From an uncultured Prevotella sp. (GTDB lineage Bacteria; Bacteroidota; Bacteroidia; Bacteroidales; Bacteroidaceae), in the NCBI GenBank assembly GCA_944321645.1, contig CALUMB010000010.1:1-47823 (forward strand): 47,823 nucleotides of DNA, given 5' to 3'. Shown here piece after piece: positions 1 through 47,823 of this stretch. Each line of letters begins with the position of its first letter. Positions within the stretch are counted from its first letter, which is position 1. The notes below the pieces were generated by a model, which saw only the letters and a list, made by a program, of their open reading frames with translations, was not told the DNA's origin and made no database searches. The translations under genes and the position numbers were made by a program.

Positions 1-194
1 GCCGGGGCTATGCCGCTGGCCTCGATGGTGACTATCTTGTTTATAGCCCGCCCGGCGTAGATGCGGGCCAGTTCGCGTGCCAGCTCCATCATGAGGTTGG
101 GGTCCATCTGGTGGTTTATGAAGCTGTCCACCTTGAGTATGCCGCCGGGATAGCACTTGCCGTCCTGCAGTATGCGTCTTTTCAGCAGTTCCAT
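1..194 (-). CDS. xpt: Xanthine phosphoribosyltransferase, N-terminal part (cut by window edge)
   Basis: The 64 visible residues match the N-terminus of Xpt, the purine-salvage enzyme that converts xanthine plus PRPP to XMP in the cytoplasm. Visible signatures are [13 protein letters not shown] at the start, then [12 protein letters not shown], and [10 protein letters not shown] at the window edge. The PRPP-binding loop lies outside the window. The ATG overlaps the TGA of the upstream DKNYY-like gene (TGATG), so the gene is probably read by translational coupling as the last visible member of the ychF-lgt run. The start is fixed by that overlap and by the conserved N-terminus. Identity is confident; completeness cannot be judged. 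Confidence 0.88.
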
Positions 195-664
195 CAGTCA
201 GTCTTCCGTCCGTCGATGTATGTGTTGCGCTTGTCCTTGGCCACGCCCCGGCCTATGTGCCTGAATGTCTTTGCGTCGGCACCGGCGATGGCCCGCCCGG
301 CGTAGTATGCGCGGCGCGAGTCCTTGGCGTAGCCCCCGCCAAGGTCGGTGAAGGTTTTCGGGTCTGCGTCCTTTATCCCGTAGCCGTGGTAGCAGGCGTG
401 GCTGCCGTCGCAGTGGTAGCCGCGGCCATGGGCGTAGGCATGGCCACAGCCGTGGTGGCCGCGCCGGTTGTGGCGGGGCGGGGCAGGGCGGCAGCCATGA
501 TGGCCAGCTCTGGCCAGGCTGTAGCCGCAGCATCCGTGGCCGTAATATACTTCGGCGGGCGCGGTGTTGTCGTCGCCGCCCTGAGTGAGCGAGTGGGCGG
601 CCATGGCCACTGCTATGGCTATTGCGGCCATGGCGCACCTCATGATGTTGCTCCTTGTTTTCAT
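194..664 (-). CDS. Secreted DKNYY-like protein with His/Cys/Gly-rich middle
   Basis: Predicted exported protein of 156 residues. Residues 1 to about 23 form a signal peptide (basic start, then an Ala/Ile-rich hydrophobic stretch). Residues about 40-95 are very rich in His, Gly, Cys and Tyr ([22 protein letters not shown]), which looks like a metal-binding or low-complexity region. The C-terminal 60 residues hold two units of the type [15 protein letters not shown] and [21 protein letters not shown], the pattern of the DKNYY family, whose function is unknown. The ATG overlaps the lgt stop by 4 bp (ATGA) and the stop overlaps the xpt start, so it is locked between two housekeeping genes. Binding of metal is inference from composition only. 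Confidence 0.72.
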
Positions 665-1524
665 TTCTTTCCTCCTTTTTCGTTAGTTTCAGTTTCGGTG
701 CCGAGCCTTCGCATCCACTTGCCCCCGGCCATGCAGGCCACGCCTATGGCTATGAACGGCAGGCTCAAGAGCTGGCCCATGTCGAGCGGCAGGCTGGCCT
801 CGAAGGCTTCCTGTATCTCCTTGGTGTACTCGATGAAGAAGCGCGCCGTGAAGATGTACGTGAGGCAGAGGCCGAAGAAGAAGCCCGTGCCTACCTTCTG
901 CGGGCGGCGGCGGTACAAGGCCCAGCCGATGAAGAACAGCGCGGCGTAGGCCAGTGCCTCGTAGAGCTGGCCGGGGTGGCGGGGCATGGGGTCGACGCGC
1001 TCGAAGATGAATGCCCACGGCACGTCGGTCACCTTGCCTATTATCTCGGAGTTCATCAGGTTGCCCAGCCTTATGAGGCAGGCAGTGGTGGGCGTGGCTA
1101 TGGCTATGTTGTCGAGCACGCGCCAGATGTTGAGCTTCGTCTTGCGCACGTAGAGCCACAGGGCTATGATCAGCCCGATGGTACCGCCGTGGCTGGCCAG
1201 GCCCTCGTAGCCGGTGAACTTCACTGAGCCGTCGGCCACGAAGCGTATGGGCAGCACCATCTCCACCACGTGCTGCCACGAGGAGAGGAAGTAGTCGGGC
1301 TGGTAGAACAGGCAGTGGCCCAGGCGCGAGCCTATGAGTATGCCCACGAAGCAGTAGACGAAGAGCGGGTCGAACAGCTCGGGCTTTATGCCCTGCTCCT
1401 TGTAGAGCCTCCTGACGATGAGGTAGGCCAGCAGCAGGCCCACGAGCCAGCACAGCGAGTACCACCGCATCCCCAGGAATGCGGTGAGGTCGGGGTTCCA
1501 GACGATGTAAGAAAGGCAGTCCAT
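661..1524 (-). CDS. lgt: Prolipoprotein diacylglyceryl transferase
   Basis: Inner-membrane enzyme that moves diacylglycerol from phosphatidylglycerol to the lipobox cysteine of prolipoproteins, the first step of lipoprotein maturation. At 287 residues it has normal family length with about seven membrane segments. Recognisable signatures are [14 protein letters not shown] (from residue 66), [10 protein letters not shown] with the conserved His112, the lgt signature [12 protein letters not shown] with Arg152 and Asn155/Asn158, and RHPGQLYEA. It starts 25 bp after the ychF stop and ends with a 4-bp ATGA overlap with the DKNYY-like gene, so the three are probably cotranscribed. Nothing looks damaged. 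Confidence 0.97.
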
Positions 1525-1549
1525 GGCAGCGTGCGTTTTGGCGGGTTTG

Positions 1550-2650
1550 CTATACGTTGAAGCGGAAGTGCATGATGTCGCCGTCCTGCACCACGTAGTC
1601 CTTGCCCTCGATGCCCAGCTTGCCGGCCTCGCGCACTGCAGCCTCGGAGCCGTACTTGATGTAGTCGTCGTACTTTATCACCTCGGCGCGGATGAAGCCC
1701 TTCTCGAAGTCGGTGTGGATCACTCCGGCGCATTGCGGCGCCTTCCAGCCCTTGTGGTATGTCCAGGCCTTCACTTCCATCTCTCCGGCGGTGATGAAGG
1801 TCTCGAGGTTCAACAGGGCGTATGCCTTCTTTATCAGCCGGTTCACGCCGCTCTCCTCCAGGCCCAGCTCGCTGAGGAACATCTGCTTGTCCTCGTATGA
1901 CTCAAACGAGGCTATGTCCTCTTCAGTCTTGGCGGCTATCACCATGGCCTCGGCGCCCTCCTCGGCGGCTATCTCTTCGATGCGTGCGCTGTAGGCGTTG
2001 CCCGTCTTGGCAGCGGCCTCGTCCACGTTGCACACGTAGAGCACGGGCTTGGCCGTGAGCAAGAAGAGATTCCGGGCGGCGTCCTGCTCCTCTTTCGATT
2101 CAAACTGCACGGTGCGGGCGTTCTTTCCCTGCTCCAGCGCCTCCTTGTAAGCCTCGAGCACGGCCACCTCGGTCTTTGCATCCTTGTTGCCTGCGGCGGC
2201 CACTTTCTGCTGCTTCTGTAGGCGGCCCTCCACGGTCTCAAGGTCTTTGAGCTGCAGTTCGGTGTCTATTATTTCTTTGTCGCGCACGGGGTCGATTGTG
2301 CCGTCCACGTGGGTGATGTTGTCGTCGTCGAAGCAGCGCAGCACGTGGATTATGGCGTCGGTCTCGCGGATGTTGCCCAGGAACTTGTTGCCCAGGCCCT
2401 CGCCCTTGCTCGCGCCCTTGACCAGGCCCGCTATGTCCACAATCTCGCACGTGGCCGGCACGATGCGGCCCGGGTGCACTATCTCGGCCAGGCGCGTCAG
2501 GCGCTCGTCGGGCACGGTTATCACGCCCACGTTAGGCTCGATGGTGCAGAAGGGGAAGTTTGCCGCCTGCGCCTTTGCGCTCGACAGGCAGTTGAAAAGC
2601 GTCGACTTGCCAACGTTGGGCAGGCCCACTATACCACACTTTAATGACAT
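1550..2650 (-). CDS. ychF: Redox-regulated ATPase YchF (Obg-family)
   Basis: P-loop protein of the Obg family that binds ATP and associates with ribosomes. Length is 366 residues, standard for YchF. The P-loop GLPNVGKST is at residues 9-17, followed by the family stretch [18 protein letters not shown] and [15 protein letters not shown] coiled helical insert lies about 130-200, CNVDEAA stands at the NKxE position, and a C-terminal TGS-like domain ends in [11 protein letters not shown]. It is the first gene of a minus-strand run. A weak -7 box (TAACTTCG, 2682-2689) lies upstream. Confidence 0.96.
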
Positions 2651-2706
2651 ATCTCGCTAAATTAATGTTTGTTTCCGAGCGCGAAGTTACAACTTTTATC
2701 CGACAT

Positions 2707-2740
2707 AAAGCCACTTCCGCGCGTGGGAAGTGGCTTTTGC
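2707..2740 (-). terminator. Hairpin terminator, probably bidirectional
   Basis: A perfect 12-bp stem (arms 2707-2718 and 2726-2737, loop 7 nt) with A/T tracts on both sides. It sits between the end of the small ORF at 2771 and the ychF promoter region, so it would insulate ychF from the accessory block upstream. Confidence 0.7.
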
Positions 2741-2770
2741 GGTTTTTTTGTGCGGCTTTTTGCGTTTTTT

Positions 2771-2953
2771 TCAAGACTCCGGCCACAGTCTGTCTTTGCA
2801 CATCTTGTAGAACTCGCGGATGTCCGCCGGGTAATCCTCCGGGTCGTATTCAAACGTGTCGTCGTCCATGTTTTTCACCACGATGTCGTATTCGCCGCAT
2901 ACGAACGTAGCCACGGGGCTTGTGTCCATCATCCGCTTGATTTGCGGCGGCAT
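2771..2953 (-). CDS. Small hypothetical protein, acidic
   Basis: An ORF of 60 residues rich in Asp, Glu and Tyr (for example EYDPEDYPADIREFYKMC), with no family I recognise. It starts 51 bp downstream of the pRiA4b-like gene and is followed by a clear terminator, so position favours a real last gene of that unit. Met8 or Met9 are equally possible starts. No signal peptide or membrane segment is visible. It could still be a chance ORF. Confidence 0.4.
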   Translation of the reverse strand: MPPQIKRMMDTSPVATFVCGEYDIVVKNMDDDTFEYDPEDYPADIREFYKMCKDRLWPES

Positions 2954-3004
2954 GTGTCTAAATGTCTATGCCGGACTATCGTTACTCGGGATGTGGCCGG
3001 TGCG

Positions 3005-3616
3005 TTACACTTCCTTCAGCATTTCGTTTGTTTCCTCGAGGTCGAAGTATTTTGCGTCGAAGCACTCGTCGGCGTCAAGCCCAAGCCATCTCCGCTGTTC
3101 GTCGGTCTCCTTGCTGTCAGGCTTTTCTGCAAACATTTGTTTCAGGTTCTCGTAGCCGTAGGGGCCGCCGCAGTCTTCCGGCGGGCAGGCTCCTTTTCCT
3201 GCCGTGCATACGGCGTGGTCGCCGATGTTTTCCACAGTGTCTTCGAGCGTTATGGTGTGTACCCAGTCGTCGCCGAAGTCGTAGAGGTATGTCAGCTTTT
3301 TTGTGCCTTTGCCGAATATGTCGGCGAGCTTCGTTTCGTCGGCCCGCATCGTCTTCCTCGGGCAAATGCCCAATGCGGCATACAGTTCGGCATCGAAACC
3401 AACGGTGTCGTCGTCGGTTTCTTCCGTTCCTTTTATTTCGAGCGAGCCGTGGTAGGGCTTGTCGCCAAACTTGTATAGGTGGCAATCCATCCAGCCGAAC
3501 GCGGCCTGGATGATCATGTGGAACCTTTCAAACGTGATGTCCTCCGGGACAATGACCCTTCGCCACACTGGCGGCTTCTTGATTCCTTCAAGCTTGATTT
3601 TAAATAGGTATGCCAT
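3005..3616 (-). CDS. Plasmid pRiA4b ORF-3 family protein
   Basis: 203 residues matching the pRiA4b ORF-3 family (PF07929), whose biochemical role is not established. Signatures are an N-terminal VWRRVIVPEDITFERFH strand-helix, AAFGWMDCHLYKF, the family block YLYDFGDDWVHTI at about residues 109-121, and the Cys-containing CPPEDCGGPYGYE. The family is common on plasmids and in accessory regions. It lies 33 bp after the stop of the first AAA-ATPase copy and may be cotranscribed with it. Base composition is less GC-rich than the surrounding housekeeping genes, in line with an accessory block. Confidence 0.88.
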   Translation of the reverse strand: MAYLFKIKLEGIKKPPVWRRVIVPEDITFERFHMIIQAAFGWMDCHLYKFGDKPYHGSLEIKGTEETDDDTVGFDAELYAALGICPRKTMRADETKLADIFGKGTKKLTYLYDFGDDWVHTITLEDTVENIGDHAVCTAGKGACPPEDCGGPYGYENLKQMFAEKPDSKETDEQRRWLGLDADECFDAKYFDLEETNEMLKEV

Positions 3617-3649
3617 GGCTTTGTATGTTTTTGCATTTTTACATTGTCG

Positions 3650-5194
3650 TTATTCCACTATCCATTTCTCGATGGTCTTTTGCGCCTTCGAGAAGCCGAC
3701 CCCGGCCTTTACGACCTTCCTCCCGTCGGCAGCGAACGGCTCTGCGTAGCCCTTCGATTCTATTTGCTCGATTGCCTGCTCCGCCGTCCCGTTGAGCTTG
3801 AACTCCATGACGTATATGTAGCTGTCGGTCTTCAGCACGAGGTCCACCCTCCCCGCCGCCGTCCTGTATTCCACCTCTGTGTAGAACCCCATGAGCTTGA
3901 ACACGATGAATAGCACGTTCTGGTAGTGCACCTCGATGTCGCGCTGCATCTCGTATGGAATGTCGGCGAAGAATCCCTTCAGCCTCTTGAAGAATGCGTC
4001 GGCGTCGCCGGAGCGCACCTCCCTTACGAAGTTCCCTATCTCGAACATCGACTTTCCCTCCTTCACCGGCGTGTAGAAAGGCACGAGGTAGTTGACGAAC
4101 CCCTTTCCGACCTCCTCGTTCGGGAACCCGAGCGTGTACGTCCCGAACTCCCTGTCGTAGCCCTTTATGGTGAGGTATCCGCTTTGGTATATGACGGGTA
4201 TCGGGTTAGTCGGCGCTGCATCTATGCAGTTCAGCGCGTCGGCAGTCGTCACCTGGTTAGCCATTTCGTTTAGGTCGTAGTTGTGCGCCTTGAGCAGCTT
4301 TACGAGGTATGATGGCGTTCCCGTCTCGAACCAGTACGACCCGAACTCCCTTTTTGCGAATGTGTTTAGCAGGCTGAACGGGTTGTACATCCCCGGGGTG
4401 TTCTCCTTGAAGTGGTACCCGTCGTACATCCTTGCGAGTTCCGCCCTGCACTCCTCGTCAGTCATGCCCTGGGCCTTTGCCAGGCCGGCAATGTCTTCGG
4501 CGAAGTTGGCGTAGAGTTCCCCCTCGCTCACCCCGCAGATGTCGTAGTACCTCGCGTCCATCGATATGTCCATGAGGTTGTTCAGGTCTGAGAACACGCT
4601 TACCTTGCCGAACTTTGTTACGCCCGTTAGCATAGCGAACTTGATGAACTCGTCCTGCGTCTTCAGCACCGAGTAGAACGCCTTCAGCGTGTTTCGGTAG
4701 GCTTCCTTCAGCCGCTCGTTTCCTATTGCCTGCAGCATGGGCTTGTCATACTCGTCCACGAGTATCACCACCCGGTGGCCTGTCTGTTGGCAGGCTTTCG
4801 CCACGATATGGTAGAACCGTTCCTCTATAGCCCTGTCCTTGTATTCGTCGCCATAGATTTTTTCCCAGGCCTCCAAGTGTTTGTTGAGTTCCTGCTTCAG
4901 CGATTCTGGCTCTGAATACATCCGCGAGTTCAGGTCGAGGTACAATATCGGCCTTGGCGTCCAGTCTTCGGCGAGCCTGTCTATGGCCAGGCCCTTGAAA
5001 AGCTCCCTCTTTCCCTCGAAGAACGCCTTGATGGTTGACAGCAGCAGGCTCTTCCCGAAGCGCCTCGGCCTGCTCAGGAAGTAGTAGCTTCCCGTGCTTA
5101 TAAGGTTGAAAATCTCCTCCGTCTTGTCGATGTAGAAGTAGCCGTCGAGGCGGATTTTCTCGAAATTCTGTATGCCTATGGGTAGTTTTTTCAT
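3650..5194 (-). CDS. AAA-ATPase_like / PD-(D/E)XK nuclease-domain protein, copy 1
   Basis: 514 residues. The N-terminal P-loop ATPase domain (PF09820 type) has RPRRFGKSLL with GKS at 47-49 and a Walker B-like VVILVDEYDKPM at 142-153. The C-terminal PD-(D/E)XK domain (PF08011 type) has Asp451 in GRVDLVLK and E464-F-K466 in VMEFKLNG. The family is abundant and multicopy in Bacteroidota and its role is unproven; accessory or defence-related jobs are guesses. This copy is nearly identical to the next gene (see repeat entry) and differs at the C-terminus, ending WIVE then TAA instead of WIVEW then TGA. Both domain motif sets look intact. Confidence 0.9.
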   Translation of the reverse strand: MKKLPIGIQNFEKIRLDGYFYIDKTEEIFNLISTGSYYFLSRPRRFGKSLLLSTIKAFFEGKRELFKGLAIDRLAEDWTPRPILYLDLNSRMYSEPESLKQELNKHLEAWEKIYGDEYKDRAIEERFYHIVAKACQQTGHRVVILVDEYDKPMLQAIGNERLKEAYRNTLKAFYSVLKTQDEFIKFAMLTGVTKFGKVSVFSDLNNLMDISMDARYYDICGVSEGELYANFAEDIAGLAKAQGMTDEECRAELARMYDGYHFKENTPGMYNPFSLLNTFAKREFGSYWFETGTPSYLVKLLKAHNYDLNEMANQVTTADALNCIDAAPTNPIPVIYQSGYLTIKGYDREFGTYTLGFPNEEVGKGFVNYLVPFYTPVKEGKSMFEIGNFVREVRSGDADAFFKRLKGFFADIPYEMQRDIEVHYQNVLFIVFKLMGFYTEVEYRTAAGRVDLVLKTDSYIYVMEFKLNGTAEQAIEQIESKGYAEPFAADGRKVVKAGVGFSKAQKTIEKWIVE

Positions 5195-6779
5195 CTCCGT
5201 TGCTTTGTTTGTCGTTTGTTAGTGGCTGCCTTCACCATTCCACGATCCATTTCTCGATGGTCTTTTGCGCCTTCGAGAAGCCGACCCCGGCCTTTACGAC
5301 CTTCCTCCCGTCGGCAGCGAACGGCTCTGCGTAGCCCTTCGATTCTATTTGCTCGATTGCCTGCTCCGCCGTCCCGTTGAGCTTGAACTCCATGACGTAT
5401 ATGTAGCTGTCGGTCTTCAGCACGAGGTCCACCCTCCCCGCCGCCGTCCTGTATTCCACCTCTGTGTAGAACCCCATGAGCTTGAACACGATGAATAGCA
5501 CGTTCTGGTAGTGCACCTCGATGTCGCGCTGCATCTCGTATGGAATGTCGGCGAAGAATCCCTTCAGCCTCTTGAAGAATGCGTCGGCGTCGCCGGAGCG
5601 CACCTCCCTTACGAAGTTCCCTATCTCGAACATCGACTTTCCCTCCTTCACCGGCGTGTAGAAAGGCACGAGGTAGTTGACGAACCCCTTTCCGACCTCC
5701 TCGTTCGGGAACCCGAGCGTGTACGTCCCGAACTCCCTGTCGTAGCCCTTTATGGTGAGGTATCCGCTTTGGTATATGACGGGTATCGGGTTAGTCGGCG
5801 CTGCATCTATGCAGTTCAGCGCGTCGGCAGTCGTCACCTGGTTAGCCATTTCGTTTAGGTCGTAGTTGTGCGCCTTGAGCAGCTTTACGAGGTATGATGG
5901 CGTTCCCGTCTCGAACCAGTACGACCCGAACTCCCTTTTTGCGAATGTGTTTAGCAGGCTGAACGGGTTGTACATCCCCGGGGTGTTCTCCTTGAAGTGG
6001 TACCCGTCGTACATCCTTGCGAGTTCCGCCCTGCACTCCTCGTCAGTCATGCCCTGGGCCTTTGCCAGGCCGGCAATGTCTTCGGCGAAGTTGGCGTAGA
6101 GTTCCCCCTCGCTCACCCCGCAGATGTCGTAGTACCTCGCGTCCATCGATATGTCCATGAGGTTGTTCAGGTCTGAGAACACGCTTACCTTGCCGAACTT
6201 TGTTACGCCCGTTAGCATAGCGAACTTGATGAACTCGTCCTGCGTCTTCAGCACCGAGTAGAACGCCTTCAGCGTGTTTCGGTAGGCTTCCTTCAGCCGC
6301 TCGTTTCCTATTGCCTGCAGCATGGGCTTGTCATACTCGTCCACGAGTATCACCACCCGGTGGCCTGTCTGTTGGCAGGCTTTCGCCACGATATGGTAGA
6401 ACCGTTCCTCTATAGCCCTGTCCTTGTATTCGTCGCCATAGATTTTTTCCCAGGCCTCCAAGTGTTTGTTGAGTTCCTGCTTCAGCGATTCTGGCTCTGA
6501 ATACATCCGCGAGTTCAGGTCGAGGTACAATATCGGCCTTGGCGTCCAGTCTTCGGCGAGCCTGTCTATGGCCAGGCCCTTGAAAAGCTCCCTCTTTCCC
6601 TCGAAGAACGCCTTGATGGTTGACAGCAGCAGGCTCTTCCCGAAGCGCCTTGGCCTGCTCAGGAAGTAGTAGCTTCCCGTGCTTATAAGGTTGAAAATCT
6701 CCTCTGTCTTGTCGATGTAGAAGTAGCCGTCAAGGCGGATTTTCTCGAAATTCTGTATGCCTATGGGTAGTTTTTTCAT
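3661..6779 (-). repeat. Tandem gene duplication, about 1.53-kb units
   Basis: Bases 3661-5194 repeat as 5246-6779 (offset 1585). Reading the two side by side I find only three substitutions, all silent and all within the first 130 bp of the gene (5066/6651, 5120/6705, 5147/6732). Sequence diverges immediately upstream of both ATGs and in the last three codons. The unit therefore coincides with the coding region. Confidence 0.95.
5232..6779 (-). CDS. AAA-ATPase_like / PD-(D/E)XK nuclease-domain protein, copy 2
   Basis: 515 residues, identical to copy 1 except for one extra C-terminal Trp. It carries the same P-loop (GKS at 47-49), Walker B-like DEYDKP and D451/E464-x-K466 nuclease motif. It is the upstream member, with a leader of about 80 nt holding a plausible promoter (TATATTCG at 6869-6876). 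Copy 1 starts 37 bp downstream and has no comparable promoter, so the pair is probably one transcript with the pRiA4b-like gene. Family function is unproven. Confidence 0.9.
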   Translation of the reverse strand: MKKLPIGIQNFEKIRLDGYFYIDKTEEIFNLISTGSYYFLSRPRRFGKSLLLSTIKAFFEGKRELFKGLAIDRLAEDWTPRPILYLDLNSRMYSEPESLKQELNKHLEAWEKIYGDEYKDRAIEERFYHIVAKACQQTGHRVVILVDEYDKPMLQAIGNERLKEAYRNTLKAFYSVLKTQDEFIKFAMLTGVTKFGKVSVFSDLNNLMDISMDARYYDICGVSEGELYANFAEDIAGLAKAQGMTDEECRAELARMYDGYHFKENTPGMYNPFSLLNTFAKREFGSYWFETGTPSYLVKLLKAHNYDLNEMANQVTTADALNCIDAAPTNPIPVIYQSGYLTIKGYDREFGTYTLGFPNEEVGKGFVNYLVPFYTPVKEGKSMFEIGNFVREVRSGDADAFFKRLKGFFADIPYEMQRDIEVHYQNVLFIVFKLMGFYTEVEYRTAAGRVDLVLKTDSYIYVMEFKLNGTAEQAIEQIESKGYAEPFAADGRKVVKAGVGFSKAQKTIEKWIVEW

Positions 6780-6868
6780 CGCCTTGTATTTTTTGTTAGT
6801 TTTGCTTGTTGTGCGGCATGGCTTTGACTGATAGCCGGGTCTGTGTGCGTATGCAACAATTTACGGTG

Positions 6869-6899
6869 CGAATATACTAAAATATTCTTACCGCGGCAA
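6869..6899 (-). promoter_or_regulatory. Candidate promoter of the AAA-ATPase operon
   Basis: -7 element TATATTCG (6869-6876; 7 of 8 to TAnnTTTG counting the fixed bases loosely) and a TTG at 6897-6899, spaced 20 bp. Expected leader is about 80 nt. Confidence 0.4.
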
Positions 6900-7057
6900 G
6901 CCTTTGGGGGTGGTTTTTCGGTATAATAAATGTTTGCGTGGTGGGCTAAAATGCCCCTGGCGGGAGTATGTTTGCGCTTGGATTCCGTTAACGTTTTTAA
7001 CTTAACGGCTGGCCAAACGCACCCCGTTGCATAATGTATTGATGCTCAATGTGTTGC

Positions 7058-7167
7058 GAAATATGCCGTTTTGGCCTTCAAAACGGCGCGTATTGTGAGC
7101 TGAAACAGGCCGTTTGGCATTGCGAAACAAGCCGTTTTGCAATGCCAAACGGCACTGTGTTAAATCC
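7058..7167. repeat. 22-bp palindromic tandem array A (5 units)
   Basis: Units start at 7058, 7080, 7102, 7124 and 7146, exactly 22 bp apart. Each has a core close to AAACGGSCCGTTT and a linker such as TGCAATGC. The last unit runs into GTGTTAAATCC (7157-7167), a tail also found near arrays C and D. The rest of the gap 6780-7281 shows only the promoter above and no gene. Confidence 0.9.
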
Positions 7168-7281
7168 GGCGGCGGTCGGGCCGTATTTTAGTTGCGTATG
7201 TTCAATTAGCTTGTTGCACTCGCCAGGCCGGGCGGATGGTATGCCGCGCCGGGCCGGCGGAGTGCGATGAAGCCCCGGCTC

Positions 7282-9111
7282 CTACAGCGACTGCATATCG
7301 TTCAGCTTCTTGTAGTAGCCGCCGATGGCCAGAAGCTCCTCGTGGGAGCCGTGCTCCACTATCTCGCCCTCGTGTATGACGTATATCTCGTCGGCGCTCT
7401 TGATGGTCGACAGGCGGTGGGCTATGGCCACGGTGGTGCGCGTCTTCATCAGCCTTTCGAGCGCGTCCTGCACCAGCCGCTCGCTCTCGGTGTCGAGGGC
7501 CGACGTGGCCTCGTCGAGTATGAGTATCGGCGGGTTCTTCAGTATGGCGCGGGCTATGCTCACTCGCTGCCGCTGCCCGCCCGAGAGCCGGCTGCCCCGG
7601 TCGCCGATGTTGGTGTCGAAGCCGTGCTCCGACTCCATTATGAAGTCGTAGGCGTTGGCTATGCGGGCGGCCTCGTCTATCTGCTCCTGCGTGGCCCCGT
7701 CCACTCCGAAGGTGATGTTGTTGCGGAACGAGTCGTTGAAGAGTATCGCCTCCTGGTTGACGTTGCCTATGAGCTGGCGCAGGTCGTGTATGCCCAGGTC
7801 CTTGACGTTCACCCCGTCGATGAGCACTTCGCCCTCCTGCACGTCGTAGTAGCGCGGTATGAGGTCGACGAGCGTGGACTTGCCGCCGCCGCTCTGGCCC
7901 ACGAGGGCTATCGTCTTGCCTTTCTCTATGGTGAGGTTGATGTGGCGCAGCACCCACTTGGAGTCGTACTTGAACGACACGTCGCGGAACTCTATGCTGT
8001 GGCGGAACTCGCGTATGCGCACCGGGTTGGCCTTCTCGCGTATGGGGTTTTCGGCCTTCAGTATCTTGTTTATGCGCTCCATGGATGCCAGTCCGTTGGG
8101 TATTGCATAGCCGGCCTTGGCTATTTCCTTCAGTGGGTTGATGATGCTGTAGAGTATTACGAGGTAGTATATGAACGTTGGGCCGGACAGCGTGGAGTTG
8201 TTGAGCACCAGGATGCCGCCGAACCAGAGCACAATCATGATCATGACCGTGCCGAGGAACTCGCTCATGGGGTGGGCGAGCTGCTGCCTGATGTTCACCC
8301 TCATTATGCTGTTGCGCTGCCGGTCGTTCACGTCGGCGAAGCGGTTGTTCATCTTTTCCTCGGCGCAGAAGGCCTTGATTATGCGCAGTCCGCCCAGCGT
8401 CTCCTCCACCTGGCTCATCGTGTCGCTCCACAGGGCCTGCGCCTCCTTGGAGTTCTGCTTGAGCTTGCGGCCCAGGTTGCCCATCACCCAGCCCATCAGC
8501 GGCACGATGGCGAGCGTGAACAGCGTGAGCTGCCAGCTGATGAAGACGAGCGTGGCGAAGTAGGCCACTACGAGGATAGGGTTCTTTATGAGCATGTCGA
8601 GCGACGACATTACGGAGCTTTCCACTGCGTTCACGTCGCCGGTCATGCGGGCTATTATGTCGCCCTTGCGCTCGCCGGAGAAGAATCCGAGCGGCAGCGA
8701 GGTTATCTTGCGGTAGAGCAGGTTGCGTATGTCGCGCACTATGCCCGTGCGCATCGGCACGATGGAAGCCGAGGAGAGGAAGTAGCATCCCGTCTTGAGG
8801 AACGTGGCGAAGGCCATGACAGCACCTATGCAGAGCAGGGCGGTGCTCGGCCCGATGTCGGCTATGAGCTGGTTGGCGTAGAAGTTCATGTTGTTCATCA
8901 GCACGTCCTTCAGGTTTCCGTCGCCCATGGCCATCAGCGCCGTGGCGCTCTTGGCGTCGCCGGTCTTGAAGAGAATCTGCAAGATGGGGATGAGCGCCGC
9001 GAACGAGAAGATGTTGAGCGCGGCGGACAGGATGTTGAAGATAATGGACTGCGCCAGGTATCGCTTGTATGGCGGGATGAAGCGGCGCATTAACAGTAGG
9101 AATTCTTTCAT
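7282..9111 (-). CDS. MsbA-like ABC exporter (fused TM and ATPase)
   Basis: 609-residue half-transporter that would dimerise in the inner membrane and export a lipid or other hydrophobic substrate using ATP. Residues 1 to about 340 hold six membrane segments. The ATPase domain has Walker A GQSGGGKST (405-413), signature LSGGQRQR (509-516), Walker B ILILDEATSALD (529-540) and H-loop His565. Architecture fits MsbA/lipid-A exporter type; the substrate is inferred. It lies 163 bp downstream of miaB on the same strand, separated by a phrase-repeat region, so cotranscription is uncertain. Confidence 0.9.
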   Translation of the reverse strand: MKEFLLLMRRFIPPYKRYLAQSIIFNILSAALNIFSFAALIPILQILFKTGDAKSATALMAMGDGNLKDVLMNNMNFYANQLIADIGPSTALLCIGAVMAFATFLKTGCYFLSSASIVPMRTGIVRDIRNLLYRKITSLPLGFFSGERKGDIIARMTGDVNAVESSVMSSLDMLIKNPILVVAYFATLVFISWQLTLFTLAIVPLMGWVMGNLGRKLKQNSKEAQALWSDTMSQVEETLGGLRIIKAFCAEEKMNNRFADVNDRQRNSIMRVNIRQQLAHPMSEFLGTVMIMIVLWFGGILVLNNSTLSGPTFIYYLVILYSIINPLKEIAKAGYAIPNGLASMERINKILKAENPIREKANPVRIREFRHSIEFRDVSFKYDSKWVLRHINLTIEKGKTIALVGQSGGGKSTLVDLIPRYYDVQEGEVLIDGVNVKDLGIHDLRQLIGNVNQEAILFNDSFRNNITFGVDGATQEQIDEAARIANAYDFIMESEHGFDTNIGDRGSRLSGGQRQRVSIARAILKNPPILILDEATSALDTESERLVQDALERLMKTRTTVAIAHRLSTIKSADEIYVIHEGEIVEHGSHEELLAIGGYYKKLNDMQSL

Positions 9112-9274
9112 TTATATATTTTAAGGAGTTAAGGAGTTGCAGGAGTCAAGGGGTTAAGGCGAATGCTTTTTGGGCGCCAAGGAGTTGCAGGGGGCCAAGG
9201 AGTCAAGGCGTATGCGGGGCGGCAGGACGCCGCCCGGGGCATTTTAAGCACTTCGACTCTTCACTCTTCACTTT
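9112..9274. repeat. Phrase array with two core motifs between miaB and the exporter
   Basis: On the plus strand, 9121-9160 repeats TTAAGGAG-type phrases and then reads GGCGAATGCTTTTTGGG (9158-9174); a second run ends in GGCGTATGCGGGG (9207-9219). A GC hairpin follows (arms 9217-9223 and 9229-9235). On the minus strand the miaB stop is embedded in repeats of AGTGAAGA (9246-9290). Confidence 0.75.
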
Positions 9275-10624
<1,350 letters not shown>

Positions 10625-10647
10625 CTGCTTTTTAAGCGTTGCGGCGG

Positions 10648-10678
10648 CAAAGTTACTCTAAAAATGGTAGCTGGCAAA
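10648..10678 (-). promoter_or_regulatory. Promoter of miaB
   Basis: -7 TAACTTTG (10648-10655) and -33 TTTG (10675-10678) with a 19-bp spacer, the classic Bacteroidota arrangement. Leader is about 17 nt. Confidence 0.75.
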
Positions 10679-10753
10679 ATAAAACACGCACAAAACGGTG
10701 TGCCGCGCGCGCCAATCCGTAAAAGATATACGGGCGGGTTGGCAGATTTTGCG

Positions 10754-10761
10754 TAACTTTG
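10754..10761 (+). promoter_or_regulatory. -7 box of the C-S lyase gene
   Basis: TAACTTTG ends 19 bp before the ATG at 10781. No good TTTG at -33 was seen. Confidence 0.5.
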
Positions 10762-10780
10762 CAGGCGCAAAACAAGCATT

Positions 10781-11968
10781 ATGGACTATAATTTCGACGA
10801 ACTGATACCCCGCAGGGGAACTAATTCCTATAAGTGGGATTCTACGGATGGCGGCGACGTGCTGCCCATGTGGGTGGCCGACATGGACTTCCGCACGGCC
10901 CCGGCCGTGACCGACGCGCTGCGCCGTAGGGTGGAGCACGGCGTGTTTGGCTACGTGAAGGTGCCCGAGGCTTACTACGATGCCGTGGCGGATTGGTTTT
11001 CGCGCCGCCATGGCTGGCACGTGGAGCGCGACTGGATCCTCTACACCTCGGGCGTGGTCCCGGCGGTGTCGGTGGTAGTCAAGGCCCTCTGCGAGCCTGG
11101 CGACAGGGTGATTCTGCAAACGCCGGTGTACAACTGCTTCTTTTCTTCCGTGCGCAACAACGGCTGCGAGGTGCTGGAGAACCCGCTGAAAAACGCCGGT
11201 GGCCGCTTCACGATGGACTACGACGACCTCGAGCGCAAGGCCGCCGACCCGAGGGCCAGGCTGCTCGTGCTCTGCAACCCCCACAACCCCGTTGGCCGCG
11301 TGTGGACGGCTGCCGAGCTTGAACGGCTCAACGACATCTGCCTGCGCCACGGCGTGAGGGTGCTCTCCGACGAGATTCACTGCGAGCTTACGCGCCCCGG
11401 GCTGTCCTACCAGCCCTTCGCCGCCGTGTCGGATGCCTGCCTGCACAACGCCATCGTGGCCAACTCGCCCTCGAAGTCGTTCAACACGGCAGGGCTGCAG
11501 ATAGCCAACATCATAAGCGACGACGCAGCGACGCGCGCCAGGATTGACCGCGCCATCAACGTCAACGAGGTGTGCGACGTGAACCCCTTCGGCGTAGAGG
11601 GCCTCATGGCCGCCTACAACGAGGGCGAAGCGTGGCTCGACGCGCTGCGTAGTTACCTTTGGGGCAACTACGACGCCCTCTGCGCATTCTTCGCCGAGCG
11701 GCTGCCCGCGCTGCGAGTAACGCCGCTCGAAGGCACATACCTCGTGTGGGTGGACTGCCGCCCGCTCGGCCTCACGTCCGACGAGCTTACGCGCCGCCTT
11801 GCCGAAGAGGGCCGCGTGATGGTGAACAGCGGCACAATGTACGGCTCGGCAGGCGAGGGCTTCATCAGGATAAACATCGCCTGCCCCCGCAGCCGCATGA
11901 TGGAAGGGCTGCGGCGCATGGCAGGCGTGATGGCGAAGCCGGAAGCTTGGCAGGCCAGGCAGGCTTGA
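10781..11968 (+). CDS. MalY/PatB-type PLP cystathionine beta-lyase
   Basis: 395-residue fold-type I PLP enzyme of the MalY/PatB group, which cleaves the C-S bond of cystathionine to homocysteine, pyruvate and ammonia. The N-terminal block DSTDGGDVLPMWVADMDF is typical of the group. LLVLCNPHNPVGRVWT and VLSDEIHCEL are cofactor-binding motifs, and the Schiff-base lysine is Lys232 in NSPSKSFNTAGLQ. A C-terminal Arg in GFIRINIACPR would bind the substrate carboxylate. It is a single-gene unit with its own -7 box and is convergent with the glycosyltransferase 33 bp away. An aminotransferase role is a less likely alternative. Confidence 0.9.
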   Translation: MDYNFDELIPRRGTNSYKWDSTDGGDVLPMWVADMDFRTAPAVTDALRRRVEHGVFGYVKVPEAYYDAVADWFSRRHGWHVERDWILYTSGVVPAVSVVVKALCEPGDRVILQTPVYNCFFSSVRNNGCEVLENPLKNAGGRFTMDYDDLERKAADPRARLLVLCNPHNPVGRVWTAAELERLNDICLRHGVRVLSDEIHCELTRPGLSYQPFAAVSDACLHNAIVANSPSKSFNTAGLQIANIISDDAATRARIDRAINVNEVCDVNPFGVEGLMAAYNEGEAWLDALRSYLWGNYDALCAFFAERLPALRVTPLEGTYLVWVDCRPLGLTSDELTRRLAEEGRVMVNSGTMYGSAGEGFIRINIACPRSRMMEGLRRMAGVMAKPEAWQARQA

Positions 11969-12000
11969 GGCACGCAGGCGGCCTAAGCCCACGGGCAATC

Positions 12001-13161
12001 CTATACGTCCTTTCTGAGGGCCTTCCTGTATGTGGCCATGAGGCTTTCCGCCAGTTTCCTGTCGTCGAAGAGTGCCGCATGGGTGCGCCCTTCGGCAATC
12101 ATGCGCTGGCGCAGAGGCTCGTCGTTGCAGGCCGCGTCTATGGCGTCGGCCATTGCCGCCGCGTCGTCGGGGTCTACGTAGAGTGCGCCCGCCCCCCCGG
12201 CTTCCTCGAGGCACGAGCCTGTGCAGCCTATGGCAGGCACGCCGCTCGTGACGGCTTCGAGCATCGGGATGCCGAACCCCTCGATGCGCGAGGGGTAGAC
12301 GAACGCCGAAGCCAGGCGGTAGAACGCCGGGAGGTCGGCGAAGGTGACGCCGTGCCTGAAGCTGAACGTGCCGGCCAGGCCCTGCTTTTCGAGGTAAGCC
12401 CTTATCTCGTCTTCGTATGCGGTGTGCCTGCCCACGGCCACCACCGGCACGATGTCGGCCTTCTTGCGCCCCCTCATGGCCATCGTTGCCACGGCTTCGG
12501 CCACGAGCATCAGGTTCTTGCGCCGCTCGATGCTGCCCACGTAGAGCACGAACCGGGGCGGCAGGGCGTGGCGGCGGCGCACGTCGTCGAGCGCGGCCTG
12601 CGCTATCGGGGCGGCGAAGGCCGGGTCGCAGCCTTGGTACACCACGTCGATTTTCTCTTCCGGCACGTTGTAGTAGCGCATCACCTCGCGCTTAGTGTAC
12701 TCGCTCACGGCCACCACCCGGTCGGCCTCGCGGCAGGCGTGGCTGAACTTGTAGTTGTATATCAGCCGGTCGATGGGGTGGTAGTATTCCGGGCAATGGA
12801 TGAAGATAAGGTCGTGTATGGTCACCACCGAGCGGCAGCCTGCCTGCCGTATGTTCAGCGGCAGCTCGTTGCTTAGCCCGTGGTAGAGGTCTATGCCGTC
12901 GCGCCCCAGGTCGGTTGCCACTCCCCACACGCGCCACAGCGAACCCATCCGCCGCCACGCCGCCTTGCCGGGGTAGTGGACGTGGAGCGAGCCGAGCGTG
13001 GGTATTTCGCTTAGGAAGCGCGTGCGCCGCCTGTTTGGCACGTAGAGGTGCAGCCCGTTGGCTGGCTCTTGCTGCGACAGGATGCGCACAACGAAGCGGC
13101 TGTAGTTGCCAAGTCCGGTGCGGTTTTGCGCCGCACGCTTTGCGTCGAAGCCTATGTTCAT
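12001..13161 (-). CDS. Family-4-type glycosyltransferase (GT-B)
   Basis: 386 residues from the chosen start MNIGFDAKRA. GT-B glycosyltransferase of the GT4 superfamily, cytoplasmic or membrane-associated, using a nucleotide sugar. Seen: N-terminal RTGLGNYSR; middle VTIHDLIF; VVAVSEYTKREV; donor-domain start FVLYVGSIERRKN; and the EX7E-like block SRIEGFGIPMLEA. An upstream ATG at 13200 is rejected because it lies upstream of the -7 box at 13188-13195, and family homology begins at the later Met. It is divergent from a GtrA-like gene, which suggests a shared glycan-modification role; acceptor and sugar are unknown. Confidence 0.9.
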   Translation of the reverse strand: MNIGFDAKRAAQNRTGLGNYSRFVVRILSQQEPANGLHLYVPNRRRTRFLSEIPTLGSLHVHYPGKAAWRRMGSLWRVWGVATDLGRDGIDLYHGLSNELPLNIRQAGCRSVVTIHDLIFIHCPEYYHPIDRLIYNYKFSHACREADRVVAVSEYTKREVMRYYNVPEEKIDVVYQGCDPAFAAPIAQAALDDVRRRHALPPRFVLYVGSIERRKNLMLVAEAVATMAMRGRKKADIVPVVAVGRHTAYEDEIRAYLEKQGLAGTFSFRHGVTFADLPAFYRLASAFVYPSRIEGFGIPMLEAVTSGVPAIGCTGSCLEEAGGAGALYVDPDDAAAMADAIDAACNDEPLRQRMIAEGRTHAALFDDRKLAESLMATYRKALRKDV

Positions 13162-13187
13162 GGTTTGGTATGTATTTCTTTTCTGTA

Positions 13188-13195
13188 CAAAACTA
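13188..13195 (-). promoter_or_regulatory. -7 box of the glycosyltransferase gene
   Basis: TAGTTTTG on the minus strand, about 26 bp upstream of the ATG at 13161. It decides the start of that gene. Confidence 0.5.
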
Positions 13196-13238
13196 TGCAA
13201 AATAAATCACACCGGGGCATCTTTTCGCGGAAAATATG

Positions 13239-13246
13239 TACTTTTG
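13239..13246 (+). promoter_or_regulatory. -7 box of the gtrA-like gene
   Basis: TACTTTTG matches TAnnTTTG. It forms a divergent promoter region with the minus-strand box 43 bp away and leaves a leader of about 110 nt. Confidence 0.45.
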
Positions 13247-13362
13247 CACAAAAATTCGCAGCAGGAACGGATGGGCAGGCACACACCGAAGCCCGCTTGC
13301 ATGGCCGGCCGCGCGCGTGCCGCGGCTGGCCGGAGGCCACTGCTGCGCAACCAGACTGGACT

Positions 13363-13758
13363 ATGGACGCAACCGGACGTGAGAAGCTGATGCAGTTTGC
13401 CAGGTTCTGCATAGCGGGAACTTTGGCCGCAGGTGTACACTATGCGGTCTACTACGCCATGCAGCTCTTGCTGCCGGGGGGCTTCTGGCTGACGGTGGAC
13501 TACACCGTGGGCTACATCGTGAGCCTCGTGTGCAACTTCTTCCTGACAACATACTTCACCTTCCGCTCCCGCCCATCGGCGGGCAAGGCGGCGGGCTTCG
13601 GCTTCAGCCACGTGGTGAACTACACGCTCCACATAGCGCTCTTCAACCTCTTCATGGCCATTGGCATGCACCGGCTCGTGTCCCCCGTGCTCGTGCTGAT
13701 GGTGGCCGTGCCTACCAACTTCCTCATATTGAGGTTTGTGTACAGGAAGAAGAGTTAA
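13363..13758 (+). CDS. GtrA-like membrane protein
   Basis: 131 residues with four predicted membrane segments (about 10-30, 40-62, 78-98, 105-125) and the GtrA-family look: QFARFCIAGTLAAGVHY, then VGYIVSLVCNFFLTTYFTFRS. GtrA-family proteins are thought to flip undecaprenyl-linked sugars across the inner membrane for glycosylation of surface polymers. The start at 13363 is chosen because the domain begins there; the longer upstream frame is non-homologous filler. It neighbours a divergent glycosyltransferase and, 152 bp downstream, an LtaS-like enzyme. The final codons (RKKS) run directly into a phrase repeat. Confidence 0.88.
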   Translation: MDATGREKLMQFARFCIAGTLAAGVHYAVYYAMQLLLPGGFWLTVDYTVGYIVSLVCNFFLTTYFTFRSRPSAGKAAGFGFSHVVNYTLHIALFNLFMAIGMHRLVSPVLVLMVAVPTNFLILRFVYRKKS

Positions 13759-13795
13759 AAGGTAAGGGTTAAAGATTAAAAGAATATGCCCGGTG
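13757..13795 (+). repeat. Phrase array after gtrA-like gene
   Basis: Repeats of GGTTAAA/GATTAAA type begin at the stop codon and end in AGAATATGCCCGG (13781-13793), the same core layout as at 29743 and 33660. The rest of the gap to 13911 shows nothing else. Confidence 0.65.
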
Positions 13796-13910
13796 GGAGT
13801 GGGCGAGACGGGCCAAGCCGCGTGCCGGGCGCAGGCAGCGCAGACGCTTGCCGGCGCCACGATGGCTCCCGTTTCCCACACGCCCACCATTTAATGATAA
13901 CTTCGCTGCA

Positions 13911-15896
13911 ATGACAAGAATACGCAAGTCGCTTTACTCCGGGCCGCTGTGCCTCGTGCTCAACCTCGCCTTGGTTTACCTCGTTTACGAGGTTTGCCGC
14001 CTGGCTTTCCTCTTTGAGAACTGGCAGACGTTTGCCCCGAGCCTCACGTGGGCCAAGTTTGCCGAGATGTTGCGCGGCGGGTGGATGTTCGACACCTCCG
14101 CCATACTCTACACAAACGCCCTCTATGCCCTCATGGTGCTGCTGCCGCTGCACTTCAAGGAGACCGATGCCTGGCAGCGGGCGGCACGCTGGGCGTTCGT
14201 GGTGTGCAACGCTTTGTGCGTCGTGGCCAACCTTGCCGACTCGGTGTATTTCCAGTACACGGGCCGCAGGACCACCGTGACGGTGTTCTCCGAGTTCGCC
14301 TCGGAGCACAACCTCGGCTCCATCGTGGGCGTGGAACTGCTGCGCCATTGGTACTTGGTGGTGCTTGCCGCCGCGCTCGTGTGGGGGCTGTGGCGGTTCT
14401 GCTTCGTGCCTTCGGGCGAGCCGCCCGCCGGGGTGCGCCGCCCGCTCAGGCTGCGCCCGGCCCTGGCTTACTACGGCGTGCAGCTGCTCTTCCTCGCGGC
14501 CTACGTGCCGCTGACGGTCATTGGGATGCGCGGCGGGGCCACCACGGCGGTGAGGCCGATAAACATAAGCAACGCCAACCAGTACGTTGACCGCCCGCTC
14601 GAGGCCGCCGTGGTGCTCAACACGCCTTTCTCCCTCATACGCACTTTCGGCAAGGAGATATTCGTAGTGCCAGACTACATCCCGCAGGGCGAGCTGGACG
14701 CCGTGTACACGCCGCTGCACCTGCCCGCCGACAGCGCGGTGGCGAGGCGCAAGAACGTGGTGGTGCTCATCGTGGAGAGCTTCGGGCGCGAGTACATAGG
14801 CGGCTTCAACCGCTGGATGGACGGCGGCGCCTACAAGGGCTACACGCCCTTCGTTGACTCGCTAATGCAGCACAGCGCCACCTGGCTCTACTCCTACTCG
14901 AACGGGCGCAAGAGCATAGACGGCATGCCGAGCATACTTTCTGGCATACCGATGTTCGTGGAGCCGTTCTTCCTCACGCCCTCGTCGATGAACGACGTGA
15001 GCGGTCTGGCCGGCGAGCTGAAGCACAAGGGCTACCACTCGGCCTTCTTCCACGGGGCGGAGAACGGCTCGATGGGCTTCCAGGCATTCGCCCGCGCCAC
15101 GGGCTTCGACCGCTACTATGGCCGCACGGAGTACAACGGGGACAGCCGCTTCGGCGGCGACCGTGACTTCGACGGCACGTGGGCCATCTGGGACGAGCCG
15201 TTCCTGCAGTTCTACGCGCTGAAGATGAGCGAGATGCGCCAGCCGTTCGTCACAGCCGTGTTCACCGCCTCGTCGCACCATCCCTTCGCCGTGCCGGAGG
15301 AATACAAGGGCGTGTTCAAGGAAGAGGGGCTGCCCATACACAAGTGCATACGCTACACCGACAACGCCCTGCGCCGCTTCTTCCAGACGGCCAGCCGCCA
15401 GCCGTGGTACGGGAACACGCTCTTCGTCATCACCTCCGACCACACCAACCTCTCCGACCACAAGTATTACCAGACCGACCTGGGCGGCTTCTGCTCGCCC
15501 ATCATCTTCTTCGACCCGTCGGGCGGTATAGAGCCTGGAATGCGCGACGCCATAGCGCAGCAGATTGACATCATGCCGACAGTGCTGGGCTACCTCGGCT
15601 ACGACCGCCCATACGTGGCCTTCGGCTGCGACCTCTTCGCAACGGCGCCCGAGGACACGTGGGCCGTGAACTACCTCAACGGCATCTACCAGTACGTGAA
15701 GGGCGACTACCTGCTGCAGTTCGACGGCGAGCGCACAAAGGCCGTCTACCGCTTCCGCACCGATCTGCTGCTTGAGCACAACCTCGCGGGCCGCGTAAAG
15801 GAGCAGGCGCAGATGGAGCGCGAGCTGAAAGCCATCATACAGCAGTACATGACGCGCATGACCACCAACGCCCTCGTGGCAGGCGGCGGCAAGTAG
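13911..15896 (+). CDS. LtaS/sulfatase-superfamily membrane enzyme 1
   Basis: 661 residues. The N-terminal 200 hold about five membrane segments; the periplasmic catalytic domain is of the alkaline-phosphatase/sulfatase superfamily shared with LtaS, OpgB and EptA. Metal/nucleophile motifs: VVVLIVESFGREY with Glu289, NGRKSIDGMPSILSG with Ser335 at the nucleophile position where LtaS has Thr, and ITSDHTNLSDH. Such enzymes move phosphoglycerol or phosphoethanolamine onto glycans or lipids; the actual donor and acceptor are unknown. Start at 13911 (MTRIRKSL) precedes the first membrane segment. A second enzyme of the class is at 26297. Confidence 0.85.
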   Translation: MTRIRKSLYSGPLCLVLNLALVYLVYEVCRLAFLFENWQTFAPSLTWAKFAEMLRGGWMFDTSAILYTNALYALMVLLPLHFKETDAWQRAARWAFVVCNALCVVANLADSVYFQYTGRRTTVTVFSEFASEHNLGSIVGVELLRHWYLVVLAAALVWGLWRFCFVPSGEPPAGVRRPLRLRPALAYYGVQLLFLAAYVPLTVIGMRGGATTAVRPINISNANQYVDRPLEAAVVLNTPFSLIRTFGKEIFVVPDYIPQGELDAVYTPLHLPADSAVARRKNVVVLIVESFGREYIGGFNRWMDGGAYKGYTPFVDSLMQHSATWLYSYSNGRKSIDGMPSILSGIPMFVEPFFLTPSSMNDVSGLAGELKHKGYHSAFFHGAENGSMGFQAFARATGFDRYYGRTEYNGDSRFGGDRDFDGTWAIWDEPFLQFYALKMSEMRQPFVTAVFTASSHHPFAVPEEYKGVFKEEGLPIHKCIRYTDNALRRFFQTASRQPWYGNTLFVITSDHTNLSDHKYYQTDLGGFCSPIIFFDPSGGIEPGMRDAIAQQIDIMPTVLGYLGYDRPYVAFGCDLFATAPEDTWAVNYLNGIYQYVKGDYLLQFDGERTKAVYRFRTDLLLEHNLAGRVKEQAQMERELKAIIQQYMTRMTTNALVAGGGK

Positions 15897-15975
15897 CCAG
15901 CCGACTGCCGCAGCGCGGGCAACGGCGTGGCTGAATGTTAACCATTGTAAAATGAGGGGAATCGCTGGCTCTTTC

Positions 15976-16112
15976 GCAACTGTCTGGCTGCCAGCGAGTT
16001 ATGAAACAGGCCGTTTTGCGCTCCAAAACGGCCTGTTTTGCAACGCGAAACGGGTCGTTTCGCAGCCTGAAACGGGCCGTTTTGGAAAGCAAGACGGCAC
16101 ATATTGCCACGC
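15976..16112. repeat. 22-bp palindromic tandem array B (5 units) with flank
   Basis: Units start at 16003, 16025, 16047, 16069 and 16091, period exactly 22. The left flank (15976-16002) contains CTGGCTGCCAGCGAGTTAT, which reappears in changed form on the minus strand beside array E (40917-40944). The right side reads AAGGCGCACC (16113-16122), also present beside E. It lies between convergent genes. Confidence 0.9.
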
Positions 16113-16200
16113 AAGGCGCACCTATTAAGAAGCCTTAACACATCAGAGCCTTTCCCGAAGGCGGCCTGCGGCCACGCCGACGTGGCGGGTCGGATAAACA

Positions 16201-16235
16201 AAAATGGAGCCGACCAGGGCCAGGCTCCGTTTTTG
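16201..16235 (-). terminator. Bidirectional terminator after the Bax1-like gene
   Basis: Stem GGAGCC/GGCTCC (16206-16211 and 16223-16228) with A-tract before and T-tract after, ending 11 bp from the stop of the minus-strand gene. Confidence 0.7.
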
Positions 16236-16245
16236 TTTGGTTGCG

Positions 16246-16971
16246 TTATTCGTTCTTGCTGCCGAAAATCCGAAGCAGGTAGAGGAACAGGTTGATGAAG
16301 TCGAGGTAGAGAGACAGCGACCCCATCAGGGCCAGCTTCTGCCCTTGCTCGCCTGCGTCGCCCGCCATGATGAGCATTTCCTTAATCTTTTGCGTGTCGT
16401 AGGCCGTCAGCCCGACAAACACCAGCACGCCCACGTAGTTGAGAATCATGGCCAGCCCGCTGCTCTGCATGAACAGGTTGACCAGCGTGGCGATGATAAG
16501 CCCGATGAGAGCCATGGTCAGTATGCGGCCCATCGACGAGAGGTCTTTCTTCGTTGTGTAGCCCACCAAGGCCATGGTGGCAAACGTCCCGGCGGTGATG
16601 AAGAACACGCTGGTGATAGACTCCATGGTGTAGGCCAGGAAGATTACCGACAGCGTAAGCCCGTTGAGCACGGAGTAGAGGATGAAGAGCAGCGTGGCCG
16701 TGGAGAGCGACAGCTTGTGTATCATGCCGGAGACAATCCACACCAGCGCAAGCTCGGCCACCACAAGCCCTATCACCACGCCGCTGTTGCCCATGATGCC
16801 CATCAGCAGGGCCGGGGTGGTGGCCGTGCCGTAGGCCGTCAGCCCGGTTATCACGAGCGCAAGCGCCATCCACACGTAGACCTTGCGCATCAGCACGGGG
16901 AACGCCTGCGACAGTTCCAGTTGCCGCTGCCTTGTAAAGTCAGTCACTTCAAAATCGTTTTCTCTGTCCAT
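16246..16971 (-). CDS. Bax inhibitor-1/YccA family membrane protein
   Basis: 241 residues, seven hydrophobic segments, typical of the Bax inhibitor-1/YccA (LFG/TMBIM) family. Bacterial members include YccA, which modulates FtsH, and BsYetJ, a pH-sensitive calcium leak. C-terminal features are YVGVLVFVGLTAYDTQKIKEM and a last membrane segment LYLDFINLFLYLLRIFG, both family hallmarks. The start MDRENDFE is chosen because AGGAAAA lies just upstream and the longer frame adds a non-hydrophobic extension. It is monocistronic between a clear promoter and terminator. Confidence 0.93.
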   Translation of the reverse strand: MDRENDFEVTDFTRQRQLELSQAFPVLMRKVYVWMALALVITGLTAYGTATTPALLMGIMGNSGVVIGLVVAELALVWIVSGMIHKLSLSTATLLFILYSVLNGLTLSVIFLAYTMESITSVFFITAGTFATMALVGYTTKKDLSSMGRILTMALIGLIIATLVNLFMQSSGLAMILNYVGVLVFVGLTAYDTQKIKEMLIMAGDAGEQGQKLALMGSLSLYLDFINLFLYLLRIFGSKNE

Positions 16972-17092
16972 AGTTTTCCTTTCTCGTTTTTTGTTTGTTC
17001 CTATGCTTGCCATGCAAACGCCGTGCCACGACACTGCCGCGCGGGTGCGGCCCCTGCGGCGGGCGGCAAGCCGCCATGGCTATTGCGTCGGG

Positions 17093-17120
17093 CAAAGTTA
17101 AGCATAAAATCGTTTGGCAA
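17093..17120 (-). promoter_or_regulatory. Promoter of the Bax1-like gene
   Basis: -7 TAACTTTG (17093-17100) with TTG at 17118-17120, spacer 17. Leader is about 115 nt. Confidence 0.6.
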
Positions 17121-17151
17121 GGCAAACTAAAGCATAAAAAAAGGTAAAAAA

Positions 17152-17183
17152 TTTGGTGGTGCGCGAAAAGAAGGTTAATTTTG
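17152..17183 (+). promoter_or_regulatory. Promoter of the GNAT gene
   Basis: -33 TTTG (17152-17155), 20-bp spacer, -7 TAATTTTG (17176-17183). Predicted start about 35 nt before the ATG. Confidence 0.7.
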
Positions 17184-17226
17184 CAGTGATAGGCCGTGGC
17201 ATAAGCGCTGCGGCTCTACTGCCATT

Positions 17227-17805
17227 ATGTTAGAAAACAAGAACATTCGCCCCGGGCGCGTGGAGGATGCGCCGCAAATTGCCTCGCTTATCATGCAGGC
17301 AATGACAGATGAGTGCTGCCTCTTCTTCTGCGGCGAGGGCAACGGCCTCGACGATTTCCGCAGGCTGATGACTGCCCTCGTGATGAGGCAGGACACGCAG
17401 TACAGCTACCTTAACGCCATCTGCGCCACCGACGCCGCCGACAACGTGATAGGCGCGGTGGTGTGCTACGACGGGGCCGACCTCCACCGGCTGCGCCGCC
17501 CGTTCGTAGACGGCGTGAGGCGCGTGCTTGGCCGCGACCTCGGCGACATGGCCGACGAGACGGGGCCGGGGGAACTGTACCTCGACTCGCTGGCCGTCAT
17601 GCCCGAGCACCGCGGCAAGGGCATCGCCACCCAGCTGCTCTGCGCCGCCGTGGCCAGGGCGCGCCACATGAGGGTGGGCCCGGCGGGGCTGCTCGTAGAC
17701 GAAAACAACCCAAGGGCGGAGCGGCTCTACAAGAGCGTCGGCTTCAAGGTGGTGGGCACCAACGTGTGGGGCGGCCACAACATGAGGCACATGCAGATGA
17801 AGTGA
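17227..17805 (+). CDS. GNAT-family N-acetyltransferase
   Basis: 192 residues. The acetyl-CoA site is clear: LYLDSLAVMPEHRGKGIATQLLCAA contains the RGKGIA pyrophosphate loop (about residues 128-133), and NPRAERLYKSVGFKVVG is the closing GNAT motif. Substrate is not deducible. The N-terminus IRPGRVEDAPQIASLIMQAM is a standard GNAT opening. It is monocistronic, with its own promoter and a terminator-like hairpin downstream. Confidence 0.88.
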   Translation: MLENKNIRPGRVEDAPQIASLIMQAMTDECCLFFCGEGNGLDDFRRLMTALVMRQDTQYSYLNAICATDAADNVIGAVVCYDGADLHRLRRPFVDGVRRVLGRDLGDMADETGPGELYLDSLAVMPEHRGKGIATQLLCAAVARARHMRVGPAGLLVDENNPRAERLYKSVGFKVVGTNVWGGHNMRHMQMK

Positions 17806-17836
17806 GCGCCACCGGCCAAGGGTCGATAGCTAATGC

Positions 17837-17917
17837 AGGAGGGTTGGCCGCGCCGCGCCATGCCGCCCGTAACCGGGCGGGATGTTTGCCCGGCGCAGCC
17901 AATCCTCCTTTGTTTTT
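17837..17917 (+). terminator. Long hairpin terminator after the GNAT gene
   Basis: Imperfect stem pairing 17837-17855 with 17891-17909 (near-complement around TTGGC/GCCAA), then TTTGTTTTTG. The remaining gap to 18064 is GC-rich with no other feature seen. Confidence 0.55.
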
Positions 17918-18064
17918 GCCGCCATGCGCGATGTGGCCCGTGGCCGGGCGGCACGCATCGCGGCGCGGGATATGCGCCGTCGGCGCGGCTTTGGGCCGGC
18001 CGCGTTGCCGGGGCGCGGCGCCAGCGGCCAAGTCATGCCACACCAATAACCAAGTTATACTGCT

Positions 18065-20023
18065 ATGAAGGAAAAACTTTTATCAGCCATTTTCATGGCG
18101 GCCATGTCGGGCCAGTGCGCCCTTGCCGCCACACACGAGGTGAAGTCGCCCGACGGGCGGCTCGTGCTGACAGTGACGGACGAGGGCGGCCGCGCCTACT
18201 ATTCGGTGAAGTATGACGGCAAGCAGATGCTGGGCCGCTCGCAGCTGGGGCTGAAGGCCAACATCGGCGACTTCTCCACGGGCCTGCGTGAGCGCGCCGT
18301 GAGCGGTAAGCATACCGACACCACCTACACCATGCGCGGCACCAAGGCATCGACGGTGCGCTACGTGGCCAACCAGATGGGCATTATCTACGAGAACGCA
18401 AAGAAGGACTTGATGACCGTGACGTTCAACGTGTCTGACAACGACGTGGCTTTCCGCTACACGTTCCCCCAGCAGGGCGAGACGGCCTGCATGGTTGTGG
18501 AGAGCGAGGCCACGGCGTTCAACCTCCCGGCGCACTCCACTGCGTTCATAAGCCCGCAGTCTGACCCGATGATAGGGTGGAAGCGGACCAAGCCGAGCTA
18601 CGAGGAGGTCTATTCGGCCGACGCCCCGCTCACGGCAAAGTCGCAGTACGGGCGCGGCTACGTCTTCCCCGCGCTCTTCCGCGTGGGCCAGGACGGATGG
18701 GTGCTCCTTAGCGAGACAGGCACCGACGGCGGCTATCCCGGCTGCCACCTTGCCGACTACGACCCGCAGGCAGGCTACCGCATAGCCTTCCCCATGCCCG
18801 AAGAGGCCAACGGCTTCGGCTCGGCCACGGCCTCGATGGCACTGCCCGGCAGCACGCCATGGCGCACCATAACCGTCGGCGCGACGCTCAAGCCCATCGT
18901 GGAGACAACGGTTGCCTACGACGTGGTGGAGCCGAAGTACGACGCTTCGCCCGGCATCAAGCCCGGGCGCTACACCTGGAGCTGGCTCATCTGGCAGGAC
19001 AAGGCCACCGTTTACGACGACCAGGTGAAGTTCATCGACCTGGCCGCCGAGATGGGATACGAGTACACGCTCGTCGACGGGCTGTGGGACAAGCAGATAG
19101 GGCGCGGGAAGATAGAGGAGCTTAGCCGCTACGCGCAGTCGAAGGGCGTACACCTGATGCTGTGGTACAACAGCAACGGCAACGCCAACGACGCACCCCA
19201 AGGCCCCAAGAACTGCATGAACACGGCCATAGCCCGCAAGAAGGAGATGGCCTGGATGAAGAAGATAGGCGTGAAGGGCATAAAGGTGGACTTCTTCGGC
19301 AGCGACAAGCAGCACACCATGCAGCTCTACGAGGACATTCTCAGCGACGCCAACGACTATGGCCTGCAGGTGATCTTCCACGGATGCACGCTGCCCCGAG
19401 GCTGGGAGCGGATGTACCCAAACTTCGTTTCGAGCGAGGCCGTGCTCGCGTCGGAGAACGTCTACTTCTCCGACGCCCACGCCCGCCGCGAGGCTTTCGA
19501 CCTTACGCTCCACCCATTCTGCCGCAACGCCGTGGCGGCCATGGACTGGGGAGGCACCATTATTAACCGCCGTATGTCGCGCGACAACAAGCGCCGCCAC
19601 CCGCGCTACACGTCGGACGTGTTCGAGATGGCCGCCGCCATTGTCAACCAGGCCTCCGTGCAGTGCATAGCCCTTCAGCCCAACAACCTCGCGGAGCTGC
19701 CGCAGATGGAGCTTGACTGGCTGCGCGGCGTGCCGACCACGTGGGACGAGACGCAGTTCATCGACGGCTATCCCGGCCGCTACGTAGTGCTGGCCCGCCG
19801 CCATGGCGACCGCTGGTATGTGGCCGGGCTTAACGCCACCGCCGAGCCGCTCACCCTGAAGCTCCCGCTGCCCATGTTCGCGGGCAAGGAGGTGGCCGTC
19901 TACAGCGACAAGAAGGCCAAGGACGGGCAGCTGCCCGACGCGCAGCTCAAGCAGGTGAAGGCCTCGAAGGACGGCACGCTGAAGGTGACCATACAGCCTT
20001 CGGGCGGACTCATCGTGCAGTAG
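18065..20023 (+). CDS. Glycoside hydrolase family 97
   Basis: 652 residues with signal peptide 1-22 (ends CALAA). GH97 enzymes are calcium-dependent alpha-glucosidases (SusB type, inverting) or alpha-galactosidases (retaining). Seen: N-terminal beta-sandwich; TIM-barrel with YTWSWLIWQD, YEYTLVDGLWD, and GIKVDFFGSDKQ whose Asp409 sits where retaining members have the nucleophile; IFHGCTLPRGWERMYPNFVSSEAV; and a C-terminal beta domain. Asp409 favours the retaining, alpha-galactosidase-like subgroup over SusB; this is inference. Acts in the periplasm or at the outer surface on oligosaccharides. No SusCD pair is adjacent. Confidence 0.93.
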   Translation: MKEKLLSAIFMAAMSGQCALAATHEVKSPDGRLVLTVTDEGGRAYYSVKYDGKQMLGRSQLGLKANIGDFSTGLRERAVSGKHTDTTYTMRGTKASTVRYVANQMGIIYENAKKDLMTVTFNVSDNDVAFRYTFPQQGETACMVVESEATAFNLPAHSTAFISPQSDPMIGWKRTKPSYEEVYSADAPLTAKSQYGRGYVFPALFRVGQDGWVLLSETGTDGGYPGCHLADYDPQAGYRIAFPMPEEANGFGSATASMALPGSTPWRTITVGATLKPIVETTVAYDVVEPKYDASPGIKPGRYTWSWLIWQDKATVYDDQVKFIDLAAEMGYEYTLVDGLWDKQIGRGKIEELSRYAQSKGVHLMLWYNSNGNANDAPQGPKNCMNTAIARKKEMAWMKKIGVKGIKVDFFGSDKQHTMQLYEDILSDANDYGLQVIFHGCTLPRGWERMYPNFVSSEAVLASENVYFSDAHARREAFDLTLHPFCRNAVAAMDWGGTIINRRMSRDNKRRHPRYTSDVFEMAAAIVNQASVQCIALQPNNLAELPQMELDWLRGVPTTWDETQFIDGYPGRYVVLARRHGDRWYVAGLNATAEPLTLKLPLPMFAGKEVAVYSDKKAKDGQLPDAQLKQVKASKDGTLKVTIQPSGGLIVQ

Positions 20024-20161
20024 GCTGCCGGACAAAGTGCTTGACCAGGGGCGGGAAGCGTGTGGCCTGCGTGGATGCTTTGCGCGGGCTGCGGCTTCCC
20101 GCCCTTTGCCGTGGTGCCTTTTCGGTGGCACATTTGGCCCGCCCGACGTTTTTCTGACTGC

Positions 20162-20188
20162 GCCTGCCGGTTCCGGCGGGCGTTTTTT
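20162..20188 (+). terminator. Intrinsic terminator after GH97
   Basis: Nine-pair stem (GCCTGCCGG with CCGGCGGGC, one G-U), 2-nt turn, then GTTTTTT. The region 20189-20300 shows nothing else. Confidence 0.8.
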
Positions 20189-20308
20189 GGTTGTAGCCAA
20201 ATGCCGCCTGTTTCGTGAAAATTGCATCCTCGGTGTGGCAAATTGGCTACGGATTGCACCAAATTCAGTCCATTCTGGTTCAGGATGCGTGCATTAACAG
20301 AAATTAAC

Positions 20309-20318
20309 GGGGGGGGGG
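20309..20318 (+). other. Homopolymeric G10 tract upstream of the mini-XRE genes
   Basis: Ten consecutive G, 25 bp upstream of the -7 box at 20344. Such tracts slip during replication and can alter promoter spacing. It is the only run of this length in the window. Confidence 0.7.
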
Positions 20319-20343
20319 TAAACCCCATATCGCACTTTTATTG

Positions 20344-20351
20344 TATATTTG
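20344..20351 (+). promoter_or_regulatory. -7 box of the mini-XRE operon
   Basis: TATATTTG matches TAnnTTTG; the leader to 20437 would be about 78 nt. No TTTG is present at -33; that position falls just after the G10 tract. Confidence 0.55.
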
Positions 20352-20436
20352 CAACCTACAAATACCAATAAAAATTACTCCCGCCCGGCGCACGGCTCCC
20401 TGCCCGCCCGGCGGTCACCAATAGCAAAAACCAGAC

Positions 20437-20658
20437 ATGCACATAGGAAAAAGGATTCGTGAAGTGCTCTCGCAGCAAGGCCATACCGTTGGCTGGCTTG
20501 CCGAACGGATACCCTGCGAGCGGTCGAACGTGTACAACATATTCCGCCGCGAGTCGGTAGACGTGGGCCTGCTCTATTCCATCTCGCGCGCCTTGGGGCA
20601 TGATTTCTTTTCGGAACTGTCCGACGAGCTTGCCAGGGTGCAGGCCGCCGGGGAATGA
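20437..20658 (+). CDS. Small XRE-type helix-turn-helix protein 1
   Basis: 73 residues: MHIGKRIREVLSQQGHTVGW, LAERIPCERSNVYNIFRR and LGHDFFSELSDEL. The segment from residue 5 to about 60 fits one HTH_3/XRE DNA-binding domain with no effector domain. It is paralogous to the next gene and shares its start signal and C-terminal HDFFSELS. Likely a DNA-binding dimer; target unknown. No toxin-like gene lies next to it. Its stop overlaps an ATG of the second gene (ATGA). Confidence 0.8.
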   Translation: MHIGKRIREVLSQQGHTVGWLAERIPCERSNVYNIFRRESVDVGLLYSISRALGHDFFSELSDELARVQAAGE

Positions 20659-20678
20659 CTTTAAGTTGTTGCGACATG

Positions 20679-20939
20679 ATGCACATAGGAAACCGAGTGA
20701 AGGAGGTGCTTGCCGGGCAAGGCCACAATGCCCGTTGGCTTGCCTCGCAGCTGCCCTGCGAGCGGTCTAACGTCTACAACCTGTTCAGGCGCGCGAGCGT
20801 GGGCGTCGACCTGCTCATGCGCCTCAGCGTGGTGCTCGGCCACGACTTCTTCAGCGAACTGTCCGCCGAGCTTTCGGCCTGTGCCGAAGGCGAGGCCGTC
20901 TCCGGCGCTAAAGGTGCGCCGGGGCAGGGTGGGGAATGA
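20679..20939 (+). CDS. Small XRE-type helix-turn-helix protein 2
   Basis: 86 residues from MHIGNRVKEVL, aligned with the start of its upstream paralog; ATGs at 20655 (overlapping the previous stop) and 20676 are alternatives. The HTH part has QLPCERSNVYNLFRR and LGHDFFSELSAEL; the C-terminal 25 residues (Gly, Ala, Glu) are extra and probably disordered. Tandem duplication of a single-domain regulator suggests heterodimers or divergent operators, which is inference. A GC hairpin (20944-20960) follows but lacks a T-tract. Confidence 0.78.
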   Translation: MHIGNRVKEVLAGQGHNARWLASQLPCERSNVYNLFRRASVGVDLLMRLSVVLGHDFFSELSAELSACAEGEAVSGAKGAPGQGGE

Positions 20940-21360
20940 GGTCGCCGCCGCCCTCGCGGCGGCAGCGGCCCGAACCACTAAATGTACCTAACTTTACTTT
21001 TTGCTTCATCTTAGGGCGAAGATTTCCAGACGGGCCGCGATAGATGAAACGTTGTCTAAATACTATTGAGGTCTGAAAAAGTTGTCTTTCCGTCAGTCTT
21101 TGCGTGGCTTCGGCTTTTGCCGGTAGGAATGTGGAATGCTCCCACATCGCAAAGGTAGCCAAAATAATTCGGGTTTTTGGTATATTTCCCAACGCAATGC
21201 CTACCAATTTTACTGAAGTTGCAAGGCTGTGGCGCGCGGTGCCCGCATTTGTTTCGTTTTGCGCGGCAGCTTGCGGCACCGCTCCGGCTGTTGGCTCCGC
21301 GTTGGCCGGCTGCCGTGCCAGACTTGCCGGGCTTAAGCATTTTTAGCATTTCGCCGCGCC

Positions 21361-21536
21361 GGATTTAACACGTCGGAAAGTGGCGAAATAGAAATCGGCT
21401 GCCGGTTTTTGCCCCGCCGAAAGCCCGTCCGGGCAGCCTTGCTTTGCAATATGTGCCGTTTCGCGATGCAAAACGGCACGTTTTAGGATGCGAAACGAGC
21501 CGTTCCAGAAAGCCAAACGCCACACTTTGCGGGTCG
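21361..21536. repeat. 22-bp array C (4 units) with conserved tail
   Basis: Units start at 21449, 21471, 21493 and 21515 (period 22). The left tail has GGATTTAACAC (21361-21371) and GAAATAGAAATCGGC (21384-21398), both found inverted beside array D. The surrounding gap 20940-22043 is about 1.1 kb long and convergent; besides the array I see one orphan -7-like box (TACCTTTG, minus, 21149-21156) and no credible gene. Confidence 0.9.
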
Positions 21537-21993
21537 GTTTTGGCCGGAAAACCACGGTTTTTGCCCGTTTTTCTGCCTAAATCTGTGGCTTTTTCGTTGC
21601 ACACTTTGCCGTGTGTGGCCTATAAGTGCCGCTGCCTCAGGTGGTTGCGGCTGCACACCCGTGGTTGCGACATACGCGGGCGAGTCTCCGTTTTTTTGCG
21701 GCGCGGCCATTCTCGCGGCCTTTGTGCTCCTCGATTTTAACATTTGTCGTTTTCCCGTTACTGTCTTTCCGCCCGCATCCCTGCCGCAGATTGGGCTTTG
21801 CCGCCGCTGCCTTCAGGCTTTTGCCGGCAATCAGTTGCGCCATGCGCCTGCCGCTTTTTCGGCCATGCCCGGCAGAAAGGGCAGGCGTTTCCCAATCCCT
21901 TCCGCCCCGTTATTGTCGTGCGGTGGCGTTGGCCGGCGTGGTGTTGGTGGCCGTGAGAGCCTTTGCCGCGGTGGCAAGTGGGTGGCGCCTACG

Positions 21994-22020
21994 GAAAAAG
22001 CCGGGCCAACCGGCCCGGCT
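21994..22020 (-). terminator. Terminator of the lipoprotein gene
   Basis: Nine-bp stem AGCCGGGCC/GGCCCGGCT (21999-22007 and 22012-22020) followed on the minus strand by TTTT, 23 bp after the stop. Confidence 0.85.
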
Positions 22021-22043
22021 TAGTGTGCGTCTTGCGCTCGCCG

Positions 22044-22439
22044 TCATTTCCTTTTGAGCCTTACGTATGCCGGGCCGAAGTATGTTTCGCCCGTAGAGGT
22101 GTAGATAGTGTAGTTGTATGTGGCGCTGTTGCCGTCGATGCTGAGCGTGCCGTCCATATACTGGTTGCCGTCGTCGAGCGCCATGCTGAGTGTGTCGCCC
22201 TCCATGCTCCATTCCATGTCGTTCCACACTACGGGGTTTGTGGTCACCGTGCCGTTGGCGTTGAACGTGAACGTCATTCCTACGAAGCTCGCGTCGTCGG
22301 GGCATTCGGTTATTTCCCAAGTGCTCCCTGCCATTCCGGTCGTGCCACCTTCCTCGTCGTCGTCATCGGAGCAGGCGGCGAGACCGAAGCTTACGATGAG
22401 TGCCACGAGGGCCATTCCGATAAATCTTAATGTCTTCAT
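22044..22439 (-). CDS. Surface lipoprotein, lipocalin-like
   Basis: 131 residues. Signal peptide ends in a lipobox (GLAAC, Cys22-23 region), followed by SDDDDEE, the acidic pattern that sends Bacteroidota lipoproteins to the cell surface. The mature part, from STWEITECPDD through TFTFNANGTVTTNP and DTLSMALDDGN to YVRLKRK, looks like a small lipocalin-type beta-barrel (lipocalin_4 style). Ligand unknown. It is monocistronic, with a candidate promoter and a strong terminator. Confidence 0.82.
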   Translation of the reverse strand: MKTLRFIGMALVALIVSFGLAACSDDDDEEGGTTGMAGSTWEITECPDDASFVGMTFTFNANGTVTTNPVVWNDMEWSMEGDTLSMALDDGNQYMDGTLSIDGNSATYNYTIYTSTGETYFGPAYVRLKRK

Positions 22440-22478
22440 GTCGTTTTTGGTTTTTTGGTTATTGCTGGATTAATGTCG

Positions 22479-22509
22479 CAAATACAGCCAAAAAAGTTTA
22501 AACCGCCAA
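22479..22509 (-). promoter_or_regulatory. Candidate promoter of the lipoprotein gene
   Basis: -7 TGTATTTG (22479-22486, one mismatch to TAnnTTTG) and TTG at 22507-22509, spacer 20. Confidence 0.45.
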
Positions 22510-22584
22510 GTTCTGTCAAGCTTTTTTGTGCGTTTGGGGGTGTCTTATGGTGGTGGCGCAGGCCGCCCTGTGCCGGGGGCAACG

Positions 22585-22611
22585 AAAAAGCCGGGCCTTA
22601 TAGACCCGGCT
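22585..22611 (-). terminator. Terminator of tRNA-Gln
   Basis: Stem AGCCGGG/CCCGGCT (22589-22595 and 22605-22611), loop 9, then TTTTT on the minus strand, 4 bp after the tRNA. Confidence 0.85.
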
Positions 22612-22615
22612 CCTG

Positions 22616-22686
22616 TTGTCCAAGGCGGATTCGAACCACCACAAACAGAACCAAAACCTGTTGTGCTACCGTTACACCATTGGACA
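22616..22686 (-). tRNA. tRNA-Gln (anticodon UUG)
   Basis: 71-nt cloverleaf on the minus strand: acceptor TGTCCAA pairs with TTGGACA, D-arm with GTAACGGTAGCAC, anticodon stem ACAGG/TCTGT around loop TTTTGGT (anticodon TTG), T-arm with GGTTCGAATCC. CCA is not encoded. It has its own promoter and terminator. Confidence 0.95.
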
Positions 22687-22696
22687 ATAGCGGGTG

Positions 22697-22728
22697 CAAA
22701 GTTAACGCTTTTCGGCCTTACCGCCAAA
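22697..22728 (-). promoter_or_regulatory. Promoter of tRNA-Gln
   Basis: -7 TAACTTTG (22697-22704) and TTTG (22725-22728), spacer 20; transcription would start about 4 nt before the mature 5' end. Confidence 0.65.
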
Positions 22729-22806
22729 TTTTCGGCCAAGTTTTTTTGGCCTGTCGGTCTGCGGCGCGGCCTTGCCGGGCTGTGTGGCGTGCGGCTGCGG
22801 GCGCCG

Positions 22807-23439
22807 TCAGAGCTTGCGTATGAGCGTCAGGCCGTCGCGCGTGGGCAGCAGCACCCGCTCCACGCGGTGGTCGGCGGCCACGCGGTCGTTGAACGCCTCT
22901 ATGCCCTGCGTCTGCCTGTCGCGGTCGTAGGCGCGGTCGGTCACGTGGCCGTCCCACAGCGTGTTGTCGGCCAGTATGAACCCGCCCGGGCGCAGTATGC
23001 CCATGGTCATCTCGTAGGCGTCGGTGTATGTGCGCTTGTCGCCGTCGATGAAGGCCATGTCGAAGGTCACGCCGAGCCTCGGCGCCTCCTCTATGGCGTC
23101 GCCTATGATGAACTCTATCTTGTCGGCCACGGCCGAGCCTTCTATCCACGGGCGGGTGAAGTCCTCCATCTCGTCGTTTATCTCGAAGGTGTAGAGCTTC
23201 GCCCCTTCCTCCAGCCCCTCGGCCATGCAGATCGCGCTGTAGCCGCTGAACGTGCCGATCTCGAGCACGCGGCGCGGGCGCACCATCCTCACGAGCATCC
23301 GCAGCAGGCGGCCTTGCAGGTGGCCGCTGGCCATCCGGCCGTGCAGCGTGTAGAGGTTTGTGGCCCGCCAGAGGCGGTGGAGGTAGTCGCCCTCCGGGTC
23401 GGAGTGTGAGAGTATGTATCGTTCTAACTCATTGTCCAT
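22807..23439 (-). CDS. SAM-dependent O-methyltransferase (caffeoyl-CoA type)
   Basis: 210 residues of the class I O-methyltransferase family 3. The SAM site is VLEIGTFSGYSAICMAEGL (about 58-76), then LYTFEIND, the metal/substrate motif FDMAFIDGDKRTYTDAYEM with the conserved Asp, and GGFILADNTLWDG. Bacterial members methylate catechol-like hydroxyls; the substrate here is unknown. Its start overlaps the aroQ stop by 11 bp, so it is the second gene of an aroQ operon. Confidence 0.92.
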   Translation of the reverse strand: MDNELERYILSHSDPEGDYLHRLWRATNLYTLHGRMASGHLQGRLLRMLVRMVRPRRVLEIGTFSGYSAICMAEGLEEGAKLYTFEINDEMEDFTRPWIEGSAVADKIEFIIGDAIEEAPRLGVTFDMAFIDGDKRTYTDAYEMTMGILRPGGFILADNTLWDGHVTDRAYDRDRQTQGIEAFNDRVAADHRVERVLLPTRDGLTLIRKL

Positions 23440-23878
23440 GGCTCGCTGTCCGCAGTCGGTGGTTGCGCACGAGGTAGTCGGTGGCCAGGCGGTAGGAGTC
23501 GAGCCCGAAGCCGCATATCACTCCCGCGCAGACGCACGATATGTAGGAGTGGTGGCGGAACTCCTCGCGCTTGTGTACGTTGGAGATGTGCACCTCCACC
23601 ACGGGGCAGCGCAGCGAGCGTATGCAGTCTTGCAGGGCTATGCTCGTGTGGGTGTAGGCCCCGGCGTTGAGCACTATGCCGTCGCACGAGAAGCCCGCCT
23701 GCTGCATCTTGTCTATCAGTTCGCCCTCGATGTTGCTCTGGTAGTAGTCTATCTCGGCCTCGGGGTACATGGCACGCAGCTTCGGCAGGTATGCCTCGAA
23801 GGAGCTGTCGCCGTAGATGCCCGGCTCGCGCACTCCGAGGAGGTTGAGGTTGGGGCCGTTGATGATTTGTATTTTCAT
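23429..23878 (-). CDS. aroQ: Type II 3-dehydroquinate dehydratase
   Basis: 149 residues, usual length for the dodecameric type II enzyme that makes 3-dehydroshikimate in the shikimate pathway. Motifs: INGPNLNLLGVREPGIYG with catalytic Tyr22, YYQSNIEGELID, LNAGAYTHTSIAL, and EVHISNVHKREEFRHHSY. The start is at 23878; the frame upstream is unrelated and lies in the promoter region. It is transcribed with the overlapping O-methyltransferase and is divergent from xerD. Confidence 0.96.
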   Translation of the reverse strand: MKIQIINGPNLNLLGVREPGIYGDSSFEAYLPKLRAMYPEAEIDYYQSNIEGELIDKMQQAGFSCDGIVLNAGAYTHTSIALQDCIRSLRCPVVEVHISNVHKREEFRHHSYISCVCAGVICGFGLDSYRLATDYLVRNHRLRTASHGQ

Positions 23879-23895
23879 TTGCGGAAATATTTTGT

Positions 23896-23903
23896 TACCT
23901 TTG
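23896..23903 (+). promoter_or_regulatory. -7 box facing xerD
   Basis: TACCTTTG matches TAnnTTTG; a TTTG at 23878-23881 is only 14 bp away. If used, the start near 23910 gives a leader of about 110 nt that overlaps the aroQ promoter. Confidence 0.4.
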
Positions 23904-23947
23904 CAGCGGCAGGCGGGGCGCCACGCCCCGCGTGGCCGTTGGCGCGG

Positions 23948-23955
23948 CAAAGTTA
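23948..23955 (-). promoter_or_regulatory. -7 box of aroQ
   Basis: TAACTTTG on the minus strand; leader about 60 nt. Confidence 0.55.
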
Positions 23956-24018
23956 GTGAAAATATCCGACACTGCGGCAGCTGGCGGCCTATATGTGACA
24001 CAAAGGCACCCACATACC

Positions 24019-24948
24019 ATGGCAAAGGAGACAGACAACGGCGCCGACGCCGTGCGCGCATACGCCCGCTACCTCAAGCTGGAGCGCAACTATTCGGGCA
24101 ACACCCGCGAGGCTTACGTCCGCGACGTGGGCAAGCTGGCCGGCTACCTGGCGGCCGAGGGCAGGCCGCTGGCCGGCGCCACGGCGGCCGACATACACTC
24201 GTTCATGGCCACGCTCCACGACGTCGGCATCGGCCTTTCGTCGCAGTGCCGCGTGCTGAGCAGCCTGCGCTCGTTCTTCGGCTTCCTCGCCACCGACGGC
24301 TACCGCGCCGACGACCCCACCGAGGGCGTAGACGCGCCCAGGCCGGGGGAGCACCTTCCCGAGGTGCTGTCGCCCGCCGAGGTGGACAGCCTGGAGGACT
24401 CGCTCGACCCGGAGAAGCCCGAATGCCAGCGCAACAGGGCCATAATAGAGGTGCTCTTCTCGTGCGGGCTGCGCGTGAGCGAGCTTGTCGGGCTCAAGCT
24501 TTCGGACCTCTTCCTCGGCGAGGGCTACGTCCGCGTGGTGGGCAAGGGGTCGAAGGAGAGGCTCGTGCCAATCTCCGACCGCGCCATCGAGGAGCTGCAG
24601 GCGTGGTTTGCCGACCGCGACCGCATGGACATAAAGCCCGGCGAGGAGGACTACGTGTTCCTGAACAGGCGCGGGGCGCACCTCACCCGCACCATGATTC
24701 TGATAATGGTCAAGCGCCAGGCCGTGGCGGCGGGCATAGCGAAGACCATAAGCCCGCACACGCTGCGCCACTCGTTCGCCACCGCGCTGCTCAACGGCGG
24801 GGCCGACCTGCGCGTCATCCAGACGCTGCTCGGCCACGAGCGCATATCTACCACCGAGATTTACACCCACCTCGACGACGCCACGCTGCGCCGCGAGATA
24901 CTCGAACACCACCCGCGCAACATCGGCGCCGGCGACGCCCTGGGCTGA
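24019..24948 (+). CDS. xerD: Tyrosine recombinase XerD-like
   Basis: 309 residues, the size of XerC/XerD, which resolve chromosome dimers at dif. N-terminal SAM-like core-binding domain 1 to about 100; catalytic residues Arg152 (GLRVSEL), Lys176 (VGKGSKERLVP), His247 and Arg250 (HTLRHSFA), His273 (LLGHERIS) and Tyr282 (TEIYTHLD) are all present. The start ATG at 24019 is chosen from the usual N-terminus; the longer frame has no homology. No phage or integron genes lie nearby, which supports a housekeeping role. Confidence 0.93.
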   Translation: MAKETDNGADAVRAYARYLKLERNYSGNTREAYVRDVGKLAGYLAAEGRPLAGATAADIHSFMATLHDVGIGLSSQCRVLSSLRSFFGFLATDGYRADDPTEGVDAPRPGEHLPEVLSPAEVDSLEDSLDPEKPECQRNRAIIEVLFSCGLRVSELVGLKLSDLFLGEGYVRVVGKGSKERLVPISDRAIEELQAWFADRDRMDIKPGEEDYVFLNRRGAHLTRTMILIMVKRQAVAAGIAKTISPHTLRHSFATALLNGGADLRVIQTLLGHERISTTEIYTHLDDATLRREILEHHPRNIGAGDALG

Positions 24949-24996
24949 CTGCCCGCCGGCGCGGCGGGTTGCCGAAACGGAAACGGAGGAAAATAC

Positions 24997-26226
24997 ATGG
25001 CATTAGTAAACGAACACTTCCTTAAGATGCCCGCGCGCGACCTGGCGGGCAACGCGGCCAAGGCCGTGAAAGCATTCAGCGTGCAGCACCCCAGGGCCGA
25101 CCTGGTGAGCCTTGCTGCGGGCGGCCCCACGCTCCCGCTTTGCCCGGCGGTGGCCGAGGCCATGCACAAGGCCGTGGGGGAGATGGCCACCCATGGCGGG
25201 TTCCGTGGCTACGGGCCGGTCGGGGGCTACGGTTTCCTGCGCGAGGCGATAGTCAAGAACGACTTCCTGCCGCGCGGGATTCACCTCGACCCGTCGGAAA
25301 TCTTCGTGGGCGACGGCGCGAGGAGCGACATTGGCAACATCCAGGAGCTTGTGCGCTGGGATAACAGCATCGGCGTGACCGACCCGCTTTACCCCGCATA
25401 CGTAGAGTCCAACGTGGCCATCGGGCGCGCCGGGGTGCTGCAGGACGGCAGGTGGAGCAACGTGGCCTACCTGCCCTGCACGGAGCAGGGCGGCTTCCTG
25501 CCGCAGCTGCCAGACCGCCGCCTGGACATCGTTTACCTGTGCTATCCCAACAATCCCACCGGCTCCGTGATGACAAAGGACGAGCTTCGCCGCTGGGTCA
25601 GCTACGCCCTGCGCAACGACACGCTCATATTCTTCGACGCGGCCTACGAGGCTTACATCCAAAGCCCCGGCGTGCCGCACTCCATCTACGAGGTAAAGGG
25701 GGCGCGGAAGGTGGCCGTCGAGTTCCACAGCTACTCTATGGCGGCGGGCTTCGCGGGCCTGCGCTGCGGCTACACGGTGGTGCCTAAGGAAGTCACGGCG
25801 GCCACTCTGTCGGGCAGCCGCGTCAGCCTCCACGCGCTGTGGCACCGCCGCCAGTCGGTGAAGTCGGGCGGGGCAGGCTACGTGAGCCAGCGCGCAGCCG
25901 AGGCCACCTATACGCCCGAGGGCAAGGAACAGGTGGGGCAGGCGGTTGGCTACTACATGGGCAACGCGCGGCTGATGCGCCGCGAACTTGCGAAGATGGG
26001 GCTTAGGGTGCATGGCGGCGAGGATTCGCCATACCTTTGGGTGGCTGCGCCGCACGGCGTGTCGGGCTGGCGGTTCTTCGAGCAGGTGCTCTACAACGCC
26101 CAGGTGGTGTGTGCGCCCGGCGTGTGCTTCGGCCCGGGGGGCGAGGGCTACGTGCGCTTTGCAGCCTTTGCCGGCCGCGACCGCTGCGCCGAGGCCATGC
26201 GCCGGCTGGCCAAGTGGATGGGCTGA
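24997..26226 (+). CDS. DapL-like aminotransferase homolog lacking the PLP lysine
   Basis: 409 residues, full length, clearly homologous to LL-diaminopimelate aminotransferase: MALVNEHFLK start, FRGYGPVGGYGFLREAI, LCYPNNPTGSVMTKDEL, IFFDAAYEAYIQSPG, GLRCGYTVVPKE and GEGYVRFAAF. The Schiff-base motif, normally SFSKTAGF, reads SYSMAAGF: residue 248 is Met (ATG at 25738). Other normally conserved positions are also changed: GIGDVT to AAGGPT, and FNG of the RRQ block to SGG. It therefore should not form the usual internal aldimine. It lies 48 bp after xerD, not beside dapF. Likely a non-catalytic or re-purposed paralog; a true dapL should be elsewhere. Confidence 0.85.
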   Translation: MALVNEHFLKMPARDLAGNAAKAVKAFSVQHPRADLVSLAAGGPTLPLCPAVAEAMHKAVGEMATHGGFRGYGPVGGYGFLREAIVKNDFLPRGIHLDPSEIFVGDGARSDIGNIQELVRWDNSIGVTDPLYPAYVESNVAIGRAGVLQDGRWSNVAYLPCTEQGGFLPQLPDRRLDIVYLCYPNNPTGSVMTKDELRRWVSYALRNDTLIFFDAAYEAYIQSPGVPHSIYEVKGARKVAVEFHSYSMAAGFAGLRCGYTVVPKEVTAATLSGSRVSLHALWHRRQSVKSGGAGYVSQRAAEATYTPEGKEQVGQAVGYYMGNARLMRRELAKMGLRVHGGEDSPYLWVAAPHGVSGWRFFEQVLYNAQVVCAPGVCFGPGGEGYVRFAAFAGRDRCAEAMRRLAKWMG

Positions 26227-26296
26227 GGGGGCGCGGCGTGCCGCCTTGTGAGCGGCCAGCCCCTAATCCAAACTCAAAATTCCTGATTCCCGCGGG

Positions 26297-28144
26297 CTAC
26301 CTTGCGCCAAGGTCGTCGTAGATAGACTGCAGTATGGCCTTGCCTCGGTTGACCCTGGTGTCCGTCGAGGCGCGGTCGGGTGCGCCGCCGGCGGTCTTGT
26401 TCTCGCTGATGCGGTCGCCCAGGATGTCGTAGACGGTGTAGCCGGTGCTGTCGGCGAAGCCGAACCCGTCCTTGAATGTGAAGAAGGCGAACGGATATTT
26501 GTAGCCGGCGCTGAATATGTCGCGGCTGAACGTGTAGTCGGAGTGCGGTATCCGCATCTGCCCGAGCAGCGTGGCGGCCATGTCGCTCTGGTTCATCAGC
26601 GTGCTCACGGTGCGGTGTCCGGCCACGGCCCCGCCCACCCAGAGCATCGAGTTGTGGTGGTGCTGCTCGTGGGTGATGCCTTCCGGGTAGAGGCAACTGT
26701 GGTCGGGGATGCACACTATGAGCAGGTCGCGCCATGCGGGGGTGCGCTTAAGGCTGTCTACGAACGTCCCGAGGCAGTGGTCGGTGTAGGCGAACGCATT
26801 GGGAACTTCCTCGTCGAGCCGCTTGTATGGCACTTTCCAAGGCTCGTGGCTGCTTAGCGTGAGGAAGCAGATGTGCCACGGGCTGCGCCCTTGGTCGGCT
26901 ATCATGCCGAGCAGCCGGCTGAAGGTCACGTCGTCGTTCACGCCCCATGGGTTGTCCATGCGCTCCGCCGCGCTGAAGTCAACGTCGCTCGTTATGCTCC
27001 CGTAGCCGCCCGTGCGCAGGTAGCTCTGCATATTGGTGAAGTTTATGTCGCCGCCGTAGAGGAAGCTGCTCGTGTAGCCTTGCTCGTTGAGCGATGCGGC
27101 CAGGCAGGGCAGCGTGCGGCTCTTCATAGGCATCTTCATTACCGACAGGGTGGGGAAGGCTGGGTAGCCGCTTAGCGTTGACACGGTGCCGCGGTCGGTG
27201 CGGAAGCTGTTTGAGTAGCAGTTTGTGAACACCACGCCCTCCCGCGCCAGCCTGTTGTAGTTGGGGGCTACGTCGGTGCGGCCGCTCACGGCCTCGACGA
27301 ACTGCCCGCCGAAGCCCTCCATTATTATCACGAGCACGTTTGGCCGCGTGGTGTTGAGCAGCCTCACGGTGTCGGCTTCGGTGGGGGCGTACAGCCCGCC
27401 GAACCACTTCTGCCGCTCTTCCTCGCCGAAGTAGTCGAACTCCGACGCGTAGTCGCCGGCCTTGCCGAGCGAGGCCACGAGGCTGAAGCACGGGTTTACG
27501 GCTGCGTGGCACAGGAACTGGTCTTCCGAGAAGTACACCTTGCCTATGTTAGTGGTGCTCTCGCCCAGGCCGCCGCGTATGGAGACCACGAGCGGCCCGG
27601 CGAGCGCCACCGCCGCGAGCGTGTGGGCCAGGCGCCGCTTCGTTGTGGCGATGGGCCTCAGCTGGCGCGGCGTTACGCGCCACATACACCATGACATGAT
27701 GGCCGCCGCGGCCACGATGGCCAGCAGGCGCACCGCCACGTAGCCGCCCGACACGCTCGCGAGCGCGTCCTTGGGCGACTCGGCGTAGTAGAATATGGTT
27801 GCGTCGAGCTTGAACTGCCAGAAGGGATAGAGCGAGAGGTCGGCCACGGACATGACGCTCACGCACAGCGCCACTGCGGCATAGTAGGCCAAGAGCCATG
27901 CGCGGAGCCTCACGCCGCGCGGCACCCACGCCGTGGCTATGGCCACGAGCAGCGGCAGGGCTATGAGGTAGCCCGCCATCGGCACGTCGAGCAGCAGCCC
28001 GTGCAGGGCCACCTCGGCGTAGTCGCCCATGCCGTAGGCCGAGCCTTGCGGCGCGTCGATGAGCATGAAAGCCACTTTTTGCGCGGCGAATATTGCCAGG
28101 AACACTATGTACAGCCTCAATAGCCAGCCGAAACGTTGCTTCAT
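26297..28144 (-). CDS. LtaS/sulfatase-superfamily membrane enzyme 2
   Basis: 615 residues. Five N-terminal membrane segments to about residue 200, then a periplasmic sulfatase-fold domain. Motifs: VLVIIMEGFGGQFVE with the metal Glu, the nucleophile Thr316 in NSFRTDRGTVSTLSGYP (as in LtaS), FLTLSSHEPW, and CIPDHSCLYPEG. It should transfer a phospho-alcohol such as phosphoglycerol or phosphoethanolamine to an envelope glycan or lipid; donor and acceptor unknown. Only distantly similar to the first enzyme at 13911. It has a -7 box 29 bp upstream and is convergent with the DapL-like gene. Confidence 0.87.
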   Translation of the reverse strand: MKQRFGWLLRLYIVFLAIFAAQKVAFMLIDAPQGSAYGMGDYAEVALHGLLLDVPMAGYLIALPLLVAIATAWVPRGVRLRAWLLAYYAAVALCVSVMSVADLSLYPFWQFKLDATIFYYAESPKDALASVSGGYVAVRLLAIVAAAAIMSWCMWRVTPRQLRPIATTKRRLAHTLAAVALAGPLVVSIRGGLGESTTNIGKVYFSEDQFLCHAAVNPCFSLVASLGKAGDYASEFDYFGEEERQKWFGGLYAPTEADTVRLLNTTRPNVLVIIMEGFGGQFVEAVSGRTDVAPNYNRLAREGVVFTNCYSNSFRTDRGTVSTLSGYPAFPTLSVMKMPMKSRTLPCLAASLNEQGYTSSFLYGGDINFTNMQSYLRTGGYGSITSDVDFSAAERMDNPWGVNDDVTFSRLLGMIADQGRSPWHICFLTLSSHEPWKVPYKRLDEEVPNAFAYTDHCLGTFVDSLKRTPAWRDLLIVCIPDHSCLYPEGITHEQHHHNSMLWVGGAVAGHRTVSTLMNQSDMAATLLGQMRIPHSDYTFSRDIFSAGYKYPFAFFTFKDGFGFADSTGYTVYDILGDRISENKTAGGAPDRASTDTRVNRGKAILQSIYDDLGAR

Positions 28145-28172
28145 TTTCTGTGATGTGTTTTGAAAGACGCTG

Positions 28173-28180
28173 CAAAATTA
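28173..28180 (-). promoter_or_regulatory. -7 box of LtaS-like gene 2
   Basis: TAATTTTG on the minus strand, leader about 22 nt. The gap 28145-28539 otherwise holds only the next -7 box and GC-rich sequence. Confidence 0.55.
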
Positions 28181-28392
28181 TAAATAAAAAACAACACCGT
28201 GAAACCTTGAGGAGTAAAAGACGTTAAGCGGGCGGCGTGGCCGTCGCCCCGTGCCTTGGCTGCGATTGCGGCGCGGCTTGTGGCTGCGTGTGCCTGCGCC
28301 GCGCCCTCCGCAAGGCGGGGCCCGTGGCGGCTTTTGCGGCAGGTTTATGCATTATTTACCATCCGTATGGCCATTTTGTGCGCATTTTTCCG

Positions 28393-28400
28393 TAAGTTTG
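28393..28400 (+). promoter_or_regulatory. -7 box of the alcohol dehydrogenase gene
   Basis: TAAGTTTG, about 140 bp upstream of the ATG at 28540, implying a long GC-rich leader. Confidence 0.45.
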
Positions 28401-28539
28401 CAGTGCGTAGCGGCTGCGGCCCGGATGTGCCGGGCGTTCGGCGCGGTGGCAGGGCGTGGGGCAGGGGCGACCCTGGCCGCACCCGTTGCCAGCCGGTATG
28501 CGGCGGCCGCTTGTAGCTAACGAGGTAAATAATGACAAA

Positions 28540-29715
28540 ATGGACGACTTTTTGTTTTACAGCCCCACCGAGTTCGTGTTTGGCCGGGGCGTGGAGTGCA
28601 AGGCGGGGAGCCTTGTGAAGGCCTGCGGCGGGCGCAAGGCCGTGGTGGTTTATGGCGGCGGCTCTGCCGTGCGCAGCGGCTTGCTGGCCCGTGTGGAGCA
28701 GTCGCTGGCCGAGGCGGGCGTGGGCTATGTAGAGCTTGGGGGCGTGCAGCCAAACCCCACCGACCCCAAGGTGTACGAAGGCATCGGCCTTGCCCGCAGC
28801 TCCGGGGCCGACTTCATGCTCGCCGTGGGCGGCGGCTCGGTGATAGACACGGCCAAGGCCATTGCCGCCGGCGTGCCTTACGGGGGCGATTTCTGGGATT
28901 TCTTCGCGGGCCGCGCCGTGCCTGAGAGGGCGTTGCCTGTGGGCGTGGTGCTCACCATACCGGCGGCCGGCAGCGAGGGTTCTGGCAACAGCGTGATAAC
29001 GAAGCTCGACGGGCTGCACAAGCTCAGCCTGCGCACGCCCAAGGTGCTGCGCCCGGCCTTCGCACTGATGAACCCCGAACTGACGTTCACCCTGCCCGCG
29101 TGGCAGACGGCCTGCGGCGCCACCGACATGATGGCGCACATCATGGAGCGGTACTTCACCAACACCCTTGGCACCGAAGTGGCCGACCGTATGTGCGAGG
29201 GAGTGCTCCGGGCGATAGTGGAGGAGACGCCGAAGGCACTGGAGACCCCCTGCGACTACGACGCGCGGGCCAACCTGATGTGGGCCGGCACGGTGGCGCA
29301 CAACGGCACGTGCGGCGTGGGCTGCGAGGAGGACTGGGCGTCGCACTTCATGGAGCACGAGGTGAGCGCCGTCTACGGCGTTACCCACGGCGCGGGCCTT
29401 GCCGTCATCTTCCCGGCCTGGCTCACCTATATGGCCGCCCACAACCCGCGCAAGGTGGAGCAGTGGGCGCGGCGCGTGTGGGGCGTCGCCCCGGGTGCCG
29501 ACGCAACGGCCACCGCGCTCGAGGGCGTGGCTCGCTTCAAGCGTTTCCTCGGCTCGATAGGGATGCCCACCACGTTTGCGCAGCTCGGCATCGCCCACCC
29601 CGACATACCGCTGCTCGTCAGCAAGCTGCACGAGAACAAGGGCGAGCTTGTGGGCAATTACGTGCGCCTCGACCGCTGCGCCACGAGCGAAATCTATGCC
29701 CTGGCAGAGCAGTGA
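28540..29715 (+). CDS. Iron-containing alcohol dehydrogenase (BDH/YqhD-like)
   Basis: 391 residues of the group III (iron-containing) alcohol dehydrogenases; reduces aldehydes such as butyraldehyde with NAD(P)H in the cytoplasm. Opening MDDFLFYSPTEFVFGRGVE, nucleotide site VVVYGGGSAVRSG and VGGGSVIDTAKAIA, and metal ligands in CGATDMMAHIMERYF and GVTHGAGLAVIFP. The butanol-dehydrogenase subgroup is favoured by the N-terminus. Start at 28540 is set by homology. The last codons and TGA are inside the left arm of a 35-bp inverted repeat. Confidence 0.92.
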   Translation: MDDFLFYSPTEFVFGRGVECKAGSLVKACGGRKAVVVYGGGSAVRSGLLARVEQSLAEAGVGYVELGGVQPNPTDPKVYEGIGLARSSGADFMLAVGGGSVIDTAKAIAAGVPYGGDFWDFFAGRAVPERALPVGVVLTIPAAGSEGSGNSVITKLDGLHKLSLRTPKVLRPAFALMNPELTFTLPAWQTACGATDMMAHIMERYFTNTLGTEVADRMCEGVLRAIVEETPKALETPCDYDARANLMWAGTVAHNGTCGVGCEEDWASHFMEHEVSAVYGVTHGAGLAVIFPAWLTYMAAHNPRKVEQWARRVWGVAPGADATATALEGVARFKRFLGSIGMPTTFAQLGIAHPDIPLLVSKLHENKGELVGNYVRLDRCATSEIYALAEQ

Positions 29716-29820
29716 AGTTAAGAATTAAGAAGTAAGAGTTAAGAAAATATGCTTGTCCGATTGTGGTGCGCAACAGTATTTTTTATTAACTCTTACTTCT
29801 TAATTCTTAACTTCACTGCT
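29708..29820. repeat. Perfect 35-bp inverted repeat overlapping a stop codon
   Basis: Arms 29708-29742 and 29786-29820 are exact reverse complements, loop 43 nt. The left arm begins inside the alcohol dehydrogenase CDS (last 8 nt) and is built of TTAAGAA/AGTAAGA phrases; the loop opens with AAAATATGCTTG. The right arm thus contains an inverted copy of the gene end. Confidence 0.97.
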
Positions 29821-29901
29821 TCTTAATCCTTAACTTACTTGTTGTTTTCTTGGTTTGTTAACAAAATTAAAAACAGTTAATTTTAGTCGAAATACCCCCT
29901 C

Positions 29902-29956
29902 CATATTTCGCGTATTTGAAAACGGAATGCCGCCGTGCGCAAATACGCGAAATATG
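29902..29956. repeat. Perfect 17-bp inverted repeat
   Basis: CATATTTCGCGTATTTG (29902-29918) and its exact complement (29940-29956), loop 21 nt. It is unrelated in sequence to the phrase arrays. Possible operator or structured RNA; no T-tract follows. Confidence 0.9.
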
Positions 29957-30077
29957 AGTGTGCAGCCGTAACGTGTTGTTTTACTTAGACTTATTGGCTT
30001 GATTGGCTTGATTGTGCAACGATTTATGTCAAGAAATCCGATAGAATCGCCCCCAAAACGCCCAGTTCCGGGCTTGC

Positions 30078-30245
30078 AAGACGTGCCGTTTTGGCTCCTG
30101 AAACGTGCCGTTTGGCAATGCAAAACGACCCGTTTCGCATTGCGATATGTGCCGTTTTGGAAAACGGGCGGGGCTTTTTGCCTTTGCAACGGGCAGGAAA
30201 CCGCCCGCCGATTTCTATTTCACCGGTTTTTGAAGTGTTAAATTC
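30078..30245. repeat. 22-bp array D (4 units) with conserved tail
   Basis: Units start at 30078, 30100, 30122 and 30144 (period 22). The tail holds GCCGATTTCTATTTC (30207-30221) and GTGTTAAATTC (30235-30245), the inverse of the module beside array C. Confidence 0.9.
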
Positions 30246-30341
30246 AGGAGACAGGAGACGGGAGTTCAGGAGTTCAGACGAATGTGTTTCGGGAGGAAGG
30301 AGACGGGAGTTCGGGAGACAGGAGACGGAGATGGCTGCCGT
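30246..30341 (+). repeat. Phrase array of GGAGACAG/GGGAGTTC units
   Basis: Begins directly at the end of the array D tail and repeats GGAGACAGGAGAC and GGGAGTTC phrases. In the middle stands CAGACGAATGTGTTTCGGG (30275-30293), close to the core seen at 9158 and 32458. Confidence 0.7.
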
Positions 30342-30449
30342 GATGCCGCCGCTCCGGGCCTCTCCCCACGGGGGAGACGGGAGAGGGGCTGCCGTATTTT
30401 TGGTATCACTATCTGTAAATTGGCTAAGCGGTTTGTCGGTTTTTATGGC

Positions 30450-30457
30450 TAACTTTG
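30450..30457 (+). promoter_or_regulatory. -7 box of the TonB-dependent receptor gene
   Basis: TAACTTTG, 28 bp before the ATG; TTTG at 30432-30435 is only 14 bp away. No riboswitch was recognised upstream. Confidence 0.55.
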
Positions 30458-30485
30458 CAGCCGGAAACAAACTGACAGGCTTTTA

Positions 30486-32384
30486 ATGGAAAACAGGATG
30501 AAACGAATGAACATACTCGCGGTGGCGTTGGTGGCCGCAGCGGCTGTGCCGTCGGTGGCAGCCACGGGCGCCGGCGAGGCCGCCGACAGCGTGGGGCTGG
30601 GCGAGGTGGTGGTGACGGGAACGCGCGGCGCGACCGACATACGCCACCTGCCGATGGCAGTCTCCGTGGTGGGCAGGCAGAAACTTACCGAGAACTACCG
30701 CACGCAGGTGCTGCCGACGGTGTCCGAGCAGGTGCCGGGACTGTTCGTTACGTCGCGCGGGGTGCTGGGCTACGGCGTGTCCAACGGCTCGGCAGGCAGC
30801 ATAAAGGTGCGCGGCGTGGGCAGCGGGGCGTCGCTGCTGGTGCTCGTAGACGGCGTGCCGCAGTACGCCGGCCTGATGGGCCACCCCATCCCCGATGCCT
30901 ACCAGACGATGCTGGCCGACCGCGTCGAGGTGGTGCGCGGCCCCGCCTCGCTGCTCTACGGCAGCAACGCCATGGGCGGCGTGGTGAACATCGTGACGCG
31001 GCAGTTGCGCTCCGACGGGTCGAAGACCGCCGCCACGCTGCAAGGCGGCTCCTACGGCACCATCGAGGGCGCACTGACCAACACCACGCGCAAGGGCAAG
31101 GCAGAGTCCGTCATTGGCTTCAACTACAGCCACACCGACGGCCACCGGGCCGACTCGCGCTTCAGCCAGTACTCCGGCTTCGCCAAGCTGGGCTACAGCT
31201 TCAGCGCCCACTGGCGCGCCACGGGCGACATAAGCCTCACCCACTTCGAGGCCGAGAACCCCGGCGAGGTGCACAGCCCGCTCACCGACAACGACTCGCG
31301 CATCACCCGCGGCATGGCTTCCGTTGCGCTTAGCAACAGGTATGGCAGGACGGAGGGGGCCGTGCGGGCCTTCTACAACTGGGGCCACCACGAGATAAAC
31401 GACGGCTACGGCCCGGGCGAGCAGCCGCAGCAGGCCCTCTATATGCACGACGACCTGATGGGCGGCGTGTCGGTCTACCAGAGCGCGACACTCTTCAGCG
31501 GCAACCGCCTCACCCTCGGCTTCGACTGGCAGCACTTCGGTGGCCGCGCCTGGAACGAGGCCGTGGACACCAAGGCCGAGAGCGTGATAGGCGACAGGGA
31601 GCAGGACGTGCTGGCCGGGTATGCCGAGCTGCGCCAGGACTTGGCCCCGTGGCTCACCATCGACGCCGGGCTGCGCGTTGACCACCACTCGCAGGCCGGC
31701 ACCGAACTGGTGCCGCAGGGCGGCGTCACGCTGCGCCTCTCGCCGGCGTCAGACCTGAAGGCCATGGTGAGCAAGGGCTTCCGCAACCCTACGATACGCG
31801 AGATGTATATGTTCCCGCCCGCCAACGACCAGCTGGAGCCGGAGCGGCTCGTCAACTATGAGCTGGCCTACACGCAGCGGCTGCTGCAAAACCGGCTCCG
31901 CCTGGGGGCCAACGTGTTCTACATGAAGGTGGAGAACCTCATCGAGACCGTGCGCACCGACGGCCGCCCGCGCAACGTCAACACCGGCAAGATGGAGAAC
32001 TGGGGCTTTGAGCTTGAGGCCGCCTGCGACCTTACCGAGTCGCTCAAGGTGAACGCCAACTACAGTTTCCTCGACATGAGCCACCCCGTAGTGGCCGCGC
32101 CGGAGCACAAGCTGTACCTCGGCGCCAACTACTCCGTGGGCCGCTTCGCCTTCGCCACGGGCCTGCAATACGTAGGCGGGCTTTACACGGCCACCGAAGC
32201 CGCAAACGGCGTGGACGAAACGGAAGACTTCTGGCTGTGGAACCTCACCGCCACCTGCCGCGTGGCGCACGGCGTGAGCGTCTTCGCGCGAGGCGAGAAC
32301 CTGCTCGCCCAGCGCTACGAGGTGAACTACGGCTACCCCATGCCCCGCGCAACGGCCATGGCCGGCGTGAGCGTGGAGTTCTGA
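30486..32384 (+). CDS. TonB-dependent outer-membrane receptor
   Basis: 632 residues. Signal peptide 1 to about 26. A plug domain follows with the TonB-box region (GLGEVVVTGTR), VSEQVPGLFVTS, IKVRGVGSG, VLVDGVPQY, and VEVVRGPASLLYGSNAMGGVVNIVT. The rest is a 22-strand barrel ending in the signature NLLAQRYEVNYGYPMPRATAMAGVSVEF-type strand with terminal Phe. Size and plug resemble siderophore, haem, metal or cobalamin receptors (BtuB/CirA type), not SusC. There is no adjacent SusD, periplasmic binding protein or ABC importer, so the ligand cannot be named. Confidence 0.92.
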   Translation: MENRMKRMNILAVALVAAAAVPSVAATGAGEAADSVGLGEVVVTGTRGATDIRHLPMAVSVVGRQKLTENYRTQVLPTVSEQVPGLFVTSRGVLGYGVSNGSAGSIKVRGVGSGASLLVLVDGVPQYAGLMGHPIPDAYQTMLADRVEVVRGPASLLYGSNAMGGVVNIVTRQLRSDGSKTAATLQGGSYGTIEGALTNTTRKGKAESVIGFNYSHTDGHRADSRFSQYSGFAKLGYSFSAHWRATGDISLTHFEAENPGEVHSPLTDNDSRITRGMASVALSNRYGRTEGAVRAFYNWGHHEINDGYGPGEQPQQALYMHDDLMGGVSVYQSATLFSGNRLTLGFDWQHFGGRAWNEAVDTKAESVIGDREQDVLAGYAELRQDLAPWLTIDAGLRVDHHSQAGTELVPQGGVTLRLSPASDLKAMVSKGFRNPTIREMYMFPPANDQLEPERLVNYELAYTQRLLQNRLRLGANVFYMKVENLIETVRTDGRPRNVNTGKMENWGFELEAACDLTESLKVNANYSFLDMSHPVVAAPEHKLYLGANYSVGRFAFATGLQYVGGLYTATEAANGVDETEDFWLWNLTATCRVAHGVSVFARGENLLAQRYEVNYGYPMPRATAMAGVSVEF

Positions 32385-32406
32385 TTGCAGTGGGAAAATT
32401 TAGTAA

Positions 32407-32562
32407 TTAAGGAGTTAAATCTTAGGAGTTAAGGAGTTAATAGGGAGTAAAGGAGTTAAGACGTATGCTTAAGTGGAAGCCTTCAACGACATCCATGAAA
32501 GCCATTGTCTTAACTCCTTTACTCCCTATTAACTCCTTAACTCCTAAGATTTAACTCCTTAA
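32407..32562. repeat. Perfect 56-bp inverted repeat made of TTAAGGAG phrases
   Basis: Arms 32407-32462 and 32507-32562 are exact reverse complements; loop 44 nt starting GTATGCTTAAGTGG. The right side continues with further TAACTCC phrases to 32612. It lies between the convergent TonB receptor and PAP2 genes. Confidence 0.97.
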
Positions 32563-32619
32563 CTCCTAAGATTTAACTCCTTTACTCCTAAAATATAATT
32601 CCTTAACTCCTAAAAAGCC

Positions 32620-33585
32620 TTACTCTTTCACGTTCTTATACGCTGCGCCGAGTGCCGCGAACAGCACCGCGGCAGAGGCCCAGCCGGCCAGCACGTCGAT
32701 GGCGTAGTGGGCGTAGATGTACACGGTGGAGAGGCAGAGCAGCACGTAGAAGGGCAGCAGGCAGAGCAGCAGGCGGCGTGCGCGGGCCCTCCAGAGCAGC
32801 AGCAGCAGTATGGTGCTTATGCCCACGTGGCTGCTGGGGAAGGCCGCCGTGGGCCGCTCGCCCGCCTCGTGGGCGTCGGCCACCATCTTGTAGAACACGC
32901 CGTCCTTGTAGCCCGGGCTTTCCAGGGCCTCGCTGTTTGTGGCGAAGTAGTCGCCCACGTCGGCAAAGCGGCCCTCGGCCACGGCCTCCATGCCTATGGC
33001 CTTGTAGTAGTATTGCGGCCCGGCCACGGGCAGGGCTATGTAAACGGTGTAGTAGATGAAGAACGAGGCGGTGATGACGAACGCCGCGCGGCTGAACTCC
33101 TTGTACCGCCAGAGGAAGAAGAACACCGTCACGACGAGTATCATGGGGAAGTATGAGGCGTAGCCCAGGTCCATCAGTTCGCTGAACACGGGGCCGGGCA
33201 ACGCCTTGCAGAAGAGCAGGGCGGGCTGGCAGCCGAAGAGCTGTTGCTCCTTGAAAGCAAAGTGATGGTCGAGGTTTGGGAACATACGGTTGAACTCGTA
33301 GGTGTCGGGATACCACCACGAGAGGAAGGCCATCTGCACGGCCACGCGGGCGAAGCGCATCAGGCGGCACGGCCACAGGCGGTAGACGGCCCACAGCGCG
33401 GCTGTGGTGACGGCTATGCGGAACCGCCCCCAGAGCATCGACTCGGGGTTTTGCAGTTCGGTGTATGTAAATACCATGAGCAGCAGCGTGAGCGCCATGT
33501 AGGCCACCGTCACCCACTCGGCGGCCAGCAGCCCCCGCTTCGGCTTCTTGTCGAGGGCGAATATCTTGTTCAGTTCACATTTCAT
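32620..33585 (-). CDS. PAP2-superfamily lipid phosphatase/transferase
   Basis: 321 residues with about seven membrane segments. The acid-phosphatase motifs are visible: PTAAFPSSHVGISTILL (about residues 240-256) and YAHYAIDVLAGWAS (about 285-298). A preceding region ALPVAGPQYYYK is typical of the PAP2_3 group, which includes inositol-phosphorylceramide synthase-like enzymes as well as phospholipid phosphatases. Last gene of a CDF-epimerase-PAP2 run on the minus strand; 103 bp of phrase-like repeats separate it from the epimerase. Substrate is inferred to be a membrane lipid. Confidence 0.85.
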   Translation of the reverse strand: MKCELNKIFALDKKPKRGLLAAEWVTVAYMALTLLLMVFTYTELQNPESMLWGRFRIAVTTAALWAVYRLWPCRLMRFARVAVQMAFLSWWYPDTYEFNRMFPNLDHHFAFKEQQLFGCQPALLFCKALPGPVFSELMDLGYASYFPMILVVTVFFFLWRYKEFSRAAFVITASFFIYYTVYIALPVAGPQYYYKAIGMEAVAEGRFADVGDYFATNSEALESPGYKDGVFYKMVADAHEAGERPTAAFPSSHVGISTILLLLLWRARARRLLLCLLPFYVLLCLSTVYIYAHYAIDVLAGWASAAVLFAALGAAYKNVKE

Positions 33586-33600
33586 CTTGTGATGGGGCTA

Positions 33601-33690
33601 TGGGCTTATAGGGCAAACAGGCCGAATAGGCCAAATAGGAGCCACATAAGCATATTCTTTTAACTTTTAAATTTTAACTTTTAATTTATC
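33601..33690 (-). repeat. Phrase array after the epimerase stop
   Basis: On the minus strand, AAAAGTTAAAA phrases begin at the stop codon and end in AAAGAATATGCTTATGTGG (33660-33642). Then GGCCTATTTGG-type phrases run to the PAP2 start. Confidence 0.7.
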
Positions 33691-34708
33691 AGATCCACCC
33701 GTTGTCCTTGTACCACTTCACGGTCTCCCTTACCCCTCGCTCCAGCTGCCACTGCGGGTTGAAGCCCAGTTCGGCGCGTGCCGGGGCTATGTCGCAGCGC
33801 CAGTTGCGCTGCCTCATTATGCGGTACTTGTCGTTGTTGAGCGCGATGGGGCGGCCCGTTAGGCGGCCTATTTGCTCGCCGCAGGCCGTGATTGTGCGCA
33901 GGAGCCACAGCGGGGCCTTGATGCGTGCCACCCACGGGTTGCCCAGTTCGCGGATGATGAGGTCGCTGAAGGTGCGCGAGGAGTATACGCAGCCGTCGCT
34001 GAGAAAGTACTTGGCGCCCGTGCGGCCGCGCTCGATGGCCAGGAACACGGCCTCGACCACGTCCTTGACGTAGACGAACGTGAGCGACTGCGGGCGCAGC
34101 CCGGCTGCGAAGTCGGTGTGCTTCTTTATGCTTTCCACCATCATGAAGTAGTCGCGCTCGCGCGGGCCGTACACTCCCGTTGGCCGCAGCGTCACTGCGG
34201 GGAAGCCGTCGAGGCTGTCAAGGTAGCGTTCGGCTTCGAGCTTGCTCTGCCCGTAGGCCGTGTCGGGGCGCGGCTCGTCGGTGGCGGCGATGTCGGTGTG
34301 CGGCTCCCGCTCGCGCACGGGGCCCATTACGCTGAGGCTGCTCACGAACACGAAGCGGCGGAGCGGCATGCCGAGGGCTGTGAGCGCGTCGGCGAGGTGC
34401 TGCGTTCCGAGCGTGTTGGTGCGGCGGAAGTCGCCCTTGTCGATGCACTTCGTGGCCCCGGCGGCGTGCACCACGTAGTCGAAGCGGTGGCCGCCGAGCT
34501 GCTGCCTGAGCCTCGCGGGGTCGGCGAGGTCAAGCTCTATGAAGTTGGTGCGCGGGTCGGGCAGGTACTTGCGGCTGCTCGTCGGGCGCACGGCGGCCCA
34601 CACGTCCATGCCCCTCTTGAGGGCTTCCTCTACGATGAAGCTGCCGATGAAGCCCGTGGCCCCGGTCACGAGTATCTTCTTTGCTGTCAGGTTGTCGTTT
34701 GTCTGCAT
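33689..34708 (-). CDS. NAD-dependent epimerase/dehydratase (extended SDR)
   Basis: 339 residues. NAD site ILVTGATGFIGSFIVEEAL near the N-terminus, DYVVHAAGATK in the middle, and the catalytic YGQSKLEAERY (Tyr-x3-Lys). Start at 34708 is chosen because the Rossmann motif follows at once and the longer frame is Pro-rich filler. Extended SDRs act on nucleotide sugars, but some Bacteroidota relatives reduce ketosphinganine or ceramide intermediates; the neighbouring PAP2 enzyme makes a lipid role worth considering. Specificity is unresolved. Confidence 0.85.
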   Translation of the reverse strand: MQTNDNLTAKKILVTGATGFIGSFIVEEALKRGMDVWAAVRPTSSRKYLPDPRTNFIELDLADPARLRQQLGGHRFDYVVHAAGATKCIDKGDFRRTNTLGTQHLADALTALGMPLRRFVFVSSLSVMGPVREREPHTDIAATDEPRPDTAYGQSKLEAERYLDSLDGFPAVTLRPTGVYGPRERDYFMMVESIKKHTDFAAGLRPQSLTFVYVKDVVEAVFLAIERGRTGAKYFLSDGCVYSSRTFSDLIIRELGNPWVARIKAPLWLLRTITACGEQIGRLTGRPIALNNDKYRIMRQRNWRCDIAPARAELGFNPQWQLERGVRETVKWYKDNGWI

Positions 34709-34755
34709 TGTGTTTGTTGGGGGTTGCGTGGGCGTTTGCCTTCGCGGGGCTGCCT

Positions 34756-35685
34756 TCACTGGCGGCATTGGCATTGCGCTTGGCCGCCTTCCGGCTTCAG
34801 AGGTTCCACGTGGAGCACGATGTGCGTGCGCGTTCCGAACGCCTCCCGCAGCCGTTTCTCTATGGCGGTGGCGTGGGCGTGCGACTCGCTCAGCGTCATT
34901 TCGCCCGGCATCCTCACGTGCATCTCTATGGCCACGGTGCTGCCTATGCGGCGCGTGCAGAGGTGGTGGATGTCGCTCGCGCCCCGTTCTTCGAGCACTA
35001 TGTCCTTGATGTGCCGCTCAATGTCGTCGGGCAGGCTCTTCTCGAGCAGCTCGTCTGACGACTGGCGGATTTGCTTCACGGCCTGCATGATGATGAGCAG
35101 GCTCACTATCACGGCCGCGATGGGGTCGAGCACGGCCCATTGGCTGCCTAAGGCGATTGCCCCGCCGATGCCGATGGCCGTGCCTACGGAGGAGAGGGCG
35201 TCGCTGCGGTGGTGCCATGCGTTGGCCACGACGGCCTGCGAGCCGAGCCGCCGGCCCACGCGGGCGGTGAAGCGGTATGCCCACTCCTTGAGCGCGATGC
35301 TCACGAGGGCGGCCACGAGGGCGATGGCGCCAGGCGTTTCGAGGTGGCCGCCGCCCGCCACCGTGGCGATGCGGGCCACGCCGTCGTAGCAGATGCCTGC
35401 GCCGACGACGAGCAGCACGATGCCTATCAGCGACGAGGCCATGGTCTCGTACTTGCCGTGGCCGTAGTCGTGGTCGGCGTCCTGCGGCTTCTCGCTGATG
35501 TGTACGAACAAGAGCACCACGGCGTCGGTGAGCAGGTCGGAGAGCGAATGCACCGCGTCGGCCACCATCGCGGCCGAACAGCCCACTATGCCGCTGATTA
35601 GTTTGAATGCGACGAGGGCCACGTTGATGGCGCTTCCGGCCAGCGTCACGTTGCGTATGCTCCTCTCGCGACTGTTAGTTGCCAT
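34756..35685 (-). CDS. Cation diffusion facilitator family transporter
   Basis: 309 residues. Six membrane segments with the CDF metal sites: MVADAVHSLSDLLTD (His/Asp of helix II), DHDYGHGKYE, and NAWHHRSDALSSVG of helix V; the cytoplasmic C-terminal domain ends MTLSESHAHATAIEKRL. Exports Zn2+, Fe2+, Mn2+ or Co2+ by proton antiport; HxxxD at site A suggests zinc or iron. The Met at 35685 is the start because the ATG at 35706 lies inside the -7 box. First gene of the operon. Confidence 0.93.
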   Translation of the reverse strand: MATNSRERSIRNVTLAGSAINVALVAFKLISGIVGCSAAMVADAVHSLSDLLTDAVVLLFVHISEKPQDADHDYGHGKYETMASSLIGIVLLVVGAGICYDGVARIATVAGGGHLETPGAIALVAALVSIALKEWAYRFTARVGRRLGSQAVVANAWHHRSDALSSVGTAIGIGGAIALGSQWAVLDPIAAVIVSLLIIMQAVKQIRQSSDELLEKSLPDDIERHIKDIVLEERGASDIHHLCTRRIGSTVAIEMHVRMPGEMTLSESHAHATAIEKRLREAFGTRTHIVLHVEPLKPEGGQAQCQCRQ

Positions 35686-35703
35686 TGTTTTGCAATTTGG
35701 CTG

Positions 35704-35738
35704 CAAAGTTACTACATTTAAATAAATAATAACCCAAA
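35704..35738 (-). promoter_or_regulatory. Promoter of the CDF operon
   Basis: -7 TAACTTTG (35704-35711) and TTTG (35735-35738), spacer 23. Leader about 12 nt; excludes the upstream ATG. Confidence 0.6.
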
Positions 35739-35855
35739 ATGCGATGAAATACGGATTTTATTTGCTTACTTTGCATATCGGGCGGCAAGCGGCCTGCGGC
35801 GCACTGCCTGCGCCTGCCTGCCCGCCCTCCTACGAACGCTAAAACAAGTGAGACT

Positions 35856-38075
35856 ATGGGAAAGAAAAAAGGCGGAAAACGCATGAACAAGAAGCAGATG
35901 GCGGAGGCCTTGCAGGGCCTCTTCGCCGCCTCGGCGGGCGAGACGCTGTCGCTGAAGTACATATTCAAGCAGCTCGGACTCGACACCCACCCGCTGAAGA
36001 TGCTCGCGGTGGACGTGCTCGAGGAGATGGCGTGGGACGACTACCTAACCCGCATGAGCGACAACTCGTACCGGCTCAACACCAAGACGCAGGTGCAGGA
36101 GGGCAAGTTCCGCCGCAAGGCGAACGGCAAGAACTTCTTCGTGCCTGACGACGGCTCCGAGCCGGTGTTCGTGGCGGAGCGCAACTCCATGTCGGCGCTC
36201 GACGGAGACCGCGTGCAGGCCGTGTTCATGGCGCGCCGCCCGAGGCACATCAAGGAGGCTTCCATCACCGCGATACTGCAGCGCGCACGCGACACTTTCG
36301 TCGGGAAGCTGCGCGTCGACAAGGACATGGCCGTGCTCGTGACGCCCGACAACATCTTCGTGCACGACATAATAATACCCAAGCGCAAGCTCAAGGGCGG
36401 CAAGACCGGCCAGAAGGCCGTGGTGAAAATCACCCAGTGGCCCGACGACGAGCACAAGAACATGGTGGGAGAGGTGGTCGACGTGCTCGGCGAGCAGGGC
36501 GACAACGACGTGGAGATGAACTCTATACTCGCCCAGTATGGCCTGCCGTACAAGTACCCAAAGGCCGTGGAGGACGCCGCCAACAAGATTTCGGACGCCA
36601 TCACCGACAAAGACCTGGAGGGCAGGGAGGACTTCCGGGGCGTGTTCACTTGCACGATAGACCCGCGCGACGCCAAGGACTTCGACGACGCGCTGTCCAT
36701 ACGCCGCCTCGGGGGCGGCCTGTGGGAGGTCGGCGTACACATAGCCGACGTGTCGCACTACGTCACCGAAGGCTCGATAATAGACAAGGAGGCGGTGAAG
36801 AGGGCCACGAGCGTCTACCTCGTCGACCGAACCATACCTATGCTCCCGGAGCGTTTGTGCAACTATATATGCTCGCTGCGCCCCGACGAGGACAAGCTCG
36901 CCTTCAGCGTGGTGTTCTCCCTCGACGACGAGGCCGAGGTGAAGGACTACCGCATCGTGCATACGGTGATAAGGAGCGTGCGCCGCTACGCCTACGAGGA
37001 GGTGCAGCAGCTGCTCGAGGACAACGGGGTGGTGGACGGGACGGGGCAGCCCGCGCCCGCGCCGGGGCCTGAAGGCTACAAGGGCGAGCACGCCGCCGAA
37101 CTGGTAAAGCTCGACGCCCTGGCCAAGAAGCTGCGCGAGGCGAGGTTCAAGGGCGGCTCGGTGAAGTTCGACCGCGAGGAGCTTCACTTCGACGTTGACG
37201 AGAAAGGGCATCCCACGCGCTGCTATTTCAAGAAGTCGAAGGACGCCAACAAGCTGATCGAGGAGTTCATGCTGCTGGCCAACCGCACCGTGGCCGAGAG
37301 CGTGGGCAGGGTGAAGAAGGGGCAGAAGGCCAAGACGCTGCCATACCGAGTGCACGACCAGCCAGACCCGACGAAGCTCGAAACGCTGCGCACGTTTGTG
37401 GTGAAGTTCGGCTACAAGCTCAAGACCGCAGGCACGCGCGGCGCAATATCGAAGAGCCTTAACGCCCTGATGGACGGCTGCCAGGGCAAGAGGGAGCAGA
37501 AACTCATCGAGACCGTGGCCCTAAGGGCGATGATGAAGGCCAAGTACACCATACACAACATTGGCCACTATGGGCTGGCCTTCGACTACTACACCCACTT
37601 CACGTCGCCCATACGCCGCTATCCCGACACGATGGTCCACCGCCTCCTGACGCGCTACCAGCAGGGAGGGCGCTCCGTTAACAAGGAACGCTGCGAGGAG
37701 CTGTGCGAGCACTGCAGCGACATGGAGCTTGTGGCGCAGAACGCCGAGCGCGACTCCATCAAGTACAAGATGGTGGAGTTCATGGCCGACAAGGTCGGCA
37801 GCGAGTACGACGCCCACATAAGCGGCATAACGTCTTACGGCATCTACTGCGAGATAGACGAGAACCACTGCGAGGGGATGGTGCTCATGCGCGACCTCGA
37901 CGACGACTACTACGACTTCGACGAGCGCAACTACTGCCTCGTTGGCCGCCGCCATCACCACCGCTACCAGCTCGGCGACCCGATAAGGATTAAGGTGGCC
38001 AAGGCCAACGTGGAGAAAAGGCAGCTGGACTTCGTGCTGGCGGAGGAAAATAAAGGTAAAAAGGTAAAGAAGTAA
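35856..38075 (+). CDS. rnr: Ribonuclease R
   Basis: 739 residues, 3'-5' exoribonuclease of the RNase II/R family that degrades structured RNA. Order: basic N-terminus with HTH-like domain, cold-shock domains (about 85-230), RNB catalytic domain with CTIDPRDAKDFDDALS (Asp cluster, about 266-281), YTHFTSPIRRYPDTMVHR, and a C-terminal S1 domain. The last eight residues (KGKKVKK tail) are encoded by a GGTAAAAAG phrase repeat that continues past the stop. A weak -7 (TTACTTTG, 35766-35773) lies upstream. Confidence 0.96.
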   Translation: MGKKKGGKRMNKKQMAEALQGLFAASAGETLSLKYIFKQLGLDTHPLKMLAVDVLEEMAWDDYLTRMSDNSYRLNTKTQVQEGKFRRKANGKNFFVPDDGSEPVFVAERNSMSALDGDRVQAVFMARRPRHIKEASITAILQRARDTFVGKLRVDKDMAVLVTPDNIFVHDIIIPKRKLKGGKTGQKAVVKITQWPDDEHKNMVGEVVDVLGEQGDNDVEMNSILAQYGLPYKYPKAVEDAANKISDAITDKDLEGREDFRGVFTCTIDPRDAKDFDDALSIRRLGGGLWEVGVHIADVSHYVTEGSIIDKEAVKRATSVYLVDRTIPMLPERLCNYICSLRPDEDKLAFSVVFSLDDEAEVKDYRIVHTVIRSVRRYAYEEVQQLLEDNGVVDGTGQPAPAPGPEGYKGEHAAELVKLDALAKKLREARFKGGSVKFDREELHFDVDEKGHPTRCYFKKSKDANKLIEEFMLLANRTVAESVGRVKKGQKAKTLPYRVHDQPDPTKLETLRTFVVKFGYKLKTAGTRGAISKSLNALMDGCQGKREQKLIETVALRAMMKAKYTIHNIGHYGLAFDYYTHFTSPIRRYPDTMVHRLLTRYQQGGRSVNKERCEELCEHCSDMELVAQNAERDSIKYKMVEFMADKVGSEYDAHISGITSYGIYCEIDENHCEGMVLMRDLDDDYYDFDERNYCLVGRRHHHRYQLGDPIRIKVAKANVEKRQLDFVLAEENKGKKVKK

Positions 38076-38240
38076 AAAGGTGAAAAAGGCCGCTTAAGGG
38101 TAAAAAGGTAAAAGGGTAAAAAGGTGAAAAGGGCTGCGCATTGTTTCTCCCAGAGACGTTGCGCAGCCTTTTTCGCTTCCTGCCACTTGTCATGGCGCAG
38201 CCTTTTTTTACCTTTTTGCTTCTTTACCTTTTTACCTTTA
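38051..38240. repeat. Phrase array and imperfect inverted repeat at the rnr stop
   Basis: The left arm 38051-38090 (25 nt of it coding) pairs with 38200-38240 with three differences; phrases are GGTAAAAAG and GTAAAGAAG. Inside are more phrases and a terminator hairpin. Confidence 0.85.
38127..38173 (+). terminator. Terminator of rnr
   Basis: Nine-bp stem GGCTGCGCA/TGCGCAGCC (38132-38140 and 38160-38168), extended by A-T pairs, then TTTTT. Confidence 0.8.
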
Positions 38241-38281
38241 GAAGTCCCTTTTTGCCTTTTTACTTCTTTACCCTTTTACCT

Positions 38282-39469
38282 TTAAAACGCTTCGTTGATG
38301 TTGAACATGAAGCCGCTCTGGCCTCCTTTGCCGAAGCCGTAGTCGAGGCGCACGTTTACGTTCTTCTTGAACTCCCAGCGGTAGCCCAGTCCGTAGTTCG
38401 GCAGCACGTGCGCCATGCGCACCTGGCTGAACTTGCTGAACACCGTGCCGGCGCCGACCCACACCACCACGCCGTTCCTGCGCCAGACGTGCTGGCGCAG
38501 TTCCACCTGCGCCTCCACCTTGTGCTTGTCGCGGTAGCGGCCCTCGTAGTAGCCGCGCATGGAGTAGGGGCCGCCCAGCTTGGCCATCATGGCCCACGAG
38601 GGGTTGCCGAAGTTGAGCGTCGAGCGCACGTCGGCGGCTATGGTGGCGCCGCGCCAGGCCGGAGCGTAGGCGTCGGCCCGCAGCTCGGTGGTGCTGAAGC
38701 AGTAGTCGTTGCCGAGGAAGCGCGGGCGGAACGACTGCTCTATGTTTACGTAGAAGCCCCGGTGTGGGTTGGTGGCCACGTCGCGCGTGTCGTACATCAG
38801 CGTAAGCCCGAGGCCGAAGTTGTGGGTGCGCGTGCCCATGCCCTCTATGAGTTCGGGCCGCTCGAAGTCGTAGCCGCGCACGAAGTCGTAGGCCGCCATG
38901 GGGCCGAAGTAGAGGTTTGGCGCCACGCGCCATAGGAAGCTGGCCTTGGCCTGCGCCTGGAAGCGGTTCATGTCAGACTCGTTGGCGTCGTCGTTGCCCA
39001 TGTCGTAGCCCAGGCCCCAGAACTTGGAGGGGAAGGAGTAGAAGTAGAGCGTGTAGTCGATGCGGTAGCGGTCGCGCGGCGCGATGTGCAGCCCCCGCAC
39101 GCCGAGCATGTAGAAGCCCACGGTGGACACGTCGCCGAAGAGCGACACGTTGCTCGGCATGAGCGTGGTGTCGCGGCGGTCGGTGCTGTAAAGCCCGGCG
39201 GCCACGAGGCCCAGTCCGAGCTGCGTGTTGGTGTTGTAGTGCGGCCCGCCGAGTATGCTGAAGTCGAACTTCTTGTCCCGCCGGCCCTTGTTGGCGTTGC
39301 GGAAGTAGTCGGCCACGCGCCTGCCGAGGCTGCGGCGCTGTGGCGCGGAGTCGGCCTTGACGGCCAGTGTGGTGTCTGCGGCTGTCCTTGTGGTGCCGGC
39401 CTTTGTGTCGGCACTGGCTGCGGTGGCTGTGAACAGTGCCGCCAGAGCCGCGGGCAAGAGCTTTTTCAT
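38282..39469 (-). CDS. BamA/TamA-family outer-membrane barrel protein
   Basis: 395 residues. Signal peptide 1 to about 20 (ends ASA). There are no recognisable POTRA domains; the mature part is mainly the 16-strand Omp85 barrel: FDFSILGGPHYNTNTQLGLGLVAAGLY, YMLGVRGLHIAPRDRYR, LMYDTRDVATNPHRGFYVNIEQSF, and MRGYYEGRYRDKH, which resembles the lid-loop (I/V)RGF motif. It ends ...FMFNINEAF with a terminal Phe for Bam insertion. Without POTRAs it is unlikely to be BamA itself; surface-antigen-like or lipid-related roles are open. Its TAA runs into GGTAAAAGGG phrases (38241-38284). Confidence 0.85.
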   Translation of the reverse strand: MKKLLPAALAALFTATAASADTKAGTTRTAADTTLAVKADSAPQRRSLGRRVADYFRNANKGRRDKKFDFSILGGPHYNTNTQLGLGLVAAGLYSTDRRDTTLMPSNVSLFGDVSTVGFYMLGVRGLHIAPRDRYRIDYTLYFYSFPSKFWGLGYDMGNDDANESDMNRFQAQAKASFLWRVAPNLYFGPMAAYDFVRGYDFERPELIEGMGTRTHNFGLGLTLMYDTRDVATNPHRGFYVNIEQSFRPRFLGNDYCFSTTELRADAYAPAWRGATIAADVRSTLNFGNPSWAMMAKLGGPYSMRGYYEGRYRDKHKVEAQVELRQHVWRRNGVVVWVGAGTVFSKFSQVRMAHVLPNYGLGYRWEFKKNVNVRLDYGFGKGGQSGFMFNINEAF

Positions 39470-39502
39470 TGGCTGTGGTGGAGGGGTTGATGCGAGGGCA
39501 GT

Positions 39503-39553
39503 GTCGTTGCGCAGCCCTTTTTTTACCTTTTTGCTTTTTTACCTTTTTACCTT
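39503..39553 (-). repeat. Phrase array after the PCMD gene, near-copy of 38195-38240
   Basis: On the plus strand, 39506-39553 reads almost base for base like 38195-38240 (GCGCAGCC, T-run, ACCTTTTTGCTT, TTTACC phrases). It starts 2 bp after the stop of the minus-strand PCMD gene. Confidence 0.8.
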
Positions 39554-39555
39554 TG

Positions 39556-40518
39556 TCAGTACACCAGCTCCACGTTGTCTATCCAGAGCGTGTTGCCCAC
39601 GGTGCCGATGTATGCCCCGCCGTGGCTCGACGAGAACTGCAGCACCATGTGCGTGGGCTGCTCCGAGGCGGCGGCCCAGCCCGTCTCGCGCACAGGCACG
39701 CTCTCGCCGCGGCTGTTGCGGGCGTAGTCGGTCTGCCGCAGGCCCATGGTGGCGGCGTTGTACTTGGGGTTGTGGCGTATGTCGCCGTAGAGTATCTCGT
39801 ATGTGGCGTCGTTCACCCAGCCGCCGGTCGAGCGTCCGTAGCGCACTATCATGGTGCCCACGCGCTTGGCCGTGATGTTGCCCTTGGCGTCTTCGGTGCG
39901 CTTTTGCAGCAGGAACACCGTGGTGGCGTAGTCCTGCCCGGCTACGGTCTGCTTGCGGCTGAAGCCGTTCTGCTTTATGCGGTTCTTCGTTCCCGGCACT
40001 TCCACGCGGTAGTCGTAGCGCAGGGCCTTGGGCCGCCCGGTGAACGGCACTCCGAAGTTGAGCCACTTCTGCGCCTCCTTGGTGCCGGTGATTGGCTCTT
40101 TCATGTCGCCGAGGAAGATGGAGCCGGCGGCCAGCACCTTGATGTTCATCAGCCCGAGCACCTTCACGCTCTCTATGTGTGTGGTCATCTTGGCGCAGTA
40201 GCCCGCGCCGCGCCGCTCGCGGTAGACGCTGTTGTTGGTCTTCACCACGCCCATCACCTTGGCCATCACGTTAGACGTTCCCCAGGGCGAGCCGCCCAGG
40301 TTGGTGTAGGGCGTGTTGCCGTCGATGGTGCGGTTGGGGCCTATCTCGTAGAGCGTCTTTGTGTTCCCGCCGATGATGCCCGACTCCTTGATGTGGCGCA
40401 CCACCCACCGGTCCATGTCGCCGTACTTGATGGGCACCACCTTACCGCCGCCTTCGGCGGCTGCCGTGGCAGCCATGGCCAGGGCGAGTAGCAGCGCGGT
40501 TGGCTTGTTGTGTGTCAT
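39556..40518 (-). CDS. Secreted PCMD-domain protein
   Basis: 320 residues. Signal peptide 1-21 (ATAAA). The rest matches the Bacteroidota PCMD domain (putative carbohydrate metabolism domain, PF13201): GGSPWGTSNVMAKVMGVVKTNNSVYRE, AAGSIFLGDM, LNFGVPFTGRPKALRYDYRVEVPG, and the closing FSSSHGGAYIGTVGNTLWIDNVELVY. Probably beta-rich, glycan-binding and exported or surface-bound; function is unproven. It lacks a lipobox. A -7 box lies 33 bp upstream. It precedes the BamA-like gene on the same strand (86 bp gap). Confidence 0.88.
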   Translation of the reverse strand: MTHNKPTALLLALAMAATAAAEGGGKVVPIKYGDMDRWVVRHIKESGIIGGNTKTLYEIGPNRTIDGNTPYTNLGGSPWGTSNVMAKVMGVVKTNNSVYRERRGAGYCAKMTTHIESVKVLGLMNIKVLAAGSIFLGDMKEPITGTKEAQKWLNFGVPFTGRPKALRYDYRVEVPGTKNRIKQNGFSRKQTVAGQDYATTVFLLQKRTEDAKGNITAKRVGTMIVRYGRSTGGWVNDATYEILYGDIRHNPKYNAATMGLRQTDYARNSRGESVPVRETGWAAASEQPTHMVLQFSSSHGGAYIGTVGNTLWIDNVELVY

Positions 40519-40550
40519 AAATGCTTTTGTTGTCGGTTGAATACAGGCTG

Positions 40551-40558
40551 CAAATTTA
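40551..40558 (-). promoter_or_regulatory. -7 box of the PCMD gene
   Basis: TAAATTTG on the minus strand, leader about 26 nt. Confidence 0.55.
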
Positions 40559-40835
40559 CAACTTTATTCCATACCCAGGCTTTCGTTTCGGTAGGTAATG
40601 GTGGCTTGCGCTTCCATATTTAACCTTATTTACACCTCGTGCCGAGGTTTTTAACCACTTGTGTGGGGCTGGCGGGGGCGGCTGTGCGCGAATGCCGGCA
40701 GGGTGGGGCGGGGCTGGCTTCGGGGTGGCGCAGCCCTGCCTGCGCTGCATATCCATGCAGCGTATGCACTGTTTATGCACTGCCGTGGGGTTGCCCCGGC
40801 GGTGTGCGTGTGCGGCTTGGGCGGGGTTGGTTTGC

Positions 40836-40944
40836 AAAACGGCCTGTTTCGCGCCCTGAAACGGGCCGTTTTGCAATGCGAAACGGGCCGTTTTGGAAGC
40901 CAAGACGACCCGTTTCGGTAACTGCTTGTCAGCCAGGCCGTTGC
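40836..40944. repeat. 22-bp palindromic tandem array E (4 units) with flank
   Basis: Units start at 40836, 40858, 40880 and 40902 (period 22). Units 2 and 3 are the closest to consensus in the window. The right flank (to 40944) on the minus strand matches the left flank of array B; TAAGGCGCACC follows (40945-40955). The rest of the gap 40519-41036 is GC-rich with no gene seen. Confidence 0.92.
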
Positions 40945-41036
40945 GTAAGGCGCACCGAACGGCCCCACGGCTGCGTGGGATGGCCGCAGCAAATGGCCGC
41001 GGCCGCATTTTTATTCATGCCCGCAGTAGGCCCCCG

Positions 41037-43805
41037 TCAGTGGGCTTCGAGCCAGTTTGCGCCCCAGCCGCAGTCGGCCACGAGCGGCACGCTCATGGGG
41101 AACGCGCCCTGCATCTCCTCTATGACGATGCGCTCCACGAGTTCCTTCTCTTCGGGCAGTACGCTGAAGTTGAGTTCGTCGTGTACCTGGAGTATCATCT
41201 TCGAGCGCACGCCCTCGGCCTCGAAGCGGCGGGCGATGCGCACCATGGCCACCTTTATTATGTCGGCCGCCGTGCCTTGTATCGGGGCGTTGATGGCGTT
41301 GCGCTCGGCGAAGCCGCGCACGGTGGCGTTGCGCGAGTTGATGTCGGGCAGGTAGCGGCGGCGGCGGAACAGCGTCTCGACGTAGCCCTGCGCCCTGGCC
41401 TGCTCCTTGGCCTTCTCCATGTAGTCGCGCACGCGGGGGAAGGTGTCGAAGTAGCCGTCGATTAGCTGCCGCGCCTCGTCGCGGCTTATGCCGAGCCGCT
41501 CGGCCAGCCCGAACACGGTTATGCCGTAGATTATGCCGAAGTTGGCCCGCTTGGCCTTTGTGCGCTGGTCGCGGCTCACCTCCTCGATAGGCACCTTGTA
41601 GATGCGTGCCGCCGTGGCGGCGTGTATGTCGTGGCCCTCGCGGAATGCCTCTATCATGTTCTCGTCGCCGCTCAGGTGGGCCATCACGCGCAGCTCAATC
41701 TGGCTGTAGTCGGCAGAGAAGAAGAGGCAGCCCGGCTCCGGCACGAAGGCGCGGCGTATCTCCTTGCCGTCCTCGCCGCGCACGGGTATGTTCTGCAGGT
41801 TGGGGTCGCTGGAGGATAGGCGGCCCGTGGCCGTGACGGCCTGGTTGAACGATGTGTGTATGTGGCCCGTGCGCGGGTTGACGAGCTTGGGCAGCGCGTC
41901 GACGTAGGTGCTCAGCAGCTTCTTCAGCCCACGGTGCTCGAGTATGTGGCCCACTATCTCGCTCTTGCCGCGCAGCGACTGCAGCACCTCCTCGCTCGTT
42001 ACGTACTGCCCGCTCTTGGTCTTTTTTGGCTTGTCCACTATCTTCATGCGGTCGAAGAGCACCTCGCCCACCTGCTTTGGCGACGAGATGTTGAACTCTG
42101 TGCCGGCCAGGGCGTAGACCGCCTGCTCCACCTCGCGCATCCGCCCGGTGAGTATGGCCGACGTCTCGGCGAGCGAGGCCGTGTCGAGCCTCACGCCGTT
42201 AAGCTCCATCGCGGCGAGCACGGGCATGAGCGGCATCTCCACTTCGCCGAAGAGCTGCCCGGCGCCTATGCGCCCCAGCTCAGGCTCCAGGAGGTTCTTG
42301 AGCCGCAGGGTCACGTCGGCGTCTTCGGCGGCATACTCGTACACCTGCTCCGGCGGCAGGTCGCGCATGGAGAGTTGCTTCTTGCCCTTGGGGCCGATAA
42401 GCTCGTCGATGTGTATGGTCTGGTAGTTCAGGTATGCCTCGGCCATGAAGTCCATGTTGTGGTGAAGCTCGGGCTGGATGATGTAGTGGGCCAGCATCGT
42501 GTCGAACATCGGCCCGGCCAGCCGCACGCCGTAGCCCGCCAGCACCTCGAGGTCGTACTTTAGGTTTTGCCCAATCTTCAGTATCGAGGGGTGTTCGTAC
42601 AGCGGTTTGAAAATGTTTACGGTCTTTAAGGCTTCTTCACGGTTGGCCGCCACCGGCACGTAGAACGCCTTGCCTTCCTCGGCGGCGAAGCTCAGCCCTA
42701 CGAGTTCGGCCTCGATGGCGTGCGTCGAGGTGGTCTCTGTGTCTAAACTCACGGCTTGTTGTGTCAACAAAAAGTCACGCAGGCTTAGTATATCATCCTC
42801 TGCCACAACGAGTTTGTAGTCGTGCGGAGTGGTGTTTATCGTGTCAAAATGGGCTGATTCGCGGCTTCCTTCATCCTCGCCCGTGTTTTCCGCAAAGAGA
42901 CTTTGCTGCAAATTGTCTTTCGTTTGCTTATTTTCGGTTTTTTTAAGGATGCGGTTCTTGAAGCTCTTGAACTCCAGTTCGTCGAACAGTTCGCCGAGGC
43001 GTGCCTCGTCAGGCGCCTCCACTTTAAGCCCGTCGAGGTCAAGCTCGATCGGCACGTCGGTCTTGATGGTGGCCAGGTACTTCGAGAACGCTATCTTGTC
43101 GGCGTTCTCCTCCACCTTCTTCTTCAGCGCGCCCTTCAGCCTGTCGGTAGAGGCGAGCAGGCTTTCCACCGTGCCGAACTCGGCTATTAGCTTGGCGGCG
43201 GTCTTCTCGCCCACGCCCGGGCAGCCCGGGATGTTGTCTGCCGAGTCGCCCATCAGGCCGAGCAGGTCTGTCACCTGCGCCGGCGAGGCAATGCCATACT
43301 TGGCCTTCACCTCGTCGGGGCCCATCACCTCGTAGCCCGCGTCGCCGTAGCGCGGGCGGTACATCCACACGTTCGGGCCCACGAGCTGGCCGTAGTCCTT
43401 GTCGGGAGTGAGCATGAAAGTCTGCACTCCGGCCTGCCCGGCCTTGGTGGCGAGCGTGCCTATCACGTCGTCGGCCTCGTAGCCGTCGGCCTCGAGTACA
43501 GGTATGCGGTAGGCCCGCAGTATGTCTTTTATCACCGGCACCGACCGCTTGATGTCTTCGGGGCAGGCTTCGCGCTGCGCCTTGTACTCCGGGAACGCCT
43601 CGTGGCGGAAGGTTGGGCCGGCGGGGTCGAACGCAACGCCCACGTGCGTGGGCTTCTCCTTGGTGAGCACCTCGTTGAGCGTGTTTACGAAACCCATTAT
43701 GGCCGAAGTGTTCAGGCCCTTGGAGTTGACGCGCGGGTTCTTGATGAAGGCGTAGTAGGCGCGGTATATGAGCGCGTATGCGTCCAAAAGAAACAGTTTA
43801 TCCAT
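41037..43805 (-). CDS. polA: DNA polymerase I
   Basis: 922 residues, full-length three-domain enzyme for Okazaki-fragment maturation and repair. The 5'-3' exonuclease spans residues 1 to about 290 (LFLLDAYALIYRAYYAF; YEADDVIGTLA; LMGDSADNIPGCPGVGEKTA). The 3'-5' exonuclease domain retains SLDTETTS and YAAEDADVTLRL, so proofreading looks intact. The polymerase domain has FFSADYSQIELRVMAHLSGD, KRANFGIIYGI and LQVHDELNF. An A/T-rich region upstream has a near -7 (TAATTTTA, 43826-43833). It is divergent from the polyprenyl synthase. Confidence 0.97.
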   Translation of the reverse strand: MDKLFLLDAYALIYRAYYAFIKNPRVNSKGLNTSAIMGFVNTLNEVLTKEKPTHVGVAFDPAGPTFRHEAFPEYKAQREACPEDIKRSVPVIKDILRAYRIPVLEADGYEADDVIGTLATKAGQAGVQTFMLTPDKDYGQLVGPNVWMYRPRYGDAGYEVMGPDEVKAKYGIASPAQVTDLLGLMGDSADNIPGCPGVGEKTAAKLIAEFGTVESLLASTDRLKGALKKKVEENADKIAFSKYLATIKTDVPIELDLDGLKVEAPDEARLGELFDELEFKSFKNRILKKTENKQTKDNLQQSLFAENTGEDEGSRESAHFDTINTTPHDYKLVVAEDDILSLRDFLLTQQAVSLDTETTSTHAIEAELVGLSFAAEEGKAFYVPVAANREEALKTVNIFKPLYEHPSILKIGQNLKYDLEVLAGYGVRLAGPMFDTMLAHYIIQPELHHNMDFMAEAYLNYQTIHIDELIGPKGKKQLSMRDLPPEQVYEYAAEDADVTLRLKNLLEPELGRIGAGQLFGEVEMPLMPVLAAMELNGVRLDTASLAETSAILTGRMREVEQAVYALAGTEFNISSPKQVGEVLFDRMKIVDKPKKTKSGQYVTSEEVLQSLRGKSEIVGHILEHRGLKKLLSTYVDALPKLVNPRTGHIHTSFNQAVTATGRLSSSDPNLQNIPVRGEDGKEIRRAFVPEPGCLFFSADYSQIELRVMAHLSGDENMIEAFREGHDIHAATAARIYKVPIEEVSRDQRTKAKRANFGIIYGITVFGLAERLGISRDEARQLIDGYFDTFPRVRDYMEKAKEQARAQGYVETLFRRRRYLPDINSRNATVRGFAERNAINAPIQGTAADIIKVAMVRIARRFEAEGVRSKMILQVHDELNFSVLPEEKELVERIVIEEMQGAFPMSVPLVADCGWGANWLEAH

Positions 43806-43866
43806 GTTTGTGGCTTTTTAAAGCGTAAAATTACTAAAATAATTCCGCATATCCCGATAAATTCAC

Positions 43867-43874
43867 TACTTTTG
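43867..43874 (+). promoter_or_regulatory. -7 box of the polyprenyl synthase gene
   Basis: TACTTTTG, 16 bp before the ATG. Confidence 0.55.
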
Positions 43875-43890
43875 TATCAAATTTCGGTTA

Positions 43891-44868
43891 ATGGACTATT
43901 TATCTCTCATCAAGGAGCCAATAGCGGGCGAGCTGGAGCGCTTTAACTCGCTCTTCGACGAATCCATGAGCCACACCGACGGTTTGCTGTCGCAGGCTTT
44001 GGCGCACATCAGGAAGAAGGCGGGCAAGCGGATGCGCCCGATGCTTATACTGCTGATGGCCCGCAACTACGGCCTTGTGACCCCGGCCACGCAAGACGCC
44101 GCCGTTGGACTGGAGCTTCTGCACACGGCCAGCCTCGTGCACGACGACGTGGTGGACGAGAGCTGCGAGCGCAGGGGGCAGGCTTCGCTCAACGCGACGT
44201 ACAACAACAAGGTGGCGGTGCTCGTGGGCGACTACCTGCTCTCCACGGCGCTGCTGCACGTATCGCTCACAGGCAACCAGGCCATAGTGCAGTACCTTGC
44301 GGAGCTTGGCCGCACGCTGGCCAGCGGCGAGATACTGCAGCTGTCCAACATACGCAACAGTGAGGTTTCGGAGGAGGTCTACTACCAGGTAATCCGCCAG
44401 AAGACCGCCGCGCTCTTCGAGGCTTGCTGCGCCATTGGCGCACTCTCGGCGGGAGCCGACCAGGCCGACATCGAGGCGGCGAAGAACTTCGGGCGCAACC
44501 TCGGCATCATCTTCCAGATACGCGACGACATATTCGACTACTACCCTTCGGCCACCATCGGCAAGCCCACGGGCAACGACATGGCCGAGGGCAAGCTCAC
44601 CCTGCCGGCCATCTACGCGCTTAACTCCACCGCCGACGGGCGCATGATGGCCATTGCACGGCGCGTGAAGGAAGGCACGGTGTCGCCCGATGAAATCGCC
44701 GCCCTGGTGGCTTTTACCAAAGAAAACGGCGGAATCGAGTATGCCGAGCGCCGCATGGAGGAGCTGCGCGGCCTGTGCTGCGGCTTCATTGAGGCCAACG
44801 TGGCCGACGCGGAGATAGCCCGCGCCCTCACGGCCTACGTGGATTTTGTGATCGATAGGAGCAAATGA
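43891..44868 (+). CDS. trans-Polyprenyl diphosphate synthase (long chain)
   Basis: 325 residues. First Asp-rich motif HDDVVDES at about 84-91 and second DDIFDYYP at 212-219, both intact; KKAGKRMRPMLILLMA binds IPP. Condenses IPP onto an allylic diphosphate to make the side chain of menaquinone (octaprenyl type, IspB-like). Chain length cannot be read with certainty from the sequence. It has its own -7 box and is followed by a phrase array. Confidence 0.93.
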   Translation: MDYLSLIKEPIAGELERFNSLFDESMSHTDGLLSQALAHIRKKAGKRMRPMLILLMARNYGLVTPATQDAAVGLELLHTASLVHDDVVDESCERRGQASLNATYNNKVAVLVGDYLLSTALLHVSLTGNQAIVQYLAELGRTLASGEILQLSNIRNSEVSEEVYYQVIRQKTAALFEACCAIGALSAGADQADIEAAKNFGRNLGIIFQIRDDIFDYYPSATIGKPTGNDMAEGKLTLPAIYALNSTADGRMMAIARRVKEGTVSPDEIAALVAFTKENGGIEYAERRMEELRGLCCGFIEANVADAEIARALTAYVDFVIDRSK

Positions 44869-44883
44869 TTTGGCGGGATGGCT

Positions 44884-44925
44884 TGGGTTAATTAGGCTAA
44901 TTGGTCGAATTGGACTAATTTGGCC
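44884..44925. repeat. Phrase array, TTGGACTAATT type, downstream of the four-helix gene
   Basis: Plus strand shows GGGTTAATTAGGCTAATTGG, then TCGAATTGGACTAATTTGG. It abuts the stop of the minus-strand four-helix-bundle gene and mirrors the array upstream of that gene. Confidence 0.75.
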
Positions 44926-45512
44926 TAAAGGTTCGTTTGGCTCTTGCCGCCGTTGAGCTGGCGCCACTCTGTCCTTGCCCGGTACATTTCTTCTTTTATG
45001 CCTCCGTTTTCTACGAAATCCTTCTTAAGCCTGTCTATTAGCTTCCTTAAGAAAACATCGGTTTGGTGGATGAGCGTTATGGCAATGTTCGCCACGGTCT
45101 CGTCGGAGCGTATCTTGATTGCTTCGCGGTAGTAGGCACTGTCGTTGTGCTTTGAGCATACTGTGCGCGTTTGGGTTGCCTTTTAGGAGTCTGGCGGCCA
45201 CGTGTTCAGGCTCCTTACGCGCAAGTAGTCCTCGTAGTCTGTCAATAGTTCTTGCAGGCTTGCCCGTGCCACGTTTATCAGCTTTAGTTCGGTTTCTTTT
45301 GAAGTTGTGCTCGCAGCGCTTCCCTCGGCTATGTTTTGCTTGCACGAGCGTGCTGCCTGCACCATCTGGTCTATCGTCCTGTCGCCTTTTTCGAGGTGTT
45401 TGTGGGCGAAATAGAATGTTATGTCATAGATGCATTCTGCTTTCTTGTAGGCAATAAGTTTCCTGTAGTTTCCGCGGTTAGGAAGGAATTCTTTGCTTGG
45501 CTGGTTATTCAT
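44925..45512 (-). pseudogene. Four-helix-bundle protein with suffix domain, in-frame TAA
   Basis: Starting at 45512 (MNNQPSKEFL), codons 1-109 encode the four-helix-bundle core (YRKLIAYKKAECIYDITFYF, GDRTIDQMVQAARSCKQNIAEG, LQELLTDYEDYLRVRSLNTW). Codon 110 is TAA (45183-45185). The same frame then runs 85 more codons to TAG at 44925 and still reads as the suffix domain: KHNDSAYYREAIKIRSDET, ITLIHQTDVFLRKLIDRLKK, MYRARTEWRQLNGGK. So a single stop splits an otherwise intact gene. The family is related to 23S rRNA intervening-sequence proteins and DGR Avd; function unknown. A 109-residue protein may still be made. Confidence 0.82.
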
Positions 45513-45550
45513 TGTTTGTGGCGTTTTGTTGGGTTGTTGGTTGGTTTTGG

Positions 45551-45606
45551 GCGTTTGTTGGGTTATTGGACTAATTAGCCCAATTTGTCTAATTAGTCCA
45601 ATTGCC
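45551..45606. repeat. Phrase array with perfect 14-bp hairpin upstream of the four-helix gene
   Basis: ATTGGACTAATTAG (45565-45578) and its exact complement (45589-45602), loop 10 nt. It lies between the deoC stop and the four-helix gene. Confidence 0.85.
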
Positions 45607-45624
45607 CCAATTTTTTCTTTTCCC

Positions 45625-46557
45625 TCAGAAGAACTTCGTCTCCTCCCCAACTATTTCGCTCAGCAGCATGTTGGCCAGGCGGCTCGTGCCGAGGCGGAGC
45701 CACTGGTTGGTGAGCCACGTTTCGCCCAGTACCTCTTTCACGATGGTGTAGTAGGTGAGCGCGTCGGTGACCGAGTTTAGCCCCCCGGCGGGCTTGAATC
45801 CAACCTGTATGCCGGTTTCGTTGTAGTATTCGCGTATGGCCTGGCACATCACGTAGGCTGCCTCTGGCGTGGCGGCAGGCTCGAGCTTGCCCGTGGATGT
45901 CTTGATGTAGTCGGCCCCGGCGTACATAGCGAGCAGCGAGGCTTTCTTGATGTTCTCGGCGGTCTTGAGGCAGCCCGTCTCGAGTATCACCTTCATCTTG
46001 CGCTCGCCGCACACGTCCTTCAGCTCGCTTATCTCGTCGCACAGGCCCTCGTAGTCGCCGCTTAGGAACTTGCCCACGGGCATCACGATGTCTATTTCGG
46101 TCGCGCCGTCGCCCAAGGCAAGGGCCGTCTCGGCCACCTTCACCTCCGGGAAGGTCTGCGACGACGGGAAACTGCCCGACACGCAGGCTATCTCCACGCC
46201 CTCAACTTCGAGCGACTGGCTCACCGTCTTGGCAAAGCAGGGGTAGACGCAGATGGTGGCCACGTGCGGAAGGTCGGGGTAGGAGTCCTCGAACTGGTTG
46301 ACGCGCTCGGTGAGTGCCAGTATGCTTTCGTCGGAGTCGGTGGTCTTTAGCGACGTAAGCTCGATGCTGCCCATCAGGAACCGCTTCGCCTCCGGCGTGT
46401 CGTTCTCGTGCACTTTCTCGGCTATCAGCTTCCTTACGGCGGCCCGCACGTCGTCGTCGGCTATCTTCGTGTCGTACTTGGCCAGTGCCTCTTCGTACCT
46501 GCTCATGCGCGGAGCCTCGTCGTGGCTGTGTGCGCTGTTGTTGTGTTTGTCAGTCAT
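45625..46557 (-). CDS. deoC: Deoxyribose-phosphate aldolase
   Basis: 310 residues. Class I aldolase that splits 2-deoxyribose-5-phosphate into glyceraldehyde-3-phosphate and acetaldehyde in nucleoside catabolism. Schiff-base Lys219 in GADYIKTSTGK and Lys255 in VGFKPAGG are present, as are CVYPCFAKTV and EIDIVMPVGKF. The N-terminus has an extra 20 hydrophilic residues rich in His and Asn; Met18 is an alternative start. Its start overlaps the mazG stop by 8 bp, so dtd, mazG and deoC form an operon. Confidence 0.96.
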   Translation of the reverse strand: MTDKHNNSAHSHDEAPRMSRYEEALAKYDTKIADDDVRAAVRKLIAEKVHENDTPEAKRFLMGSIELTSLKTTDSDESILALTERVNQFEDSYPDLPHVATICVYPCFAKTVSQSLEVEGVEIACVSGSFPSSQTFPEVKVAETALALGDGATEIDIVMPVGKFLSGDYEGLCDEISELKDVCGERKMKVILETGCLKTAENIKKASLLAMYAGADYIKTSTGKLEPAATPEAAYVMCQAIREYYNETGIQVGFKPAGGLNSVTDALTYYTIVKEVLGETWLTNQWLRLGTSRLANMLLSEIVGEETKFF

Positions 46558-46891
46558 TGTTGGTGAGTTTTTCGTTGTTTTTATGCCTTTCTTTGTCTCT
46601 CTCGGTCTTTTTCCCTATGTTGCGGCGCAGCTCTTCGGTCAGGTCCGTGCCAGTCTGGTTGGCTATGCAGAGCAGCACCCAGAGCACGTCGGCCATCTCG
46701 TCGCCGAGGTTGGCCTTCTCGCCGGGCTTGAAGCTCTGGTCGCCGTAGGTGCGGGCCATTACCCGCGCCAGCTCGCCCACTTCCTCGGTGAGCACGGCCA
46801 TGTTCGTAAGCTCCGAGAAGTAGCGCACGCCGTAGGTGCGTATCCAGTCGTCAACCATACGTTGCGCCTGGCGGATGGTTATGTCGTCCAT
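46550..46891 (-). CDS. MazG-type nucleotide pyrophosphohydrolase
   Basis: 113 residues, single MazG-like domain of the all-alpha NTP pyrophosphatases. Metal-binding helices show LTEEVGELARVMARTYG (ExxE) and LGDEMADVLWVLLCIAN (ExxD). Hydrolyses (d)NTPs to monophosphates, probably as house-cleaning. The C-terminus is charged and probably flexible. It starts 33 bp after dtd and overlaps deoC by 8 bp. Confidence 0.9.
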   Translation of the reverse strand: MDDITIRQAQRMVDDWIRTYGVRYFSELTNMAVLTEEVGELARVMARTYGDQSFKPGEKANLGDEMADVLWVLLCIANQTGTDLTEELRRNIGKKTERDKERHKNNEKLTNND

Positions 46892-46924
46892 AGTGGGATT
46901 TGTGCTAAGTTTGCTGTGTCTGCC

Positions 46925-47377
46925 TCACTCCTTGTTCTTCGTGTCCATGCAGATGGTCACGGGGCCGTCGTTGACCAGTTCCACCTTCATGTCGGCGCCG
47001 AACTCGCCCGTGGCCACGGGGCGGCCTGTGGCCTCGGCCATGAGGGCGCAGAAGCGCTCGTAGAGCGGTATGGCGATGGAGTGGGGCGCGGCGTGGATCC
47101 ACGAGGGGCGGTTGCCCTTCTTGTAGGATGCCATGAGCGTGAACTGGCTCACCACCAGCACCTCGCCGCCGACGTCTGCCAGGGCCAGGTTCATCACGCC
47201 CCCGTCGTCGTCGAACACGCGCAGGGCGGCTATCTTCCTCACGAGCCACCGGGCGTCTTCCTCGGTGTCGTCGGCCGTGATGCCGAGCAGTACCATGAAG
47301 CCGGGGCCTATGGCCGACTTAACCTGCCCGCCTATGGTGACCGATGCGCGGCTCACGCGCTGTATCACTGTTCTCAT
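46925..47377 (-). CDS. dtd: D-aminoacyl-tRNA deacylase
   Basis: 150 residues, normal size. Removes D-amino acids and glycine mis-attached to tRNA. Start MRTVIQRVSRASVTIGG; then LLGITADDTEEDARWLVRKI, the DTD signature SQFTLMASYKKGNRPSW, and the Gly-Pro motif NDGPVTICMDTKN near the end. Start at 47377 is certain from the conserved N-terminus; a long upstream frame is only repeat array F. First gene of dtd-mazG-deoC. Confidence 0.96.
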   Translation of the reverse strand: MRTVIQRVSRASVTIGGQVKSAIGPGFMVLLGITADDTEEDARWLVRKIAALRVFDDDGGVMNLALADVGGEVLVVSQFTLMASYKKGNRPSWIHAAPHSIAIPLYERFCALMAEATGRPVATGEFGADMKVELVNDGPVTICMDTKNKE

Positions 47378-47488
47378 TCTTTGCTGTGGTTTTGTTTTGC
47401 TTGTCGTGTGCATGTTGCGCCCTGATGCGGCTGCGGGGGCCGTGGCGAGGCGCGGCAGCCGTGGCGTGGGGGCAACCATGCCGTGTTG

Positions 47489-47519
47489 CAAAGATAGCGA
47501 TTTTGGGCTTAATCCCAAA
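47489..47519 (-). promoter_or_regulatory. Promoter of the dtd operon
   Basis: -7 TATCTTTG (47489-47496) and TTTG (47516-47519), spacer 19. Leader about 105 nt. Confidence 0.7.
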
Positions 47520-47685
47520 ATTTGGCGGCGGGTTTTTGCGCTTCCCTTGTGCCGAATTTTTTGTTGTGCGGGGCGGGTTTTCGGTAAAAATGTTTGACTG
47601 TCTGGCTTTGGCAAATAGATTCCAAAGGCTCTGTTTTGGCCCCGTATCGGCCGCTTTTGCCGCCGCTTTTCGCCCCGCCGGATGC

Positions 47686-47751
47686 GGCGGGTGCCGTTTT
47701 GGGTTGCGAAACGACCCGTTTTAGAGAGCCAAACGGCCTGTTTCGCAACCA
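47686..47751. repeat. 22-bp palindromic array F (3 units)
   Basis: Units start at 47686 (weak), 47708 and 47730. The array stops abruptly at 47751, where unrelated A/T-rich sequence begins. Confidence 0.85.
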
Positions 47752-47752
47752 T

Positions 47753-47823
47753 TAGTGTCCGCTAAAAGTTTTTGTATTGTGAAAAAATTTAGGGCTGAGT
47801 TCCTCGCTTGGAATTCAGCCCTT
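47753..47823. other. Possible end of a mobile element running out of the window
   Basis: After array F the sequence changes to TTAGTGTCCGCTAAAAG and an A/T-rich stretch. Then comes a 13-bp stem (47792-47804 with 47811-47823 less a few bases; one G-T pair) whose left arm is AGGGCTGAGTTCC. This looks like an insertion-sequence terminus, but no transposase is in view. Confidence 0.3.

What the first reader, a model, noticed from the sequence alone, without database searches (positions are those of the whole stretch)
7058..47751. Six intergenic arrays of a palindromic repeat with an exact 22-bp period
Arrays A 7058-7167, B 16003-16112, C 21449-21536, D 30078-30165, E 40836-40923 and F 47686-47751 hold 25 units in total. 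Units stay in strict 22-bp register although their bases vary, so spacing is conserved better than sequence. Each unit has the core AAACGGSCCGTTT and a linker near TGCRWTGC; the reverse complement of a unit is again a valid unit. Twenty-two bp is close to two helical turns, so palindromic sites would lie on one DNA face, which would suit a dimeric DNA-binding protein (a nucleoid, partition or regulatory factor). Paired units could equally form RNA hairpins. None lies in a divergent promoter region in view. I know of no described element of this form.
Basis: partly seen in the sequence, partly recalled or inferred. Interest (0 to 1): 0.88.

Follow-up and report, generated by a model that had tools for sequence, protein, structure and literature searches.

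The report
Four-unit 22-bp intergenic Prevotella repeat element
Between genes, certain Prevotella bacteria carry many copies of a small DNA element built from four 22-base near-palindromes at exact spacing; the spacing stays the same between lineages while the letters in the middle change, which points to an undescribed DNA-bound or mobile system.

Summary
In 1.186 Mb examined of the 2.697-Mb source genome (inferred Prevotella), all 209 spacings under 200 bp between strong units are 22 or 44 bp; of 94 arrays, 63 have exactly four units. None of the 82 arrays with three or more units overlaps a gene call.

The arrays are cores of larger elements. One subfamily has ends found 31 and 32 times beside arrays and 0 times elsewhere. 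Its 32 copies with both ends are 217, 218 or 213 bp long (17, 13, 2), although the 217-bp copies average 55% identity.

Seven of eight other Prevotella genomes sampled show the same plan, four AAA-N7-TTT units at 22 bp before a conserved 31-bp dyad, with lineage-specific N7.

Adjacent units are inverted copies above chance. The dyad shows no pairing covariation in 150 of 213 copies tested.

Best reading (0.42): anciently dispersed, geometry-locked elements that dock a dimeric protein of drifting specificity. Rivals: REPIN-like mobile repeat; RNA hairpins; inert MITE. It is filed under no tested family.

The parts
7058..7145 (-). Array A: four 22-bp units, core of a subfamily-1 element
6988..7205 (-).
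7031..7057 (-). Anchor dyad of array A (1 mismatch to GCAAY-N3-YTG-N5-CAR-N3-RTTRC)
16003..16112 (+). Array B: five units, between convergent gene calls; cores of units 1 and 2 are reverse complements
15976..16002 (+). Anchor dyad of array B (1 mismatch)
21449..21536 (+). Array C: four units, subfamily 2
21364..21394 (+). Subfamily-2 left arm motif TTTAACAC..GAAATAGAAA of array C
30078..30165 (-). Array D: four units, subfamily 2; between co-directional gene calls
30212..30242 (-). Subfamily-2 left arm motif of array D
40836..40923 (-). Array E: four units, downstream of polA (41037-43805, -)
40918..40944 (-). Anchor dyad of array E (0 mismatches)
47686..47751 (.). Array F: two clear units (about 47708-47751) and one below cut-off, near the contig end

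Best explanation
The arrays are the core of an intergenic DNA element with locked geometry: four quasi-palindromic sites of about 13 bp spaced 22 bp (about two helical turns) and, in many copies, a fifth conserved dyad (the anchor) about 21 bp further on, often inside longer arms. Shown: the geometry, the usual unit number, shared ends in part of the copies, intergenic placement, and a lineage-specific core inside a conserved frame. Inferred: copies spread long ago as units, since they share ends found nowhere else in the part examined. They now act in place as docking arrays on one DNA face for a dimeric DNA-binding protein whose specificity for the N7 core drifts between lineages while its footprint spacing does not. 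A role as a structural or transcriptional boundary at gene ends (convergent gaps are enriched) is a guess.
For: Strict register. Four units: 63 of 94 arrays; outside the clade, frame letters at offsets 0/22/44/66 in 57/52/38/31 of 70 anchored loci, falling to 4 of 70 at 88. Length: 30 of 32 full subfamily-1 copies are 217 or 218 bp at mean identity 0.55 and 0.64. The anchor dyad has no pairing covariation in 150 copies (z -0.2 to 0.9), so it looks like DNA-level symmetry. Central-7 match within a genome exceeds that between genomes (U3:U4 complementarity 4.69 vs 2.66; direct identity 3.92 vs 2.58). Orientation to genes is mixed (subfamily 1; subfamily 2, by hand 8 and 5 co-directional in the two senses, 4 convergent and 5 divergent of 22). 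Positions are partly shared between species: downstream of polA and at locus A.
Against: No binding protein was identified. Adjacent units are near-perfect inverted copies above chance in all four genomes tested, which protein binding alone does not predict. Perfect palindromic units are rare. An earlier, selection-biased test gave the anchor axis the highest pairing score of nine axes (8.0; next 5.8). The shared ends imply past dispersal, so a transposition machinery could have held the spacing instead. Only 32 of 82 arrays could be measured for length.
Confidence: 0.42

Rival explanations
1. A REP/REPIN-like non-autonomous mobile repeat: an enzyme that reads folded units copies the element, and selection for copying keeps the geometry while neutral letters drift, giving each lineage its own core family.
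For: 94 arrays in 44% of the genome, intergenic; end motifs only beside arrays; 3 of 85 syntenic junctions have an array in the relative and none in G000; adjacent units inverted; lineage-specific cores; three array-bearing genomes (G341, G089, G150) do have a Y1_Tnp match. REPs are described as abundant, extragenic, in alternating orientation and species-specific (PMC2817692, abstract and passages).
Against: No Y1_Tnp (PF01797) match in 6 of 13 genomes: G000, G058, G133, G298, G249, G078, among them the array-rich G000 and G058 (G000 and G058 are 90% and 80% complete). No recent copies seen: the 14 best paralogue pairs printed are 73-85% identical, maximum 78% among the 217-bp copies. No terminal inverted repeat evident at subfamily-1 ends (by eye).
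Confidence: 0.3
2. An RNA element: neighbouring units pair as 13-15 bp hairpins in transcripts and act at gene ends as processing, stability or termination signals.
For: Adjacent pairs with at least 14 of 15 complementary bases: 25 of 233 (9.1 expected), 16 of 107 (3.8), 11 of 56 (1.7), 5 of 39 (1.0) in G000, G058, G133, G089; direct matches at that lag 9, 3, 3, 1, at chance. Mean pairing raised in G058 and G133. Beside polA, U1 and U2 are complementary with different letters in G058, G065 and G286 and by eye in G298 and G078. Convergent gaps enriched (p=1e-4). Arrays with such a pair: 14 of 37 co-directional, 6 of 23 convergent, 2 of 18 divergent. RNA fold z below -2 in 30 of 30 arrays, expected of any such array.
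Against: Mean pairing is not raised in G000, and covariation over 63 arrays shows no inter-unit helix. In 75 anchored arrays near-complete pairs barely exceed within-genome shuffles (U3:U4 36 vs 30.7, U1:U2 15 vs 9.6, U2:U3 14 vs 13.8). Anchor without covariation. The pair nearest a gene 3' end is not clearly favoured (15 of 83 vs 8 of 73, p=0.26). 18 of 78 arrays lie between divergent calls. T5 follows an outer unit in 6 of 164 cases. No Rfam match in the window arrays.
Confidence: 0.18
3. A degenerate MITE family with a trapped minisatellite, of the BrickBuilt kind, now without function.
For: Leader-repeat-tail layout, intergenic, Bacteroidales.
Against: Mostly fixed unit number and, in measurable copies, fixed length at 55% identity; no inverted ends seen (by eye).
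Confidence: 0.1

Closest known systems
REP / BIME elements (PMC2817692 and PMC3733652; abstract and passages seen)
   Same: High-copy, extragenic, imperfect palindromes, regularly spaced, alternating orientation, species-specific families, preferentially between co-directional or convergent genes.
   Different: 22-bp unit pitch, mostly four units, conserved terminal anchor; no Y1 transposase found in 6 of 13 genomes, the source genome among them.
REPINs (PMC3116915; passages seen)
   Same: Palindromic units at fixed distance that form a within-genome family, intergenic.
   Different: REPINs are inverted doublets with a spacer (71 bp between the ends in one group) and linked RAYT genes; here four contiguous 22-bp units, an anchor and unique arms.
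BrickBuilt MITE of Porphyromonas gingivalis (PMC4596501; passages, section 5 and part 1 of section 7 read)
   Same: Bacteroidales, intergenic, short tandem unit inside a non-repetitive leader and tail.
   Different: 23-nt direct repeats, 1 to 22.8 units, IS5-like terminal inverted repeats, 19 copies.

Membership tests
REP/BIME with RAYT | Short imperfect palindromes, high copy, extragenic | tested here: met
REP/BIME with RAYT | Cognate Y1 (IS200/IS605-like) transposase in genomes rich in the repeat | tested here: not met
   0 matches in G000, G058, G133, G298, G249, G078 (80-99% complete); one weak match each in array-bearing G341 and G089, two matches in G150
REP/BIME with RAYT | Terminal GTAG or CGTC tag of the two described REP superfamilies | not tested
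   no call examined it
MITE (BrickBuilt type) | Terminal inverted repeats | tested here: not met
   the two ends of 32 subfamily-1 copies differ (read by eye; other subfamilies not tested)
MITE (BrickBuilt type) | Target site duplication | tested here: inconclusive
   none obvious in the printed flanks; copies are old and exact ends uncertain
BrickBuilt | Variable number of 23-nt direct repeats | tested here: not met
   22 bp, mostly four units
CRISPR array | Near-identical repeats separated by unique spacers | tested here: not met
   contiguous diverged 22-bp units; cas genes were not searched for
Structured RNA family (Rfam 15) | Match at gathering score | tested here: not met
   one tRNA only in the window
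Intrinsic terminator | Hairpin followed by T-run | tested here: not met
   T5 within 20 nt at 6 of 164 outer ends
Nucleoid or partition binding array | A cognate DNA-binding protein | not testable with these tools
   no candidate protein; needs pull-down or ChIP

The most novel reading that the evidence does not exclude
A chromosome element spread over much of Prevotella with a fixed mechanical plan (four dyads at 22 bp plus an anchor dyad) and a lineage-specific recognition code that has changed in concert at many loci of each genome, implying a co-evolving dimeric protein: a class of bacterial DNA architecture or boundary element not described before.
Probability: 0.27. Interest if true: 0.88.

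Novelty: new variant of a known kind. Interest (0 to 1): 0.7.

Why it matters
Dispersed palindromic repeats are, to my knowledge, best described in Proteobacteria and tied to RAYT transposases. Here Bacteroidales genomes, some of the richest without such an enzyme found, carry a repeat whose geometry is held harder than its letters and whose code differs between lineages. That makes the open question of whether such repeats are selfish or functional directly testable: a spacing-held, code-drifting array predicts a partner protein that can be fished out with the array itself, and a named species, Prevotella lacticifex (strain JCM 34664), carries it.

Tried and rejected
Rejected: arrays as promoters or terminators with a set orientation (mixed contexts); as coding (no overlap with gene calls); RAYT mobilisation in the array-rich genomes; the anchor as an RNA stem (a test on 109 modules chosen by a symmetric seed gave its axis the top score, 8.0 of nine axes with 5.8 next; the test on 150 copies with free positions gave nothing); a nested hairpin about the array centre (that axis was the lowest, -3.9); association with the AAA-ATPase/PDDEXK_9 gene seen beside some arrays (2 homologues among 857 called genes, 1 beside an array, p=0.34).

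Led nowhere or small: synteny for empty sites. Of 85 junctions (an earlier run on less sequence had 64), 81 had no array on either side, 3 had one only in the relative and 1 was shared; too few to measure turnover. One search found only 4 of subfamily 2 and stopped with an error before its last alignment; one search replaced that count with 23. The subfamily-2 right motif was not specific (15 near arrays, 26 elsewhere, 21 in the control). One search used a wrongly spaced pattern (0 of 30 genomes); one search repeated it corrected (15 of 30). In one search many of 29 genomes also showed 14-, 21- and 44-bp lags, largely from simple repeats, and G053 a 22-bp lag of that sort, so outside the clade only G128, G165 and weakly G312 count as 22-bp arrays of other cores beside polA.

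Literature searched for this element: listings that do not name it; no papers. Subscription papers are mostly not held.

Full report
Check of the observation. The six arrays stand in 22-bp register at the stated places. The window is contig C10 of a 2,696,984-base draft genome in 134 contigs, 89.6% complete. Single matches in a few other groups (for example Methanosarcina, Chloroflexi) look like chance. In 1,186,247 bases of this genome (44%), a 22-bp profile gives 300 strong units against 3 in shuffled and 24 in reversed sequence; spacings under 200 bp are 22 (198) or 44 (11) and nothing else. These make 94 arrays: 10 of one unit, 2 of two, 17 of three, 63 of four, 2 of five. Given the reversed control, some single units may be chance. 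Of the 82 arrays with three or more units none overlaps a gene call; 78 could be placed, and 37 are co-directional, 23 convergent, 18 divergent (my own simple gene caller). Convergent gaps are enriched over other gaps of 200 bp or more (p=1e-4), divergent ones are not depleted (p=0.45).

A larger element. Aligning the 63 four-unit arrays on their centre showed conservation out to about 110 bp each side (orientation inferred by iteration). Subfamily 1 has the ends TTGCAAATATGCAACTAAAA and GTTAANNTAAAAATGTTAA, found 31 and 32 times beside arrays and 0 times elsewhere in the part examined. The 32 copies with both ends are 217 (17), 218 (13) or 213 (2) bp long; the left end lies 68 bp before the first detected unit in 28 of 32. 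Mean pairwise identity is 0.548 (217 bp) and 0.643 (218 bp). The other 50 of 82 arrays lack one or both ends at this sensitivity, so their lengths were not tested. Subfamily 2 (23 copies by a looser motif) has its left motif at 84 or 77 bp, according to strand, in 21 of 23, and at 85 and 61 in the others; it is conserved over about 430 bp. Window array A is subfamily 1; C and D are subfamily 2; B and E carry the anchor described below.

Unit structure. Units are rarely perfect palindromes: of 317 in G000, 7 have no arm mismatch, 79 one, 129 two, 102 more. The commonest cores are GTGCC and its reverse GGCAC. Neighbouring units match each other's reverse complement at 14 or more of 15 bases in 25 of 233 pairs (9.1 expected), 16 of 107 (3.8), 11 of 56 (1.7) and 5 of 39 (1.0) in G000, G058, G133 and G089, while direct matches of neighbours are at chance (9, 3, 3, 1); at wider lags the picture is weaker and mixed. 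Mean pairing is raised in G058 and G133 but not in G000. This may be selection on some hairpins, or inverted copying of neighbouring units. Column covariation over 63 arrays of G000 showed no inter-unit helix, and the axis through the array centre was the lowest. In 75 anchored arrays of eight genomes near-complete pairs hardly exceed within-genome shuffles.

Distribution. Among 367 scored genomes of the genus (398 drawn, 31 not scored), polA is nearest in G058, G133, G341, G089 and G298 (82-84%), and all five have paired-core matches (151, 18, 43, 78, 8). Of 14 further near genomes only G249 has any (4). In a genus sample of 150, which includes the query, 5 match: G000 (86), G058, G089, G133 and a single chance-like match in G127. 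Prevotella lacticifex has 42; ten of its loci show arrays of three to five units.

Same plan, other letters. Many arrays end in a dyad, TTTNGCAAY-N3-YTG-N5-CAR-N3-RTTRC. It was found in 15 of 30 genomes, 213 matches against 1 for the control pattern. Upstream of 70 anchored loci from eight genomes outside the clade, AAA-N7-TTT frames (at least 5 of 6 letters) occur at offsets 0, 22, 44 and 66 in 57, 52, 38 and 31 loci and at 88 in only 4. The mean of all other offsets is 2%; only offsets one base either side of the peaks also score, as the A and T runs allow (the TTT of the last unit is fixed by the search itself). So four units is the rule there too. G016 (3 loci) and some of G286 do not fit by eye. 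The N7 core differs by lineage: CGGCCCA in G249 (45 of 62 framed units), GATGCCC in G053 (6 of 16), CCTACGC in G084 (4 of 12), GACGGCC in G078 (11 of 34) but also in G286 (4 of 12) and G004 (4 of 35), CGGCACG in G000 (73 of 290), G058 and G133, CAGGCCG in G089. So relatives share cores; it is a lineage code rather than one code per species. Own-genome complementarity of the central seven exceeds other-genome (U3:U4 4.69 vs 2.66) and so does direct identity (3.92 vs 2.58) in nine genomes. Downstream of polA, G128 and G165 show strong 22-bp repetition of cores unrelated to AAACGG.

DNA or RNA. The anchor stem shows no covariation in 150 of the 213 copies (z from -0.2 to 0.9 at six pairs); an earlier test on modules picked by a symmetric seed did favour that axis, which I put down to the picking. 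That favours a DNA-level dyad. For the units the evidence is split, as above. T-runs are rare (6 of 164 outer ends) and the window arrays have no Rfam match.

Mobile or fixed. Copies share unique ends, so they were once duplicated as units. The best paralogue pairs are 73-85% identical, so none looks recent. At locus A arrays follow the same ABC transporter gene in G000, G133, G089 and G058 (degenerate in G298 by eye, contig end in G341) and in none of five outgroups read. At locus B they are in G000 and G089, with two units in G133, and not in G341, G298 or G058. Beside polA there are four units in G000 and G058, two in G298, one in G133; G341 and G089 have only a two-unit hit about 1 kb away. 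Anchors were found in 6 of 29 polA-downstream stretches (G053, G000, G058, G133, G065, G286), with unit-like frames in register in G058, and partly in G065 and G286. The anchor faces opposite ways in some relatives, by eye. This is a mix of inheritance and turnover. No Y1 transposase was found in 6 of 13 genomes, G000, G058 and G133 among them; array-bearing G341, G089 and P. lacticifex do have matches (drafts, so absence is not certain).

Conclusion. The anatomy is well supported. The function is inferred: I prefer a docking array for a dimeric DNA-binding protein with drifting specificity (0.42), over a REPIN-like mobile repeat (0.30), an RNA element (0.18) and an inert MITE (0.10). It resembles REP/BIME and BrickBuilt in layout but fails a tested feature of each, so I do not file it as a member. 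On checking I changed 'species-specific' to 'lineage-specific' and mended several counts; the odds stand.

Noticed in passing
window 3650-5194 and 5232-6779 (-): Two tandem copies of an AAA-ATPase_like/PDDEXK_9 gene, 514 of 514 aligned residues identical: a very recent duplication.
   Followed up: partly
window 32396-32460 and 32509-32613; 38051-38134 and 38205-38283; 29714-29745 and 29786-29814; 44889-44928 and 45573-45612: Intergenic runs of short units whose partner run nearby looks like the reverse complement (TTAAGGAG/CTTAACTC, AAAGGTAA/TTTTTACC, TTAAGAA/TCTTACT, TAATTGGAC/AATTAGTCC), so possibly large hairpins built of simple repeats.
   Followed up: no
L214-L217, downstream of polA in G004, G065, G286, G078: Near-simple repeats of the kind GAAAAATGAATAAT with lags such as 14 and 44 bases in the same intergenic region.
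   Followed up: no
L345 and L346 (G128, G165): 22-bp arrays of unrelated cores (GTTACATGGGCCGTGTAAC; AAAACAGGCTATATT) beside polA.
   Followed up: partly
L267 (G075): Several copies of a GTACTATCGTTTT-type unit at about 22-base spacing on the far side of an anchor dyad (by eye).
   Followed up: no
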